Positions 1 through 64,000 of a DNA stretch of 64,000 nt are shown one piece after another. A model generated the notes under the pieces. It was given only the letters and a program-made list of their open reading frames with translations, had not been told where the DNA came from and made no database searches. The DNA lies in contig NC_054699.1 of assembly GCF_016097555.1 (NCBI RefSeq), positions 4,612,666 through 4,676,665 on the forward strand, written 5' to 3'. A program made the position numbers and the translations under genes. How positions within the stretch are numbered: position 1 is the first letter of the stretch; the number at the start of each line of letters is the position of its first letter. This DNA comes from Gigantopelta aegis. Its lineage: Eukaryota; Mollusca; Gastropoda; Neomphalida; Peltospiridae.

Positions 1-3000
1 AGGATGCATGTTTGTTTGGGAATGTATATTATTAGCTTGCTCTGATGATTCTTGCGACGTAATTTGTGAGTCTATATTAACTTGCTCTGGTGAAGCCTGC
101 GATTTTGTTTGTGCGTTCTTGTCTTCTTGCTCTGGCGATTCTTGCGACTTTATTTGTGTGTCTACATCAGCTTGCTCTGATAATACACTACGATCTCTTT
201 GTGAATACAGTGGAGCATCCTTACTCCCTGTTAATATCTTGTATTTATTTTTCTCTTTGTCGTGTATGTCGTCTGCTTCTATACGTTCTTCAGAAGGTGC
301 TTCTCTGTCTGTAAACATCATGTCATTATCATTGTACAGCGACTTCTCCATTTGTTTATCACCAGAAGAATCTAGTACAGAATCCATCTTATTAGTGTTC
401 ACCTTTTCATCTTTTTTCATTTCATCCACATAAATTTGACGTATGCTGGTTGCGTGTAGTCCCAGGTCTCTGTTAAACAGAGAGTCGACGTCACTGTAGA
501 CATTACACGGCAACCTGCCAGACTCTTGTGGACGATTGTTAACATTGACGTGAGGATAGATGTGAGTATGTTGCGTTTGATTTATGTCACTGTCGTCTAT
601 TTCAGGGTCAAATGAATCTGCGTTGATTCCAGTTGATGCTTCGTAGTCTGGTGTTTGATTCAATTGTGCATCACCTTTTTCTACTTCTATGTATGTTTTA
701 TCATAATTTACCACACCTGCCGAATATAGAGCTGGCGTTTCATATGATATTACGTTGACATTTTTTGCCTCAACAAACACAGGTTTGTTATCGTCTGTTT
801 TTGAAGTATTGCGAGCCTTGGACTTGGTGGTTTCCTCTTTACTAGGGTTCCATGCAGCTGCATCGTGAGTATAATAGTTCACATCTTCATTTTCGCTAAT
901 GAACTGGCCTGTATTTGAAATATGGTCAAATGACGAATTACTCGGATATTCTCTATCATTCGCTTTATACTGATCTGCCTTTCCTGGATCTTGGCTGTCA
1001 TACATGGTATAGTTACAAGTTTCTTCCATCCAATGACCGCTATCCGAAGTGTGAGAGAATGGAAAAAATTTCAGATTTGATTCATTGTTAGATTTCCATT
1101 TATCTTTTGTTTCTGTAGCCTGAATGTGATACTTCGAGTCATTATTAGTTTCATCTTGGCCTGTCTCTGTAATGTGGGTAAACGAGACGTTACCCAGATT
1201 TTCATCGCCATTAAGACTATCAGTATCGATTGTGCTTTCGGTAGTTTTAGTTTGGGAACCGAGCTGTTTGTTCTCAATAGTTTCAAAATTGGAGTCAGGG
1301 TGTTTGTTCTCAAATATATCATATGGGGAATCAAGACGGTTGCTGTCAGTGGTTTCAAATTTAGAGTCACAATGTTTGTTCTCGGTGGTTTCAAATTTAG
1401 AGTCAGGATGTTTGTTCTCAAAGATATCAAACCTGGAGTAAAGATTATTGTTCTCAATGGTTTCAAACTGTGAGTCAGGGTGTTTGTTCTCAAATATATC
1501 AAATGGGGAGTCAACACAGTTGTTCTCAGTGGTTCCAAATTGAGAATCAGGGTGTTTGTTCTCAGTGATTTCAAATTGAGAGTCAGGATGTTTGTTCTCG
1601 ATGGTTTCAAACTGAGAGCCAAGGTGTTTGTTGTTATTAGTTTCAAATATGGAGTCAGAATGTTTGCTCTCAGGTGTTTCAACTTGGATATCAATAGGTT
1701 TGCTCTCAGGAATTTCATTTTTATTGTCCACTGAAGTTTCAAAGTCACTGTCCTTCCCTTTGAAATACATTTTCTTTATATCAGATCTTAGTCTCTCAAG
1801 AGTGTTATAAAAATTATCCTTACTGTATTTACTTTCCCACCCGACGTCCTCTTGCACCTGGTTGTTAGAAGTATTTTCATGTTCTGGAATCCCATTTGAA
1901 GCATCAGGACGCCGACCATCAGCTAGAAGCAATTCATTCTGTAACGAATCTTGCTTATATTCCAAAGGGCACATCAGCGCCTTCATTTTCTCCTCGTCCT
2001 CAAGAAAAGTGTCTTGGCTATCCTCGTCGTCTTTGCCCATCGACGAACTGTAACCCAGCGATGTATATTCCTCATCTTTGCTGAATGTCTCCTCGTTACG
2101 TTTTGAGTTTTCACTCTCAGTTTGTGAAACAGCAGATTGTTTCACGACCAGCTGCCCAAGGAATGCGTCTCCATTGCCGTCAAGGAGCAGATCATCACTG
2201 CACAACGACCCTGGCGGTGATCCTGGTACCAACATGCATCTGCTCCTAAGAGGCAAAATTCGTCGGGAAGTAGTGTCATCCTTTTTGTCCATTTTCCTAG
2301 CTTTTTTGTCAGAACTCCTGACAGATCCACCAGACTTTGACTTAAAAATCCATTCTTTATTATCGTTTTTCTGTGTCCCTGTAAGATAGTTTGAAATCTG
2401 CATTCGTTGCAGTTGATTTCGAAATGCGTCAGATGTTTCTTTAGTTCTTGATTTGGAAGTATCCTTCTTGTCAGCCACTTTTGGTGTTCTGGCTGTAGAT
2501 GCACCACCTTTGTTACTAGACTTTGATGATTTCCCAATACGGTGAGGAGGTCTCAGACAGTCTGGGGTTGGTAAAAGCCTTTCTGGTTGCATCTTGTCTT
2601 TGTTTGGTTTTTCCGGGGTTGGTAAAAGCCTTTCTGGTTGCACCCTGTCTTTGTTTGGTTTTGATCTGGCTTGTTCAGTCTGGGTTGTTGCGTTACCTTT
2701 GGGTTTAATGTTTCGTTTCCTTGAACTCTTCAGTGTTATAGCCACGTGTTTTTTTGCGGGAAGTTCGACTTTTATATCACATAGTTGTAATTGTCTTGAA
2801 ACCGTTGAAGAGTTTTCCTTGGATTTTTTTGGGTGCAGTCGTGTTTTGGTTTGAGGTGTATGTAGTGGTTTTCGGTTCAGTGCGAGGTTCTCTGTAGGTT
2901 TTGTCAGGGGCAGTTGTATTTTTCTTTGATCTCGATGCAGTGTCTTTGAAACCAATGAAGAGTTTTCCTTGAGTGCCTTCGCGCTTGGTCGTGTTTTTGT

Positions 3001-4539
3001 TTGCAATGGATACAAGTTTCGATTCTTTGAAACATTTTCTTTAGAAGAAATTTGTGCTTTTGTCTGATCTCGGTGCATTAAGTTTGAATCCAGTGAAACA
3101 TTTCCCTTAGATGTTCTGGGAGGCAATCGTGTTTTTGTCTGAACTGGATTTCGATTCAATGAAATGTTTTTGTTAGGTATTTTAGAAGATAAGCGTGTTT
3201 TTGTTTTATCTCTGTAAGGTGGGTTTGGACTTACCGAGGACTTTACCGTAACCCTGCTTTCATTGGCACCACTGTTGGGGTATTTCTGTAACCTCACAGT
3301 TGGATATGTCTTCACGTTGGTATCTCTCTTGGAACTCTTTACTTTCGGTGAGTATGTCTGCAGTCTTAGAGGCTGATACATTTGTTTATTAGTATTCATA
3401 CTGAACTTCATTGGTTTGGTGTATATCACTGGTGGTGGACGAATCAAACCACGGCGTTTCGTTGTTGGTTTGCTTGCCAACTCTCCAAAATACTTCATCC
3501 TGGACTGCAGCCTTTCACTTCTTTGTTCTAGAATGTAATAATTTCTAGCTGACATGGTGTGTGTTGTTACTGGGTTGTCCATAGTCTTCAGAAGACTTCC
3601 CAACCTTTTCTGAACCCTCGGCACCAGAGATAGGAAGTCATGCTTGGATGTGGTAAACAGACCTTGGGCATAGTCTCTCGCTTCTTTTAGCTTCGCCTGC
3701 ATTTCAGCATCCGAGGAAAATTCATCATTTGTCGTGTGTTGTTTCAACTCCCCATACTTCTCCTGTATTTGTTCTTCAAATCTTTCAAAGGTTTCTGTGA
3801 TGTGCCGTTTCAAAGGTTCTTTCCGATGCTGGCAGCGCAGACTGGAACACAACACCGATATTTGTTTTGCAAGACGTTCACTAAGCATTTGCAGTTTCGT
3901 TACCTCGTGACTAAAAGCCGAGTCTGTTTCTAAATAGTTTTCATCTGGTTCGTATTTATTGTTCTCTGTTTTACAGACAACACATTTCAGTTCATATTGT
4001 TGGTCGGACTGACGACAGTGCGTCACAGGATAACCCGGATGTCGGGAACAGCTAGAATGGATGTTCCAATCTCTGACGGGTTGCTCCGTTATCTCGTCCA
4101 ACGTCATAATCTCGTGAGATTCTCGCGATGCCATGTGATCACTTTGACATTCACCACAGAGAAACTGTCTGCAGTTGAAGCAGTAGCAGGACGCCGCGTG
4201 ATGTTCCTTGGAGCAGAAAATGTTCTCGGGATTTTTTGACACGCGCGATGCAATAAAATGATTTTGTCTCACCGAATCCACTGAAACTTTGGCAAACGTT
4301 CTTTCTTGGCAGGATGCACAGTGTTCTCGTATTGGTGTTACGCCTCCTTTACACGTGGCACATACGGGACGTAAGCAAGAGAGAAGGAACAGTCCAGACG
4401 GATCGTGTATGATGTTGTTGCACACACTGCATTTTTTGAAATCTACGTTTTCTGTGATTTTGTAAGCATGATAAAATGACTTTGATCTCTTCTTGGACAA
4501 ATTTACTGTCGTGTATTTCCGCCGTGGTTTCGAGTACAT
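1..4539 (-). CDS. RING-like/B-box protein with very long disordered tail (partial at 3' end)
   Basis: One uninterrupted minus-strand frame runs from ATG at 4539-4537 to the window edge, at least 1513 codons with no stop; an in-frame stop lies upstream at 4573-4575. Residues 37-77 form a RING-like finger (C37, C40, C55, C60, C63, C74, C77), but the usual His ligand position is Arg57 (SCLRPVCATC). A first B-box-like finger follows at about 109-135 (C109, H113, C118, C120, C123, C128, C131, H135) and a second at about 164-189 (CSRHP, then CVVC). Residues 220-330 are helical and charged, probably coiled coil. The rest is Ser/Lys/Asp/Glu-rich and looks disordered. It has a duplicated segment with the core QPERLLPTP near residues 626-660, a roughly 20-residue repeat at about 930-1107, and a SQESPEQ-type repeat at about 1453-1513. 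The N-terminal layout is TRIM-like (RING, B-box, B-box, coil). Function is not known; E3 ligase activity is doubtful without the His ligand. The divergent neighbour at 12882 has the same design. Confidence 0.85.
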   Translation of the reverse strand, partial: MYSKPRRKYTTVNLSKKRSKSFYHAYKITENVDFKKCSVCNNIIHDPSGLFLLSCLRPVCATCKGGVTPIREHCASCQERTFAKVSVDSVRQNHFIASRVSKNPENIFCSKEHHAASCYCFNCRQFLCGECQSDHMASRESHEIMTLDEITEQPVRDWNIHSSCSRHPGYPVTHCRQSDQQYELKCVVCKTENNKYEPDENYLETDSAFSHEVTKLQMLSERLAKQISVLCSSLRCQHRKEPLKRHITETFERFEEQIQEKYGELKQHTTNDEFSSDAEMQAKLKEARDYAQGLFTTSKHDFLSLVPRVQKRLGSLLKTMDNPVTTHTMSARNYYILEQRSERLQSRMKYFGELASKPTTKRRGLIRPPPVIYTKPMKFSMNTNKQMYQPLRLQTYSPKVKSSKRDTNVKTYPTVRLQKYPNSGANESRVTVKSSVSPNPPYRDKTKTRLSSKIPNKNISLNRNPVQTKTRLPPRTSKGNVSLDSNLMHRDQTKAQISSKENVSKNRNLYPLQTKTRPSAKALKENSSLVSKTLHRDQRKIQLPLTKPTENLALNRKPLHTPQTKTRLHPKKSKENSSTVSRQLQLCDIKVELPAKKHVAITLKSSRKRNIKPKGNATTQTEQARSKPNKDRVQPERLLPTPEKPNKDKMQPERLLPTPDCLRPPHRIGKSSKSSNKGGASTARTPKVADKKDTSKSRTKETSDAFRNQLQRMQISNYLTGTQKNDNKEWIFKSKSGGSVRSSDKKARKMDKKDDTTSRRILPLRSRCMLVPGSPPGSLCSDDLLLDGNGDAFLGQLVVKQSAVSQTESENSKRNEETFSKDEEYTSLGYSSSMGKDDEDSQDTFLEDEEKMKALMCPLEYKQDSLQNELLLADGRRPDASNGIPEHENTSNNQVQEDVGWESKYSKDNFYNTLERLRSDIKKMYFKGKDSDFETSVDNKNEIPESKPIDIQVETPESKHSDSIFETNNNKHLGSQFETIENKHPDSQFEITENKHPDSQFGTTENNCVDSPFDIFENKHPDSQFETIENNNLYSRFDIFENKHPDSKFETTENKHCDSKFETTDSNRLDSPYDIFENKHPDSNFETIENKQLGSQTKTTESTIDTDSLNGDENLGNVSFTHITETGQDETNNDSKYHIQATETKDKWKSNNESNLKFFPFSHTSDSGHWMEETCNYTMYDSQDPGKADQYKANDREYPSNSSFDHISNTGQFISENEDVNYYTHDAAAWNPSKEETTKSKARNTSKTDDNKPVFVEAKNVNVISYETPALYSAGVVNYDKTYIEVEKGDAQLNQTPDYEASTGINADSFDPEIDDSDINQTQHTHIYPHVNVNNRPQESGRLPCNVYSDVDSLFNRDLGLHATSIRQIYVDEMKKDEKVNTNKMDSVLDSSGDKQMEKSLYNDNDMMFTDREAPSEERIEADDIHDKEKNKYKILTGSKDAPLYSQRDRSVLSEQADVDTQIKSQESPEQEDKNAQTKSQASPEQVNIDSQITSQESSEQANNIHSQTNMHP
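1220..1750 (-). repeat. Coding tandem repeat, about 20 residues per unit
   Basis: Inside gene 1 the motif ENKHPDS followed by FET(T/I)EN recurs about every 20 codons, alternating with units ending in DSPY/DIFE, so the higher-order period is about 40 residues. The units are degenerate but in frame, which suggests the repeat is translated and tolerated as a disordered spacer. Confidence 0.8.
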
Positions 4540-4575
4540 CTTCGTAACACCCCAACGTCTTTGATGATTAGTTCA

Positions 4576-4662
4576 CCAAGTGTAAAGATTAGATTCGATT
4601 TACTGATGAATGATCTACAAAGAGACCAAAACATCTATATTAATGATAATTACATACATGTC

Positions 4663-4720
<58 letters not shown>

Positions 4721-5455
4721 GCACACGCACACACTCTCTCTCTCTCTCACACGCAGACACATACACGCACACGCACATGCACACACATATTACAAAAACA
4801 TGGAACATGGTCCGTGAACAATATTTTACACTTCGAGAACGAGAAAAACGAATAGCTCAATTAACCTCACCGACGGGGATCGATCCTACACCGACTGTGC
4901 ATCAGACGAGCGCTTTACGGCCAGCCCCTTATTAAGTACTGCTATAACCAACAATAATGAAAATACCGATACAATGCCATGCACATGTATATATGTGTAA
5001 TAAAATGAGAGTAAATCATATCGATTGTTAGTATAATACAGCCCAATTCCCTGCAATAGCCATGCATGACATTCATTCTGTAACTGAACATTAACAAACG
5101 TGAAAACTAATAATCGTGGTGAAAAACCTATATACCTTAAAATAGGCCATGGATCCATTGATATTGATAACATATAATATATTAGATATATATGAAGCCC
5201 GCTGATAACCGCACAATACATGTATGCTATTCTATCCTTAGCCTATGCAATGTATTACCTGAATAGTCCTAACATTTTATTCTAAACACAAATGTTGAAA
5301 TCATTACACAAAGAGATAAAAAGAATGGGAGTAGCAGGTGTGCGTTTGTACCTGGTTTGTGTGTCCAGGGCTTGTATTTTGTCACATTAATGGTGTGTGT
5401 GTGTGGGGGGGGGGGGGGGGGGGGGGGGTTTACTTTTCCCAAAATACCATATTGA
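4576..5455. other. Spacer: CA/GA microsatellites and SINE scrap
   Basis: Upstream of gene 1. A (CA)n/(CG)n/(CT)n microsatellite occupies about 4670-4795. A fragment of a SINE head in minus orientation (core ggatcgatcc) lies near 4860-4935, and a poly-G run spans 5405-5427. No gene is recognised. Any 5' UTR or promoter of gene 1 would be here, but I see no defined motif. Confidence 0.6.
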
Positions 5456-5777
5456 AGGAAGGAAGGAAATGGTTTATTTAATGACGCACTCAACACATTT
5501 TATTTACGGTTATATGGCGTCGGACATATGGTTAAGGACCACGCACTCAACACATTTTATTTACGGTTATATGGCGTCGGACATGTTATGGTTAAGGATC
5601 GCACATATATTGAGTGAGGAAACCCGCTGTCGCCACTTCATGGGCTACTCTTTTCGATTAGCAGCAAGGGATCTTTTATATGCACCATCCCATAGACAGG
5701 ACAGCACATACCACGGCCTTTGATGTACCATTCGTGGTGCACTGGCTGGAGCGAGAAATAACCCAATGGGCCCATAC
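5455..5777 (-). mobile_element. SINE, tail A, with internal tail duplication
   Basis: Reads in reverse as the common SINE of this window. The 3' tail (ttatttaacgacgcactcaa type) is at the left and duplicated once near 5484-5545; the central core (tgggatggtgcatataaaag type) follows. Confidence 0.75.
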
Positions 5778-5814
5778 CATATTGAATTAAACACCATGCA
5801 GAGTTTTCCTAATG

Positions 5815-6005
5815 CAGCAAGGGATCTTTTATATACACTTTCCCAAAGACAGGAAAGCACATACCACGGCATTTGTCCAGTTGTGGTGCAATGGTTGGAA
5901 CAAGAAAAAGCCCAATCAGTTGAACGGATTCACTGAGGTGGTTCGATCCTGCGACGCAAGCACCTCGGGCGAGCACTCAATCGACTGAGGTAAATCGCGC
6001 CTCTA
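5815..6005 (-). mobile_element. SINE fragment, tRNA-like head 3
   Basis: Contains the common core plus a tRNA-like head read on the minus strand, with a B-box-like gatcgaacc and an A-box-like segment near 5975-6000. Fused directly behind the preceding SINE. Confidence 0.65.
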
Positions 6006-6039
6006 TACAGACTGAGGGTTGTACCTTAAAGGCTTATTT

Positions 6040-6331
6040 TAACCATTCTCATTGGCAATGGTTTCATATATATATATATCAATAACCACTAATGGAGCAA
6101 AACACAGGGCTGAATTGGCAATGGTTTCATATATATATATATATATATATATCAATAACCACTAATGGAGCAAAACACAGGGCTGAATTGACAATGGTTT
6201 CATATATATATATATCAATAACCACTAATGGAGCAAAACACAGGGCTGAATTGGCAATGGTTTCATATATATATATATATATATATCAATAACCACTAAT
6301 GGAGCAAAACACAGGGCTGAATTGACAATGG

Positions 6332-6376
<45 letters not shown>

Positions 6377-6418
6377 TAACCACTAATGGAGCAAAACACA
6401 GGGCTGAATTGGCAATGG

Positions 6419-6455
<37 letters not shown>

Positions 6456-6560
6456 TAACCACTAATGGAGCAAAACACAGGGCTGAATTGACAATGGTTT
6501 CATATATATATATATCAATAACCACTAATGGAGCAAAACACAGGGCTGAATTAACAATTG
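6040..6560. repeat. Minisatellite with variable (AT)n cores, about 8 units
   Basis: The unit carries ccactaatggagcaaaacac, then cagggctgaatt, then (g/a)caatggtttc and a run of AT dinucleotides whose length varies from about 5 to 18 pairs. Units mostly alternate between ggcaatgg and gacaatgg, so the array has a dimeric higher-order pattern. Confidence 0.9.
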
Positions 6561-6628
6561 TTAAACACGTTCGTTTCAGAAAGACAGGCTTCGTAAAATA
6601 GGTTCATGGTGTGTTTAAGCTTATGCAA

Positions 6629-6873
6629 CCAGCCTCGGTGGTGTCGTGGTTAAGCCATCGAACATAAGGCTGGTAGGTACAGAGTTCGCAGCCCGGTACC
6701 GACTCCCACCCAGAGCGAGTTTTAACTACTCAATGGGTAGGTGTAAGACCATTACTCCCTCGTCTCTCTCACTAATCACTAACAACTAACCCACTGTCCT
6801 GGACAGACAGCCCAGATAGCTGAGGTGTGTGCCCAGGATTGTATATAAGCACGAAAATAAGTTTAAGAAGAAG
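6629..6873 (+). mobile_element. SINE, family C
   Basis: tRNA-like head (cctcggtggtgtcgtggtta) followed by a body with aggacagacagcccagat and a 3' end in aagaagaagaag. Other copies lie at 8371, 16284 and 45464. Confidence 0.75.
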
Positions 6874-7116
6874 AAGTTTGTGCAATGTTTGTCCGTTCAT
6901 AATGGAAAAAAACTACTGGTATGCAACCCTCCATATATCCATATATGCACCACTTATGTAATATTATTGAATTGCATAATATGAACTGTGTGCCTATTGG
7001 CCAAAAGGCTTAAAGCCAACAATCTGCCCTAGGCCGTAGGAAGCGGTAAGGCCAGTGACTGACCAATAGTTGACCTGATTTTTAATTTAAGAAAACAATA
7101 TATATATATATATATA

Positions 7117-8312
7117 TGTTACAGTTAATCTGTGAAACCAGTCATTACGCGTAATGCCTACACAAATCATTCATTTCACGAAGTGCCTGTAACCACCAGG
7201 CAATAGGCGAAATGACTGGAAATTCCAGGCATTTCACGAAATGACTGAAAATCATGGCCAGTCATTACGCAAAATGACTAAAGTAATATCTATAATACCA
7301 CACCACTCAAGTCCTAATACAACGCTTTATTTAAACTCAAATTAAATCATTTCAGAAGTTGTACATGAAGATGAAGATGAATGTTACCAAGTAGTCAGTG
7401 TTAAATCATGAAAGTAACATATTGGTATAGAAAGGTCACTTGTTTTTGCACACAAGACTACCATAACAACGGCTGGAACATTGAATTGTGGTTTTGAGAC
7501 ATTTGCATCGATTGGACTCGCATCTCTAAAGACCAGCACAGTTACACCTAACATATCCCTGTCTACCACAGTTGGAGTTGTGATTAACAGCTTGGTGTAA
7601 GGCCACTGGCTTTGTACGGTTTACATCAACATCAGTAAGTAAACGCTGGGGCCACAAATCAAACTGATTGCGTGTAAACTTCCCTTTTAGAATCCCTTCT
7701 TTCACACAAATTGCCTACATATCGTTCTCATCATGGTCTATGGTTATTCTGAGAATATTTCGTGGATCACCGCGTCACCTATCCACAAGAGGGATAGGTA
7801 CAGCTACGTTGTCTTCCACCTGTGCACTTGTTAGCTCTTGATCATACGCTTAGCCCGAGTCATTTGGGAGGAACTCGCACCATTTCTGTCATTTAAGATA
7901 TTGTAAATGCGAGCCTTGAGTAAATCAGCCGGGACAGCATGTCATTACAGCTAATCAGGGATGAAAAGAAGCTCCTAGATAGCAAGACATCAATAATATA
8001 ACAGATTCTGTGTTGTTTGTTTAAGAATAAACTAGAGAAACACTATTTACCAGAACCTTTGTTCATAATATTCAAGTGTTATTAAGCATATTCTAGATAA
8101 AATTCTTTAATCAGAAACTATAGCAAAAGTTGAATACATACGTTATTGTATTAATATCAAGTAGTATTTTAAATCGTTTAATCAATATATTTATCCTCGT
8201 TTGTTCTTAAAATGTGATTCCGTGTATTGCCTGGTGGTCACGGGCACTTCGCGAAATGACTGATTGTTTAGGCACTACGTGTAATGACTGCTTTCACAGA
8301 TTGACTGTAACA
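7117..8312. mobile_element. Ginger-like DNA transposon remnant with long TIRs
   Basis: Ends are TGTTACAG and CTGTAACA, flanked on both sides by TATA (candidate 4-bp target duplication in an AT repeat). The terminal inverted repeats extend about 88 bp at roughly 85-90% identity by eye. On the minus strand the interior encodes a short Cys-rich tract (GYVRCNCAGL, RCESNRCKC) like the CxC-type tail I associate with Ginger and KRBA2-like integrases. Only this remnant of the coding part is seen, so the element is decayed and non-autonomous. The family call rests on termini and the Cys tract and is an inference. Confidence 0.6.
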
Positions 8313-8370
8313 TATATACATACATACATACAAAAAGCATGGAGTCGTTAATCCTGCTTGAAATATCACC

Positions 8371-8633
8371 ATTTCATTTTAACTTATACTTTCGATCTTA
8401 CATCCAATTAATGTTCAAGCACACTGTCTTGGGCATACATACCTCAGCTATCTGGGCTGTCTATCCAGGATAGTGGGTCAGTTGTTAGTCATAGATAAGA
8501 GGATGTAGTGGCTTTACATCTACCCATTGAGCCCTTAAGAACTCGCTCTGGGTTGGAGCTGGTACCGGGCTGCGAACCCTGTACCAACCAGCCTGTAGTC
8601 CGATGGCTTCACCACTGCGCCACCGAGGCCGGT
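8371..8633 (-). mobile_element. SINE, family C
   Basis: Reverse copy of the 6629 element: 3' end with catttcattttaacttata at the left, body with gggctgtctatccaggatag, head ending in gccaccgaggccggt at the right. Confidence 0.75.
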
Positions 8634-8865
8634 AAATATCACCGAACACTGTTTCACTTTGCCAGAATGGAGCAAAAAGCATCCATTTTGAAAACAATAT
8701 TTGAGAGGAGGGCATTATTCAACACCCTCCACGCACGGTGGGGTCAAAATAGAGCTTACCAATAATGTTGGGCTTTCTACGCAGCCTTTCTGCCAAAAAG
8801 ACCAACACATTTTGAGGATACGTAATAAAAACAAAACAGATCATAAGTGGCCCTACTGGTTGCAC

Positions 8866-9490
8866 TATACCAATTAATTTCCGGCAGGGTCGAAGTTCGA
8901 GGTGTACCGAACTTTTGATAGAGAAGTTAACACCACAAGTCCTGTGATTGGTTATAAATGTGAGTGTGTTGGTTGTAAAAAAAATTAGTTTCATCTGGGC
9001 TAAAAATGTATGCAATTTTATTTGATGTAGTACCACCGTGTCAAGTAGCCTTGTGCTTGGAACATGTATGGGGTACCTGTAAAAAAAAGTACTAAAAGTT
9101 TGTGCGAAACTAGGGGTGTTGCAGAAACATCTGGTTATACCGAAAATGAGCCATGAAAGGTACCATTTTCTGCAGTTAATACTTTGAGGTAGGGGTTGTA
9201 GTACTGATATTTATGGGTCACAGTTTGGTTGATATATTGCATATAGTGTTTTTAAACACAAACGTTAACATGGTCGCCTATGGGATTTGAATTGGTATAG
9301 TCCAACCTATAAGGTGGTTATGGGTTTGAAACAGCAAAGTTCTCTTTACTATAATCTTTCTAAAAATTATAAAAACGTATCCATTAATTCCCATGATATT
9401 TGGGTACATAATTCTACCCTTGGTAGAAACCCTGCTATGGGCGGGTTTAATTGCTATAAAAAAACACGTTTGACGCAACGTCTTTTGTAG
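8866..9490 (+). repeat. Dispersed repeat shared with 20700-21345
   Basis: The stretch with caccacaagtcctgtgattg, aattagtttcatctgggcta and gtcgcctatgggatttgaat recurs inverted in the PARL intron at about 20700-21345. No terminal repeats or coding potential were recognised; probably an old transposable element. Confidence 0.55.
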
Positions 9491-10133
9491 CTGGTGTTAA
9501 TATACGTACTTACATATCGACGATCCATGCCTGAATGCGGTTCTTGATATACAGATCTACCTGGCGTCATGTGACAGTTGCAAAGAAGGCGTAGCGGAAT
9601 TGATCTGCATTTCAAATTTTAGCGTAAATGAAAGTAATAATTTACCGGCAAAGAAAGCCAATATTGATAATACGTGTCGCAAACATGGCGGAGAGCTATT
9701 AAAATAATAAGCTGTAATAAGCTGTAATTTACGCTTTAACATGCCGGTTTCATTCCATTTTATTTCTCAGCAGTCTGTGAAATTTCCAAGTCAAACCATA
9801 TCCGGAAGACAATCGTGAATGTACGTGACAGCACCCCAGCACACAGCTTAAAGCCCGATCCCGAATTCGCTGCATTGTAAAATGTTTCCAACTAACAAAA
9901 TCGTTTAACATTACATAGTAAATATATATTTGTTTGGAATATTAGATAGCGTCTGTATATTCAGTGTATTTGTAATAATCTTGATATTTTTAAGTAGCCC
10001 AAACTAGATATGACCTTCAAATAATTTCATACGTACAGGCATTTCTTTTATTAAAAAACAAAATGAAATTTGCCACTAATATGTTATGCAGAAACATAGG
10101 CCTACATTTAATATGTAATTACAGCAGGGCCGT
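9491..10133. other. No feature recognised
   Basis: AT-rich sequence with no coding pattern, terminal repeat or tandem structure that I can support. Confidence 0.5.
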
Positions 10134-10319
10134 ACCCTGATCAAAATCCGGGGGGGGGGGGGGGGGGGGGGGCACTACTTTTTATACACAAATAAAACAC
10201 TATACAAATTAAACCCTGAGATGTGTATGCCATTTTCTGGAGTAAAAAAAAATTGAGATTCTCAGAGGAGCAACTGCCCCTCCTTCTGCCTCCCCCCTCC
10301 CGGAGGGTACGGCCCTGTA
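10134..10319. repeat. Short TIR repeat with poly-G run
   Basis: Bounded by cagggccgtaccc at the left and gggtacggccctg at the right, a perfect 13-bp inverted repeat. A poly-G run near 10151-10171 sits inside. MITE-like; family unknown. Confidence 0.6.
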
Positions 10320-12320
<2,001 letters not shown>

Positions 12321-12321
12321 G

Positions 12322-12597
12322 AAGTTTGTTTTGTTTAACAACACCACTAGAGCAAACTGATTTATTAATAAATTTAATTTATTATTGGATGTCAAACATT
12401 TGGTAATTTTGACATATAGTCTCAGATAGGAAACACACTACATTTCTTTTCCATTAGTAGCAAGAGAGCCTTTGATATACCAGTCGTAGTGCACTGTCTG
12501 AAACGACACATAGCCCAATGGGCCCACCGACGGGAATCGATCCCACACCGACAGCACATCAGTCGAGCGCTTTACTACTGGGCTACGACCCGGTCCC
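12322..12597 (-). mobile_element. SINE, head 1 + tail B
   Basis: Tail B (tttgttttgtttaacaacac, then attggatgtcaaacatttgg) at the left, common core in the middle, tRNA-like head with B box ggaatcgatcccac read in reverse at the right. A second tail scrap follows at about 12608-12660. Lies 285 bp upstream of the RING/B-box gene. Confidence 0.8.
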
Positions 12598-12881
12598 TGT
12601 AATGAGCTAAAAGTGTGTTATGTTTAACGACACCACTGAAACACATTGTTTAATTAATCCGCCCCCTAAATTTTGTGACAGTCATAATTTTATTATATAT
12701 TTTCTTTTTTTTTACGATCCCCTCCAAACCTCCACTAAAGTTCCATTGTCATTCTGCCTGTTATAGGGGCCCCCCACTAAATGGATTTTCTGGATCCGCC
12801 ACTGGAAAGACATAATATGTAATCATCTATACATGTATTTTCTTTTTTCTACTTCAGATCAGGAATCTTCTAGACAGCGAC

Positions 12882-14507
12882 ATGGATACAGATAAGCGAC
12901 AGCACCTGTGCCATAAATGCAACCATGATTACAACGTGTTCGACAGGAAACCCAAACTTCTACGATGTCTGCACAGCATCTGCGAGCATTGCTACTATGC
13001 CAACAAACACCAGAAGGACCAGCAGTGCTGTCCACGGTGCAAGGACGTGAGTGGCGGTGATGTGGACTCGCAGATAGATTGCGTCACTATCAACGAGATG
13101 GTCATCCAGACACTGAATGAAGCATTCGACGTGACCGACCTCTACTCGAAACAGACACCTAGCCTCCACGCTGGTGGTAGCGAGACACTAGATGGAACTA
13201 CCGATGATACAAAAGGTAATGGGCCAGCTGTAAATGGTGACACTGGTGGGTCTGGTTATGGAATAACCAAAGAAAAGAGATCCTACACAGAGCAGGATAG
13301 GTTGGACGACCCCGTTGTCCAGGATGCTGGAGAGAATCACGAGGACAATGATAAAACGTACAACGGTTTCGATTGGTTTGATAAACTATTCCATCACAAA
13401 TCGAACGCTGTTTATACAGATTCTGGCGAATTTCCCAAAGATCAACAGTCGAGAGAAGAGTCTACATACAAGGACTGGTCCGGCGAAGCGCATAGCAAGG
13501 ACAGTTTATCCTTGACAGCAGCTTCGCAAGCAAACTCTGAACAAGAACAGATTCCCAATAGTAACTGCGCCACTGAGGCGCATTACAGTGACACCTCACC
13601 CGCAGTGCCGCAAACAGAAGCCGGAGATTATAGGGCAACTGGTGCAGGTGTAGATGAAGCTAAGGACTTGAAGGACAAAGTCAAACTTATCGTCTGCTCT
13701 ACCAGCCGTCATAATGACCAGGCCGTCTGCTACTGTCCAGACTGTCACATATTTCTGTGTGCACAATGCCAGACGAAACACGCTGACGATTTGTTGTCGA
13801 AATACCATCGGTGCCATGGTATTGACGTGCTGCGAGCTCTTCCGTTATCCGAAATGGAGAGCAGTGCCCACTGCATCGTCCACCCGGAGTACCCTCTCAA
13901 CTACTTCTGCCAGCATCACACCTGCAAAAAGCTGGCCTGTATCAAATGTGCCACCAATCTACACAACAAGCATGGGAAGAGTGGCATAGAAGACGCAATT
14001 GCCTTGGAGAAGACCAACCTCAAGGAACGGCTGCAAGAGATCGACAGAAAACTGTCTCTAAAGAATAAGGAAGCGAACACTCCAACGTCTGAACCGTACG
14101 GCGAAACCAGCCAAGACAAAATATTCCAGACATTGTTGGAGGTCACGGAAAGGAGAAAACAGGAGCTTCTTAATGAGGTAGATATGTATTACAGGAACCA
14201 TGACGTCATTGCAGCACATCTGATCGACCTGCAGTACACCAAATACTACTGCGATATGGCTCTGGCATACACGACAAAATCTGAACTATTGGAGGTGTGT
14301 CATACGATACATACACGAGCAGAGGAACTTCTGAAGATACAAATACCACTTGATAAAAATCCAAGAGAATCTTTAGTGTTCGTCAACGAAGACCGAATGT
14401 ATATACTTCAGGAGATTGAAGGTTTAATATCGGGTTTGAGCATTGGCAAAAGACGTAAACGCAAGGCCGTAAAAGGAAAAACAAAATCGGAAGAAAGTGT
14501 CTGTTGA
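12882..14507 (+). CDS. TRIM-like RING/B-box/coiled-coil protein
   Basis: Intronless 541-residue frame. A splice acceptor (tttctacttcag, ending 12857) just upstream suggests a leader intron, with the ATG 24 bases into the exon. Residues 10-53 are a complete C3HC4 RING: C10, C13, C29, H31, C34, C37, C50, C53. About 200 polar residues follow (Asp/Glu/Ser/Thr-rich, disordered). The first B-box starts at C272 (CYCPDC, FLCAQCQTKH); the second starts at C331 (CIVHPEYPL, then CIKC and a His pair near 370). A charged helix at about 382-470 is a likely coiled coil. The tail is basic (GKRRKRKAVKGK), a possible nuclear signal. RING plus B-boxes plus coil is the TRIM E3 ubiquitin ligase plan, but no SPRY, NHL or other C-terminal domain follows, and the long RING to B-box spacer is unusual. 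The substrate is unknown. It resembles the divergent gene at 4539 in layout. Confidence 0.88.
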   Translation: MDTDKRQHLCHKCNHDYNVFDRKPKLLRCLHSICEHCYYANKHQKDQQCCPRCKDVSGGDVDSQIDCVTINEMVIQTLNEAFDVTDLYSKQTPSLHAGGSETLDGTTDDTKGNGPAVNGDTGGSGYGITKEKRSYTEQDRLDDPVVQDAGENHEDNDKTYNGFDWFDKLFHHKSNAVYTDSGEFPKDQQSREESTYKDWSGEAHSKDSLSLTAASQANSEQEQIPNSNCATEAHYSDTSPAVPQTEAGDYRATGAGVDEAKDLKDKVKLIVCSTSRHNDQAVCYCPDCHIFLCAQCQTKHADDLLSKYHRCHGIDVLRALPLSEMESSAHCIVHPEYPLNYFCQHHTCKKLACIKCATNLHNKHGKSGIEDAIALEKTNLKERLQEIDRKLSLKNKEANTPTSEPYGETSQDKIFQTLLEVTERRKQELLNEVDMYYRNHDVIAAHLIDLQYTKYYCDMALAYTTKSELLEVCHTIHTRAEELLKIQIPLDKNPRESLVFVNEDRMYILQEIEGLISGLSIGKRRKRKAVKGKTKSEESVC

Positions 14508-15900
14508 AATAGCCAGCTCTCTAAGTCTAGAGATTTCAGGACTATGACTGAACTAATATATATATATATTACAGGATTATGACTTAACAAGAACATGCAA
14601 AAATGTTATTTGGGACGGAAACTAGCCCAATGGTGCTACGTCTTAATCCACCTCAAGCAAACACTCTTTAAATAATAAGCTCCACAACAAGCTTGAGAGC
14701 TGTAGTCCTTCCCACAGAGAACGCCTTTTTAAATACTTTGGAATTTACTACAAGTTATTTATTTCTGAGCCGGTTGTTTTCTAAATTGCACACAAAAAAT
14801 AGTATATTTTTTGTTATTTCCAAAGCACTTTTACTTTTCTTTGTACAAACTGAAGTTATTTACAATAAAACCAATTGTAGGAGGATGAGACAGACTATAG
14901 GGCGTTGTGAGCGAAATTAGAATGCATTACCACTATGAGCAGTTTACTTAACTGTTAAAACGCTTAAATATTACAAATATACAAGACATTGCATTTCAGT
15001 TGATGATTTATTGTAATTCTTTAAATATAAATATACCACACTTTGTATTTAACTTGACAAGACCAGCTTTATTCAGTGTTAAGATAACTGACCCAAAAGA
15101 CACAAGAAAAAGTAAACAGCTTTGTTGCACGTGTGGTAAATCATAGAACATCACCACTAGGCATTGTTGTTAGAAACCCATGATACAGAAACGTTGATAC
15201 ATTATATAGCAGTAGATCATTTGTAGGTGACATCAGCTTGACAAAAATAGCCGACTTTGGCACACGTGAATGTTTATCAATAAAAGAAAGAAGAAGCAAT
15301 TGTCTCAAATTGGAATACTTTTTACACGCAAGTATACAGTTGCAGTATATGTACTCTAGAGGTATCGTAAAACAAAACAGAATTTAACGTGTAGAGATGC
15401 CGCTAAACAAAAGAAACTTTAACTTTATATACCGGAGTCTTCAGTAAAAAGTTTGTTATTTTATTCCACAGAAGGTGCACCATCTTTGCTCATACATTTT
15501 TGTATTATGTATAGTTAAATTGACCAGTATTTACTGCTACTCCAAAATTATCGCACCTAAACATCAATACGTAGAGAAAATATCGTTCAATGTTTAGTAA
15601 AGATTTATACTGCCTGTAATATTAACATGAAGCAAGAGCTATTTACACCAGCTGACCACTCTTGTGTAAAATGTCATAAAACATAAATAAAACTGTTAGT
15701 AATACATGTACCTACTTCCTGGCTTAGCCATACAAAACCAAAATTAAAACTGATTTTTCGTAACCAATTTAATGTACCCAGCATCATGGTACAAGTAACT
15801 TTGATTAGGTAGTCATTATCTGTTCCACACTCGACCACTGGCCATGCCAGAGATTGGGTGTGGGAGAGATGTACCTGAACCTTAATTGGATAGAGGCACG
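14508..15900. other. 3' flank of the RING/B-box gene; nothing else recognised
   Basis: AT-rich. Possible polyadenylation hexamers (aataaa) occur near 14865, but none can be chosen from sequence alone. No repeat or coding exon is recognised. Confidence 0.5.
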
Positions 15901-15912
15901 TTAATAGAGTTT

Positions 15913-16237
15913 ACGATTACGAGTAAAGTCACAAAAGTATGGTAATTGGATAAGATTACGAGTAAAGTCACAAAAGTATGGTAATTGGATACGATTACGA
16001 GTGAAGTCACAAAAGTATGGTAATTGGATACGATTACGATTGAAGTCACAAAAGTATGGTAATTGGATAAGATTACGAGTAAAGTCACAAAAGTATGGTA
16101 ATTGGATAAGATTACGAGTAAAGTCACAAAAGTATGGTAATTGGATAAGATTACGAGTAAAGTCACAAAAGTATGGTAATTGGATAAGATTACGAGTGAA
16201 GTCACAAAAGTATGGTAATTGGATACGATTACGCTGA
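15913..16237. repeat. 39-bp tandem repeat, about 8 copies
   Basis: The unit contains gattacgagtaaagtcacaa then aagtatggtaattggata. Because 39 is a multiple of three and the unit lacks stops, both strands stay open (for example KSQKYGNWIRLRV per unit), which produces spurious open frames. Confidence 0.95.
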
Positions 16238-16283
16238 TTATTTGTATAACATTCTGAGAATAATGTCCCCTACCAGTCTGCAC

Positions 16284-16554
16284 ATTTCATTTCATTTCAA
16301 CTTATTCCATGCTTATATCCAATTAAGGTTCAAGCACGCTGTCCTGGGCACACACCTCAGCTATCTGGGATGTCTGTCCAGGACAGTGGGTTAGTTGTTA
16401 GTAGTTAGTGAGAGAGAAGAGGGTGTAGTGGTCTTACACCTACCCATCTCGAGTTGTTAAAACTCTCTCTAGGTGGGAGTCGGTACCGGGCTGCGAACTC
16501 TGTACCTACCAGTCTTATATCCGATGGCTTAACCACGACACCACTGAGGCCGGT
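16284..16554 (-). mobile_element. SINE, family C
   Basis: Full-looking reverse copy: catttcatttcaacttattc at the left, gatgtctgtccaggacagtg in the body, head ending actgaggccggt at the right. Confidence 0.8.
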
Positions 16555-16664
16555 TAGGTCTACACAAATATTCAAGGGTCTTAACTTTGTCAAAAATAGA
16601 TAAATTCCATATCTGAGTTATGGCCCTTGAACAAATTCCATATCGTTAAAAACATCTGGGTTCA

Positions 16665-16880
16665 TATCAAAGTGTTACGTCCCACTAGAACATAAAATGG
16701 GATGTAACACCTCGACGTCATACGACTGGCACATTACGACCTTGGTTCAATGGTATACATTAAAATCAATTATAGGTAATAAATAAAATAAGCTCGTCAC
16801 AACTGAAAATTATATCACTCGGGACATAAACATGATATCTCTATAAATCTATAATTATGTAATTCAAAATGACCTCTATT
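16665..16880. repeat. Repeat related to the 49020-49310 fold-back element
   Basis: Contains aaagtgttacgtcccacta, tgggatgtaacac and actcgggacataaacatga, all of which have close relatives at 49080-49310 and 57190-57250. Probably a fragment of one palindromic element family. Confidence 0.5.
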
Positions 16881-17185
16881 AAACAGTCATAATCAGGCAA
16901 CTAAAACGTATAAGTGACTTCACCCTTCCCAGAATGGGTAGATGTCTAATAAAACTAGGCGAAGTGAACATTTATCGGTACATTTCATAACGTTCCATAT
17001 TCATTCAGAAAGGTTCAGAATTATATACTTAGTCCAAATCGTAACACTTTAACAAATACTAAGCAAAACAGTTGAATATTTTTATTAAAAATGTGATAGT
17101 ATTAATTAACTGATAATCAATTTGTTGTTATGTTAAAATGAAAATAATGATTAGTTTCTATTATTTCATTATGAAAATAAATTGA

Positions 17186-17293
17186 GCACCTGCTAGAACG
17201 AGAAATAGCCCAATGGGGCCACCAACGGGAATTGATCCTAAACTGACCGTGCATCATGCGAGTGCTTTACCACTGGGCTACGTCCTGCCCCTG
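17186..17293 (-). mobile_element. SINE head 1 fragment
   Basis: tRNA-like head in reverse (gaacgagaaatagcccaatg, then taccactgggctacgtcctg). No core or tail attached. The surrounding 16880-17850 sequence shows nothing else that I can name. Confidence 0.65.
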
Positions 17294-17851
17294 AGGAGAA
17301 TGAAGTCCCGTTCTTGACTTTCTTGACATGTGACAACCTCCTGGTGACCTGAATGCCCGTTCTCGACTTATTTCGATGCCTGCTGTACACAACCATAGGC
17401 CTTGTCCAACAACTGAAGGGATGGGGTTAGTATATTAACTATGTGTTCAACTATCGGTTAAGCAAGGCTCTGAAAACTGCAATCATTTTATTCTTGTGTA
17501 ACCTATTTATCATTTGTGCATTAAAATTAAGGACGCCATTTACATGTACATAACTGGTTACGCAAAAGGAAAATGGGTTACCCGATTTTATTTCTGCACA
17601 ACCAATAAATGGGTTATGCAAATGTTGAATTCTCAGAGACCTTTGGACAAAACATAATCTTCAGAGATGGGTAAAGGGGAGGGGCGGGCAGTGCCCCTCT
17701 GATCCCAATTCTGTGCTTCTGATGTCTATAACATTACTCGGAGTCTCCTAACACAGTCATCTTCATTCAGAGCTTTCCACGATATCTTGGTTTATTATAA
17801 TCTTTTGGTTTATTTGACTGTTTAAGAGTCGTGTGTGAAAGCAGCATGTGA

Positions 17852-17936
17852 TCACGGTCCTCTCACTTTGTGCCACCATGCCATCACAGTTTCACGTCTG
17901 CCCCAGATGAGGTCTTTGCCATATTTCATGTACCAG
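17852..17936 (-). CDS. PARL: PARL last exon
   Basis: Acceptor tctttcag precedes it. It encodes [20 protein letters not shown] and ends GP then TGA. The first base completes the Ile codon begun in the previous exon. The intron to its left exon crosses the 71-bp satellite and the assembly gap. Confidence 0.9.
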
Positions 17937-20900
17937 CTGAAAGACACAGAGAATAACTATGATTATACAATGTTTAACAGGATTGGATTGGGTAACATAT
18001 TAACGTGCCTATATCCAATTAAGGTTCAAGCACGTCTCTCCCGGGCACAATCTCTGACTTAGCCAGTGACTAGGTCCGGAACAGAAGTGGGTGTGGTGTG
18101 TGAACTGGAAATGGACAGAATTTTGGAATCACAATTAGTGAAAACGATACATATATATATATTTTTTAATTAAAAAGTCAACTAGGCAAAAATAAAAAGG
18201 AATATTTATATAATTTGGAGCATTCTTTAACAGGGAATAAGCCCAAGGGGGCAAGACAACTCATTATGAACTGAGCATGGGGTAGGCTTATTCCCAGACA
18301 AGGGGCCAGTTTTGTTAAAAAAAATAAAAATAATAATAAAGAAAATAGTAATTAAATGAACCAGGAGAAAAATAATAATTCAGTAATACATCTATTAATT
18401 ATAGTGTTCCATGTGTTATTAATAAATAATAAGAATTAAAAAAAAGAAAGAATTATTACTGTAAACTGATAGCGAGTATGTTCTGTATTGTGATTTGTTA
18501 ATTACATTCTTTTTCTGGGATCAAATGAAAATAACACACAGAAAGCTAATGACATCATTAGAAAGTGACCTCATTAGCAACTGGAACAGGCGAAGTTGAC
18601 GATTCAAGGGTCTACAGTTAGATTGTAGCCAGGTATTTTTTTCAAGAAATAACAAATAATTATACAGTTAGTACCGTAGAAAAACTATTCAGTTTACAAT
18701 GGACATAACCATATTTAGTTTTTAGATTTGCGGGTGTTATTGTCCATTTGATGCCCGCAAATGTATCATCAAATAGACAATAACACCCGCAAATCTAAAA
18801 AATNNNNNNNNNNNNNNNNNNNNNNNNNNNNNNNNNNNNNNNNNNNNNNNNNNNNNNNNNNNNNNNNNNNNNNNNNNNNNNNNNNNNNNNNNNNNNNNNN
18901 NNNNNNNNNNNNNNNNNNNNNNNNNNNNNNNNNNNNNNNNNNNNNNNNNNNNNNNNNNNNNNNNNNNNNNNNNNNNNNNNNNNNNNNNNNNNNNNNNNNN
19001 NNNTAGACAATAACACCCGCAAATCTAAAAAATCCATATGGTTATCTCCTAACTAGTAGCTAATGATCATCAAATAGACAATAACACCCGCAAATCTAAA
19101 AAATCCATATGGTTATCTCCTAACTAGTAGCTAATGTTCATCAAATAGACAATAACATCTCCCCGCAAATCTAAAAAATCCATATGGTTATCTCCTAACT
19201 AGTAGCTAATGTTCATCAAATAGACAATAACACCCGCAAATCTAAAACATCCATATGGTTATCTCCTAACTAGTAGCTAATGATCATCAAATAGACAATA
19301 ACACCCGCAAATCTAAAAAATCCATATGGTTATCTCCTAACTAGTAGCTAATGTTCATCAAATAGACAATAACACCCGCAAATCTAAAAAATCCATATGG
19401 TTATCTCCTAACTAGTAGCTAATGATCATCAAATAGACAATAACACCCGCAAATCTAAAAAATCCATATGGTTATCTCCTAACTAGTAGCTAATGATCAT
19501 CAAATAGACAATAACACCCGCAAATCTAAAACATCCATATGGTTATCTCCTAACTAGTAGCTAATGATCATCAAATAGACAATAACACCGCAAATCTAAA
19601 ACATCCATATGGTTATCTCCTAACTAGTAGCTAATGATCATCAAATAGACAATAACACCCGCAAATCTAAAACATCCATATGGTTATCTCCTAACTAGTA
19701 GCTAATGATCATCAAATAGACAATAACACCCGCAAATCTAAAACATCCATATGGTTATCTCCTAACTAGTAGCTAATGATCATCAAATAGACAATAACAC
19801 CCGCAAATCTAAAACATCCATATGGTTATCTCCTAACTAGTAGCTAATGATCATCAAATAGACAATAACACCTGCAAATCTAAAACATCCATATGGTTAT
19901 CTCCTAACTAGTAGCTAATGATCATCAAATAGACAATAACACCCGCAAATCTAAAACATCCATATGGTTATCTCCTAACTAGTAGCTAATGATCATCAAA
20001 TAGACAATAACACCCGCAAATCTAAAACATCCATATGGTTATCTCCTAACTAGTAGCTAATGATCATCAAATAGACAATAACACCTGCAAATCTAAAACA
20101 TCCATATGGTTATCTCCTAACTAGTAGCTAATGATCATCAAATAGATAAAATGAAACGTTTCACCTCCACTGTTACAATCACTTACCGCAGCTGATTATT
20201 TACATCAAGTAGTATATGATATCTTGATTAGCACTCTTACAGCACTGGTTTGAAACATAAATGAATCAATGAATGGATGAATGAATGAATAAATGAATGA
20301 ATGAATGAATGAATGAATGAATGAATGAATGAATGAATGAATGAATGATTAAGCAAACAAATCAATGAACAAGTTTAATGTCACGGACAGCACATACCAG
20401 CACCTTTGATATACCAGTTGGCTTTGAAAAATAAACAATCAAAGAAAGAGTCCACTGAGGTTATTTGATCCTACACTGTAAGCACCTCAGGCGAGTGCTA
20501 TATAACTATATCCTGTACTTACATTCCAAACAGGACTCCCCCGAGATGTGCCGCATGGTCAAAGATCTTCCATCCAAACACGAGTCCTGCCAGGTCGAAC
20601 ACCACCAGTGATGTGATAGCCTGTAGAGAATACAATACAGACATCAGCAGGCAGTGAAACAAGCATGGTGTCTAGTAACCCACATACAGGTTACCATAAA
20701 ATATAGCTGTGCTATTCACCCCTTTTGCTTATGGACTTAGGAGATACAAAAAATATTTGGGCCGGATATAGGGTGTATACCATCAAATCAAATCTCATAG
20801 ACGACAATAGTAACATACCAATATGTGGCTAAAACTCCTACCCCTTTTGTTTTACAAAGTTAAGGCTCATGAACTTAGGAGATACAAAAATTTGTTGGGC

Positions 20901-23900
20901 CAGATATATAGGGTGTATACCACCAAATCAAATCTCATAGACGACAATAGTAACATACCAATATGTGGCTAAAACTCCTACCTGCAGCGTATCAATCAAC
21001 ATATACACTACGGATATAAAATACTACACCCCTTACGCTTAAAAGTGAATCAGAAAAAATTAGGGGTTAAGCTGCTCATTTCAGAGATAACGTGTAGCGT
21101 CTATGACTACCCTACCGGTTTTTTAACAGGTACCACATACATGTTTCTAGTACAAGGCTACTTGACACAGTGGTACTAGATGAAGTAAAATTGCATACAT
21201 TTTTGGCCAAGATGAAACTAATTTTATTTTTTACACCCAACACATTCACCACCAATGACAGAACTTGTGGTGTTAACTGCCCTATCAAAAGTTGGGTGCA
21301 CCTCGAACCTTGACCCAGCCGGAAGTTCACTGGTTTAGTACTACCAAGAGGACATGTATTGCTTTAGGAATACTCTTAGAATACATGTTCCATATGATGA
21401 GTCAGTCTTGCATGTTAACGCCACTCACACTTTTTGCTGAGAACGAGTGTGGGAAGAGGTCTCCCACGAAGGCGATGCTGAGTCTCGACTGAGGGAAATT
21501 GTAGCAGACGGCGCCAATCACAGCCAGCAGAGCTCCAGACTGCAACAAACAAAACAGCAAGGAAAGGAAAGGAATGTTTAACAGGCATGAAATTAAACAC
21601 AGCAGGCACTGAGTTGAGGATTCATTCTTAGGATTCCACAAGAATCATAAATGTGCCAGACCAGCCTCGGTGGCGTAATGGTTAAGCCATTGGACTACAG
21701 ACTGGAAGATACAGTGTTCGCAGCCTGGTACCAGCCCCAACCCAGAGTGAGTTCTTAAGGGCTCAATGGGTAGGTGTAAGGCCATTAAATGTGCTTCAAC
21801 ATACATATATAGGTATTTTGGGATTCTGTTTCATAATCTTATGTTTCTCACCTAAAATCTGGGATTCGCAAAAGCAAGGAATTCTGCTAAATTCACAGCC
21901 TGCATAGAATGTGGTAACCCACGTACAGGTTCATTGTGAGATTTTTCATTTCAGTACGGGCTTCAACCCAGTGCATGTGAACCGTGAGGCTCAGTGAGGA
22001 ACAGTACAGCATATATCCCCACCACCCCCGAGTTTCACCCACTTTATGGGTGTAATTATAGGTGTGTGTCCCAAGTGTATGACCCCACATGGGGGGATGA
22101 TTACTTTGGCAGACACTGCAGATTCCAATCCCTGCAATTGTCCACGGTAATCAGCAATGCCATGGAGTTTTTAATTCTCCACGGGCCACGGCACACATTT
22201 GTCTTGGACTACATTGTATATTCAGGGGTTTTTCAATGATGCTTTTTTTTGTTGTGGACATTTTCTTAATTGCAGGGGTTTCGAATACACTGGGCTTGGG
22301 TGATAAAAACAACAAGCATGGAGTAGTCATATACCATACTCACCCTCCCCCCCCCCCCCCCCCAAAAAAAAATACAGGTGAACACCAAACAAAATAGAAC
22401 TCTTTCGCAAATTCATTGATCTTTTGTTATTTATTAGTACATTACTTTGTATTTCTCAATGTTGTAACATCCTAGTAACCATACATGCATGCCTGCACTT
22501 GATTAAAATTATTACTTTCCACTATAAACTGGATAAAATATTTGGAAATAAATCAAACTATCTCCTATTTATCATCACATTGTCAAGCTAACCGATTATC
22601 TCCCCCTTGTCACCTGATTAACTTGAACTATAGTTAGGTCTCACTACACAGATCACTTCCGGGTGACAGTTCATTCATCACGGTCCACTATAGTTCCTAA
22701 TTGGGACACATGTTATGGGTCACATATTCACTTCTAGCAAATGGTGAAGAATTAAAACAATATGTATGTTTAATGGTAAGCCTTCTGGCTGTATTGTGCC
22801 CATGTTATTTTGTAATATTGTGCATCGACCTTTTGGGACATGGGTATATAGCGCAAGTGACAGCCGGGGTGAATCGGTTAATGAACCACCTATTCGGACC
22901 GGTACTACAGCCAGATGCGGTCATATAGCAAAAAACTGAGACGGAAATGTTCTCAATTTTGGAGTGAAAATAAATGCTTATATAATGTATGTTTGCAATG
23001 GTGTATGTTGTTAGTGCCAACGAGAACCTGTTCTATGGGCAATCTTCGCTTGAAGTTGGGCAGTTTAACATGGGTTTCAATGGCAGATGGCATCTGTGTA
23101 GTGAGACCATAAGGTCTCACTACACAGATCACTTCCGGGTGACAGTTCATTCATCACGGTCCACTATAGTTCCTAATTGGGACACATGTTATGGGTCACA
23201 TATTCACTTCTAGCAAATGGTGAAGAATTAAAACAATATGTATGTTTAATGGTAAGCCTTCTGGCTGTATTGTGCCCATGTTATTTTGTAATATTGTGCA
23301 TCGACCTTTTGGGACATGGGTATATAGCGCAAGTGACAGCCGGGGTGAATCGGTTAATGAACCACCTATTCGGACCGGTACTACAGCCAGATGCGGTCAT
23401 ATAGCAAAAAACTGAGACGGAAATGTTCTCAATTTTGGAGTGAAAATAAATGCTTATATAATGTATGTTTGCAATGGTGTATGTTGTTAGTGCCAACGAG
23501 AACCCGTTCTATGGGCAATCTTCGCTTGAAGTTGGGCAGTTTAACATGGGTTTCAATGGCAGATGGCATCTGTGTAGTGAGACCTTAGACAAACATAGTG
23601 GTGAACCGATTATCTCCCCCTTGTCACCTGATTAACTTGAACTATAGTTAGACAAACATAGTGGTGAACCGATTATCTCCCCCTTGTCACCTGATTAACT
23701 TGAACTACAGTAAGACAAACATAGTGGTGAACCGATTATCTCCCCCTTGTCACCTGATTAACTTGAACTACAGTAAGACAAACATAGTGGTGAACCGATT
23801 ATCTCCCCCTTGTCACCTGATTAACTTGAACTATAGTTAGACAAACATAGTGGTGAACCGATTATCTCCCCCTTGTCACCTGATTAACTTGAACTACAGT

Positions 23901-26900
23901 AAGACAAACATAGTGGTGAACCGATTATCTCCCCCTTGTCACCTGATTAACTTGAACTATAGATAGACAAACATAGTGGTGAACCGATTATCTCCCCCTT
24001 GTCACCTGATTAACTTGAACTATAGATAGACAAACATAGTGGTGAACCGATTATCTCCCCCTTGTCACCTGATTAACTTGAACTATAGATAGACAAACAT
24101 AGTGGTGAACCGATTATCTCCCCCTTGTCACCTGATTAACTTGAACTATAAATAGACAAACATAGTGGTGGTCAGGATTTCTGTCAAGAGGGTACACAGG
24201 GTAAAACTGGCTAAAATCTTTGAAAGTAACGGATATATTTCTAGAATTTTTATAGTAAGAGAACTGCTGTTTAAAAGTTGACAAAGTACATGCAATGCAG
24301 TGTCCAATTTAAAATGACTACAAATCCATTACCATGTAGATGGTGCCTCGGTGGTGTAGTGGTTATGCCATCGAACTTGAGGCTGGTAGGTACTGGGTTC
24401 ATATCCCACCTGAGGAAATGGTGGATTTTTCATGCCAGTACTGACACCAACCAAGAGTGAGTGCACTGCTAGACACAATGGGTAGGTGTAAGGCCACATA
24501 CACCGAGTTTCACCCACTTCACGGGTGCGATTATGAGTGCTTCTCCTGAGTGTATGACCCCACAAAGGGGATGATTATCCAGCATGCACTGCAGGTTCTG
24601 TGTACCCCGGACGTGGGTGATACCGAGATAGCTCAACTGACAGCAAATGTGGAGCGAAATGGAAATACTGTTGTTTCACCATTCATCTCATCATCATCCA
24701 TGTTTGTAATGTCCAAAAAACAAAAAATATCTTTGTCTATGTGTTAACTGTTTGTGGTGTTTATTAAAAAAAAAAAAAAAATTAAAATGTAGTAAAGGCA
24801 CTTATGGTCTGTTTTGTTTTTATTATGTAACGAGGTGGTATTTTAGTGATTTTAAGCTACAGTTACTGATCCAAAGTATGAAGCCACTGATTAAAACTCT
24901 ATGCATGTGTGTTTGTACCCTAAAATAATGTTCTGGCAGAAAGCCTGGCTATTAGAACCTCCTGAATGTTTTCATCTGGACATAATGTAAGGTAAATCAG
25001 CTCCAAATACTCACGGCCCCCAGTGATGTGACAACACTTCTCCGTAAAATCTTGTTAGTGAGGCTGGCCATGGATGAAACGGCAGCTGAAACACACAATT
25101 CAGTCAGTATTGGAATGGAATGAAATGAAACCTCGGTACATTTTAAACTACCGCTATTTGATGTCCAATATATGATAATCACAACAGATGGGGGGATAGA
25201 ACACAGTTCCACCACAAGTCATAGGCTAATTTTACTCATTTTGTCATGGTATACTGAGCTCATTTGGTAACATTTTCAATAATCATATAACCTGTATTAC
25301 TATTCGAAAGAGGACCCACTATTTCAATTGCAATGAAAGTACCGGTACACAGCAGCCAGGATATTTCTCTCTCACAAAACAGCTGTCTTCTATTGGTCAA
25401 TCTATGAAATTGTACATTATCAAATAATAGTTTCTTTTCAACTCTTCATTGATGCTCTATGTCATCAACAGCTTACCTGGCACACATTCAGGGAACATTT
25501 GATTTCAAAATTTTGATTAACAGCAGTTCTCTCAGTATGAAAATTAATTAGCAAATAGTATATAACATTTTAGAATTCAGTAGCAATGTCTGAAACTTTC
25601 ATTATGTGTCTGTGATAAATAAGTACATTTTAATTGATCCCACATATAACATTTGCATAATTAACAGAAAATATCGGAATTCTAATACATTGCCAACTGC
25701 ATATAAAATGTTCATTGCATTTTAATTCTAATCGTGATCTACTACTAAAGAAGGTGCAGGACGTTAGCCCAGTAGTAAAGTGCTCTCTTGATGCGTGGCC
25801 GTTCTAGAACCGATCCCTGTTGGTGGGCCCATTGTGCTATTTCTCGTTCCAACCAGTGCACCATGACTGGTATATCAAAGGCTGTGGTATGTGCTATCCT
25901 GTCTGTGGGATGGTACATATAAAAGATCCCTTGCTGCTCATTGAAAAGAATAGTTTGTGAAGTGATGACAGCAGGTTTCCTCCCTCAATATCTGTGTGGT
26001 CCTTAACCATATGTCTGACGCCATATAACCGTAAGTAAAATGTGTTGAGTGCATTGTTAAATAAAACATTTCCTTGTTTCCTTGATACTGAAAAAAAATG
26101 CCCAAGACATATTTCTCAGTGATACTTTCTAAATGACAAACCTCCACTTATGTACAGGGCTGCCAACTGCTCCTTGCCCAGCAAATTAAGAGCTACAGTT
26201 GAGAATGACCACAGGACGTACATATTGCAAGCAAAATGTATAAAACTTATATGACTGAAGGCAGAAAGCACCATAGAAACCACAGATGAATCTGAAATAA
26301 AATTTTAAAAATCATAATCATTTAATGATATATCATTAAAAAGTTAACCATAAAACCAACTGTTTTATGTAATTCAACTTATAAAAAAAAAATTATAATT
26401 ATTACTGGCCCCAATTTTATTTACTGAATTAATTTTATCATGAAAAAATATATGTATTAAAATACTCATGATTCTAGTGCTGTTCAGTATATAGAGTAGA
26501 ATTTCACCGAGTCGAACTTGGAAGGGTTGAATGCACTGCAACTCTCGAACCAAAAAGTAAGTCCCGAGTTAGACTTACATGATGTTGACCGAATGGTTAG
26601 GTCCAACTACTCGGACTTTCTTGAGCTCTGACGGGGTTCGAGTAAACAGGACTCAACTGTATTTAGTTTATCACAGTGACAGAGATACCCCATGGAATAT
26701 TTTCCACCTCCAACATTGTAGGATATGTCTTTTGATCTTTTATTCATGATTTTGTACAATTGAAACCACAGTCGTTGTAATACAAATGGACTCTCACAGA
26801 AAGTCACTTAATATTCTCTATATATATCTATGTACTACAGTGTTTGATATCCCACACATTGAGAACCAATTGGAATATGAAAACAGACAACAGAACAATG

Positions 26901-29900
26901 CATGCCTTGAACAAAGCAAGAAAAAAAAAAAAAAAACCACCAACAGCTTACTAGGATGGCAAGAGAAGTACTTGATGAGAAAGGGGTGCATTGTGGGTAA
27001 TTTCCACAGCATCAAGATCAAGCCGTTGAAAGCTATCAGTCCAGTGACAATCTTCTCACCTGATGACAAACGGTTCCACATAGAGTTTATCTGAAAAGAT
27101 TAATGGAGTTTTGTTATGAAAAATAAGCATTCTTTGATGGAAAGGAAGGAAGGAAATGTTTTATTTAACGATGCACTCAACACATTTTATTTTACAGTTA
27201 TATGGTGTCAGACATATGGTTAAGGACCACACATATATTGAGAGACAAAACCTGCTGTTGCCACTTCATGGGCTACTCTTTTCCGTTAGGAGCAAGGGAT
27301 CTTTTATATGCACCATCCCACAGACAGGATAGTACATACCATGGCCATACCATGCCCCCACCCCAATCCCCAAATGTTAGTGATAAACTCTATCTTCCTC
27401 TTTAGGTGACATATCTGATCATTATTATTATTTAGAAAAAATTGTATTAAAGTAAAGTAGGGCTTGTAAATTTTTTAAATCACTGATCCCATGGCTAGTG
27501 GATTTTATAAAACAGCCTTTGATATATAATTTGTGGTGCACTGGTTGGGAAGGAAAAAAACACACAGAGAATGGGTGCACTGAGATGGTTCGATCCTTTG
27601 ACACAAGCACCTCAGGTGAGCGCTCTACCAACTGAGCTAGATCCCGTCCTCTCGTGATGATGAATATGTTTTAAAAATAAAAACAAAATTATTTTGCATG
27701 TTTGTGATAAAAATAAATTATAATTGCAAATGAAAGAAAAATGAGGCCAATTGTTCCTATATATTTTCCCCCAGCATGATATTTACAGTACTCAGTTTTA
27801 AAGAGACAGACCCTAGTTTTTAAATACTAAGGCATATTGTTCAGTATTAGAGCCGTTATGATCACTGAAATCAAACATTACTTATATTTTATTGTTTAAA
27901 TTTATGGATTTCTGTACAACCGAAATATTTCTGGTCATCCTGGTGTTTCTAATACCACAAAATGCATTTTTAATATTTTTAAAAATGCATGTGCGTCTGA
28001 GAAATAACGGTTACGGAGTCGAGCTCTAGTTAGTTGTTAAGGATATTTCCCTGTTCCAGCATCAGAGACTCTTGTTTCATACTACTGTAAAATTATCCAA
28101 GTGTGTTACAGGTTTGAAGATTAACTAAACTTAGTGTCCAGTTTTACGGGTTGAAACTAGGGTCTACTGCTTTAAGTTATCTGTTTAATCTCACTTGTGA
28201 TCTAAATCCAAAATTCTTCTGTGGTATATACCCGACTACCTGGTCACGTGCTTTCCCCATGCCTTTCAATATCTGGTGTGCATGTGCCCTTATACACTCA
28301 TACTGCCAGATGGTGGCACCAGTAAAACTGAGGCCACAAACCTAAAGAAAATAAAATATAATTAAATATTGTTAGTGCTAATTTTTTACATTTTGTAATG
28401 TTTTAGCTCTAGTGCTTAAGACATCACACACACACAGGGTTTACCTCAGGATTTTTGTTAACGAGTTTTGGCAAAAATGTTGGATGTAAACTGAGCCCTC
28501 ATAGGGAGAGAAAATGCTTTGTTAAGAACTTATAAATTGATATTTAATTAATATTTATTTACATGTGTAATGGAAAATCACTTCCCCTGCCCATCATTAT
28601 GACCCACCAAAAAATCCACACACACACATTTGTTTGACACATAGGAGTTAAAACTTTGTTTTGTTTAACGACATAACTAGAGCACTTTGATTAATTAATC
28701 ATCAAAACAATGGATGTCAAACATTTGTTAATTGTGACATGAAGTTTTAAGAGGCTACCTGCTACATTTTTACTTTAATTGTGACAGGAAGTTTTAAGAG
28801 GCTACCTGCTACATTTTTACTTTAATTCTGACATAAAGTTTTAAGAGGCTACCTGCTACATTTTTACTATAATTGTGACAGGAAGTTTTAAGAGGCTACC
28901 TGCTACATTTTTACTATAATTGCGACATGACGTTTTAAGAGGCTACCTGCTACATTGTTACTTTAATTGTGACATGAAGTTTTATGAGGCTACCTGCTAC
29001 ATTTTTACTTTAATTGTGACAGGAAGTTTTTAGAGGCTACCTGCTTACTTTAATTGTGACAGGAAGTTTTTAGAGGCTACCTGCTACATTTTTACTTTAA
29101 TTGTGACAGGAAGTTTTATGAGGCTACCTGCTACATTTTTACTTTAATTGTGACAGGAAGTTTTAAGAGGCTACCTGCTACATTTTTACTATAATTGTGA
29201 CATGAAGTTTTAAGAGGCTACCTGCTACATTTTTGCTTTAATTGTGACAGGAAGTTTTTAGAGGCTACCTGCTTACTTTAATTGTGACAGGAAGTTTTTA
29301 GAGGCTACCTGCTACATTTTTACTTTAATTGTGACAGGAAGTTTTTAGAGGCTACCTGCTACATTTTTACTATAATTGTGACAGGAAGTTTTTAGAGGCT
29401 ACCTGCTACATTTTTACTTTAATTGTGACAGGAAGTTTTTAGAGGCTACCTGCTACATTTTTACTTTAGTAGCACAGGATCTTTTATACAGTGGAACTCC
29501 TCTAAACCGGACACCCAGTAACCAAGTAAAATGTCTGGTTTTAGAGGTGTCCAGTTTAGAGAGGTTCTCTTCTGTACAGATATTTAAAAAGGGGTCACGA
29601 AAAACATCCAGTTTTTAGGGAATTCCAGTTTACAGAGGGGTCCAGTTTTGAGAGGTTTCACTGCATGTATTTTCCCACAGACAGGACAGCACATACCACA
29701 ATCTTTGATATACTTGTCGTTGTGCACTGAGGGGACAGGAAAAAACCCAATCAGAGTGTGGTTCCACCAAGAGGATTTGATCCTTTGATCCAAGCACCTT
29801 AGGTGAGCACCCTACCAACTGAACTAAATCCCTCCTGTACACGTATTGACCAAGACACTACTGGCACACCCATTTTTGTACACATACCGTAATTTTGTTC

Positions 29901-30178
29901 ATAGAAAATGTAAACTCACAGCCACTGTAAAACAGAACGGTTTAAACAGCAGGGAAGCTCTGCCATCTTGACGAGACTGTTCTTTGACTTGCAATCTCCT
30001 CTGTGATTTGAAACTTCGTACTACACGAAAGTTAGACAGCAGTCCATGATTGTCAGACCTGATACACGATGATCCCCGACAGAGGGTGGAACTTCCACTT
30101 TGAGGAAGAATGTTTTGGCGACAAATGACATGAGTTCCTGAGTGGCTCCAACATTTCTGCACACATTGAGAAATCTCA
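17852..30178 (-). CDS. PARL: PARL: mitochondrial rhomboid intramembrane protease (eight exons, first coding exon not found)
   Basis: Eight minus-strand exons join in phase to 352 residues plus stop: 30178-29920, 28341-28195, 27090-26952, 26291-26142, 25085-25015, 21539-21429, 20620-20523, 17936-17852. PARL is an inner mitochondrial membrane rhomboid serine protease; in mammals it cleaves PINK1, PGAM5 and similar substrates. Diagnostic blocks in order: [44 protein letters not shown], the catalytic serine motif SLGASGAL (formed across an exon junction), and the catalytic histidine block [12 protein letters not shown] in the last membrane helix, ending [15 protein letters not shown]. The serine and histidine of the dyad are both present. 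The first exon found opens with the last base of a codon and has no in-frame Met, so a small upstream exon with the start and part of the mitochondrial presequence is missing; I could not place it. Length is close to the vertebrate protein (about 379). I am sure of the family and quite sure of orthology. Confidence 0.93.
18719..18803. repeat. Palindrome at the edge of the 71-bp satellite
   Basis: Left arm tagatttgcgggtgttattg is the reverse complement of the satellite segment at 18779-18798 on the right arm; arms are about 35 bp with a loop of about 13. The right arm is the first satellite copy, cut by the N gap. Confidence 0.85.
18804..19003. other. Assembly gap of 200 N
   Basis: Exactly 200 undetermined bases inside the satellite; the round length suggests a placeholder, so the true array length is unknown. 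Confidence 0.97.
19004..20149. repeat. 71-bp satellite, about 16 copies in a PARL intron
   Basis: The unit runs tagacaataacacccgcaaa, tctaaaacatccatatgg, ttatctcctaactagtagct, aatgatcatcaaa. Copies are nearly identical. Variants (aaaaat versus aaacat; gttcat versus gatcat) are grouped, with aaacat copies homogeneous at the right end, which implies local spread. A (TGAA)n tract follows at about 20263-20347. Confidence 0.95.
20380..20515 (-). mobile_element. SINE head 3 fragment beside a PARL exon
   Basis: Core and head 3 in reverse (gcacataccagcacctttga, then cacctcaggcgagtgctat). It ends within a few bases of the splice donor at 20517-20522. Confidence 0.6.
20523..20620 (-). CDS. PARL: PARL exon with catalytic histidine
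   Basis: Begins in phase after ttctctacag, encodes [20 protein letters not shown] then [12 protein letters not shown], and ends with two bases of the Ile codon before GTAAGT. The conserved HAAHLGG block carries the rhomboid catalytic His. Confidence 0.93.
20700..21345 (-). repeat. Dispersed repeat (inverse of 8866-9490) with internal tandem duplication
   Basis: A block of about 145 bp with gacttaggagatacaaaaa and gacgacaatagtaacatacc is present twice in tandem (20727-20858 and 20859-20985). The 21112-21345 half matches 8866-9085 inverted. Confidence 0.6.
21429..21539 (-). CDS. PARL: PARL exon
   Basis: 37 codons in phase 0 after gtttgttgcag: [20 protein letters not shown], then [17 protein letters not shown] and a GTGAGT donor. 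It supplies the Ser-Gly after GA of the previous exon, completing the GxSG catalytic motif. Confidence 0.93.
21661..21790 (+). mobile_element. SINE family C head fragment
   Basis: Head ccagcctcggtggcgtaatg with B-box-like segment and gagtgagttcttaagggctc; tail absent. Confidence 0.65.
21900..22105 (+). mobile_element. SINE-like fragment, tail D
   Basis: Shares gagtttcacccacttta and gtgtatgaccccaca with the copy at 24342, so it is a second copy of a different tail. Nothing further is recognised to 22585 apart from a poly-C run near 22346-22363. Confidence 0.5.
22638..23113. mobile_element. TIR element (Harbinger-type MITE candidate), copy 1
   Basis: About 476 bp. Left end ggtctcactacacagat and right end atctgtgtagtgagacc are perfect 17-bp inverted repeats. 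The outer flanks of the pair are tta and tta within the 63-bp satellite, as expected for a 3-bp TTA target duplication. No transposase is encoded. Confidence 0.75.
23114..23585. mobile_element. TIR element, copy 2 in direct tandem
   Basis: Nearly identical to copy 1 at a 476-bp offset (one visible difference, acctgt at 23027 versus acccgt at 23503) and joined to it by gagacc-ataa-ggtctc. The identity implies a very recent duplication. Confidence 0.75.
24342..24610 (+). mobile_element. SINE, family C head with tail D
   Basis: Head ggtgcctcggtggtgtagtg, B-box-like gggttcatatcccacc, tail with gagtttcacccacttcacgg and gtatgaccccacaaagggga. Confidence 0.6.
25015..25085 (-). CDS. PARL: PARL exon
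   Basis: 71 bp after gtgtttcag. It encodes [20 protein letters not shown] then LGA and ends at GTGAGT; its first two bases complete an Ala codon. Confidence 0.92.
25753..26083 (+). mobile_element. SINE, head 1 + tail A
   Basis: Full-length plus copy: head gacgttagcccagtagtaaa, core gggatggtacatataaaaga, tail gtaaaatgtgttgagtgcat and aaacatttcctt. Lies in a PARL intron 59 bp from an exon. Confidence 0.85.
26142..26291 (-). CDS. PARL: PARL exon with first membrane helices of the rhomboid core
   Basis: 150 bp after tttatttcag: [20 protein letters not shown] then [20 protein letters not shown] and QLAALYISG. This matches the PARL block with [15 protein letters not shown] spacing. Confidence 0.95.
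26952..27090 (-). CDS. PARL: PARL exon
   Basis: 139 bp after cttttcag: [20 protein letters not shown] then [20 protein letters not shown] and YFSCHP. The donor is GTAAGC; the last base starts the next Asn codon. Confidence 0.95.
27139..27345 (-). mobile_element. SINE, tail A, 5' truncated
   Basis: Reverse copy with the tail at left (ggaaatgttttatttaacga) and core at right. The tRNA head is absent. Confidence 0.75.
27505..27650 (-). mobile_element. SINE head 3 fragment
   Basis: Reverse core end (ttgtggtgcactggttggga) followed by head 3 with cacctcaggtgagcgctcta and ccaactgagctagatcccg. Confidence 0.65.
27793..28175. repeat. MITE-like repeat with gacagaccctagtttt ends
   Basis: Left end agagacagaccctagttttt and right end aactagggtctactgcttt are roughly inverted. 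Internal sequence matches 43973-44330 in the opposite orientation (gtacaaccgaaatatttctg versus its complement). The right end lies 20 bp from a PARL exon. Confidence 0.65.
28195..28341 (-). CDS. PARL: PARL exon
   Basis: 49 codons in phase 0 after ttttctttag: [20 protein letters not shown] through [13 protein letters not shown]. The donor is GTGAGA. ATIWQYE is conserved in animal PARL. Confidence 0.93.
28734..29467. repeat. 47-bp tandem repeat, about 15 copies
   Basis: The unit runs aattgtgacaggaagtttta, agaggctacctgctacat, ttttacttt. It corresponds to the SINE segment between the tail-B motif gtcaaacatttg and agtagcaagggatc. Two copies share a deletion of acattt. Confidence 0.93.
29488..29665. 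mobile_element. MITE with ccggacac-type inverted repeats (pogo/Tigger-like candidate)
   Basis: Left end cagtggaactcctctaaacc, right end ggtccagttttgagaggttt then cactg, imperfectly inverted over about 27 bp. The left flank is TA. Family call is by general resemblance only. Confidence 0.55.
29920..30178 (-). CDS. PARL: PARL exon 2 (N-terminal region)
   Basis: 259 bp after a pyrimidine-rich acceptor (ttattcttctattcaacag): one base of a split codon, then 86 codons including [20 protein letters not shown] and [13 protein letters not shown], donor GTGAGT. Basic and Ser-rich, as expected for the matrix-facing, processed N-terminus. It is less conserved than the core, so its exact left boundary is slightly less certain. 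Confidence 0.85.
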
Positions 30179-30207
30179 CTGTTGAATAGAAGAATAAAGT
30201 CATATAT

Positions 30208-30540
30208 TACTCTTCAAAAAAAGTAGGAGAACCTCAAATATTAATGTTAATATCAACTATTAGACCGAACATACGTTTTGACCACAGACATCCTAGTAAA
30301 GAACGTTCAGGTCTGTTTATCAACACACCGAAATACATTCCATATCACACAGTTGCCCTGTACACATGAGTGGGGTGTCATTCTCGATTTTGACAATTTC
30401 CAGGAAGGTCCATTAATCACTGTGGAACATTATTTCTGTCAATCTTTTTCATTCTGTTGATCATACAGTTGTTATTATTTTGTTTTTAGTTATTTTTATT
30501 GTCTGAATTTGCTATTTACTGATAAAAAAACGTCAACTTT
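30208..30540 (+). mobile_element. Left-end relic of a Tc1/mariner-like element
   Basis: Starts with tactcttcaaaaaaag, the same first 16 bases as the intact Tc1 element at 35610. No right end or transposase was found. It lies 30 bp upstream of the PARL exon-2 acceptor. The right limit is a guess. Confidence 0.45.
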
Positions 30541-30976
30541 CAAATTTCACTTCTGACCCCAATCATCCTTCAAGATCTTTGGTGGTCATAAAACCTACTG
30601 TAATACTGAACTACCGGTTATAATGTTTGCTCAATTACACATGTAATTCACTATTATCATATAACTATTCCCCACAGCTAATATACCTTACAATTTTGGC
30701 AATTGTAAATTCTTATTAGAGTTCCCAATATGATCATGCATGCAAAGCACTAAAATTCAAAATAAGGTGCTGTAACCAGAATTCTTGGTTACTTTGGGTA
30801 TAAATTAAAAATATATTTCCATTGTCCTGGGGACCTACAGACATCAGTGTTTAATGAGAGCTATTACTTACACTCCCCATCACTCCCCCGTGGATAGTAG
30901 TTTTTATCTCCCCTTAGCGTATGAATTTATATAGCATCAATATGGCAATATCTTAAATGGCTCCTCATAATGTATC

Positions 30977-31190
30977 CAGACAGTGCACCACGATTGGTAC
31001 ATCAAAGACCATGGTATGTGCTATCCTATCTATGAGATGGTACATATAAATGATCCCTGGCTGCTAATCAAAAAGAGTAACCACTAAGGTTTCCTCCCTT
31101 AATATCTGCGTGGTCCTTAACCATATGTCCAACGCCATATAACTGTAAATAAAATGTGTTGAGTGCATTGTTAACTAAACCATTTCCTTC
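30977..31190 (+). mobile_element. SINE, tail A, 5' truncated
   Basis: Begins in the core (cagtgcaccacgattggtac) and runs to aaaccatttcctt; no tRNA head. Confidence 0.75.
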
Positions 31191-31203
31191 AGTGGGGAAC
31201 AAT

Positions 31204-31400
31204 GAATTACTCTCTTCAATCAGGTCCATGTCAAGAACTGGGACTATAGAATATGCATGTAGTCTTGTAAATTACTCTCTTCAATCAGGTACATGTCAAG
31301 AACTGGGACTATAGAATATGCATGTAGTCTTGTAAATTACTCTCTTCAATCAGGTCCATGTCAAGAACTGGGCTATAGAATATGCATGTAGTCTTGTAAA
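31204..31400. repeat. 65-bp tandem repeat, 3 copies
   Basis: The unit contains aattactctcttcaatcagg, catgtcaagaactgggacta and tagaatatgcatgtagtctt. It sits between two SINE pieces. Confidence 0.85.
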
Positions 31401-31411
31401 TTAAATTATAT

Positions 31412-31607
31412 TTAGCCCTTTGTTGAACCAGTTATGGATCACTGGTCAGTGCAAGTGGTTTACACCTACCCATTGAGCCTTGCGGGGCACTCACTCAGGG
31501 TTTAGAGTCGATATCTGGATTAAAAATCTCATGCCTCGACTGGGATCCAAATCCAGTACCTACCAGCCTGTAGACCGGTGGCCTAACCATGACGCCACTG
31601 AGGCCAG
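31412..31607 (-). mobile_element. SINE head 2 fragment
   Basis: Reverse copy of head 2 (ccaaatccagtacctaccag, then cctaaccatgacgccactga) with the start of the core. The open frame that crosses it into unique sequence is not supported as a gene. Confidence 0.7.
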
Positions 31608-31809
31608 TGAGTCACTAGAAAGAGATCCATGGAAACATCCACTATTTGCCAAATGCCCATTCGACTGCTTTTTGCAGAGATACGGCCCTGATCATGTAAA
31701 TTATGGTTGTGTCATTCAGATTACTTTGGATGTTCCATCAATTGCCTTAAAACATATATCAGAAAAAAACCTATGCAGTTTGATGGTAATTTGTAAAGAA
31801 CTTCTTTTT

Positions 31810-32345
31810 TAATTTACACTGCACTTTTACCCCCAATAGAATGTTATTTGAGATGGTATGGGTTTAAAACTTAATAAATTAATATGTTTTTATATGAATT
31901 TTATCTTTATTCATTATGTTGGTGTTGTTAAACTATAGAACATGTTCTACATCTTCTGCTGCCAGATCTATAGAGTGTTTTGTCATATTCGATTCAGTAT
32001 CAGTGTGTTTCTTTTCTAACTAGTACCATACTCACCAGACCTTAAAATCGATGGTCGCCCAACAGGACTACCTATGTAAAATTCTATAGTCGCCCTTAGT
32101 CAATAAAGGTCGCCACGGGCAACTGCTAATTTTCAACCCTGCTTACCTTCAAAGTACTCAGGTTAGGTTTCTTCCTACAGTGTGTGTGTAAATTAGTGAT
32201 TAGTATGTGAAATATTAACAAACTCAAAAATTATCAATGTTAAGGTATTTAATGTCAATCACAGAATTATTGTTTTATTACAGAAAGAATCTTTGCCTAC
32301 TTGGTGGTGGGCAAAATGTTGGATTTTCATTATGGACTTGTCTCT
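31810..32345. other. No feature recognised
   Basis: AT-rich spacer without coding pattern or clear repeat. Confidence 0.45.
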
Positions 32346-32349
32346 GTAA

Positions 32350-32737
32350 AGTTTGTTTTATTTAACGATGCCACTAGAGCACGTTGATTTTTGATCTTAT
32401 CATTGGCTATTGGACGTCAAACATATGGTCATTCTGACATTGTTTTTTAGAGGAAACCCACTGTCGTCACATAGGCTACTCTTTTATGACAGGCAGCAAG
32501 GGATCTTTTATTTGCACTTCCCACAGGCAGGACAGCACAAACCATGGCCTTTGTTGAACCAGTTATGGATCACTGGTTGGTGCAAGTGGTTTACACCTAC
32601 CCATTGAGCCTTAAAGAGCACTCACTCAGGGTTTGGAGTCAGTGTCTGGATTAAAAATCCCATGCCTCGACTGGGATCCGAACCCAGTAGCTACCAGCCT
32701 GTAGACCGATGGCCTAACCATGACGCCACCGAGGCCG
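32350..32737 (-). mobile_element. SINE, head 2 + tail B
   Basis: Tail B at left (gtttgttttatttaacgatg), core in the middle, head 2 at right (gggatccgaacccagtagct, cctaaccatgacgccaccga). Same head as the 40579 copy but a different tail. Confidence 0.8.
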
Positions 32738-33102
32738 ATATAGGACTTGTCGCTGATGACAATAAATAATAATAAAGGTTCTGTCAAAAACCATCTACAT
32801 GTAGCTCTCGAACGACGTGTGAATGTGTGGAGGAGTCTAGACTGTCTTTTGAGTGAAGTTTATAGAGGTCTTGGAGCAATGAATTCCCAACCCATCCACC
32901 CTCTCTGCACACACACACACACAAATGTACTCTCCATTCTGACTATGTATTATAGTTAATACACTTGATAATTTCCACTATCCCAGAAGAAAAAATCATG
33001 AGTCGGCATTGTCGGATTTATCAAACTTGGATTGTTAGAAAAACAATCTTTATTTAACAACACCTCTGCACATTTTTAAACTTGAGCTATTTGACACCTA
33101 AT

Positions 33103-33283
33103 ACATCCTACAGAACTGCCCACACCTGGAAGAGAACCTTCATAAAGTTTGGACAAACGACACATCCCTCAATATCACTCTTTGGACCTATCAACGACCT
33201 CCAGAACACGTCACATTTCGTCATCACATCCGGATCATTGATCTAAATACAGCCAAATCTTGATTGAACGCAGAAGAAGAAGA
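33103..33283 (+). mobile_element. Possible 5'-truncated LINE 3' end
   Basis: Flanked by near-direct repeats acacctaatacat (left, about 33092) and acacctaacat (right, 33283). A frame reads HTWKRTFIKFGQTTHPSISL to a stop and ends in a (GAA)n tail. The insertion form is LINE-like; no domain is diagnostic. Confidence 0.4.
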
Positions 33284-33848
33284 CACCTAACATGTGGATA
33301 TTGGGTAGGACTTTGGCACGGTCACGTATAAAGAACATTATAAATACTTATAATAAACAGTTAGGGTTAGGGTTAGTGACAATGCCAAAGGAAAGTCCTT
33401 CCGGATATTACAACACTAGATTGGGACAGGCGGGCGGCGGGGGAGGACAAACGTCCACCGAGGGCGATAGATCCTGCTACCAGTGGCACATCAAGCAAGT
33501 ATTACTTGGAAGTGAGCACGCGCTTCGACACAGGTCGACTGAACTACATTGAACATTCTGGTGTCGTAAAAGCTTTTTAAAATGTATAAAGTTAAAATAT
33601 GACATAAATATTTCTGTGGTAACAAAATTATCTGCCACACCTGCGGATACTATTTCTAACAGCACACCCAAACAAGGTACGCAGAGATAAACACGACATT
33701 TGACATTAGTATCATTACATCAGGACACACAAAATTACTAGAGTTATCTTTCCTTATTCTACACACGTTCTTCTTCTCCTTTCGTGTTTATTTTCCTTCA
33801 CTTCTTGAAGACCCCCCAAAATGGGCAGTGTTATTAGCATACTGAATA

Positions 33849-34112
33849 GAAAAAAGGAAGTATTCAGCACATTTTAATTAAGGTTAGGATATGCTGTCTC
33901 TCATATGGTTTAGTAGCACAACGATATTGAAAAAGGAATATCGCCACACCATGGGCTACTCTTTTCGTTTAGCAGCAAGTTTTTATTTTTAATAATCACC
34001 ATTCGACAGACAGAATAGTACAAAGCACGGCCTTTATTACACCAGTTGTACATTCATCTAGGAAGGGGGGCGGGGGGGGGGGGGGAGTCGATCCTAGACT
34101 GATCGCACATCT
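33849..34112 (-). mobile_element. Old diverged SINE, tail A
   Basis: Recognisable by tcagcacattttaattaagg, ccatgggctactcttttcgt and gtcgatcctagactgatcgc, with many differences and a poly-G run near 34069-34084. Confidence 0.6.
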
Positions 34113-34309
34113 GATCAGATGTTATTCTTTTTGTGTGTTTCTACTAACATCTAAACGAATATTCTCAATAATATTGTCTACAATAAAATGACCATAAACT
34201 ATGTTTTTAACTGGTCAAAAGCTAAAACCAGTAACTTTAAATAAAACAATTAAGATTATGCATTTAATTGGAACTATATCGACAGCGCTAGTATCTCCTC
34301 TGCTTAAAG

Positions 34310-34560
34310 GGACAGTCCTTAGTTTACAACCATTGTAAAATGACGTAACATACAAATTAAATATATTTTCTTATTTAGAATATCAGTGTCTGTATTTCGT
34401 AATTTTGTAATTTGGGTGCTACAAACATTAGAATACAACCGCAAAAACATTCGATATACAGACACTGGTATTCTAAATAAGAAATGTATTTAGTATGAAA
34501 TAGTAGTTGCCGACAAGGCTCTGTTATCGCAAACATCTTACAATGGCTGAAAACTCGGGA
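34310..34560. repeat. MITE-like repeat with a strong internal hairpin
   Basis: Ends aaagggacagtccttagttt and actcgggacagtcgc resemble the 27793 family. Inside, cttatttagaatatcagtgt and its near inverse (acactggtattctaaataag) form arms of about 25 bp at 34370-34483. Confidence 0.6.
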
Positions 34561-35515
34561 CAGTCGCTGCAGAAACGTTAAATATTGATTAACTGAAAAC
34601 ATCTACGAGTCATAGCTCCTAAATGCCAAATAATACAATATTACCATACCGACAGCCCCATTTAAATTTACATTAAGTAATAAAAACACAAAAGAATGCA
34701 CCGTGACATACGAATCTACCATAAATAAAAGCATAAATGCCCAATGCACCCCACCCCGCAACATTATTCATTAGTGTAGTGCGCTAATCATCAAAGGTCG
34801 AACAATATAGCCTAAATTATTCCCGGAAACGAGAACGAATCCAGCTATTTCTGCGCAGGTGCAGGAAGAAGAAAGAGTAGAATTTTTGGAAACACCTGTC
34901 AAGACAAATAAAAGTCAAATTGAAAAATAATACTAAAGTCAGACTTGTAAGAGTCGTATATTTCGTATCCGTACTGAAGAATTCTTTATCAAAACAGTAA
35001 GCTTTCTTATTTTATACCTGATTGCTCCTGGGTGGAAATTTCAGGTGATCCTGAAGTTTTGAGATCGAGTAGGGTTACTGAAGTTCAACTTTCGGTTTAG
35101 GTTACTTCAGAAGTGTTTATTATGACAACTCTCCTGGGCAGATTTCACCAGTTGTTCTGGGTAATGTGAATTGGTAATTCGGCGATGGTATATTGTTGTT
35201 AATATTAAAGTAAAAAATTAAACTAAAACAATAAAAATAGGATACAACAAATTAATAAATTTAGTTTTCAACATTTTTATGATTTTAATTTGATGTAGAA
35301 TTCAAGATGAGTGATAAAACTTGACCTTTTTCATACCAAGTTCATATAAATTCTAACCACTTGGAAAACTTGATTGCTGAGCCATATTTCATCTTTGAAT
35401 ATATATTGAATATTCGTTATCCTAATAATTCAGGGCTTACCCTGGATCAAAAATACCTGTAGCCAAAACATTTGCCAAATGGGATTTTTATTAGCCATAA
35501 TGAAAATGTTTTAGC
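34560..35515. other. No gene recognised
   Basis: AT-rich spacer. The PARL first exon could lie here or in 30540-34300, but no ATG-bearing exon with a donor of the needed phase could be supported. Confidence 0.4.
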
Positions 35516-35609
35516 CAAAAGATCCCTTGCTGCTGATCGAAAAGAGTAGCTCATAAAGTGGCGACAGCGGGTTTCCTCTCTCAATATCTGTATGGTCCTT
35601 AACCATATA

Positions 35610-37101
35610 TACTCTTCAAAAAAAGAAACGCAAAAGGGTACAAATGGGTTATAACTCCGATTTTATGTTTCCTACCGGTTCATGCTTTGTGAATATAAGG
35701 TCATTGCATGTCCCAAACACATTCTCACGGTTACATTCGATAAAACGCAGCTACTGTACAATAAAGTTCCAAAATGTGAATATTCGCAAAAACGCAGCCA
35801 CGTGCAAACCATGTCACCACTGCACGTGCGTTGTCTGCACGTGCAACATGAACACCGACAGTATAAAAGTGCAGGGTGTTCGCTTGCCTGGCCTCTGTAT
35901 CTGGCCGACAGTTGACAATCCAGGACATGCCACGTCTCAGTGAACCGCAGAGAAACGATGCCATCGGCCGACTAGACGCAGGCGAATCCAGAACGGCCGT
36001 TGCCAGGGCATTCCATGTGTCCCCAAGCACCATCTCCAGACTGTGGGACCGTTACCAGCAACATGGATCAACACGTGACCTCCCTAGATCCGGTCAACCA
36101 CGGGTCACTACCCCCGGGCAGGACCGCTACATCCGGGTACGCCACCTTCGGGAACGATTGACTACTGCCAACTCCACAGCCGCAGCAATACCAGGTTTGC
36201 GCAGGATATCCGACCAGACCGTACGGAACCGCCTACGTGAGGTAGGAATTCGTGCCAGATGTCCAGTTCGAGGTGTCATCTTAACACCACAACACCGTCG
36301 ACTCCGACTGCAGTGGTGCCAGATTCATCGACAATGGCCTCAACTGCGATGGAGACAGGTGTGGTTCAGTGACGAGTCCCGATTTCTGCTCCGACGTCAT
36401 GATGGAAGATGTCGCGTGTATAGGCGTCGTGGTGAACGTTATGCGGCAAACTGCGTGCAGGAAGTGGACAGATTCGGCAGGGGTAGTGTCATGGTGTGGG
36501 CAGCCATCTCATACACTGGCAGAACTGACCTGGTCCACGTGCAGGGCAACCTGAATGCACAGGGCTACATTGACCAGATCCTCCGGCCACACATCGTTCC
36601 AGTTATGGCCAACGCCAACGCAGTGTTCCAACATGACAACGCCAGGCCTCACACAGCACGTCTCACAACGGCTTTCCTACAGAACAACAACATTAATGTC
36701 CTTCCTTGGCCATCGATATCACCGGATTTGAACCCAATTGAGCATCTATGGGACGAGTTGGACCGACGCCTGCGACAACCACAGCCCCAGACCCTGCCCG
36801 AGCTGGCAGCAGCCTTGCAGGCCGAGTGGGCCACCATCCCCCGGGACGTCATCCGTACTCTGGTTGCTTCAATGGGCAGGCGGTGCCAGGCAGTTGTCAA
36901 CACACGTGGAGGCCACACCCGGCATTGACTCCAGATGACCTTGACCTTGGTGGTGTGTCCTATCACTTACTCACAATGGACTAGAGTGAATTGTGAACAA
37001 TCCTGCAACATTTGGTAATGATCGGACTCACCATTCAATAATGAAATCAATTCTCCAAATGTTACGACAATGTGGTTTTGCGTTTCTTCTTTTGAAGAGT
37101 A
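35610..37101 (+). mobile_element. Tc1-like DNA transposon, apparently intact
   Basis: 1492 bp. Terminal inverted repeats of 26 bp (35610-35635 and 37076-37101) differ at one position; each starts TACTCTTCAAAA and includes AAGAAACGCAAAA. It is flanked by TA-rich sequence consistent with a TA target duplication, and is inserted in a SINE. It encodes a full-length transposase. Confidence 0.92.
35927..36928 (+). CDS. Tc1-like DD34E transposase
   Basis: 333 residues from ATG at 35927 (MPRLSEPQRNDAIGRLDAGE) to TGA; an upstream in-frame GTG at 35876 is not a plausible eukaryotic start. The N-terminal helix-turn-helix (AVARAFHVSPSTISRLWDRY) and a second paired-like segment bind the TIRs. The catalytic core has WFSDESRF, then HDNARPHTA, then DLNPIEHLWDEL. 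The last Asp and Glu are separated by 34 residues, the Tc1 signature. No stop or frameshift interrupts it, and the length matches active Tc1 transposases (about 340). GC is clearly higher than the surrounding spacer. It catalyses cut-and-paste transposition at TA sites. Whether it is active today cannot be told from one copy. Confidence 0.95.
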   Translation: MPRLSEPQRNDAIGRLDAGESRTAVARAFHVSPSTISRLWDRYQQHGSTRDLPRSGQPRVTTPGQDRYIRVRHLRERLTTANSTAAAIPGLRRISDQTVRNRLREVGIRARCPVRGVILTPQHRRLRLQWCQIHRQWPQLRWRQVWFSDESRFLLRRHDGRCRVYRRRGERYAANCVQEVDRFGRGSVMVWAAISYTGRTDLVHVQGNLNAQGYIDQILRPHIVPVMANANAVFQHDNARPHTARLTTAFLQNNNINVLPWPSISPDLNPIEHLWDELDRRLRQPQPQTLPELAAALQAEWATIPRDVIRTLVASMGRRCQAVVNTRGGHTRH

Positions 37102-37169
37102 TATATCTGACGCCATATAACCGTAAATAAAGTGTTTTGAGTGCGTCGTTAAATAAAACATTTCCTTCC

Positions 37170-39970
37170 TTATATATGAATCTGAAAATGCATCTTTCTC
37201 GGCTAATTATGTACAAACTGGAATAAGTTTGCGGGTAGGGGCATTTAAGATATATATTACTTCTCCCACTTCTAAGGCCTGTGACATAAAATCAACAAAC
37301 GTACAGAAATATGGGGGTGGATGGATGGGAAAGAGTTTGACCCATGCCCCTCTATATAAAGGCTCTAAAGACTAACCCTAACCCTAAAACTAACCTTAAC
37401 CACTGAAAGGGGGGTATGGGGGTCGAACTCATGCCAGTGGATGTTTATGGAGGGTGTTGGGTTTTTTTCTTTTATTTCTTTTTTTTTCCAAATAATTTTT
37501 TTAGAGCCAATACTCTTATTTTTTTGTCTTTTTTTTTAATAGAGCTCATTATTTCTTTAAAATAGCAATCTTTATGTTGGTTTAACCTTTTTATTATTAT
37601 TATTTAAAACATTTTTTTTTTAAAGTGACCATCAATTCCCCACCCCAACAATTTCGTAATTTGAGCCATATTGTTGTTGATTTCAATGTCGTGTTAAATG
37701 CTTGTTGATTTTAGCTTGTAAAATACCTAGCCTAAGAATGCTGACTTCACATTATTACAACTGTTCCATTTACATCAATTGTTTTTTATTAAAAAGATTG
37801 AAATTTACGGTCTTTTTACAATCCAGCTAACTTGTGAGACCTCACAGTCTACAAATTTATATAATATTTTATTTAACAAATTTTATGATTATTGTAAACT
37901 AATTGTATTCAGCGTATGTTTAATCGCAACTAATATAATATGGTAAGAAATACTGCATTTTAATTTCCCACGATTGCAATATGCAGACCTTGCCTTTTAA
38001 GGTACACGGGTGCAATCGCACTTGTACAGCGCATGCAATTTCAATCTGGCGAGTGTGAACAATAACGCACATTACATTTAACAAACAGCGCACGTAAAAT
38101 AATTTTGTATATTGATTGCCACTATTTACCGTATGTAGCTGATAGAAAGATCTGTTTAATAATACCAGAAAAAAAATGTTACGGGACCGGTAGCGTTCAT
38201 GCAAGATTTTAATATATGACTGGTACTTATCTTTGCTATACAAATTGAAAAACACAGATTTAATAGACATCTTCGAAGACGTACCAGTCCGATCAAAACT
38301 TCTTTGCCTATTTAATTTAATATTAATTAGAAACGGTCCACTTTTGTAAGGTAATAGATCACAATGTCTGATACGGATAATTCGTTTATACCATTCATAG
38401 AGTTATGACAAAAAGAGAAAAGGGATTGAATTAAATAGTGGCTTCAGTGGCCTATACAAATGAACTTGTTATGGAAATCAGCGAAGTCGGTAAAATTGTT
38501 TTGTGTAATTTAATACTTTCTTTTTAAAAAAAAAGAAAGAAATGAAATTTAGACGGAATAATAAAAAGAAGGAAAGGAAATAATAATAGGTATGTAGAAA
38601 TAAGCCTAGATATTTTTTTACGTCTATTATTTTTCTTTTTTATCTTTAAAAAAAAAATCAAATAAAACTTTATTTAAGTATTTGTATTTCAGCCAGAGGT
38701 TAATGAATGTGCATATGGTATTTATATATGTATATATGTACACACTATAGTAACAGTAATCAATGATCAGTGCCACCTATTTAATTTTTGTTTCATTTGT
38801 TCGAAAGTCACAGACCATGTGACTGGAACATGATTTGATGCGCAGTACTCTGTGGCATATTGACCAATCAGAGCTATCGGGGTCAGATTATTTTTACTCT
38901 TGGAATTCTGCATGCACACGCTGGTCTACTTGACAACTTATTATGCATTGATGATGATGTCTATAATTATGTGGGGTTTTTTATTATCTTTATTATGGCA
39001 TTCCACGTTTGGAATAAAATCCTTTTGGGGCCATTCTAGATCAATGACGTAACGCTGTCAGAGCCGTTCATAATTTGTAGCGGTAGGTCAAATGGCATGT
39101 TACAAAATGTTGAGGGAGGGAGAGTCACTGTTTGCGTAATTGTTTAATTAAAAATGTCAAGTGAATGTCAATGTCCCAACCAACACATCAATGAAATAAT
39201 TGTAGGCCTACGAGTTATTAAAAAACATGTTTTAATAATATGAGTCGGTAGTGCACACCTGAGATGCCTGGATCGTAGTTCATGAACGACCTCCTCGGAA
39301 CCAGTGGGTTTTTCCCATCCCAACTATCCTAATCATATTCGTTGTGCATAATAATGAAATTCAATACAAGTTGATTCTTATATATGTTTAGCTGTACATT
39401 CATCAAACCATGAAATGGTATATATATATAATTGTGTGTATCAAATTATCTGACTACATAGTACTACTCCTGAAACTTTTTAATAAATTATAATTCCATT
39501 CCTGAAAGGGAAAAGAAGTTAGACTATACTAATGAGTAATGAATCAAACAACATAAAATTAGAAGATAAACATTATTGATTTATTGGTTCATTTTTGCAA
39601 CGTATGTCTGCATTTACATGTACCAATTACTTCATAAATTAATAATGTTTTGTTTTCATTTGCCTTAGCATTTTGATGAATGCGATTTTTCACTCGCCTA
39701 AGTGTTTTGAGGTGTGCAGTTTTTCACTCACCTTTCTTTTTCAAAAGCCAAGGACTGGATATGCATGAGTGCGAAATTAACAAAGACAAAGGAAATAAAC
39801 AAATGAAACAACAATTAGGTATTCATTTATGCGCACAACTTTTGTTTTGTTTTTTTCTCTTTTGTTTTACAAATTTACATAAAGATTTACTTGTGTGTAA
39901 TTGTATTGTTTAATGTCTGCAATGATGTCTCTTGACACATGCAGTCTCGGCTGGCAAGCGTGACCTATAT
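37170..39970. other. No gene recognised
   Basis: AT-rich spacer with homopolymer runs. Short interstitial telomere-like ctaaccctaaccctaa lies near 37373. Short open frames show no family signature. Confidence 0.5.
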
Positions 39971-39974
39971 GCAC

Positions 39975-41130
39975 ACTGAGAGCAGTATAAGTTCAGCCAA
40001 CGAACATTTTCCTAATGTTTGCGAACTATCTGGACATTGGGTTTAACGTGAAGTGCATAAACCAGTCTAGTGGATGTTTTTTGGGGTGTCTGCTCGGTCT
40101 GGCTGAAATCGGCCAAGGATAGCCAACTTGTCTTTTGGTCCTGAACTAGCATGTGTATTGAAACTGACACGCATTGTCGGTCCGTTTTTGTTATTTTGGT
40201 TCAAAGACTTTACAAAGTTAAAATAACAAGCTACAGATATTTCAGACTTTGCTTTCATATATGTTTTTAAATACTTGCCATTAAAACTAATAACCGTGAT
40301 TATTAAAATAAGCAAAGATTATTATGCTGTATTCTGGATGACAGTGCTTCTCTTTACCGGTCGCTAGATCGCTATATAGTACGCTAATTGAATATTTGGT
40401 ATTATTATTATGTTTGCGGTGTCGGATAGATTCTATAACCGTTTGTTCACATCAGAAGATAGAAAACAGCTTAGCCAAAATTTTAGTCACTTGCAAATTT
40501 TATTAGCCATTTTTTTTAAATTGCTACCGACAGCATGAGCCCTGTGATTATCAGCATCAAGGTGTTCTTTAGCTGTCTACCGGCGTCGTGGTTAGGCCAT
40601 CAGTCTACAGGCTGGTATGTACTGGGTTCGGATCCCAGTCGAGGCATGGGATTTTTAATCCAGATACCGACTCCAAATCCTGAGTGAATGCTCCGCAAGG
40701 CTCAGTGGGTAGGTGTAAACCACTTGCACCAACCAGTGATCCATAACTGGTTCAACAAAGGCCATGGTTTGTGCTATCCTGCCTGTGGGAAGTGCAAATA
40801 AAAGATCCCTTACTGCTAATCGGAAAGAGTAGCCCATGTAGTGGCGACAGTGGGTTTCCTCTCAAAATCTGTGTGGTCCATAACCATATGTCTGATGCCA
40901 TATAACCGTAAATAAAATGTGTTGAGTGTGTCATTAAATAAAACGTTGCTTTCTTTCTTTAGCTGTCTGGCAGCTTGCACCATCCTCACTTTTCTTGACA
41001 ATTATATGTTTATCTGCTGTGAATTTTTGTATTGGAATTAGAGTGACCACCATCTTAAAGGTCTGCCCTCTTGCTGCTACTTCATACTGAAATGTGTGAC
41101 CAGTCTTTGACCTGGATGAATAATACTAGT
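39975..41130. repeat. Segmental duplication, copy 1 (carries a SINE)
   Basis: Matches 41378-42112 from gagagcagtataagttcagc through gacctggatgaataatact with many small differences. The main structural difference is the SINE at 40579-40954. Confidence 0.88.
40579..40954 (+). mobile_element. SINE, head 2 + tail A, with 14-bp target duplication
   Basis: Flanked by the direct repeat ttctttagctgtct (40565-40578 and 40955-40968). The paralogous segment has the unoccupied site (41942-41955), so both ends are defined exactly. The element is 376 bp: head 2, shared core, tail A. Confidence 0.93.
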
Positions 41131-41377
41131 ACACTGTAAGTATAACATATAGCGTGGTTGTCTGATTATAGCAGGAATATACCTGAACAGCGAAGCTTTG
41201 TGGCTATTTTCCTGCTATGTGAGGAAACCATGATATATGTAATTTGTACCATACCGACTGCCGACATTCATTTGGCTTGAATTTAGTATCTCTTTTTTTG
41301 TGTAGATGGTGATCATACTCCATGTTTACATGTATCTCTGCTCATTTGATACACCATGTTGTGTGTTTTGACTATCT

Positions 41378-42112
41378 GAGAGCAGCATAAGTTCAGCTAA
41401 CAAACGTTTTCCTAATGTTCGCAAACTAACTGGACATTGGGTTTAACGTGAAGTGTATAAACCAGTCTAGTAGACGTTTTTGGGTTTTTTTGCTCGGTCT
41501 GGCTGAACTCGGCCAAGGACATGTACATGTATATTGAATCTGACACGCATTGTCGGTCCGTTTTTGTTACTGATATTTTGGTTCAAAGACTATACAAAGT
41601 TAAAATAACAAGCTACAGATATTTCAGACTTTGATTTCATATATGTTTAATACTTGCGATTAAAACTAATAACCGTGATTATTAAAATAAGCAAACATTA
41701 TTGTGCACTGTATTCTGGATGACAGTGCTTCTCGTTACTGGTCGCAAGATCGCTATATAGTACGCTAATTGAATATTGGTATTATTATTATATTTCGGGT
41801 GTTGGATAGATTATGTAACCGTTTGTTCACATCAGAAGATAGAAAACAGCTTAGCCAAAATTTTAGCCACTTGCAAATTTTATTAGCCATTTTTAAAATG
41901 CTACCGACAGCATGAGCCCTGTGATTATCAGCATCAAGGTGTTCTTTAGCTGTCTGGCAGCTTGCACCATCCTCACTTTTCTTGACAATTATATGTTTAT
42001 CTACTGTGAATTTTTGTATTGGAATTAGAGTGACCTCCATCTTAAAGGTCTGCCCTCTTGCTGCTACTTCATACTGAAATGTGTGACCAGTCTTTGACCT
42101 GGATGAATAATA
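41378..42112. repeat. Segmental duplication, copy 2 (empty SINE site)
   Basis: Second copy of the unit above without the SINE. On the minus strand a frame of about 90 codons is open here (EDGASCQTAKEHLDADNHRA) but not in copy 1. It might be an exon relic; I do not recognise it. Confidence 0.85.
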
Positions 42113-42238
42113 CTTGAGTGTGATAACCAGCAGATTAGATCATGTTTTGAATAGATGTAGAGAGTCACCAAGTGATCCTCTGTCTCGTTGGAAATCAAAA
42201 GGCAGTTCTTCATTGTAACACATTAAGATCAACCCCCA

Positions 42239-42498
42239 TTGTGATATTTCTCGTTCCAGCCAGTGCATGCAACCATGATTGATATATCAAAGGTCATGGT
42301 ATGTAACTACTACGGGGTATGTGCCATCCTGTCTGTGGGATGGTGCATATAAAAGATCCTTCGCTATTAATGGAAAGATGTAACAGGTTTTCTCATTAAG
42401 ACTACATACATAGGTCTAATTTATCAAATATTTGATATCCAGAAGTTAATAATAACTAAATCAGTGTGCTCTAATGGTGTTGTTAAACAATACACACT
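42239..42498 (+). mobile_element. SINE, tail B, 5' truncated
   Basis: Starts at the core (tttctcgttccagccagtgc), ends with tgtgctctaatggtgttgtt and aaacaatacac. Confidence 0.7.
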
Positions 42499-42765
42499 TC
42501 AACTATTGTATTATATATTATTTTTGTTAAATAGTCATACTTGCATAATAATTATGGGAAACGGCATTTCGGTTCTGTGATTTTACCGACATAGTACCGG
42601 AAACGATCATATAATTGATGTGTAACTTGTATCGCTGATTAGTTACTGCTGAAATTAATGTCCTACATTGTCCATTGTATTATGTATGGTCAATCTAGGG
42701 TGCTTTCACATCTGCTGCTTTCACATCTGCTGCTTTCACATTGTTCTTGCAATACTGTGTGTATG

Positions 42766-42945
42766 AGACGGGATGTAGCACAGTGGTAAAGCATTTGCTT
42801 GATGCCCAAGTAGCCCATGAAGTGGCGACAGCGGGTTTCCTCTCTCTATATCTGTGTGGTCCTTAACCATACATGTATGTCCGACGCCATATAACTGTAA
42901 ATAAAATGTGTTGAGTGCGTCGTTAAATAAAACATTTCCTGCCTT
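42766..42945 (+). mobile_element. SINE, head 1 + tail A with internal deletion
   Basis: Head gggatgtagcacagtggtaa is joined directly to agtagcccatgaagtggcga of the tail region; the shared core is missing. Confidence 0.75.
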
Positions 42946-43970
42946 TACTGCTGGTACAACTAAAACAAATACCGCACAGACGACATTTAGCTTTTTTCTT
43001 TTCTATATCGAAAATGATTCCATACATTCAACTTTTGTTTTCCCTCCATGTCTCAAAGTCCTGTAACATAACCGAAGGCAAACATGGCAAAGTGTGACAT
43101 GGAAAATCTAATTAAATGTGAGTGCTCTCCTTTGTACAAGTTCTTGAGTTCAGTGAATGGACTCAAGCCTTGCTAGAATGCTAGACTCGGCATGTGCCCG
43201 AGTACTCGTGGAAACTCTATTGATGGCAGACACTTTTTATACACTTGTTATGGCTTTGTACAAAATAAATATAACATAATTCCACTTAAAATACATGTTT
43301 TGTAAATAATAATTTTAAATCTTCTTCGAAGTCAGGTGCACTGGTAATGATCAAGCAAAAAGATTTCAGTAGCAATTTTGCAATGGAATTTTTCCAGCAT
43401 TCTTAAAATGGGAACGTCATACACCTAGTTTATTGTTATTAGTTATTGTTAAATAGTTGTTAATTTAGGTAAAATTAAAGATTTTTAGTTTGCTTTCCAA
43501 TGAACATGACAATAGGTGAATGGTACTTACAATTCAAACTCTTATGTTCATACAGTTCTAACCAGTTCTGTAATAATTGAAAGTTGATTTGGTTTGTACA
43601 AATCCGACTATAACTTATGATTGTTTGACGAAATTCCAACCAATTTCCATCACTAGTTTCCACATCTGATGGAGATAGCTTTGTAAATTTCTAAATATTT
43701 TAAGTTTATTTGTATTTTTTAATATTGAAAATTTCAGTCTTCATACATACGTGTACGTGTATCTTCTTGTTCTAGACTTGAAACTTGCTACAAACACATA
43801 ATATGTATTCTCTGAAGCAGTTTTAAAAGAAAAAGTGTTTTTTAAATGTTTGATTTCTGAGTTTTCATTGGATCATGTATTTAAAGAAAAGTCCAGATGC
43901 TTTTTGTGTTTTTGTTTTTTAAATTGAACACTGTTCTGAATCTTTGAATATGGTTCAACTTTGGTTTTAC
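42946..43970. other. No feature recognised
   Basis: AT-rich spacer upstream of the deubiquitinase gene; no promoter motif can be defended. Confidence 0.45.
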
Positions 43971-43972
43971 AG

Positions 43973-44330
43973 TTAAAGGTGTAGATTCTAGTTTTAACCC
44001 ATACATTTTTTTTAGTTTAGTTTATTTATAAACCTGTAACTCATTTGGATAAAGTTACAGCAGAGGGAAAGAAGAGTCTGTGATGTTAAAACAGGAACTC
44101 GAATCAATAAACCGCTACTTCTCAGATGCACGTATGTTTTTAAAAATATGAAGGGTGCATTGTTTAGCATCAGAGACACCAGAATGACCAGAAACACTTC
44201 GGTTGTACGGAAATGGATAATCTAAAGAATACAATATAAGTAATGTTGGATTTTGGTGATCATAAACAGCTCTAGTAGTGAAATATATGCAATAGTGTTT
44301 AAAAACTAGGGTCTGTCCCTTAATATTCAT
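43973..44330. repeat. MITE-like repeat, inverse of 27793-28175
   Basis: Begins taaaggtgtagattctagtt and ends actagggtctgtcccttaat; internal match gttgtacggaaatggataat. It ends 22 bp before the first coding exon of the deubiquitinase. Confidence 0.65.
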
Positions 44331-44363
44331 TTGTTTGTTTAATTTTTTGCAGGTAAATTGGAG

Positions 44364-44544
44364 ATGGCCAGTAATGGGCCAGAATCCACAGCTGGTCCAT
44401 CAGTTGTTATGATTGATAACGCACAATCTGGTGATTTGGGAGCAACTGGTGCTCACTCCTTCACTATCCACAGTTCTACATCCAAGATGGATGAATTTGT
44501 CTGTGATACTTCCAGTTATCAAACAAAAGATTCCCTGGAAAAAG
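44364..44544 (+). CDS. USP exon 1 (first recognised)
   Basis: Acceptor ttttttgcag ends at 44352; ATG is 12 bases into the exon. It encodes MASNGPESTAGPSVVMIDNA and a polar stretch ending DSLEK; the donor is GTTTGT (weak). No known domain. Confidence 0.75.
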
Positions 44545-45087
44545 GTTTGTTTGTTGGTGTAAAAATCAGTCTGCATGTGATATGCGGTAACATATATATT
44601 TTGTAGAGTATTAAACCCGCAAACACTCAATTATTAAAAACAAAATTAACCTTATAGGTAAATCTGTTTACATTTATGCAAAGAGGGTTTGGTGCACTTA
44701 CAGGTGTTCTAGAATGTTTTGAAAATTCACTGGCCATGGTGAAAAAAATCACTTGCCCAATTTTAAACTTCTTTGATATTCTTCAGATGAAGTCATATAG
44801 ATGAAGTTACTTAAAAATGTATTACAGTTTACATTTATATATATATGAATAGTTTCATTGCAAAATGTGATAAATGCCACACACCCAATCCTAAAAACGT
44901 TTTATTCCAAACCACTATAAACACTATGCCAGTTTCTCTGCAATCTGCGATATATCCTCAGACAATCGTATCGCATTTTGCTGAAAACTGAATTTGAATT
45001 TGTGTTTGTCTATGTGTGAACAGTGTCTTAGTGGTCTTTGCACAATGGTTTTTAATATGGCATTTTGCAATGAAACTCTTCATTCAT

Positions 45088-45118
<31 letters not shown>

Positions 45119-48100
45119 GACAAACACATACACACACACACAATGTAGCTTGTCATAAATGAAAGAAAAACAAGATGCTTTCTGTTCTCACAATCTACTA
45201 ACACCAGGTTCATACTGTACAAATTCTGCTACATTATTTTCTTGTTTGTCTTGGACATTATATATTTGTGTGTAATTTAGATTTTCTTTGCTTTGCTTTC
45301 AGCCAAACACTCTAGTCCAGTCCCTAAGCCATTCCTGGAACTAGCGCACTCCAAGGACATCAAAGGTACAGTGTGTGACTCAACAATAATATCAACTAGC
45401 AAGCCATAGTTGTTTTCTTAAAATCTTAAAGAAAAATTGTTTTGTTGGACGAAATACTCAACACTTTTCATTTCATTTCAACTTATTTTCATGCTTATAT
45501 CCAATTAAGGTTAAGCATGCTGTCCTGGGCCCACATACCTCAGCTGTCTGCGCAGGACAGTGGGTTATTTGTTAGTGGTTAGTGAGAGAGAAGAGGGTTT
45601 AGGGGCCTTACACGTACCCATTGAGTCGTTAAAAGTTACTCTGGGTGGGAGCTTGTACCAGCCTTATGTCCGATGGCTTAACCACAACACCACCCAGGCC
45701 GGTTTCACTTTTTAATTAGTTATATGGCATCGGACACATTGTTGAGGACCACACCGATAGTGAAAGGAAACCTGCTTCTGCTACTCCATGGGCTACTTTC
45801 TTTTATCAGCAGCAAGGATAGTCCATACCATGGCTTTTGTTACACCAGTTGATGAGCACTGGAAGGAAGAAGGAAGGAAATGTTTTATTTAACGACGCAC
45901 TCAACACATTTTATTTACAGTTAACTTCGTGGGCTACTCTTTTTGAATAGCAGCAAGGGATCTTTTATATGCACCATCCCACAGACAGAACAGCACATAC
46001 CACAGCCTTTGGTATACATGTACCAGTTGTCGTGCACTGGTTGGAACGAGAAATAGCCCAATGGGCCCACCAATGGGGATTGATCCCAAACCGACCGTGC
46101 ATCAAGCAACCGCTTACCATTGGGCTACGTCCTGCTCCCAATAGTCTTTAATTACAGTCGGTAGGCCTAACAAAGCAAAATGGTATCATATTACCACATA
46201 GTATACCCCCACCCACAATAGTCTTTAATTACAGGCAGAAGCCTAACAAAGCAAAATGGTATCATATTACACACGCCCCCACCCATAATAGTCTTTAATT
46301 ACAGCCAGAAGCCTAACAAAGCAAAATGGTATCATATTACACATGCCCACCCCAATAGTCTTTAATTACAGTCAGAGGCCTAACAAAGCAAAATGGTATC
46401 ATATTACACATGCCCCCCCACCCCAATAGCCTTTAATTACAGTCAGTAGGCCTAACAAAGCAAAATGGTATCATATTACCACATACCCCCACATACAATA
46501 GTCTTTAATTACAGGCAGAAGCCTAACAAAGCAAAATGGTATTATACTACACATGCCCCCACCCCAATAGTCTTTAATTACAGTCAGAGGCCTAACAAAG
46601 CAAAATGGTATTATACTACACATGCCCCCACCCCAATAGTCTTTAATTACAGGCAGAAGCCTAACAAAGCAAAATGGTAGCATACTACACATGCCCCCAC
46701 CCCAATAGTCTTTAATTACAGTCATAGGCCTAACAAAGCAAAATGGTAGCATATTACACATGCCCACCCCAATAGTCTTTAATTACAGTCAGAGGCCTAA
46801 CAAAGCAAAATGGTATCATATTACACATGCCCCCACCCCAATAGTCTTTAATTACAGTCAGAGGCCTAACAAAGCAAAATGGTATTATACTACACATGCC
46901 CCACCCCAATAGTCTTTAATTACAGTCAGAGGCCTAACAAAGCAAAATGGTATTATACTACACATGCCCCACCCCAATAGTCTTTAATTACAGTCAGAGG
47001 CCTAACAAAGCAAAATGGTAGCATATTACACATGCCCACCCCAATAGTCTTTAATTACAGGCAGAAGCCTAACAAAGCAAAATGGTATCATATTACACAT
47101 GCCCCCACCCCAATAGTCTTTAATTACAGTCAGAGGCCTAACAAAGCAAAATGGTATTATACTACACATGCCCCACCCCAATAGTCTTTAATTACAGTCA
47201 GAGGCCTAACAAAGCAAAATGGTATTATACTACACATGCCCCACCCCAATAGTCTTTAATTACAGGCAGAAGCCTAACAAAGCAAAATGGTATTATACTA
47301 CACATGCCCCACCCCAATAGTCTTTAATTACAGTCAGAGGCCTAACAAAGCAAAATGGTATTATACTACACATGCCCCCACCCCAATAGTCTTTAATTAC
47401 AGGCAGAAGCCTAACAAAGCAAAATGGTAGCATACTACACATGCCCCCACCCCAATAGTCTTTAATTACAGGCAGAAGCCTAACAAAGCAAAATGGTAGC
47501 ATAGTACCATATTCCTCCACCCACAATGGCCTTTAATTACAGGCAGAAGCCTAACAAAGCAAAATGGTAGCATAGTACCATATTCCTCCACCCACAATAG
47601 TCTTTAATTACAGGCAGAAGCCTAACAAAGCAAAATGGTAGCATAGTACCATATTCCTCCACCCACAATAGTCTTTAATTACAGGCAGAAGCCTAACAAA
47701 GCAAAATGGTAGCATAGTACCATATTCCTCCACCCACAATAGCCTTTAATTGCAGTCAGTAGGCCTAAAAACCGTAATGTGCCCTTGTGAAAAAGAAATA
47801 ATGAGATATTCCATGGGGCTTCTATAAGCGGGGATCCGTAGCATTTGCTACGTTGTTAATCTGGCACTGATGGGCTTGCCAGCAGGGATCATTCATGCAT
47901 GAAGCAAGTGGTTTACCGTTTTCGCCCTTCCTTTAAGTAGATGATATTATATACTGGGGTTTTTTCAGTACCTTAAATTGTGCTGGTACATTTGTATTGT
48001 TAATGAAACATTCCTTTCCTTTCAAACACGCCTTTGTTTGTTTTCTTCAGATCCTTCGGCCCTATATGGCAGCTGTGGTTTGTACAACCTTGGCAACACG

Positions 48101-51100
48101 TGCTTCATGAATGCGGGACTCCAGTGTGTCATGGCGAGCTCCCCCCTCGTCAAGTTCTTCCTGGAGGAGTTCACTCTGGACACGAGCGTCAAGGACACAC
48201 TGATGGGCCGCTTCTACATGCTGCTGTGTAAAGTGTGGTGCGGACAATACACCGTCATCTATCCTAACCGCTTCAAGGACACGCTCGGATTGTATCATTC
48301 CCAGTTTCAAGACTACCGACAGGTAAAATATATCAAGGGCTGACAAAAATATCTAGGGCTGACAGGCAGAAATAACCGTGTTCAAAATCATGGTTTTCTA
48401 ATTAATTTCCGTTATATTAATTAGTTTAAAGGCAACCCATTGGTCCAGCCTTAGTAACATGAGTTTGTTCATTTCTCGTTGAATACAAAAATTGTGTCAT
48501 CCGAGCATATCTTATCAATTCATGTAGGATCATCACACCTTGCATGCAAGTACAACTTAGTATGGTGGTGTGTCGTGTACCAAAATAGGTCACCATGACC
48601 TATTTTGCATACTTGGTGCACATTAAAGGAAATCCTTGTCCGGGCCATATCTTCCTTATCAATTCATATAGAATCGTCAAACATTACCCACAAGTACAAC
48701 TTGGGATTGCAGTGTGTTGCATACTGGAACTAGATCACAGCGACCTACTTTTCACACATCGATGCACATTAAAGGAAATCCTTGTCCGGGCCATATCTTC
48801 CTTAACAATTCATATAGAATCATCCAACCTTGCATACAAGTACAACTTGGAATGATGGTATGTTATGTACCAAAACTAGGTTACTTACTTATGACGGGCG
48901 TATCACATACACCACTCATACTGTTTTGGGTTTTTCTCTTGATTTGTTAGTGCCCTCGAATTGTCAGCATCATTAATATTTTCTTATGTCGTTTATTGTT
49001 ATTTTTCTATTTTACATATTTATAGGATATTAAATGAGCTTCCATTTCGTATCATGTTTATGTACCGAGTGACATAATTTTTTAGCTTTAGCGAGTGACA
49101 ATGAAAATTATTTCATCAGGGACATAAACATAATACGAAATGTTACTGAGTTTAATATCCTATTTATTACCCATAATCAATCTTAATTTATATCACTCAT
49201 CTCGTTTCGATGACGTTCCTGTAAGGTTGTAGTGCGCCAATTGATGACATCATCGTGTGACGTCAAAAGTGTTACATCCCATTTGCGCGCTAGTGAGACG
49301 TATCACTTTGTTATGTACCAAGATATTTTTAACCATATGGGTAATAATATTTGTTTTTGCAGCATGACTGTCAGGAATTTCTAGCTCTTTTGTTGGACAC
49401 TCTTCACGAGCAGCTGAGCATGACGGGCTCCAATCTGCGGTGTTTACCGTCCAACAATACCCCAGCCAGTGGAGCTGGATCCTGCACCGCCCTTAACCCT
49501 GTGATCAACTCACTCAACAACATGGACACCTCACCACCGAAAATCTCACTCGAATCGAGTGTCAACAGCCAATCGCCTTCTGACAATTCAAAACTTAGCC
49601 AATCAGCTCTTATTTGTCCTGTCAATTCAAAAACATACCAATCAGCTCTTACTTCTTCTGCCAATTCAAAATTCAGCCAATCGGATGTTAGTTCTGTACC
49701 CACCGATCAGTTGGAAAACAATTCCATTCCACAAGTGCAGGATAATAAATTATTAGAAACTAACAATACCGTGCCTTGTGGTCAGTCGGAAAATAATGTC
49801 ATTCTACAAGGACAGGATAAAATAATTTTAAATGGTAAAGGTAGTGATCCTCAGTTAAGTTCCAGTGGTGAAAGTTCCTTAACAGATGGTATTTTAAGTT
49901 TAACAGAACACCCTAATACTCCACCAGAAGAGATAGCATCTGGTGTATTATCTGATGCCGAACATGCACTGAATTTAAAAAGGCTGAAGCTACAAGCTGA
50001 AAATAGTGCTTGTGTATCATCGTCACCATCATCAACATCATCTTGTGACAGCATGATGCAGCATGACACTGTCATTAAACCTGTTGAACAAAGTAACAAT
50101 ATACGACTGCCAACTGCAACTTCTGCCTCTTCTCCATTACAAACTGACTTAGGTGGTAAAAATGTGATATATTCCTCACCCGATTCCAAGAGTGGTAACC
50201 TACAGCTCAACAACAGTATACGAGTGTCGAAGCTGCCTCCCGATTTGCTCGATTTCTACTGCAAGGAAAGTAAAACGCTCAACACAAACGTACTGATAAA
50301 CGAATACTCGGAAGAATTTGTTTCAACCGATTCGGAGAAATTTGCCAAACAGGACAATCGATTTCATATGCAGTCGGAAGAAAACAGTATCCTCCAAGAA
50401 GCAGTTGGAATGATAGACGAGGACAAAAATGATAAGGATCCATCAGGAAGTAGTTTTGGTATCAAGGATGTAAATCTACATGCCAATAAGAAAAAATCGA
50501 GGCTTATTTCTAAATCGTGTACCAACGTCTTGAAGATGGATTACACCACAGGAGAATACGGGATGAACAATTTCAAAAGGATCAAGATGGAATCAACTGA
50601 TTCTGTTGAAAAATGTGACATGGAGCAGGAATTGTCGAAAGATGACACAGAGGAGAAAAACATCCAGATACAAGCTCTGTCGAAGTTCAACACCTGTCGC
50701 AATATTAGCGACGAAGCGTCGGACAATGAATCATGTGACAGTATGGAAGTAGAAGGAGACGGTTTTGTCGCCGATCTCGACAGTTCGGAAGATGAAGAGA
50801 CCATCACTTCCATTAACAGTATTCCGACCGGCGCACTGGCCTCGGCCCCAAAACATCAGGTGTGCAGTCAGCACGACATCGACGCAGCAGACAAAGCCTG
50901 GGAGGATTACATCGCCGACAACAACAGCATTGTGGTTCAGTCCTTTCAGGGGCAGTTTAAAAGCACTGTAATGATTTTTTTATTATTTCTATTTTGATCT
51001 TATAAAGCACCATATGCGTACAAGATGGGGAGGGGGTTAATTATCATATTCAGGCAAAACTGATAGATATTTGAGTAAAAGGTGCTAACCTGAAGCCTTT

Positions 51101-54100
51101 TCGTCATCTATTTCCATCATTCTACCCTCAAAATTAGTTGTAATCCATGTAAAAATGCGTAATGATTCGTTTACAATCCTATATACACAAATGTAGCTCT
51201 TTGGCAGTCATGCTAATATTCTGACATTTTTGTTTAATTCAGGCAAAAACCAACCTGTCGGGTTTGGAATTAGTGTTTGTCATTAATGATTTAAGGAAAC
51301 TAAATCAATCTTAATTCTTCCATAAATTTTTTTTTTCTAATTATAATAAAATATGTTCAAAAAGAATAGAATAAAATATGAATACAGTGAAACTCTAAAC
51401 CGGACACCCTCGGCACCAAGTAAAAAGACTGCTTTTAAGAGGTATCCAGTTTAGAGAGGTTCTCTTCTGTACAAATATTTAAAAGGGGACTATGACAAAT
51501 GTCCGGTTTTGAGGGAATTCCAGTTTACAAAGGGTCCAGTTTTGAGGGAATTCCAGTTTACAAATGTCCGGTTTTGAGGGAATTCCAGTTTACAAAGGGT
51601 CCGGTTTTGAGGGAATTCCAGTTTACAAAGGGTCTGGTTTTGAGGGAATTCCAGTTTACAAATATCCGGTCTTGAGGGAATTCCAATTTACAAAGGGTCC
51701 GGTTTTGAGGGAATTCCAGTTACCAAAGGGTCCGGTTTTGAGGGAATTCCAGTTTACAAAGGGTCCGGTTTTGAGGGAATTCCAGTTTACAAAGGGTCCG
51801 GTTTTGAGGGAATACAAAGGGTCTGGTTTTGAGGGAATTCCAGTTTACAAAGGGTCACGTTTTGAGGGAATTCCAGTTTACAAAGGGTCCAGTTTTGAGG
51901 GAATTCCAGTTTACAAAGGGTCCAGTTTTGAGGGAAATTGTAAAGTGTAACAATACGAATTATAACAGAATCTACATAATACACATATTTAAACAAATAC
52001 ATTGTGTAAAGTGTAACAATATGAATTATAACAGAATCTACATAATACACATATTTAAACAAATACATTGTGTAAAGTGTAACAATATGAATTATAACAG
52101 AATCTACATAATACACATATTTAAACAAATACATTGTGTAAAGTGTAACAATATGAATTATAACAGAATCTACATAATACACATATTTAAACAAATACAT
52201 TGTGTAAAGTGTAACAATATGTATTATAACAGAATCTACATAATACACATATTTAAACAAATACATTGTGTAAAGTGTAACAATACGAATTATAACGGAA
52301 TCTACATAATACACATATTTAAACAAATACATTGTGTAAAGTGTAACAATACGAATTATAACGGAATCTACATAATACACATATTTAAACAAATACATTG
52401 TGTAAAGTGTAACAATACGAATTATAACGGAATCTACATAATACACATATTTAAACAAATACATTGTGTAAAGTGTAACAATACGAATTATAACGGAATC
52501 TACATAATACACATATTTAAACAAATACATTGTGTAAAGTGTAACAATACGAATTATAACGGAATCTACATAATACACATATTTAAACAAATACATTGTA
52601 AAGTGTAACAATACGAATTATAACAGAATCTACATAATACACATATTTAAACAAATACATTGTGTAAAGTGTAACAATACGAATTATAACAGAATCTACA
52701 TAATACACATATTTAAACAAATACATTGTGTAAAGTGTAACAATACGAATTATAACAGAATCTACATAATACACATATTTAAACAAATACATTGTGTAAA
52801 GTGTAACAATACGTATTATAACAGAATCTACATAATACACATATTTAAACAAATACATTGTGTAAAGTGTAACAATACGAATTATAACAGAATCTACATA
52901 ATACACATATTTAAACAAATACATTGTGTAAAGTGTAACAATACGAATTATAACAGAATCTACATAATACACATATTTAAACAAATACATTGTGTAAAGT
53001 GTAACAATACGAATTATAACAGAATCTACATAATACACATATTTAAACAAATACATTGTGTAAAGTGTAACAATACGAATTATAACAGAATCTACATAAT
53101 ACACATATTTAAACAAATACATTGTGTAAAGTGTAACAATACGAATTATAACAGAGTGTAACAATATGAATTATAACAGAATCTACATAATACACATATT
53201 TAAACAAATACATTGTGTAAAGTGTAACAATATGAATTATAACAGAATCTACATAATACACATATTTAAACAAATACATTGTAAAGTTTAGGCTAGCACT
53301 GCAGTTATTTTGTGTAATTTTCTTTTGGCAGGTTGTTTGTTTTGGTTGCCACCACATGTCTGTGATGTACGAGCCATTTATGTATCTTTCTTTGCCAATT
53401 CCACGAGCTATGGAACGCCAAATATGTGAGTTAATGTTTCTGTTTGTAATGGTCAAAAATATTTAAATTAACTTTTTAAATATGTAATCTACAGTGATTA
53501 TTTGAAAATTACCTGTATTATTATTTTTTCTAAACTTTTATCTTTTGTCTTCTTTTATGAAGTAAAACCATGATATATAGGTATTACTTTTTTTCGACGG
53601 CAATGACGTCAACTTTTACCTTTAAAGTTTAACATTAAAGATTCGCATTTAAATCAGTTTGTCACAAATTATAAGACCTAGATCAATGAAACTTGGTTTA
53701 TAGTTTCATACAGGTATTATAGATGTTCTTCACAGTGAACTGAACATTTTTAGGATAGGCGAGATCAGGGAGTGCACTTGGGAGTTTTGGGGGGTTTTCA
53801 CTTGCTATTCGGGCAAGTTGTGTCAGCACTTTAACTTGCCTGTGCATTTTGTTAGTAGCCTGAATTTTAGTTTTAAAAACTAAAAAAATAGTTTTGTACT
53901 TGAATAATGGGCATACGCAACTCTGTTTTAAAGCACCATGTATATATCAATGTTTATAAAGAGGTAGTGGTTATGCAAATAGCTAGCTACGAATGTGCGA
54001 AATTGTGGTCACCAGGTGGGCAACTCGTATTAAGGTTTTGAGTTGCCCGATGTTGTTTTCACTTGCCTTAGGTGACTGGACAACCGTAAAATGCACACCG

Positions 54101-57100
54101 TGTGTGAGATATTTAATTGCGTGGATTTCTTGCTGTAATTCTGTAGGTGTTATCTTCGTGCCAAGTAATCTCCCTCCTGTGCGCTACCTCCTGAACATGA
54201 ACAAACACGACAACATCGAGAAGCTCAAGAAGGAACTGTTAACTGTGATAAGCAGACACGACTGTGATATTATCCTGGCCGAAGTGCTAGAGTCGCACAT
54301 CTCCAGGATACTGGTAGGTCATCGGAAACTGAGAAGAAATAAAGTATTTTCATATAAGAACATACCCAATGAGGTGACAGTGGGTTTCTCCTGTTAATTA
54401 AAAGACCAAGTTTTAATTAGATTCTCACAAACTGCTGTGTTTGTGATGTGGGACAATTGAAATGTTTATTTAAAAAAGAAAGATGTTTCATCCGATTACC
54501 GTGTTATGTGTCTAATAATCATTGACAAATGGTGCTAGTAAACAAAACTAACATTTTTATTACAAGATTTCTTCCTTTTTTTGTCTTTTTTCCACCTCAA
54601 AGTCAAACAGTGAGATATAGGTGTAATTTTTACGGTAATGGCAATAATATCATTGTTTTCATTTAGCTCATTTGATGTTTTAGCATTTTGCCTTATATCT
54701 TACAACTATATATATGACTAAGTTAATGATAGGTGAAACATTTTTTATTCTGTGGAATTTGTGTTTCAGTTAAGTGGTTTTAGTAGAACAGAATGTTGAT
54801 CTGATTTGGGGTTTTTTTGTGATGTAGTTTTCAAATGGTGTTTTTCATTAATAAACATCTATATATATTATTTTTTTATGTGTACTGTCAGACATGATCA
54901 AAATTAATCTTTTTATTTTGTTTTGGTTATCAGCTTCCTGAGTCTGAAAATATTTTGCTATAAGATTCCATCTTAATATTATGTTATCATGTGGGATAAA
55001 AAAAAAATTACCCCTGAATATGCTCTCGTAATAGTTTCTGTTTATTTACAGGATGATAATATATTACTGCGATATGTCAATGATTCTTCACGGAAGATTT
55101 ACGCATTTGAGATTATCTCCCCTGCTCCTGATGACCACAGCAACCACGGCCACCCCGTTGAGACGTCATCCTCGTCTCAAGTGGACATCTCAACAGATCA
55201 AGAGACGTCTACCGACACTGGTGCTACCACGGAAACCGACATTTTCTCGCATATCGGCACCTTCAGCGTCTCTGAAACCACTTCTCACGCTCTGTTCACC
55301 GACAGTAAACCGGATGACTCGGACATATTGGTTGAAATGCAGGAACCGGATGTTCCCCCTGCCACGACGGACGCTCCTCCGGTTGTTCCGTCGATGTCTT
55401 CCATTGATTTAGCTGAGTCGTGGTTAGGTCTGTCGGAGGGCACAGACACGTCAACCCAGTCGAAGTATGAACACGAGGATTTGGCGGGGACTGGAATGTG
55501 GGAGTGGTCATGTGTTGGACTCGAAGCCGAGCCGCAGTGGGACCAGGCGGATGCCACGAAAAAAGAAGAATCCCCACCACCAGGTGTTGCTAGTGGTGGT
55601 ACGCCTGCGGCGATCGTCGACCAGTGGCGGTCGTGTGCTATATGTCTGGAAGAGTTGTCAGACAGTGATCTCCTGGTGCACAGCTGCAGTGGGACATTTT
55701 GTCAGAGCTGTCTCGAGGTAAACTACACACACTATTCATTCTATTGTAGCAATAGACAGACAGACAGAAAGAGAGAAGCGGGAGGGAGGAAAAAAGAGGA
55801 AGGAAGGAAGAGAGATTGTTATGGAAGGAAGGAAGAAAATGTTTTATTTAACGATGCACTCAACACATTTTATTTACGGTTATATGGTGTCAGACATTGG
55901 TTAAGGACCACACAGATATTGAGAGAGGAAACCCACTGTCGCCACTTCATGGGCTACTCTTTCCGATTACCAGCAAGGGATCCTTTATATGCACCATCTC
56001 ATAAACAGGATAGCACATACCACGGCCTTTGATATACCAGTCGTGGTGCACTGGCTGGAACGAAGATTGTTATGGAGACAGTTTTGTTAATTATTTTCCA
56101 TACTACAGATGGCTACATTGTATAGTAACAGTTCACATGAATTATAATTTTGTCATATATTGTTATATACGGTTATTATTTTTTCAAAAGTTGAATTTGT
56201 AAAACTTTACAACTAAATTGTAAGCAAATTGTATTTTGGCAGAGAATGATGCCAAAAATATCCTGTATTATTATTTTATTAATATAAACAAATTTGTTTT
56301 AATTATTGAAAATATTGTTTCGAAAGTAAATTCACTACAGAATTTGAATTAAAATGTTTTATGAATTTAAAAGTATTTTTTCTGTTTTTCACATTTCAGA
56401 TGTCCATGAAACACAGCAGCAACACTACATATTGTTGTCCTGTGAGTATTCAACAAGAGTTCTGTAATCTTCAAAAAAGTTAGTTTGTTTTGTTTAATGA
56501 CACCACTAGAGCATATTGATTTATTAATCATCAGCTACTGAATGTCAGACATTTGATAATTATGATATTTAGTCTTTAGAAGAAACTCGCTACTTTTTTC
56601 CATTATCTTTTTATTTGCACTTTCCCACAGACGGGACAGCATATACCATGGCGTTTGATATATCAGTCGTTGGGGAATTTGTAATCTTTCTCTACTCAAT
56701 GTAAAATACTGATCCTGATGATCAAATTGCACCAAGTCTTGTATTCTGTGATACAATAAATTATTAAAATAAGTGTTTTCACATACACATAGTCGCACAT
56801 ACAGAGATACCTAGACTTGTTATATAACAGAGTTTTCTAACCTGATTCCTAAGCCTACCTATCAGCATACGATCTGGCTGTTCAGTGTTCGAGATTAACA
56901 GTATCCCGATATCCCGGGGATACCAGAATTTAATTTTGGATACCAGACTTCAAGAACCCAGTATCCCACCGGGATACCATATAATACTAAATTCTCAGGT
57001 GGGATACCAGATTTTGAAATGATAGTATCCAACTGGGATACTGCCCCAAAATATTAATCTCGAACATTGCTGTTAAATATATGTTAGTCTATTCACAGCA

Positions 57101-60100
57101 AACATACACAGACTTGAACAGGATAATTTCCACAAATACTTTCTTCCCCACCCCCTCCCATTTGTGGTATGTGTAGCTCGTGACAATTGAAAATTATTTC
57201 TCTAGCGACATAAACGTGCTATGAAATGGAAGGTCATTTAATATGCTATAAATCCCACTGGTTGTTTTCAGATTTGCCTTTCTCCAGCCTCCGTGGTTGA
57301 TGACTTTTTACCTCTTGCCAACTCGGGGAACCACAAAGCCAAACAGCGGTGAGTGTTACTGTTTGTGTCCTGGTGCCCGTGACAACGGTATCAGTTTTTG
57401 TGTTTAACTCCACATTAATGTTTCATGTTTAGCTGTATTTCTCACAAACTGTAAAGTTAAAAGTTTGTTTTGTTTAACGAAACCACTAGAGCACAGTGAT
57501 TTATTAATCATCGGCTATTGGATGTCAAACACTTGGTAATTCTGACTCTTAGTCATCAGAGGAAACCCACTACATATTTCCATTAACAGCAAGGGATCTT
57601 TTATATGCACTTTCCCATAGACAGGAAAGCACATACCACAGCCTTTGACCAGTTGTGGTGCACTGGTTGGAACAAGAAAAAGCTCAATCAGCGAGTGCTC
57701 GATCGACTGAGCTAAATCCGGCCCCTCACAAACTGTAAGTCCTACATCAAGAATATAGATTGATAGTTATAGATATCAATGTCATCGTAATGAATTCTTT
57801 TTTAAATAAATTTTTTGTAAAGTTTAATTGAATGTTTTTTTTAAATAAAAGTTTTGATTAATTTTTAAAATAAAATTTCTTGTAAAGTTACATTTTTTAT
57901 ATTATTTGTTTAAACCTTGTATTTTGCTTATAGGCTTAGAAAAGAATTTTACTTCGCATATTTGTTTTCTGTTGAGTCACTCTAAAAGACTACCGGTACA
58001 CCAGTTCTGTTGCTTGAAAACCCTATAATATCTTCTTTTTTATACGGGGCGGGACGTAGCCCAGTGGAAAAGCGCTCACTTGATGCACGGTCGGTCTGGG
58101 ATCGATCCCCGTCGGTGGGCCCATTGGGTTATTTCTCATTCCACCCAGTGCACCATAACTGGTACATCAACAGCCGTGGTATGTACTACCCTGTCTGTGG
58201 GATGGTGCATATAAAAGATCCCTTGCTGCTAATTGAAAAGAGTAACCCATGAAGTGGCAACAGCAGGTTTCCTCTCTCATTATCTGTGTTGTCTTTAACC
58301 ATATGTCTGACGCCATATAACCGTAAATAAAATGTATTGAGTGCGTCGTTAAATAAAACATGTCTTTCCTTTCAGAGTGATTGCCATACCAGTTGCCTTC
58401 CGACATGAAACATCGGACAAGAAGTTACACTTGTTTGGTCATCCGAACATCCTGTATGTGGCTAATCACATGACTGGAAGACAGGTGTATGAGAAAGTTG
58501 ACGCACTCTTGCCGTATCCTGTTGTCTACACAATAGTCTTGACCGATGGGCAGGTTAGTATCTCCATTAACATAGATCATGTTTCTTTGTGGCATCATTT
58601 TTTCTTTTGTATCAAAGTCTTCTTTTTTTAACTTTTCTTTTAATCAGCCCACAGAGACTTTGTTGTTGTCAGGGATGGGGCCAAAGATGTGTCAAAATGA
58701 CTCTCTTTTTTTGTTGAAAAGATTTATGAATTTTTGGCATTAAAAGTTGTTAGTTTGATGAAAACTCCACTGTATATCTATGCGTGTAATTTGATTTGAA
58801 GGTCATTGATTGGGATCATCTTGGGGGGTAGGGGGTTGCATTTAGCTCAGTCGGTTGAGTGCTCACCTGAGGTGTTTGCATCACAGGATCGAACCACCTC
58901 AGTGAATCAATTGATTGAGCTTTTTCTTGTTCCAACCAGTGCACCACAACCGGACAAAGGCCGTGGTATGTGCTTTCCTGTCTGTGGCAAAGTGCATATA
59001 TAAAAGATCCCTTGTTGCATTAGGAAAATGTAGTGGGTTTCCTCTGTTGACTTCGAATCACAATTACCAAATGTTTGACATCCAATAGCCGACGATTAAT
59101 TAATCAATGTGCTCTAGTGGTGTCGCTAAAAATAAAAAAAAATAAAAAAAATTATCTTAGGGAAATTTAATGTAGAAATTATAATCTTTGATTCACTTTG
59201 TTAATAAAGAATCATAGCTCTGGTTAGAAATGTTAAATTAGCCATGCTAACCTACCATTAATCTTAAAACTGCACGATACAAAGCAATGGGGAGAAACCA
59301 TTTTCAATAACTCCCTTTTGTTTTCTCAAATGAGTAATTTGTTTTTAAAAAAAATAATTTTGGCTTATTTTAATGTTTCAATTACTCATGACCAGTAAAC
59401 AGTCTGAAATATAATTTCAGTTTAAAAAAAAAAATGGACTTGTTTTTATTGCAGGGTCTTCATTGCTCCCGGTGTATATATACAGCTCACTGCAGCGGCT
59501 GTGCCTTGGACCGAGAAGGGGAGGTAACTCTGCAGCCCAGCGACCATCTAACGGTGCAAGTCCAGAACATCCTTGATGATCAGATTGAAGATGTTGAGAG
59601 AATTCACGAAGATGAATCGATGGAGAATTTAAGACAGAACGAACAAATAACAATATACGACTGTTTTCGGGCTTTCACACAAAGGTACATTTAAGACATC
59701 CACTCACAGGTTTAGCACATCCAGATCCATTGTTTAATCAGTAGATAACGGGAAAATTATCTTTAAATCTTAAGTACAGAGCCTCACTTACATTGTTTTC
59801 GCTTCCTATATATTGTACAAGTTTATTTTACACAAGAATATATATGCCATGATTGTGGTATGTTCTTGCACAAAATAAACGATTGCAATAAATAGGAAGC
59901 AAGGTTCTGTATTTATTACATACCTTCTTTTACGTTTTACAAATCGGTTTTTAATTTAACATAAATACACTTTTTTAAATCTATGATCAATCCTCCTTTC
60001 ATGGATTTACTTAACGTTGACAATTATACTCTGCGGAAATCTTGTGTAATGTTTTAAATACGATGTGACGTAATCTGTAAATCATACATGACATCAGTAA

Positions 60101-61843
60101 CAAAACAACGCTAACTCTAGTAAAAATATAAAGGGAATTCCCCATTTACAAGTTCCTGTTCAGATCGCACTTATGTGTGATACAAGATAAATTTATCACA
60201 CGGTTTAAATTTTTTATCACTATGGTAAGATTGAATAGGCGCTGTAGATCCTGAAATTAATGTGATCATCATATTAATGCGAAAAATGCAAGTTTGTGTT
60301 ATTCGCATTAATAATAATATGCATTTATTTCTGTTATTGATTGTTAAAGTGTTGTGTGTTGATTTCAGTGAAGTTCTTGATGAACACAACCCGTGGTACT
60401 GTCCGCAGTGTAAGCAGAATCAGTGTGCCAAGAAGACGATGACCGTGTGGCGCTATCCAGACTGGCTTATTGTGCACCTCAAAAGGTAATGCTGGTTTAT
60501 AAAGTACCTCACACTCTTATTTTACATCTTAAAAGGTAACACTGATTTTAACCTTCTGACTAGGGGCGAGGCGTAGCCAAGTGGTACAGCGCTCGCTTGA
60601 TGCACGGTCGGTTTGGGATCGATCCCCGTCAGTGGGCCCACTGCGCTATTTTTCGTTCCAGCCAGTGCACCACGACTGGTACATCAAAGGCTGTGGTATG
60701 TACTATCCTGTCTGTGGGATGGTGCATATAAAAGATCCCTTGCTGCTAATTGGAAAGAGTAGCCCATAAAGTGGTGACAACAGGTTTTCTCTCTCAATAT
60801 CTGTGTGGTCCTTAACCATATGTCCAATGCCATATAACCATAAATAAAATGTGTTGAGTGCGTTGATAAATAAAACATTTCCTTCATTCCTTCCTTCCTC
60901 TTATTTTAACCTTCTGACTACTGCAGGTGAGATATCTCAGCCAACTTCACGGAAGTCAACAAACTGTACACTGTATACAGTAAATTGACCAATTCCATTT
61001 CCTGCCGTTTTGCACATTGCACACGGCACATACTGTAAATAATAATAGAACAGCAAATAGATTAATGGAGAGTAATAGCTAGTTTGTGGCAAGTAATTCA
61101 CTTGACAACAAAAGTGGAATGTCGTGATCATGTTCAGGATTCAATAGCTGATTGTAACAGCTAATTTGATAATAAATTTTAACGTTTTTACCAACAACAA
61201 AAATCATGCAATATTGGGATATGAATCGTAGTTTGTTTCCAAAACAAAATTCTGGTAAAAGCAATGGAAATAAATATTGGACATGTGGCAACAAATGCCT
61301 GTAAATAAATGTGGCTATCGATTTTTTGCCCAATTTCAATCAACATTAACTGATCTAAAAGATCATAAAAATAATACGAAGTCAAATATAAACTTTATTT
61401 TATGTATTTATAAAAAGAATTAAATGGATATATGTGAGTGAAATTTATAAATTTGTAAAAAAACCCACCCAAAAACACCCCACCAATATGTTTTTTTGGT
61501 GTGAAAAATCAATCCAGTAGTCGGAAGGTTAAAATACTGGACTGTCTAAGTTTTAAATGGAAGAAACCGACCTACCCTCCTAAGTTTTGGTTTTTGGCTT
61601 GTTCTATGAAACACACTATTTTAGGGGTTTTGTTTTTTAGGACCAAGTGTCTGTATTTATTCTTTTGTGTTGCTAATAAAAAATTATTGTTTTTCAGATT
61701 TGTCTTTCATGAGTTTTCCAGTCTGAAGATTGACGACCGAGTGATCTACCCGCACAAGAATCTAGATCTCAGAGATTTCATCTCAGGACCAGCAACTAAA
61801 GATTTGACCTATGACCTCTACAGCATTGTCTGTCATTTTGGAG
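44364..61843 (+). CDS. Ubiquitin-specific protease (peptidase C19), thirteen exons, 3' end not found
   Basis: Exons 44364-44544, 45303-45365, 48051-48322, 49363-50967, 53332-53425, 54147-54313, 55052-55717, 56400-56441, 57272-57348, 58376-58553, 59455-59684, 60369-60485 and 61698-61843 join in phase to 1279 codons. USPs are cysteine proteases that remove ubiquitin. The Cys box is YNLGNTCFMNAGLQC; next come QHDCQEFLALLLDTLHEQL, AWEDYIADNNSIV, QFKSTVVCFGCHHMSV and YLSLPIP. An internal ubiquitin-like stretch (VIFVPSNLPPVRYLLNMNKH to YAFEI) and the later CSRC...CSGC and WYCPQCKQNQ finger resemble the USP4/11/15 and USP32 clade. The His box begins with YDLYSIVCHFGG, and the GHYTAY-type end should be in the next exon. 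Two oddities: a disordered insertion of about 450 residues in the catalytic core, and a RING-like finger (CAICLEEL...CSGTFCQSC...CCPIC). ATG 44364 has a good context (gagatgg), but the frame is open upstream in the exon, so earlier coding exons are possible. Family certain, orthologue not. Confidence 0.9.
45303..45365 (+). CDS. USP exon 2
   Basis: 63 bp between tgctttcag and GTACAG: KHSSPVPKPFLELAHSKDIK. Phases match both neighbours. Confidence 0.8.
45438..45860 (-). mobile_element. SINE tail A interrupted by a family C SINE
   Basis: Outer element: ttggacgaaatactcaacac at left, resuming at ttagttatatggcatcggac after about 45705. Inner element 45464-45704 is family C in reverse. Nested insertion, inner younger. 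Confidence 0.75.
45861..46139 (-). mobile_element. SINE, head 1 + tail A
   Basis: Reverse copy from ggaaatgttttatttaacga to the head (taccattgggctacgtcctg). The 68-bp array starts directly at its head end. Confidence 0.8.
46139..47765. repeat. Tandem repeat of about 62-69 bp, about 24 copies, in a USP intron
   Basis: The unit runs aatagtctttaattacagtc, agaggcctaacaaagcaaa, atggtattatactacacatg, then a C-rich ccccacccc whose length varies. Subtypes (gtcagagg versus ggcagaag; tatcata, tattata, tagcata) are grouped. A divergent block with ccatattcctccacccac closes the right end. Confidence 0.93.
48051..48322 (+). CDS. USP exon 3, catalytic Cys box
   Basis: Acceptor ttttcttcag; DPSALYGSCGLYNLGNTCFM then NAGLQCVMASSPLVKFFLEE and on to DYRQ; donor GTAAAA. 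The nucleophile is Cys of GNTCF. Confidence 0.95.
48480..48890. repeat. About 145-bp tandem repeat, 2.5 copies
   Basis: Unit with gcacattaaaggaaatcctt, gtccgggccatatcttcctt and ttcatatagaatc(g/a)tc, repeated from about 48608 and 48764, plus a partial diverged copy at 48480-48560. Confidence 0.8.
49020..49165. repeat. Fold-back element
   Basis: Left arm aggatattaaatgagcttcc, catttcgtatcatgtttatg; right arm cataaacataatacgaaatg, ttactgagtttaatatccta. Arms of about 50 bp are near-perfectly inverted. Relatives lie at 16665 and 57190. Confidence 0.8.
49363..50967 (+). CDS. USP exon 4 with large disordered insertion
   Basis: 535 codons after ttgtttttgcag. It begins HDCQEFLALLLDTLHEQLSM and ends DKAWEDYIADNNSIVVQSFQ, GQFKST. 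Between them about 450 residues are Ser/Asn/Asp/Glu-rich, with short internal repeats (NSKTYQSALTSSANSKFSQS) and acidic clusters near the end. In related USPs this interval is about 40-50 residues. Confidence 0.93.
51385..51942. repeat. MITE-derived 33-bp tandem repeat, about 14 copies
   Basis: 51385-51500 matches the left part of the 29488 MITE (cagtgaaactctaaaccgga). From about 51500 the segment gaattccagtttacaaaggg, tccggttttgagg is amplified in 33-bp units. The right MITE end is absent. Units read GSGFEGIPVYK in one frame but are not a gene. Confidence 0.88.
51943..53285. repeat. 66-bp tandem repeat, about 20 copies
   Basis: The unit runs gtgtaaagtgtaacaatacg, aattataacagaatctacat, aatacacatatttaaacaaa, tacatt. 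Variants aacagaa/aacggaa and aatacg/aatatg are blocked. Short deletions occur near 52598 and 53150. Being 22 codons without stops, it keeps long frames open on both strands. The array ends 46 bp before the exon at 53332. Confidence 0.95.
53332..53425 (+). CDS. USP exon 5
   Basis: After tttcttttggcag: VVCFGCHHMSVMYEPFMYLS then LPIPRAMERQI; donor GTGAGT. The CxxC is the first pair of the USP zinc finger. Confidence 0.92.
54147..54313 (+). CDS. USP exon 6 (internal ubiquitin-like segment)
   Basis: After gtaattctgtag: VIFVPSNLPPVRYLLNMNKH then DNIEKLKKELLTVISRHDCD and on to SRIL; donor GTAGGT. Confidence 0.9.
55052..55717 (+). CDS. USP exon 7 (end of ubiquitin-like segment, spacer, start of RING-like finger)
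   Basis: 222 codons after tttatttacag: DDNILLRYVNDSSRKIYAFE, a Thr/Ser/Asp-rich disordered spacer, then RSCAICLEELSDSDLLVHSC and SGTFCQSCLE; donor GTAAAC. Confidence 0.9.
55826..56063 (-). mobile_element. SINE tail A, 5' truncated, with 13-bp target duplication
   Basis: Direct repeats agattgttatgga at 55813-55825 and 56064-56076 bound a copy that lacks its tRNA head, so it was truncated at insertion, as expected for LINE-driven retroposition. Confidence 0.88.
56400..56441 (+). CDS. USP exon 8 (42-bp microexon)
   Basis: Between cacatttcag and GTGAGT: MSMKHSSNTTYCCP, 14 codons in phase 0, contributing the CCP of the RING-like finger. Confidence 0.85.
56480..56680 (-). mobile_element. SINE tail B fragment
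   Basis: Tail B ttagtttgttttgtttaatg through gtcagacatttgataattat and part of the core; head absent. Confidence 0.7.
56890..57060. repeat. Cluster of short inverted and direct repeats (tatccc/gggata)
   Basis: The motif gggatacca(g/t) or its complement recurs about eight times, including atcccggggat and cccaccgggatacca. It can fold into several short stems. Confidence 0.6.
57272..57348 (+). CDS. USP exon 9
   Basis: After ggttgttttcag: ICLSPASVVDDFLPLANSGN then HKAKQ; donor GTGAGT. It completes the RING-like CPIC pair. Confidence 0.88.
57455..57724 (-). mobile_element. SINE, head 3 + tail B, 14-bp target duplication
   Basis: Direct repeats ctcacaaactgtaa at 57441-57454 and 57725-57738 delimit it exactly. 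Tail B left, core, head 3 right (gatcgactgagctaaatccg). Confidence 0.9.
58046..58372 (+). mobile_element. SINE, head 1 + tail A, abutting an exon
   Basis: Full copy: head gggacgtagcccagtggaaa, B box ggatcgatcccc, core, tail. Its 3' terminus (aaacatgtctttcctttcag) merges with the splice acceptor at 58375. Confidence 0.88.
58376..58553 (+). CDS. USP exon 10
   Basis: VIAIPVAFRHETSDKKLHLF then GHPNILYVANHMTGRQVYEK and on to TDGQ; donor GTTAGT. The acceptor tract comes from the SINE end. Confidence 0.9.
58838..59132 (+). mobile_element. SINE, head 3 + tail B
   Basis: Head 3 in the forward sense (atttagctcagtcggttgag, B box aggatcgaacc), core, tail B ending atgtgctctagtggtgtcgc. Confidence 0.85.
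59455..59684 (+). CDS. USP exon 11 (zinc-finger cysteines)
   Basis: After tttttattgcag: GLHCSRCIYTAHCSGCALDR then EGEVTLQPSDHLTVQV and on to YDCFRAFTQ; donor GTACAT. Confidence 0.92.
60369..60485 (+). CDS. USP exon 12 (second CxxC and HLKRF)
   Basis: After gttgatttcag: EVLDEHNPWYCPQCKQNQCA then KKTMTVWRYPDWLIVHLK; donor GTAATG. IVHLKRF across the junction is a USP hallmark. Confidence 0.95.
60545..61531. mobile_element. TIR element (MITE candidate) hosting a SINE
   Basis: Left attttaaccttctgactact and right agtagtcggaaggttaaaat are 20-bp inverted repeats with one mismatch. The left one is duplicated around the SINE at 60563, so the SINE landed inside the terminal repeat. Confidence 0.7.
60563..60902 (+). 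mobile_element. SINE, head 1 + tail A, 18-bp target duplication
   Basis: Flanked by attttaaccttctgacta at 60545-60562 and 60903-60920. 340 bp, complete: head gaggcgtagccaagtggtac, core, tail aaacatttcctt repeated. Confidence 0.93.
61698..61843 (+). CDS. USP exon 13 (start of His box)
   Basis: After attgtttttcag: FVFHEFSSLKIDDRVIYPHK then NLDLRDFISGPATKDLTYDL and YSIVCHFGG; donor GTGTGG chosen because it cuts where the family continues with GHYTAY. Without splicing a stop follows after VDS. Confidence 0.85.
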
Positions 61844-61856
61844 GTGTGGACAGTTA

Positions 61857-62152
61857 AAAATTTGTTTTGTTTAACAACACCACTAGAGCACATTGATTTA
61901 TTCATCATCGCTTATTGGATGTCAAACACATGGTCATTTTGACACTCACAGAGAGGATACCTGCTACATTTTTTCATTAGTAGCAAGGGATCTTTTAAAT
62001 GCACTATCCCACAGGCAGGATAGCACATACCACTGCCTTTGATATACCAGTTGTAGTGCACTGGCTGGAATGAGAAATAGCTCAATGGGGATCAATCATA
62101 GATTGAACGTGTATCAAGTGAGCACTCTACTACTGGGCTAAGTCCCGCCCCA
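61857..62152 (-). mobile_element. SINE, head 1 + tail B
   Basis: Begins 13 bp after the exon-13 donor: tttgttttgtttaacaacac, core, head ending ctgggctaagtcccgcccc. Confidence 0.85.
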
Positions 62153-62217
62153 TATGAACAGTTCTGTTTTGTTTTTCTTTTTAACTGTTTACAAATTGCA
62201 AGCTTTTATGTTTAAGC

Positions 62218-62466
62218 ACTGGTTGATGCACGCCCATTGGGTTATTTCTTTTTCCAGCCAGTGCACCACAACTTGTATATCAAAGGTGATAGTATGTGCT
62301 GTCCTGTCTATGGGTTGGTGCATATAAACGATCCCTTGCTACTAATGGAAAGATATAGCAGGTTTTCTCTCTAAGACTATATGTGAAAAATTACTAAATA
62401 TTTGACATCGAATAGCCGATGATTAATAAATCAATGTGCTCTTCTGATGTCGTTAAACAAAAGAAA
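62218..62466 (+). mobile_element. SINE, tail B with short head
   Basis: Core ttccagccagtgcaccacaa and tail ending tgatgtcgttaaacaaaaga; only the end of head 1 remains. Confidence 0.75.
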
Positions 62467-62639
62467 CCTTGTTTTCAGTCAATGAAGTATTGTCAAGATA
62501 TAGTGCATTTGCTTGAATACGGAAATCCACGAAACTCATATTTTTTGTCGAATGAAATTACAAGTCTCTTATGTTCGAATCATCTTATGTACAGGCTCGG
62601 TTTGCATCTTCAGTGAGGTCAGCTACAGAGAATAATACA

Positions 62640-62775
62640 TGAGTAGCCGTTAGATACCATTTATCTCACAACGAGTTGTCTTAAAATGTACCTAACGAGC
62701 GAAAGCGAGTTTGATTCATTTTTAAACAACGAGTTCTAAGATAAATGATATCTAACGGACACGAATGTGTTATTC
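62640..62775. repeat. Imperfect palindrome
   Basis: ccgttagataccatttatct and agataaatgatatctaacgg are inverted around a centre near 62705. The surrounding 62470-63150 sequence shows no USP exon that I can recognise. Confidence 0.65.
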
Positions 62776-63149
62776 TATTTCTTACATATCCTCAGAAACC
62801 AGCTTTTAAGCAAATTTTAACACATTTTTTTACTACAAGATATTTACAATCCTTTGCATTTGTAGCTGACTTGCACATCACAGATTGACAGGTTAACTAT
62901 GCATCACAAGGTAATCGACTTCCCTCGTGTTGTTTTTCATTGGATATATGGCATAGGTGACCTGGTCATCACCTAGGAGCAGCCAGTCATATGTCTTGAA
63001 ATCGTTAACACACGTACATGTGTAAACAAGTATGTGTTATCATAAATAATGAATAATGGTCTCACCAATGGGTGTGTAATAAATTTGTTTAATTAAAATC
63101 TACTCCACAGCTGGGATTCGATCCTACATCCAGATCATCTAATAGTGCA

Positions 63150-63273
63150 TTAACATTTCATTTCATTTCAACTTGTTTTCGTGCTTATATCCTGTTAAGA
63201 TTCAAGTATGCTGTCCTGGGCACACACCTCAGTTACCTGGGATGTCTGTTTAGGACAGTGGGTTAGTTGTTAA
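63150..63273 (-). mobile_element. Family C SINE, interrupted
   Basis: catttcatttcaacttgttt through gggatgtctgtttaggacag to gggttagttgtta, where the copy breaks. The next SINE segment (gtggttagtgagagagaag) resumes at 63671. Confidence 0.75.
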
Positions 63274-63280
63274 TTAAGAA

Positions 63281-63413
63281 TTGTCTGTTATTTCTTTTAC
63301 GTTCATCGGGGTATGAACCAACAAAATCATCCGTTAACTGTGAATCGGTGAAGTTTGCGGATGATTTTTTTCGCTCTTACCCAGATGAACGTAAAAAAAA
63401 AACCCACAGACAA
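63281..63413. repeat. Fold-back element
   Basis: attgtctgttatttctttta with cgttcatcggggt at left and its inverse (agatgaacgtaaaaaa, cccacagacaat) at right. Another copy of the arm (tttttacgttcatcgagaat) lies near 63570. Confidence 0.7.
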
Positions 63414-63670
63414 TACTTATAATTAAATTTGAATCATACTTAACAATAATAACACTAAGAGGTCATACTTTTGTTTTGAATTATTTTTGGTCCATAAACA
63501 ATAATGCTCAGTAAGACAACTTGCCCATATAAAATGATGTCATCAGATACGACGTTCCCTGACGACGTAATTTTTACGTTCATCGAGAATTGAACAAACT
63601 CCTGTTGCTAGGTCTGGACCAGTGGGATAACATATTACAATGAATGTACCGGAAATTTAATTATTTGTAA

Positions 63671-64000
63671 GTGGTTAGTGAGAGAGAAGAGGATGTAGTA
63701 GCATTACACGGTTAGTGAGAGAGAAGAGGATGTAGTAGCATTACACGGTTAGTGAGAGAGAAGAGGATGTAGTAGCATTACACGGTTAGTGAGAGAGAAG
63801 AGGATGTAGTAGCATTACACGGTTAGTGAGAGAGAAGAGGATGTAATAGCATTACACGGTTAGTGAGAGAGAAGAGGATGTAGTAGCATTACACGGTTAG
63901 TGAGAGAGAAGAGGATGTAGTAGCATTACACGGTTAGTGAGAGAGAAGAGGATGTAATAGCATTACACGGTTAGTGAGAGAGAAGAGGATGTAATAGCAT
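63671..64000. repeat. 37-bp tandem repeat, about 9 copies, running off the window
   Basis: The unit runs ggttagtgagagagaagagg, atgtagtagcattacac. It equals an internal segment of the family C SINE, so the array grew from that SINE. Variant gtaata copies appear in three of the units. Confidence 0.95.

Follow-up and report, generated by a model that had tools for sequence, protein, structure and literature searches.

Heads and 3' modules occur in several combinations among SINE subfamilies of Gigantopelta aegis

SINE copies in the window

The window, a 64,000-nt stretch of the Gigantopelta aegis genome (1.15 Gb; GCF_016097555.1, NC_054699.1:4,612,666-4,676,665, forward strand), carries SINE copies in which a head (1, 2 or 3) is joined through a core to a tail (A, B or B2). 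Combinations are named by head and tail, so that H1A denotes head 1, core and tail A. The copies, together with the core region as we modelled it, are as follows:

25753..26081, + strand: H1A; no target duplication recognised
58046..58371, + strand: H1A; no target duplication recognised
60563..60890, + strand: H1A; 21-nt target duplication with 1 mismatch and 18 consecutive identical letters
60645..60777, + strand: core region as modelled (134-nt profile) inside one H1A copy; contains ATAAAAGATCCCTTGCTGC
45869..46138, - strand: H1A with a deletion between the core and the 3' end of tail A; then directly an older same-strand SINE fragment at 45706-45874
5457..5774, - strand: H1A, 5'-truncated, part of tail A duplicated; 13-nt target duplication TTCAATATGGTAT read from the sequence
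12322..12596, - strand: H1B, core mostly deleted; no target duplication recognised
61852..62151, - strand: H1B; no target duplication recognised
62232..62470, + strand: head 1, core and tail B, 5'-truncated
40576..40957, + strand: H2A; 14-nt exact target duplication (14/14)
32347..32733, - strand: H2B (head 2, core, tail B2); 13-nt target duplication with 1 mismatch (12/13)
57453..57725, - strand: H3B, head 3 internally deleted; 14-nt exact target duplication (14/14)
58832..59139, + strand: H3B; no target duplication recognised

All nine SINE copies listed in the initial annotation are present, at positions that agree within a few bases; the span it gave for the set, 25753-62466, leaves out the copy at 12322. 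The H1A copy at 5457..5774 adjoins a 3'-incomplete head 3 copy at 5805-6001.

With up to 3 mismatches allowed, two core strings were found 11 and 13 times in the window (shuffles: 0.00 and 0.01), and a search there with the core profile, which extends into the start of the 3' module, returned 25 matches at E<1e-4. Combination counts, consensus sequences, target-duplication scores, near-fixed differences and trees were derived from a 264-kb set consisting of the window, which was picked for its SINEs, and 20 arbitrary 10-kb stretches of the same genome. Tail ends and orientations were counted in a 354-kb set, which is biased because it contains loci chosen for a match to head 1 plus tail A (L002-L011) or as reverse-transcriptase flanks (L032-L050). 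Matched SINE modules make up about 12.6% of the 200 sampled kb, and the elements have consensus lengths of 312-388 bp, high copy number and short 3' repeats. Matches of MEG8_1 to the core (E 0.52 and 0.06) lay well under the family cut-off and were taken as chance, and a match to the SINE query on a bacterial contig (L001) was discarded, there being no SINE sequence around it. The viral contigs scanned gave no matches, nor did a literature search with DNA strings of the core end and the tails.

ARAGORN at default settings made eight calls in the sampled sequence: seven were of one anticodon-less type, at least five of them at known head 2 positions, and the eighth fell on a head 1 copy (L023 9101). 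When consensus heads were used, H1 and H2 were called only at relaxed score and H3 was not called in the right position. The Rfam tRNA model matched one head 1 copy weakly (13.5 bits, E 6), and Rfam scans of one head 2 copy and one head 3 copy gave no tRNA match. Boxes A and B in the heads were seen by eye only.

Combinations and histories of the modules

In the 264-kb set, 59 of the 132 core matches are flanked by a head as well as by a tail, and all 59 are H1A, H1B, H2A, H2B or H3B. Exact patterns for four combinations were counted genome-wide and gave 14720 matches for H2-A, 5230 for H2-B/B2, 1638 for H1-B and 1069 for H3-B, with 0 for the reversed-pattern controls. H1A is represented by nine full-length elements in the 264-kb set and by 40 of the 41 genome matches to the copy at 60563, which are 91-100% identical across nearly the entire query (the 100% match being the copy itself). 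Mean divergence from the respective consensus is 3.3% for H2A, 3.1% for H2B, 8.4% for H1A, 10.3% for H1B and 11.7% for H3B. The proposal of several heads and tails on one core holds as far as these five combinations are real and multi-copy; it does not hold for the core, of which each head carries its own subtype (consensus identity 70-72/84 between H1 and H2 and 76-78/81 between H1 and H3). What had been taken for tail B on head 2 is a separate subtype, B2, with 18 near-fixed differences from B in 128 positions.

The claim of at least three target duplications was confirmed at 40576, 57453 and 60563; the copies at 25753, 58046, 12322, 61852 and 58832 scored 4-6, which is chance level. Scores of at least 9 were reached by 21 of the 49 full-length elements in the 264-kb set versus 3 of 478 mismatched pairs. 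The multi-copy combinations are, as had been proposed, real units and not chance neighbours. Target duplications surround some copies of every one of the five combinations as whole units, and these five are therefore not nested insertions.

The histories of head plus core and of the tail disagree sharply, the opposite of the congruent phylogenies that the initial annotation had named as evidence against a combinatorial set. Near-fixed differences and trees were obtained from 43 of 46 elements, three without an anchor being dropped. In the head-plus-core part, near-fixed differences number 0/241 between H2A and H2B, 1/184 between H1A and H1B and 55/169 between H1A and H2A; in the tail part, the same pairs give 35/128, 38/124 and 4/141. 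The tree of the 5' part requires 2 changes of head label and 12 of tail label (for the latter, shuffled mean 17.3, minimum 11), and that of the 3' part requires 2 changes of tail label and 7 of head label (for the latter, shuffled mean 18.2, minimum 14). By consensus, H2A and H2B are identical in the core (84/84) and match at 111/130 in the tail, and the A tails of H2A and H1A agree at 135/141 positions. The tail switch on head 2 falls within ATAAAAGATCCCTTGCTGC, the final 19 nt of the core and a stretch common to the head 1 and head 2 consensus. The elements form a combinatorial SINE set with disagreeing head-plus-core and tail histories and a localised switch point.

Tails and their 3' hairpin

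Tails A, B and B2 can be aligned over their length, and none of 1000 shuffles reached the full-length scores; minus the last 35 nt, the A-B alignment scored 10, within the shuffles (max 12). The three tails have a common 3' hairpin with compensatory changes, of which two of five covariation measures fell within the shuffles (81 and 86 of 500), and RNAalifold returned no consensus structure for the tails. Tail A ends in a TTCC short repeat and tail B in AACTTT. Tails A and B are diverged homologues, not unrelated LINE tails.

Either tail was found at the LINE's own end in 0 of 19 presumed LINE 3' flanks, a small sample drawn from 150 scored RVT_1 matches and biased to the best-scoring reverse transcriptases. 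Of the 145 core-less tail ends in the 354-kb set, the 32 inspected held no LINE. The repeat upstream of some core-less tail ends reads as a mobile element inserted into degenerate tail repeats. In the eel LINE/SINE pair of Kajikawa and Okada, a stringent-type LINE tail is reportedly recognised via its 3' hairpin. The G. aegis tails resemble stringent-type tails in that a short repeat comes after a conserved 3' hairpin, and differ in that no LINE with the tail hairpin was found in the 19 flanks.

Origin of the combinations

We favour, with moderate confidence, a single superfamily of these non-autonomous retrotransposons in which 3' modules were swapped at the core end between SINE lineages and the recombinants amplified as subfamilies. 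Each element comprises a putatively tRNA-like head, probably serving as RNA polymerase III promoter, a conserved core of ~84 nt and a 3' module of ~130-150 nt whose end consists of the hairpin, GTTAAAYAAAACA and a short repeat. The 3' module would be recognised by the reverse transcriptase of a LINE, which would insert a copy of the RNA at a new site and thereby create the target duplications; against this reading, the 19 flanks revealed no partner LINE. There are three lineages of head plus core (H1, H2 and H3), and the 3' modules, homologous to one another, are likewise three (A, B and B2). These would have been recombined by exchange at the core end, for head 2 within the 19-nt stretch, most likely when reverse transcriptase jumped from one SINE RNA to another or a cDNA strand was transferred at this homology, and H1A, H1B, H2A, H2B and H3B would then have amplified as separate subfamilies. 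Tail A of the younger H2A was probably acquired from H1A, the older of the two. In the sequence, switching between RNA templates looks no different from an exchange at the DNA level.

Mollusc SINEs described by Matetovici et al. reportedly have common central domains and exchanged parts, as do the elements here, a likeness of description and not of consensus sequences. The G. aegis core may correspond to the MESC or Snail domain of those SINEs; the Nin-DC and Meta domains are further candidates. The set had been put forward as an undescribed system; part exchange between SINEs is, however, already in print (e.g. PMC3272025 and PMC8010984), and the G. aegis SINEs are a clean new instance of this known module exchange. 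According to PMC3272025, HaSE1 and HaSE2 of Helicoverpa armigera have a common head and central domain with different 3' ends, HaSE3 and HaSE1 have different heads on one body and tail, and template switching is given as the explanation. Both arrangements recur in G. aegis. The HaSE elements differ in having a known partner LINE, HaRTE1, and, in one case, a 3' region similar to a DNA transposon, whereas in G. aegis each of two heads is found with each of two tail types and the switch point is localised. Among gastropods, the 369-bp Nin-SINE of Lottia has a tRNA-type head with boxes A and B and a central domain (PMC11121367), and the Nin-DC SINEs (Piskurek and Jackson 2011), compared by description only, resemble the elements here in their central domain and, the G. 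aegis heads being putatively tRNA-like, in their tRNA-type head.

Ordinary subfamily divergence with no exchange is most improbable as an account of the set, and so is the mistaking of nested insertions and assembly errors for combinations. Nesting or adjacency does explain head 3 + tail A and three sampled composites (see below), but for the five main combinations these readings are already contradicted by the incongruent trees, the 0-1 near-fixed differences up to the switch point, the whole-unit target duplications and, for the four combinations counted genome-wide, exact matches in the thousands. We also regard it as unlikely that one SINE lineage took its 3' ends independently from at least two LINE families. 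PMC8010984 gives the exchange of tails with LINEs as a route for SINEs, and the differing short repeats of tails A and B would fit it; the initial suggestion of captured LINE tails is nevertheless opposed by the homology of A, B and B2, their common hairpin with compensatory changes, the near-identity of tail A in H2A and H1A, and the lack of a LINE with either tail among the 19 flanks inspected.

Somewhat less doubtful, though still tentative, is tail grafting in DNA, whereby the cDNA of an A-tailed SINE would insert into a resident SINE and be attached by its 5' end to the homologous position of the core, or close to it; the resulting unit would later be transcribed and amplified. Head 3 + tail A yielded 5 exact matches genome-wide versus 1069 for H3B, and leftover head 3/tail B sequence lies behind tail A in all five, in favour of grafting. 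Among them, L054 carries a target duplication of 14 nt (1 mismatch) within its core, and its inserted H2A-like piece begins at the matching core position. In the 354-kb set, 135 3'-complete SINE pieces were followed directly by an internal SINE piece on the same strand in 10 cases and on the opposite strand in 1, a bias that could equally stem from an endonuclease preference for SINE sequence. The exact pattern itself selects in-register cases, and an off-register spacing control of equal width gave 1 versus 5 in register, too few to tell apart. Further against grafting, L058 is a plain nested insertion, and L055, L056 and L057 lack a clear target duplication, with head-1-like core letters in L056 and L057, so that their history is more complex. 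None of the five units was seen to be amplified; head 3 + tail A is not an amplified combination. Insertion into resident copies can nonetheless also create new joins. Slightly more doubtful than grafting as such is the proposition that combinations are born in DNA, with an A-tailed SINE entering one of another lineage, spliced by homology to its core while the old tail stays in place, and with these grafts founding amplifying subfamilies; if so, intermediates would still be present in the genome.

A dimer family of head 3 + tail A was rejected, and three composite "H3TA" elements are taken to be insertions that are nested or adjacent. Two of them (window 5457-5774 and L015 6999-7325) show a target duplication that belongs to the A-tailed element alone; in the third (window 27144-27650), the two cores stand ~140 nt apart with other sequence in between, and no duplication was seen.

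Head and tail exchange among SINEs is usually inferred from few consensus sequences. In the G. aegis genome, heads 1 and 2 each occur with both tail types, the head 2 switch maps to 19 nt, H2A and H2B are two young recombinant subfamilies of similar divergence, and the rare head 3 + tail A units resemble tail grafts into older copies; together, these features make template switching versus grafting testable by whole-genome counts.

Head-tail combinations and their abundance

Heads 1 to 3 (H1 to H3) are joined to the homologous 3' modules A and B, or to B2, the subtype of B on head 2. All nine SINE copies that the initial annotation had listed were located within a few bases of where it had placed them, and its two core strings occur 11 and 13 times in the window with up to three mismatches allowed (shuffles: 0.00 and 0.01). 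A core profile constructed from six copies gave 25 window matches at E<1e-4. We extended this search to a 264-kb sample of the 1.15-Gb genome (5216 contigs), made up of the window and 20 stretches of 10 kb picked arbitrarily, at round coordinates, from large contigs. At E<=1e-3 the sample contains 132 core matches, of which 25 lie in the window and 107 in the stretches. Scaling the 107 matches in 200 kb gives ~615,000 genome-wide (bootstrap over stretches 437,000-787,000). In the stretches, 25,119 of the 200,000 bases fall within a head, core or tail match, a figure that includes head-2-like matches from another SINE family. Partial classes among the 132 were B without head (15), A without head (14), H1 without tail (13), H3 without tail (6) and neither (25).

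Table. Head-tail classes: core matches in the sample; elements having head start and tail (49 in all); mean divergence from the consensus of the class over all sites; units whose target duplication scores >=9
H1A: 15; 9; 8.4%; 3/9
H1B: 16; 15; 10.3%; 5/15
H2A: 10; 8; 3.3%; 7/8
H2B: 6; 5; 3.1%; 3/5
H3B: 12; 9; 11.7%; 3/9
Composites first labelled H3+A: elements 3; target duplications 0/3

Target duplications scoring at least 9 flank 21 of the 49 units, compared with 3 of 478 mismatched flank pairs. Genome-wide, we searched for exact pairs of a head-or-core motif and a tail motif separated by the expected distance. This yielded 14,720 matches for H2-A, 5,230 for H2-B/B2, 1,638 for H1-B, 1,069 for H3-B and 5 for H3-A, figures that are exact matches over 32 letters rather than copy numbers and that drop with family age. 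Reversed controls gave 0 for all five patterns; the H2 motif sits in the H2 core subtype, outside the tRNA-like part. Evidence for H1-A comes from the 264-kb sample and from genome matches to the copy at 60563-60862: among 41 matches listed, from scoring the best 40 of 3,397 first-look candidates, 40 span nearly all of it at 91-100% (the copy matching itself accounts for the 100%), and the remaining match is 43 nt long.

Exchange of tails at the end of the core

Elements were cut after ...GATCCCTTGCTGC and both parts were compared in 43 copies, 3 of 46 being dropped as they lacked the anchor.

Table. Near-fixed differences (each side >=75%) per columns compared: 5' part; 3' part
H2A-H2B: 0/241; 35/128
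H1A-H1B: 1/184; 38/124
H1A-H2A: 55/169; 4/141
H1B-H2B: 52/169; 18/128
H1B-H3B: 16/180; 1/131

Trees of the 5' parts required 2 changes of head labels and 12 of tail labels (500 shuffles: mean 17.3, minimum 11), and trees of the 3' parts 2 changes of tail labels and 7 of head labels (shuffles: mean 18.2, minimum 14). The two parts thus have discordant histories, and the full congruence of head, core and tail that the initial annotation had named as a refutation did not appear. The H2A and H2B consensus sequences show no difference across head and core (cores 84/84), and the H2A tail is identical to the H1A tail at 135 of 141 positions. Since the H1A and H2 consensus have 19 letters in common at the end of the core, ATAAAAGATCCCTTGCTGC, the head 2 switch is placed within them. 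The initial annotation's one core for all heads needs correcting: each head is paired with its own core subtype, so the exchange boundary in these data is the core/tail junction.

A mollusc paper by Matetovici et al. from 2016 is titled 'playing jigsaw'. We regard the elements described here as a clean new case of a kind already in print; how SINE exchange happens becomes a testable question in this genome. PMC3272025 reports that HaSE1 and HaSE2 share their 5' parts but differ at the 3' end, and that HaSE3 and HaSE1 have common 3' parts, the latter explained by template switching. PMC8010984 describes exchange of SINE tails with LINEs, PMC6887750 includes the exchange of tails and modules among the roles hypothesised for conserved domains, and PMC11121367 describes limpet Nin-SINEs. 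Exchange of SINE parts is thus already published (PMC3272025, PMC8010984, PMC6887750), and the label of an undescribed system is not supported.

Tails A, B and B2 and their putative hairpin

Judged by their alignment, the three tails are one family. Global alignment scores were 24 for A-B (1000 dinucleotide shuffles: mean -1.7, maximum 12.5), 26 for A-B2 (shuffle maximum 10) and 66.5 for B-B2 (shuffle maximum 19). With the last 35 nt removed, A-B scored 10, inside the shuffle range (maximum 12), and A-B2 still scored 10 (shuffle maximum 6).

Across 39 tails, 87.2% of the 234 cells of the outer stem GACRYC/GRYGTC hold standard pairs, a level reached by 0/500 shuffles (shuffled mean 83.5). At pair 15-71, 18 tails have A-U, 15 have G-C, 2 have G-U and 4 lack pairing. 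Both the covariation score of 0.327 (slid controls at most 0.146) and the number of cells changed on both sides (17) were matched by 0/500 shuffles; double-change pairs (3) and further pair types (9) were equalled by 81/500 and 86/500. The sixth pair is broken in 18 of 39 tails, 15 of them A tails, and RNAalifold did not find a consensus structure on the same 39. At anchored positions (33/39 tails), the middle pair of an inner stem is A-U in 12/13 A tails and G-C in 18/20 B tails. We read this as a putative conserved recognition hairpin which, by analogy with LINEs of the stringent type, a LINE enzyme would bind.

The initial annotation had envisaged LINEs sharing tail A or B. The reverse-transcriptase search scored the best 150 of 12,774 candidates, all above the cut-off, and no partner LINE was recognised among 19 3' flanks of LINEs presumed from match length and the reading frame behind the match. 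Sense-strand tail matches (E<=1e-3) occurred in three flanks, all >1 kb past the end of the reading frame: a SINE copy including the core 2.8 kb behind (L043), a 46-nt match at 2.5 kb that follows a tandem array (L035) and 70 nt at 2.3 kb (L036). The remaining matches were on the opposite strand or at chance level.

Tail-related sequences were also seen outside complete SINEs:
28620-29548: 47-nt tandem array, unit like the start of tail B, ending in the tail B copy 28646-28754; apparently a small satellite made from a SINE tail
42765-42945: head 1 fragment directly abutting tail A, without core
about 8860-9302: similar to positions 2450-4300 of L013, a locus elsewhere in the genome with a run of degenerate tail-B-like units and an insert reading as a mobile element
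35609-37100: element with inverted ends (TACTCTTCAAAAAAAGAAACGC / GCGTTTCTTCTTTTGAAGAGTA) within a tail A copy, with the SINE halves on either side (35516-35608, 37101-37171) and a short duplication rich in T/A; L031:5730-6128, from another locus, matches about 399 nt of the element's 3' part at 97%

Insertion into resident copies and the origin of heads

Behind tail A, leftover head 3/tail B sequence was present in 5/5 genome-wide exact H3-A matches. The pattern itself selects in-register spacing, and an equally wide off-register window gave 1 match versus 5 in register, too few for a difference. Locus L054 carries a 14-nt duplication with 1 mismatch inside the core, and its inserted H2A-like piece starts at the corresponding core position. 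At L058 the picture is a simple nested insertion: an H2A copy with an internal deletion, and a 13-nt duplication. No clear target duplication was found at L055, L056 and L057, which look like insertion accompanied by loss of target sequence from the core up to the insertion site; the cores of L056 and L057 carry head-1-like letters, so their history is more complex. In 354 kb, part of it loci selected on other grounds, 10 of 135 3'-complete SINE pieces were followed within 40 nt downstream by an internal same-strand SINE piece, 1 of 135 by an opposite-strand one and 3 of 135 by a same-strand piece beginning at its head. From the H3-A units and these orientation counts it follows that SINEs insert into resident copies, mostly in the same direction. 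Such insertion can make new head-tail joins; amplification of these grafts is hypothetical.

ARAGORN called one tRNA-like gene in the whole window, at the head 2 copy 32663-32735. Default settings gave 8 calls in the sampled sequence: seven share one anticodon-less type, and at least five of these coincide with known head 2 positions; the eighth is at a head 1 copy (locus L023, 9101). Among consensus heads, H1 and H2 were called at relaxed score only, and head 3 gave no call in the right place. Because 77 of 95 ungapped columns agree between their consensus sequences, head 1 and head 3 may be old relatives instead of separate tRNA captures.

A second SINE family opens with a head-2-like head but differs in body and tail; it accounts for 8 of the 11 head-2-like copies that were aligned and had no matched core. 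Examples of it in the window, with a tail ending GGATATAAGCACGAAAATAAGTTGAAATGAAA, and other repeats are:
6634(+), 8627(-), 16548(-): second family
24347(+): same kind of head-2-like head, third body
51805-53315: tandem array, 66-nt units
19020-20241: tandem array, 71-nt units
23461-24296: tandem array, 63-nt units
63599-63968: tandem array, 37-nt units
22636-22935 and 23112-23411: 300-nt direct repeats, 100% identical, starts 476 nt apart
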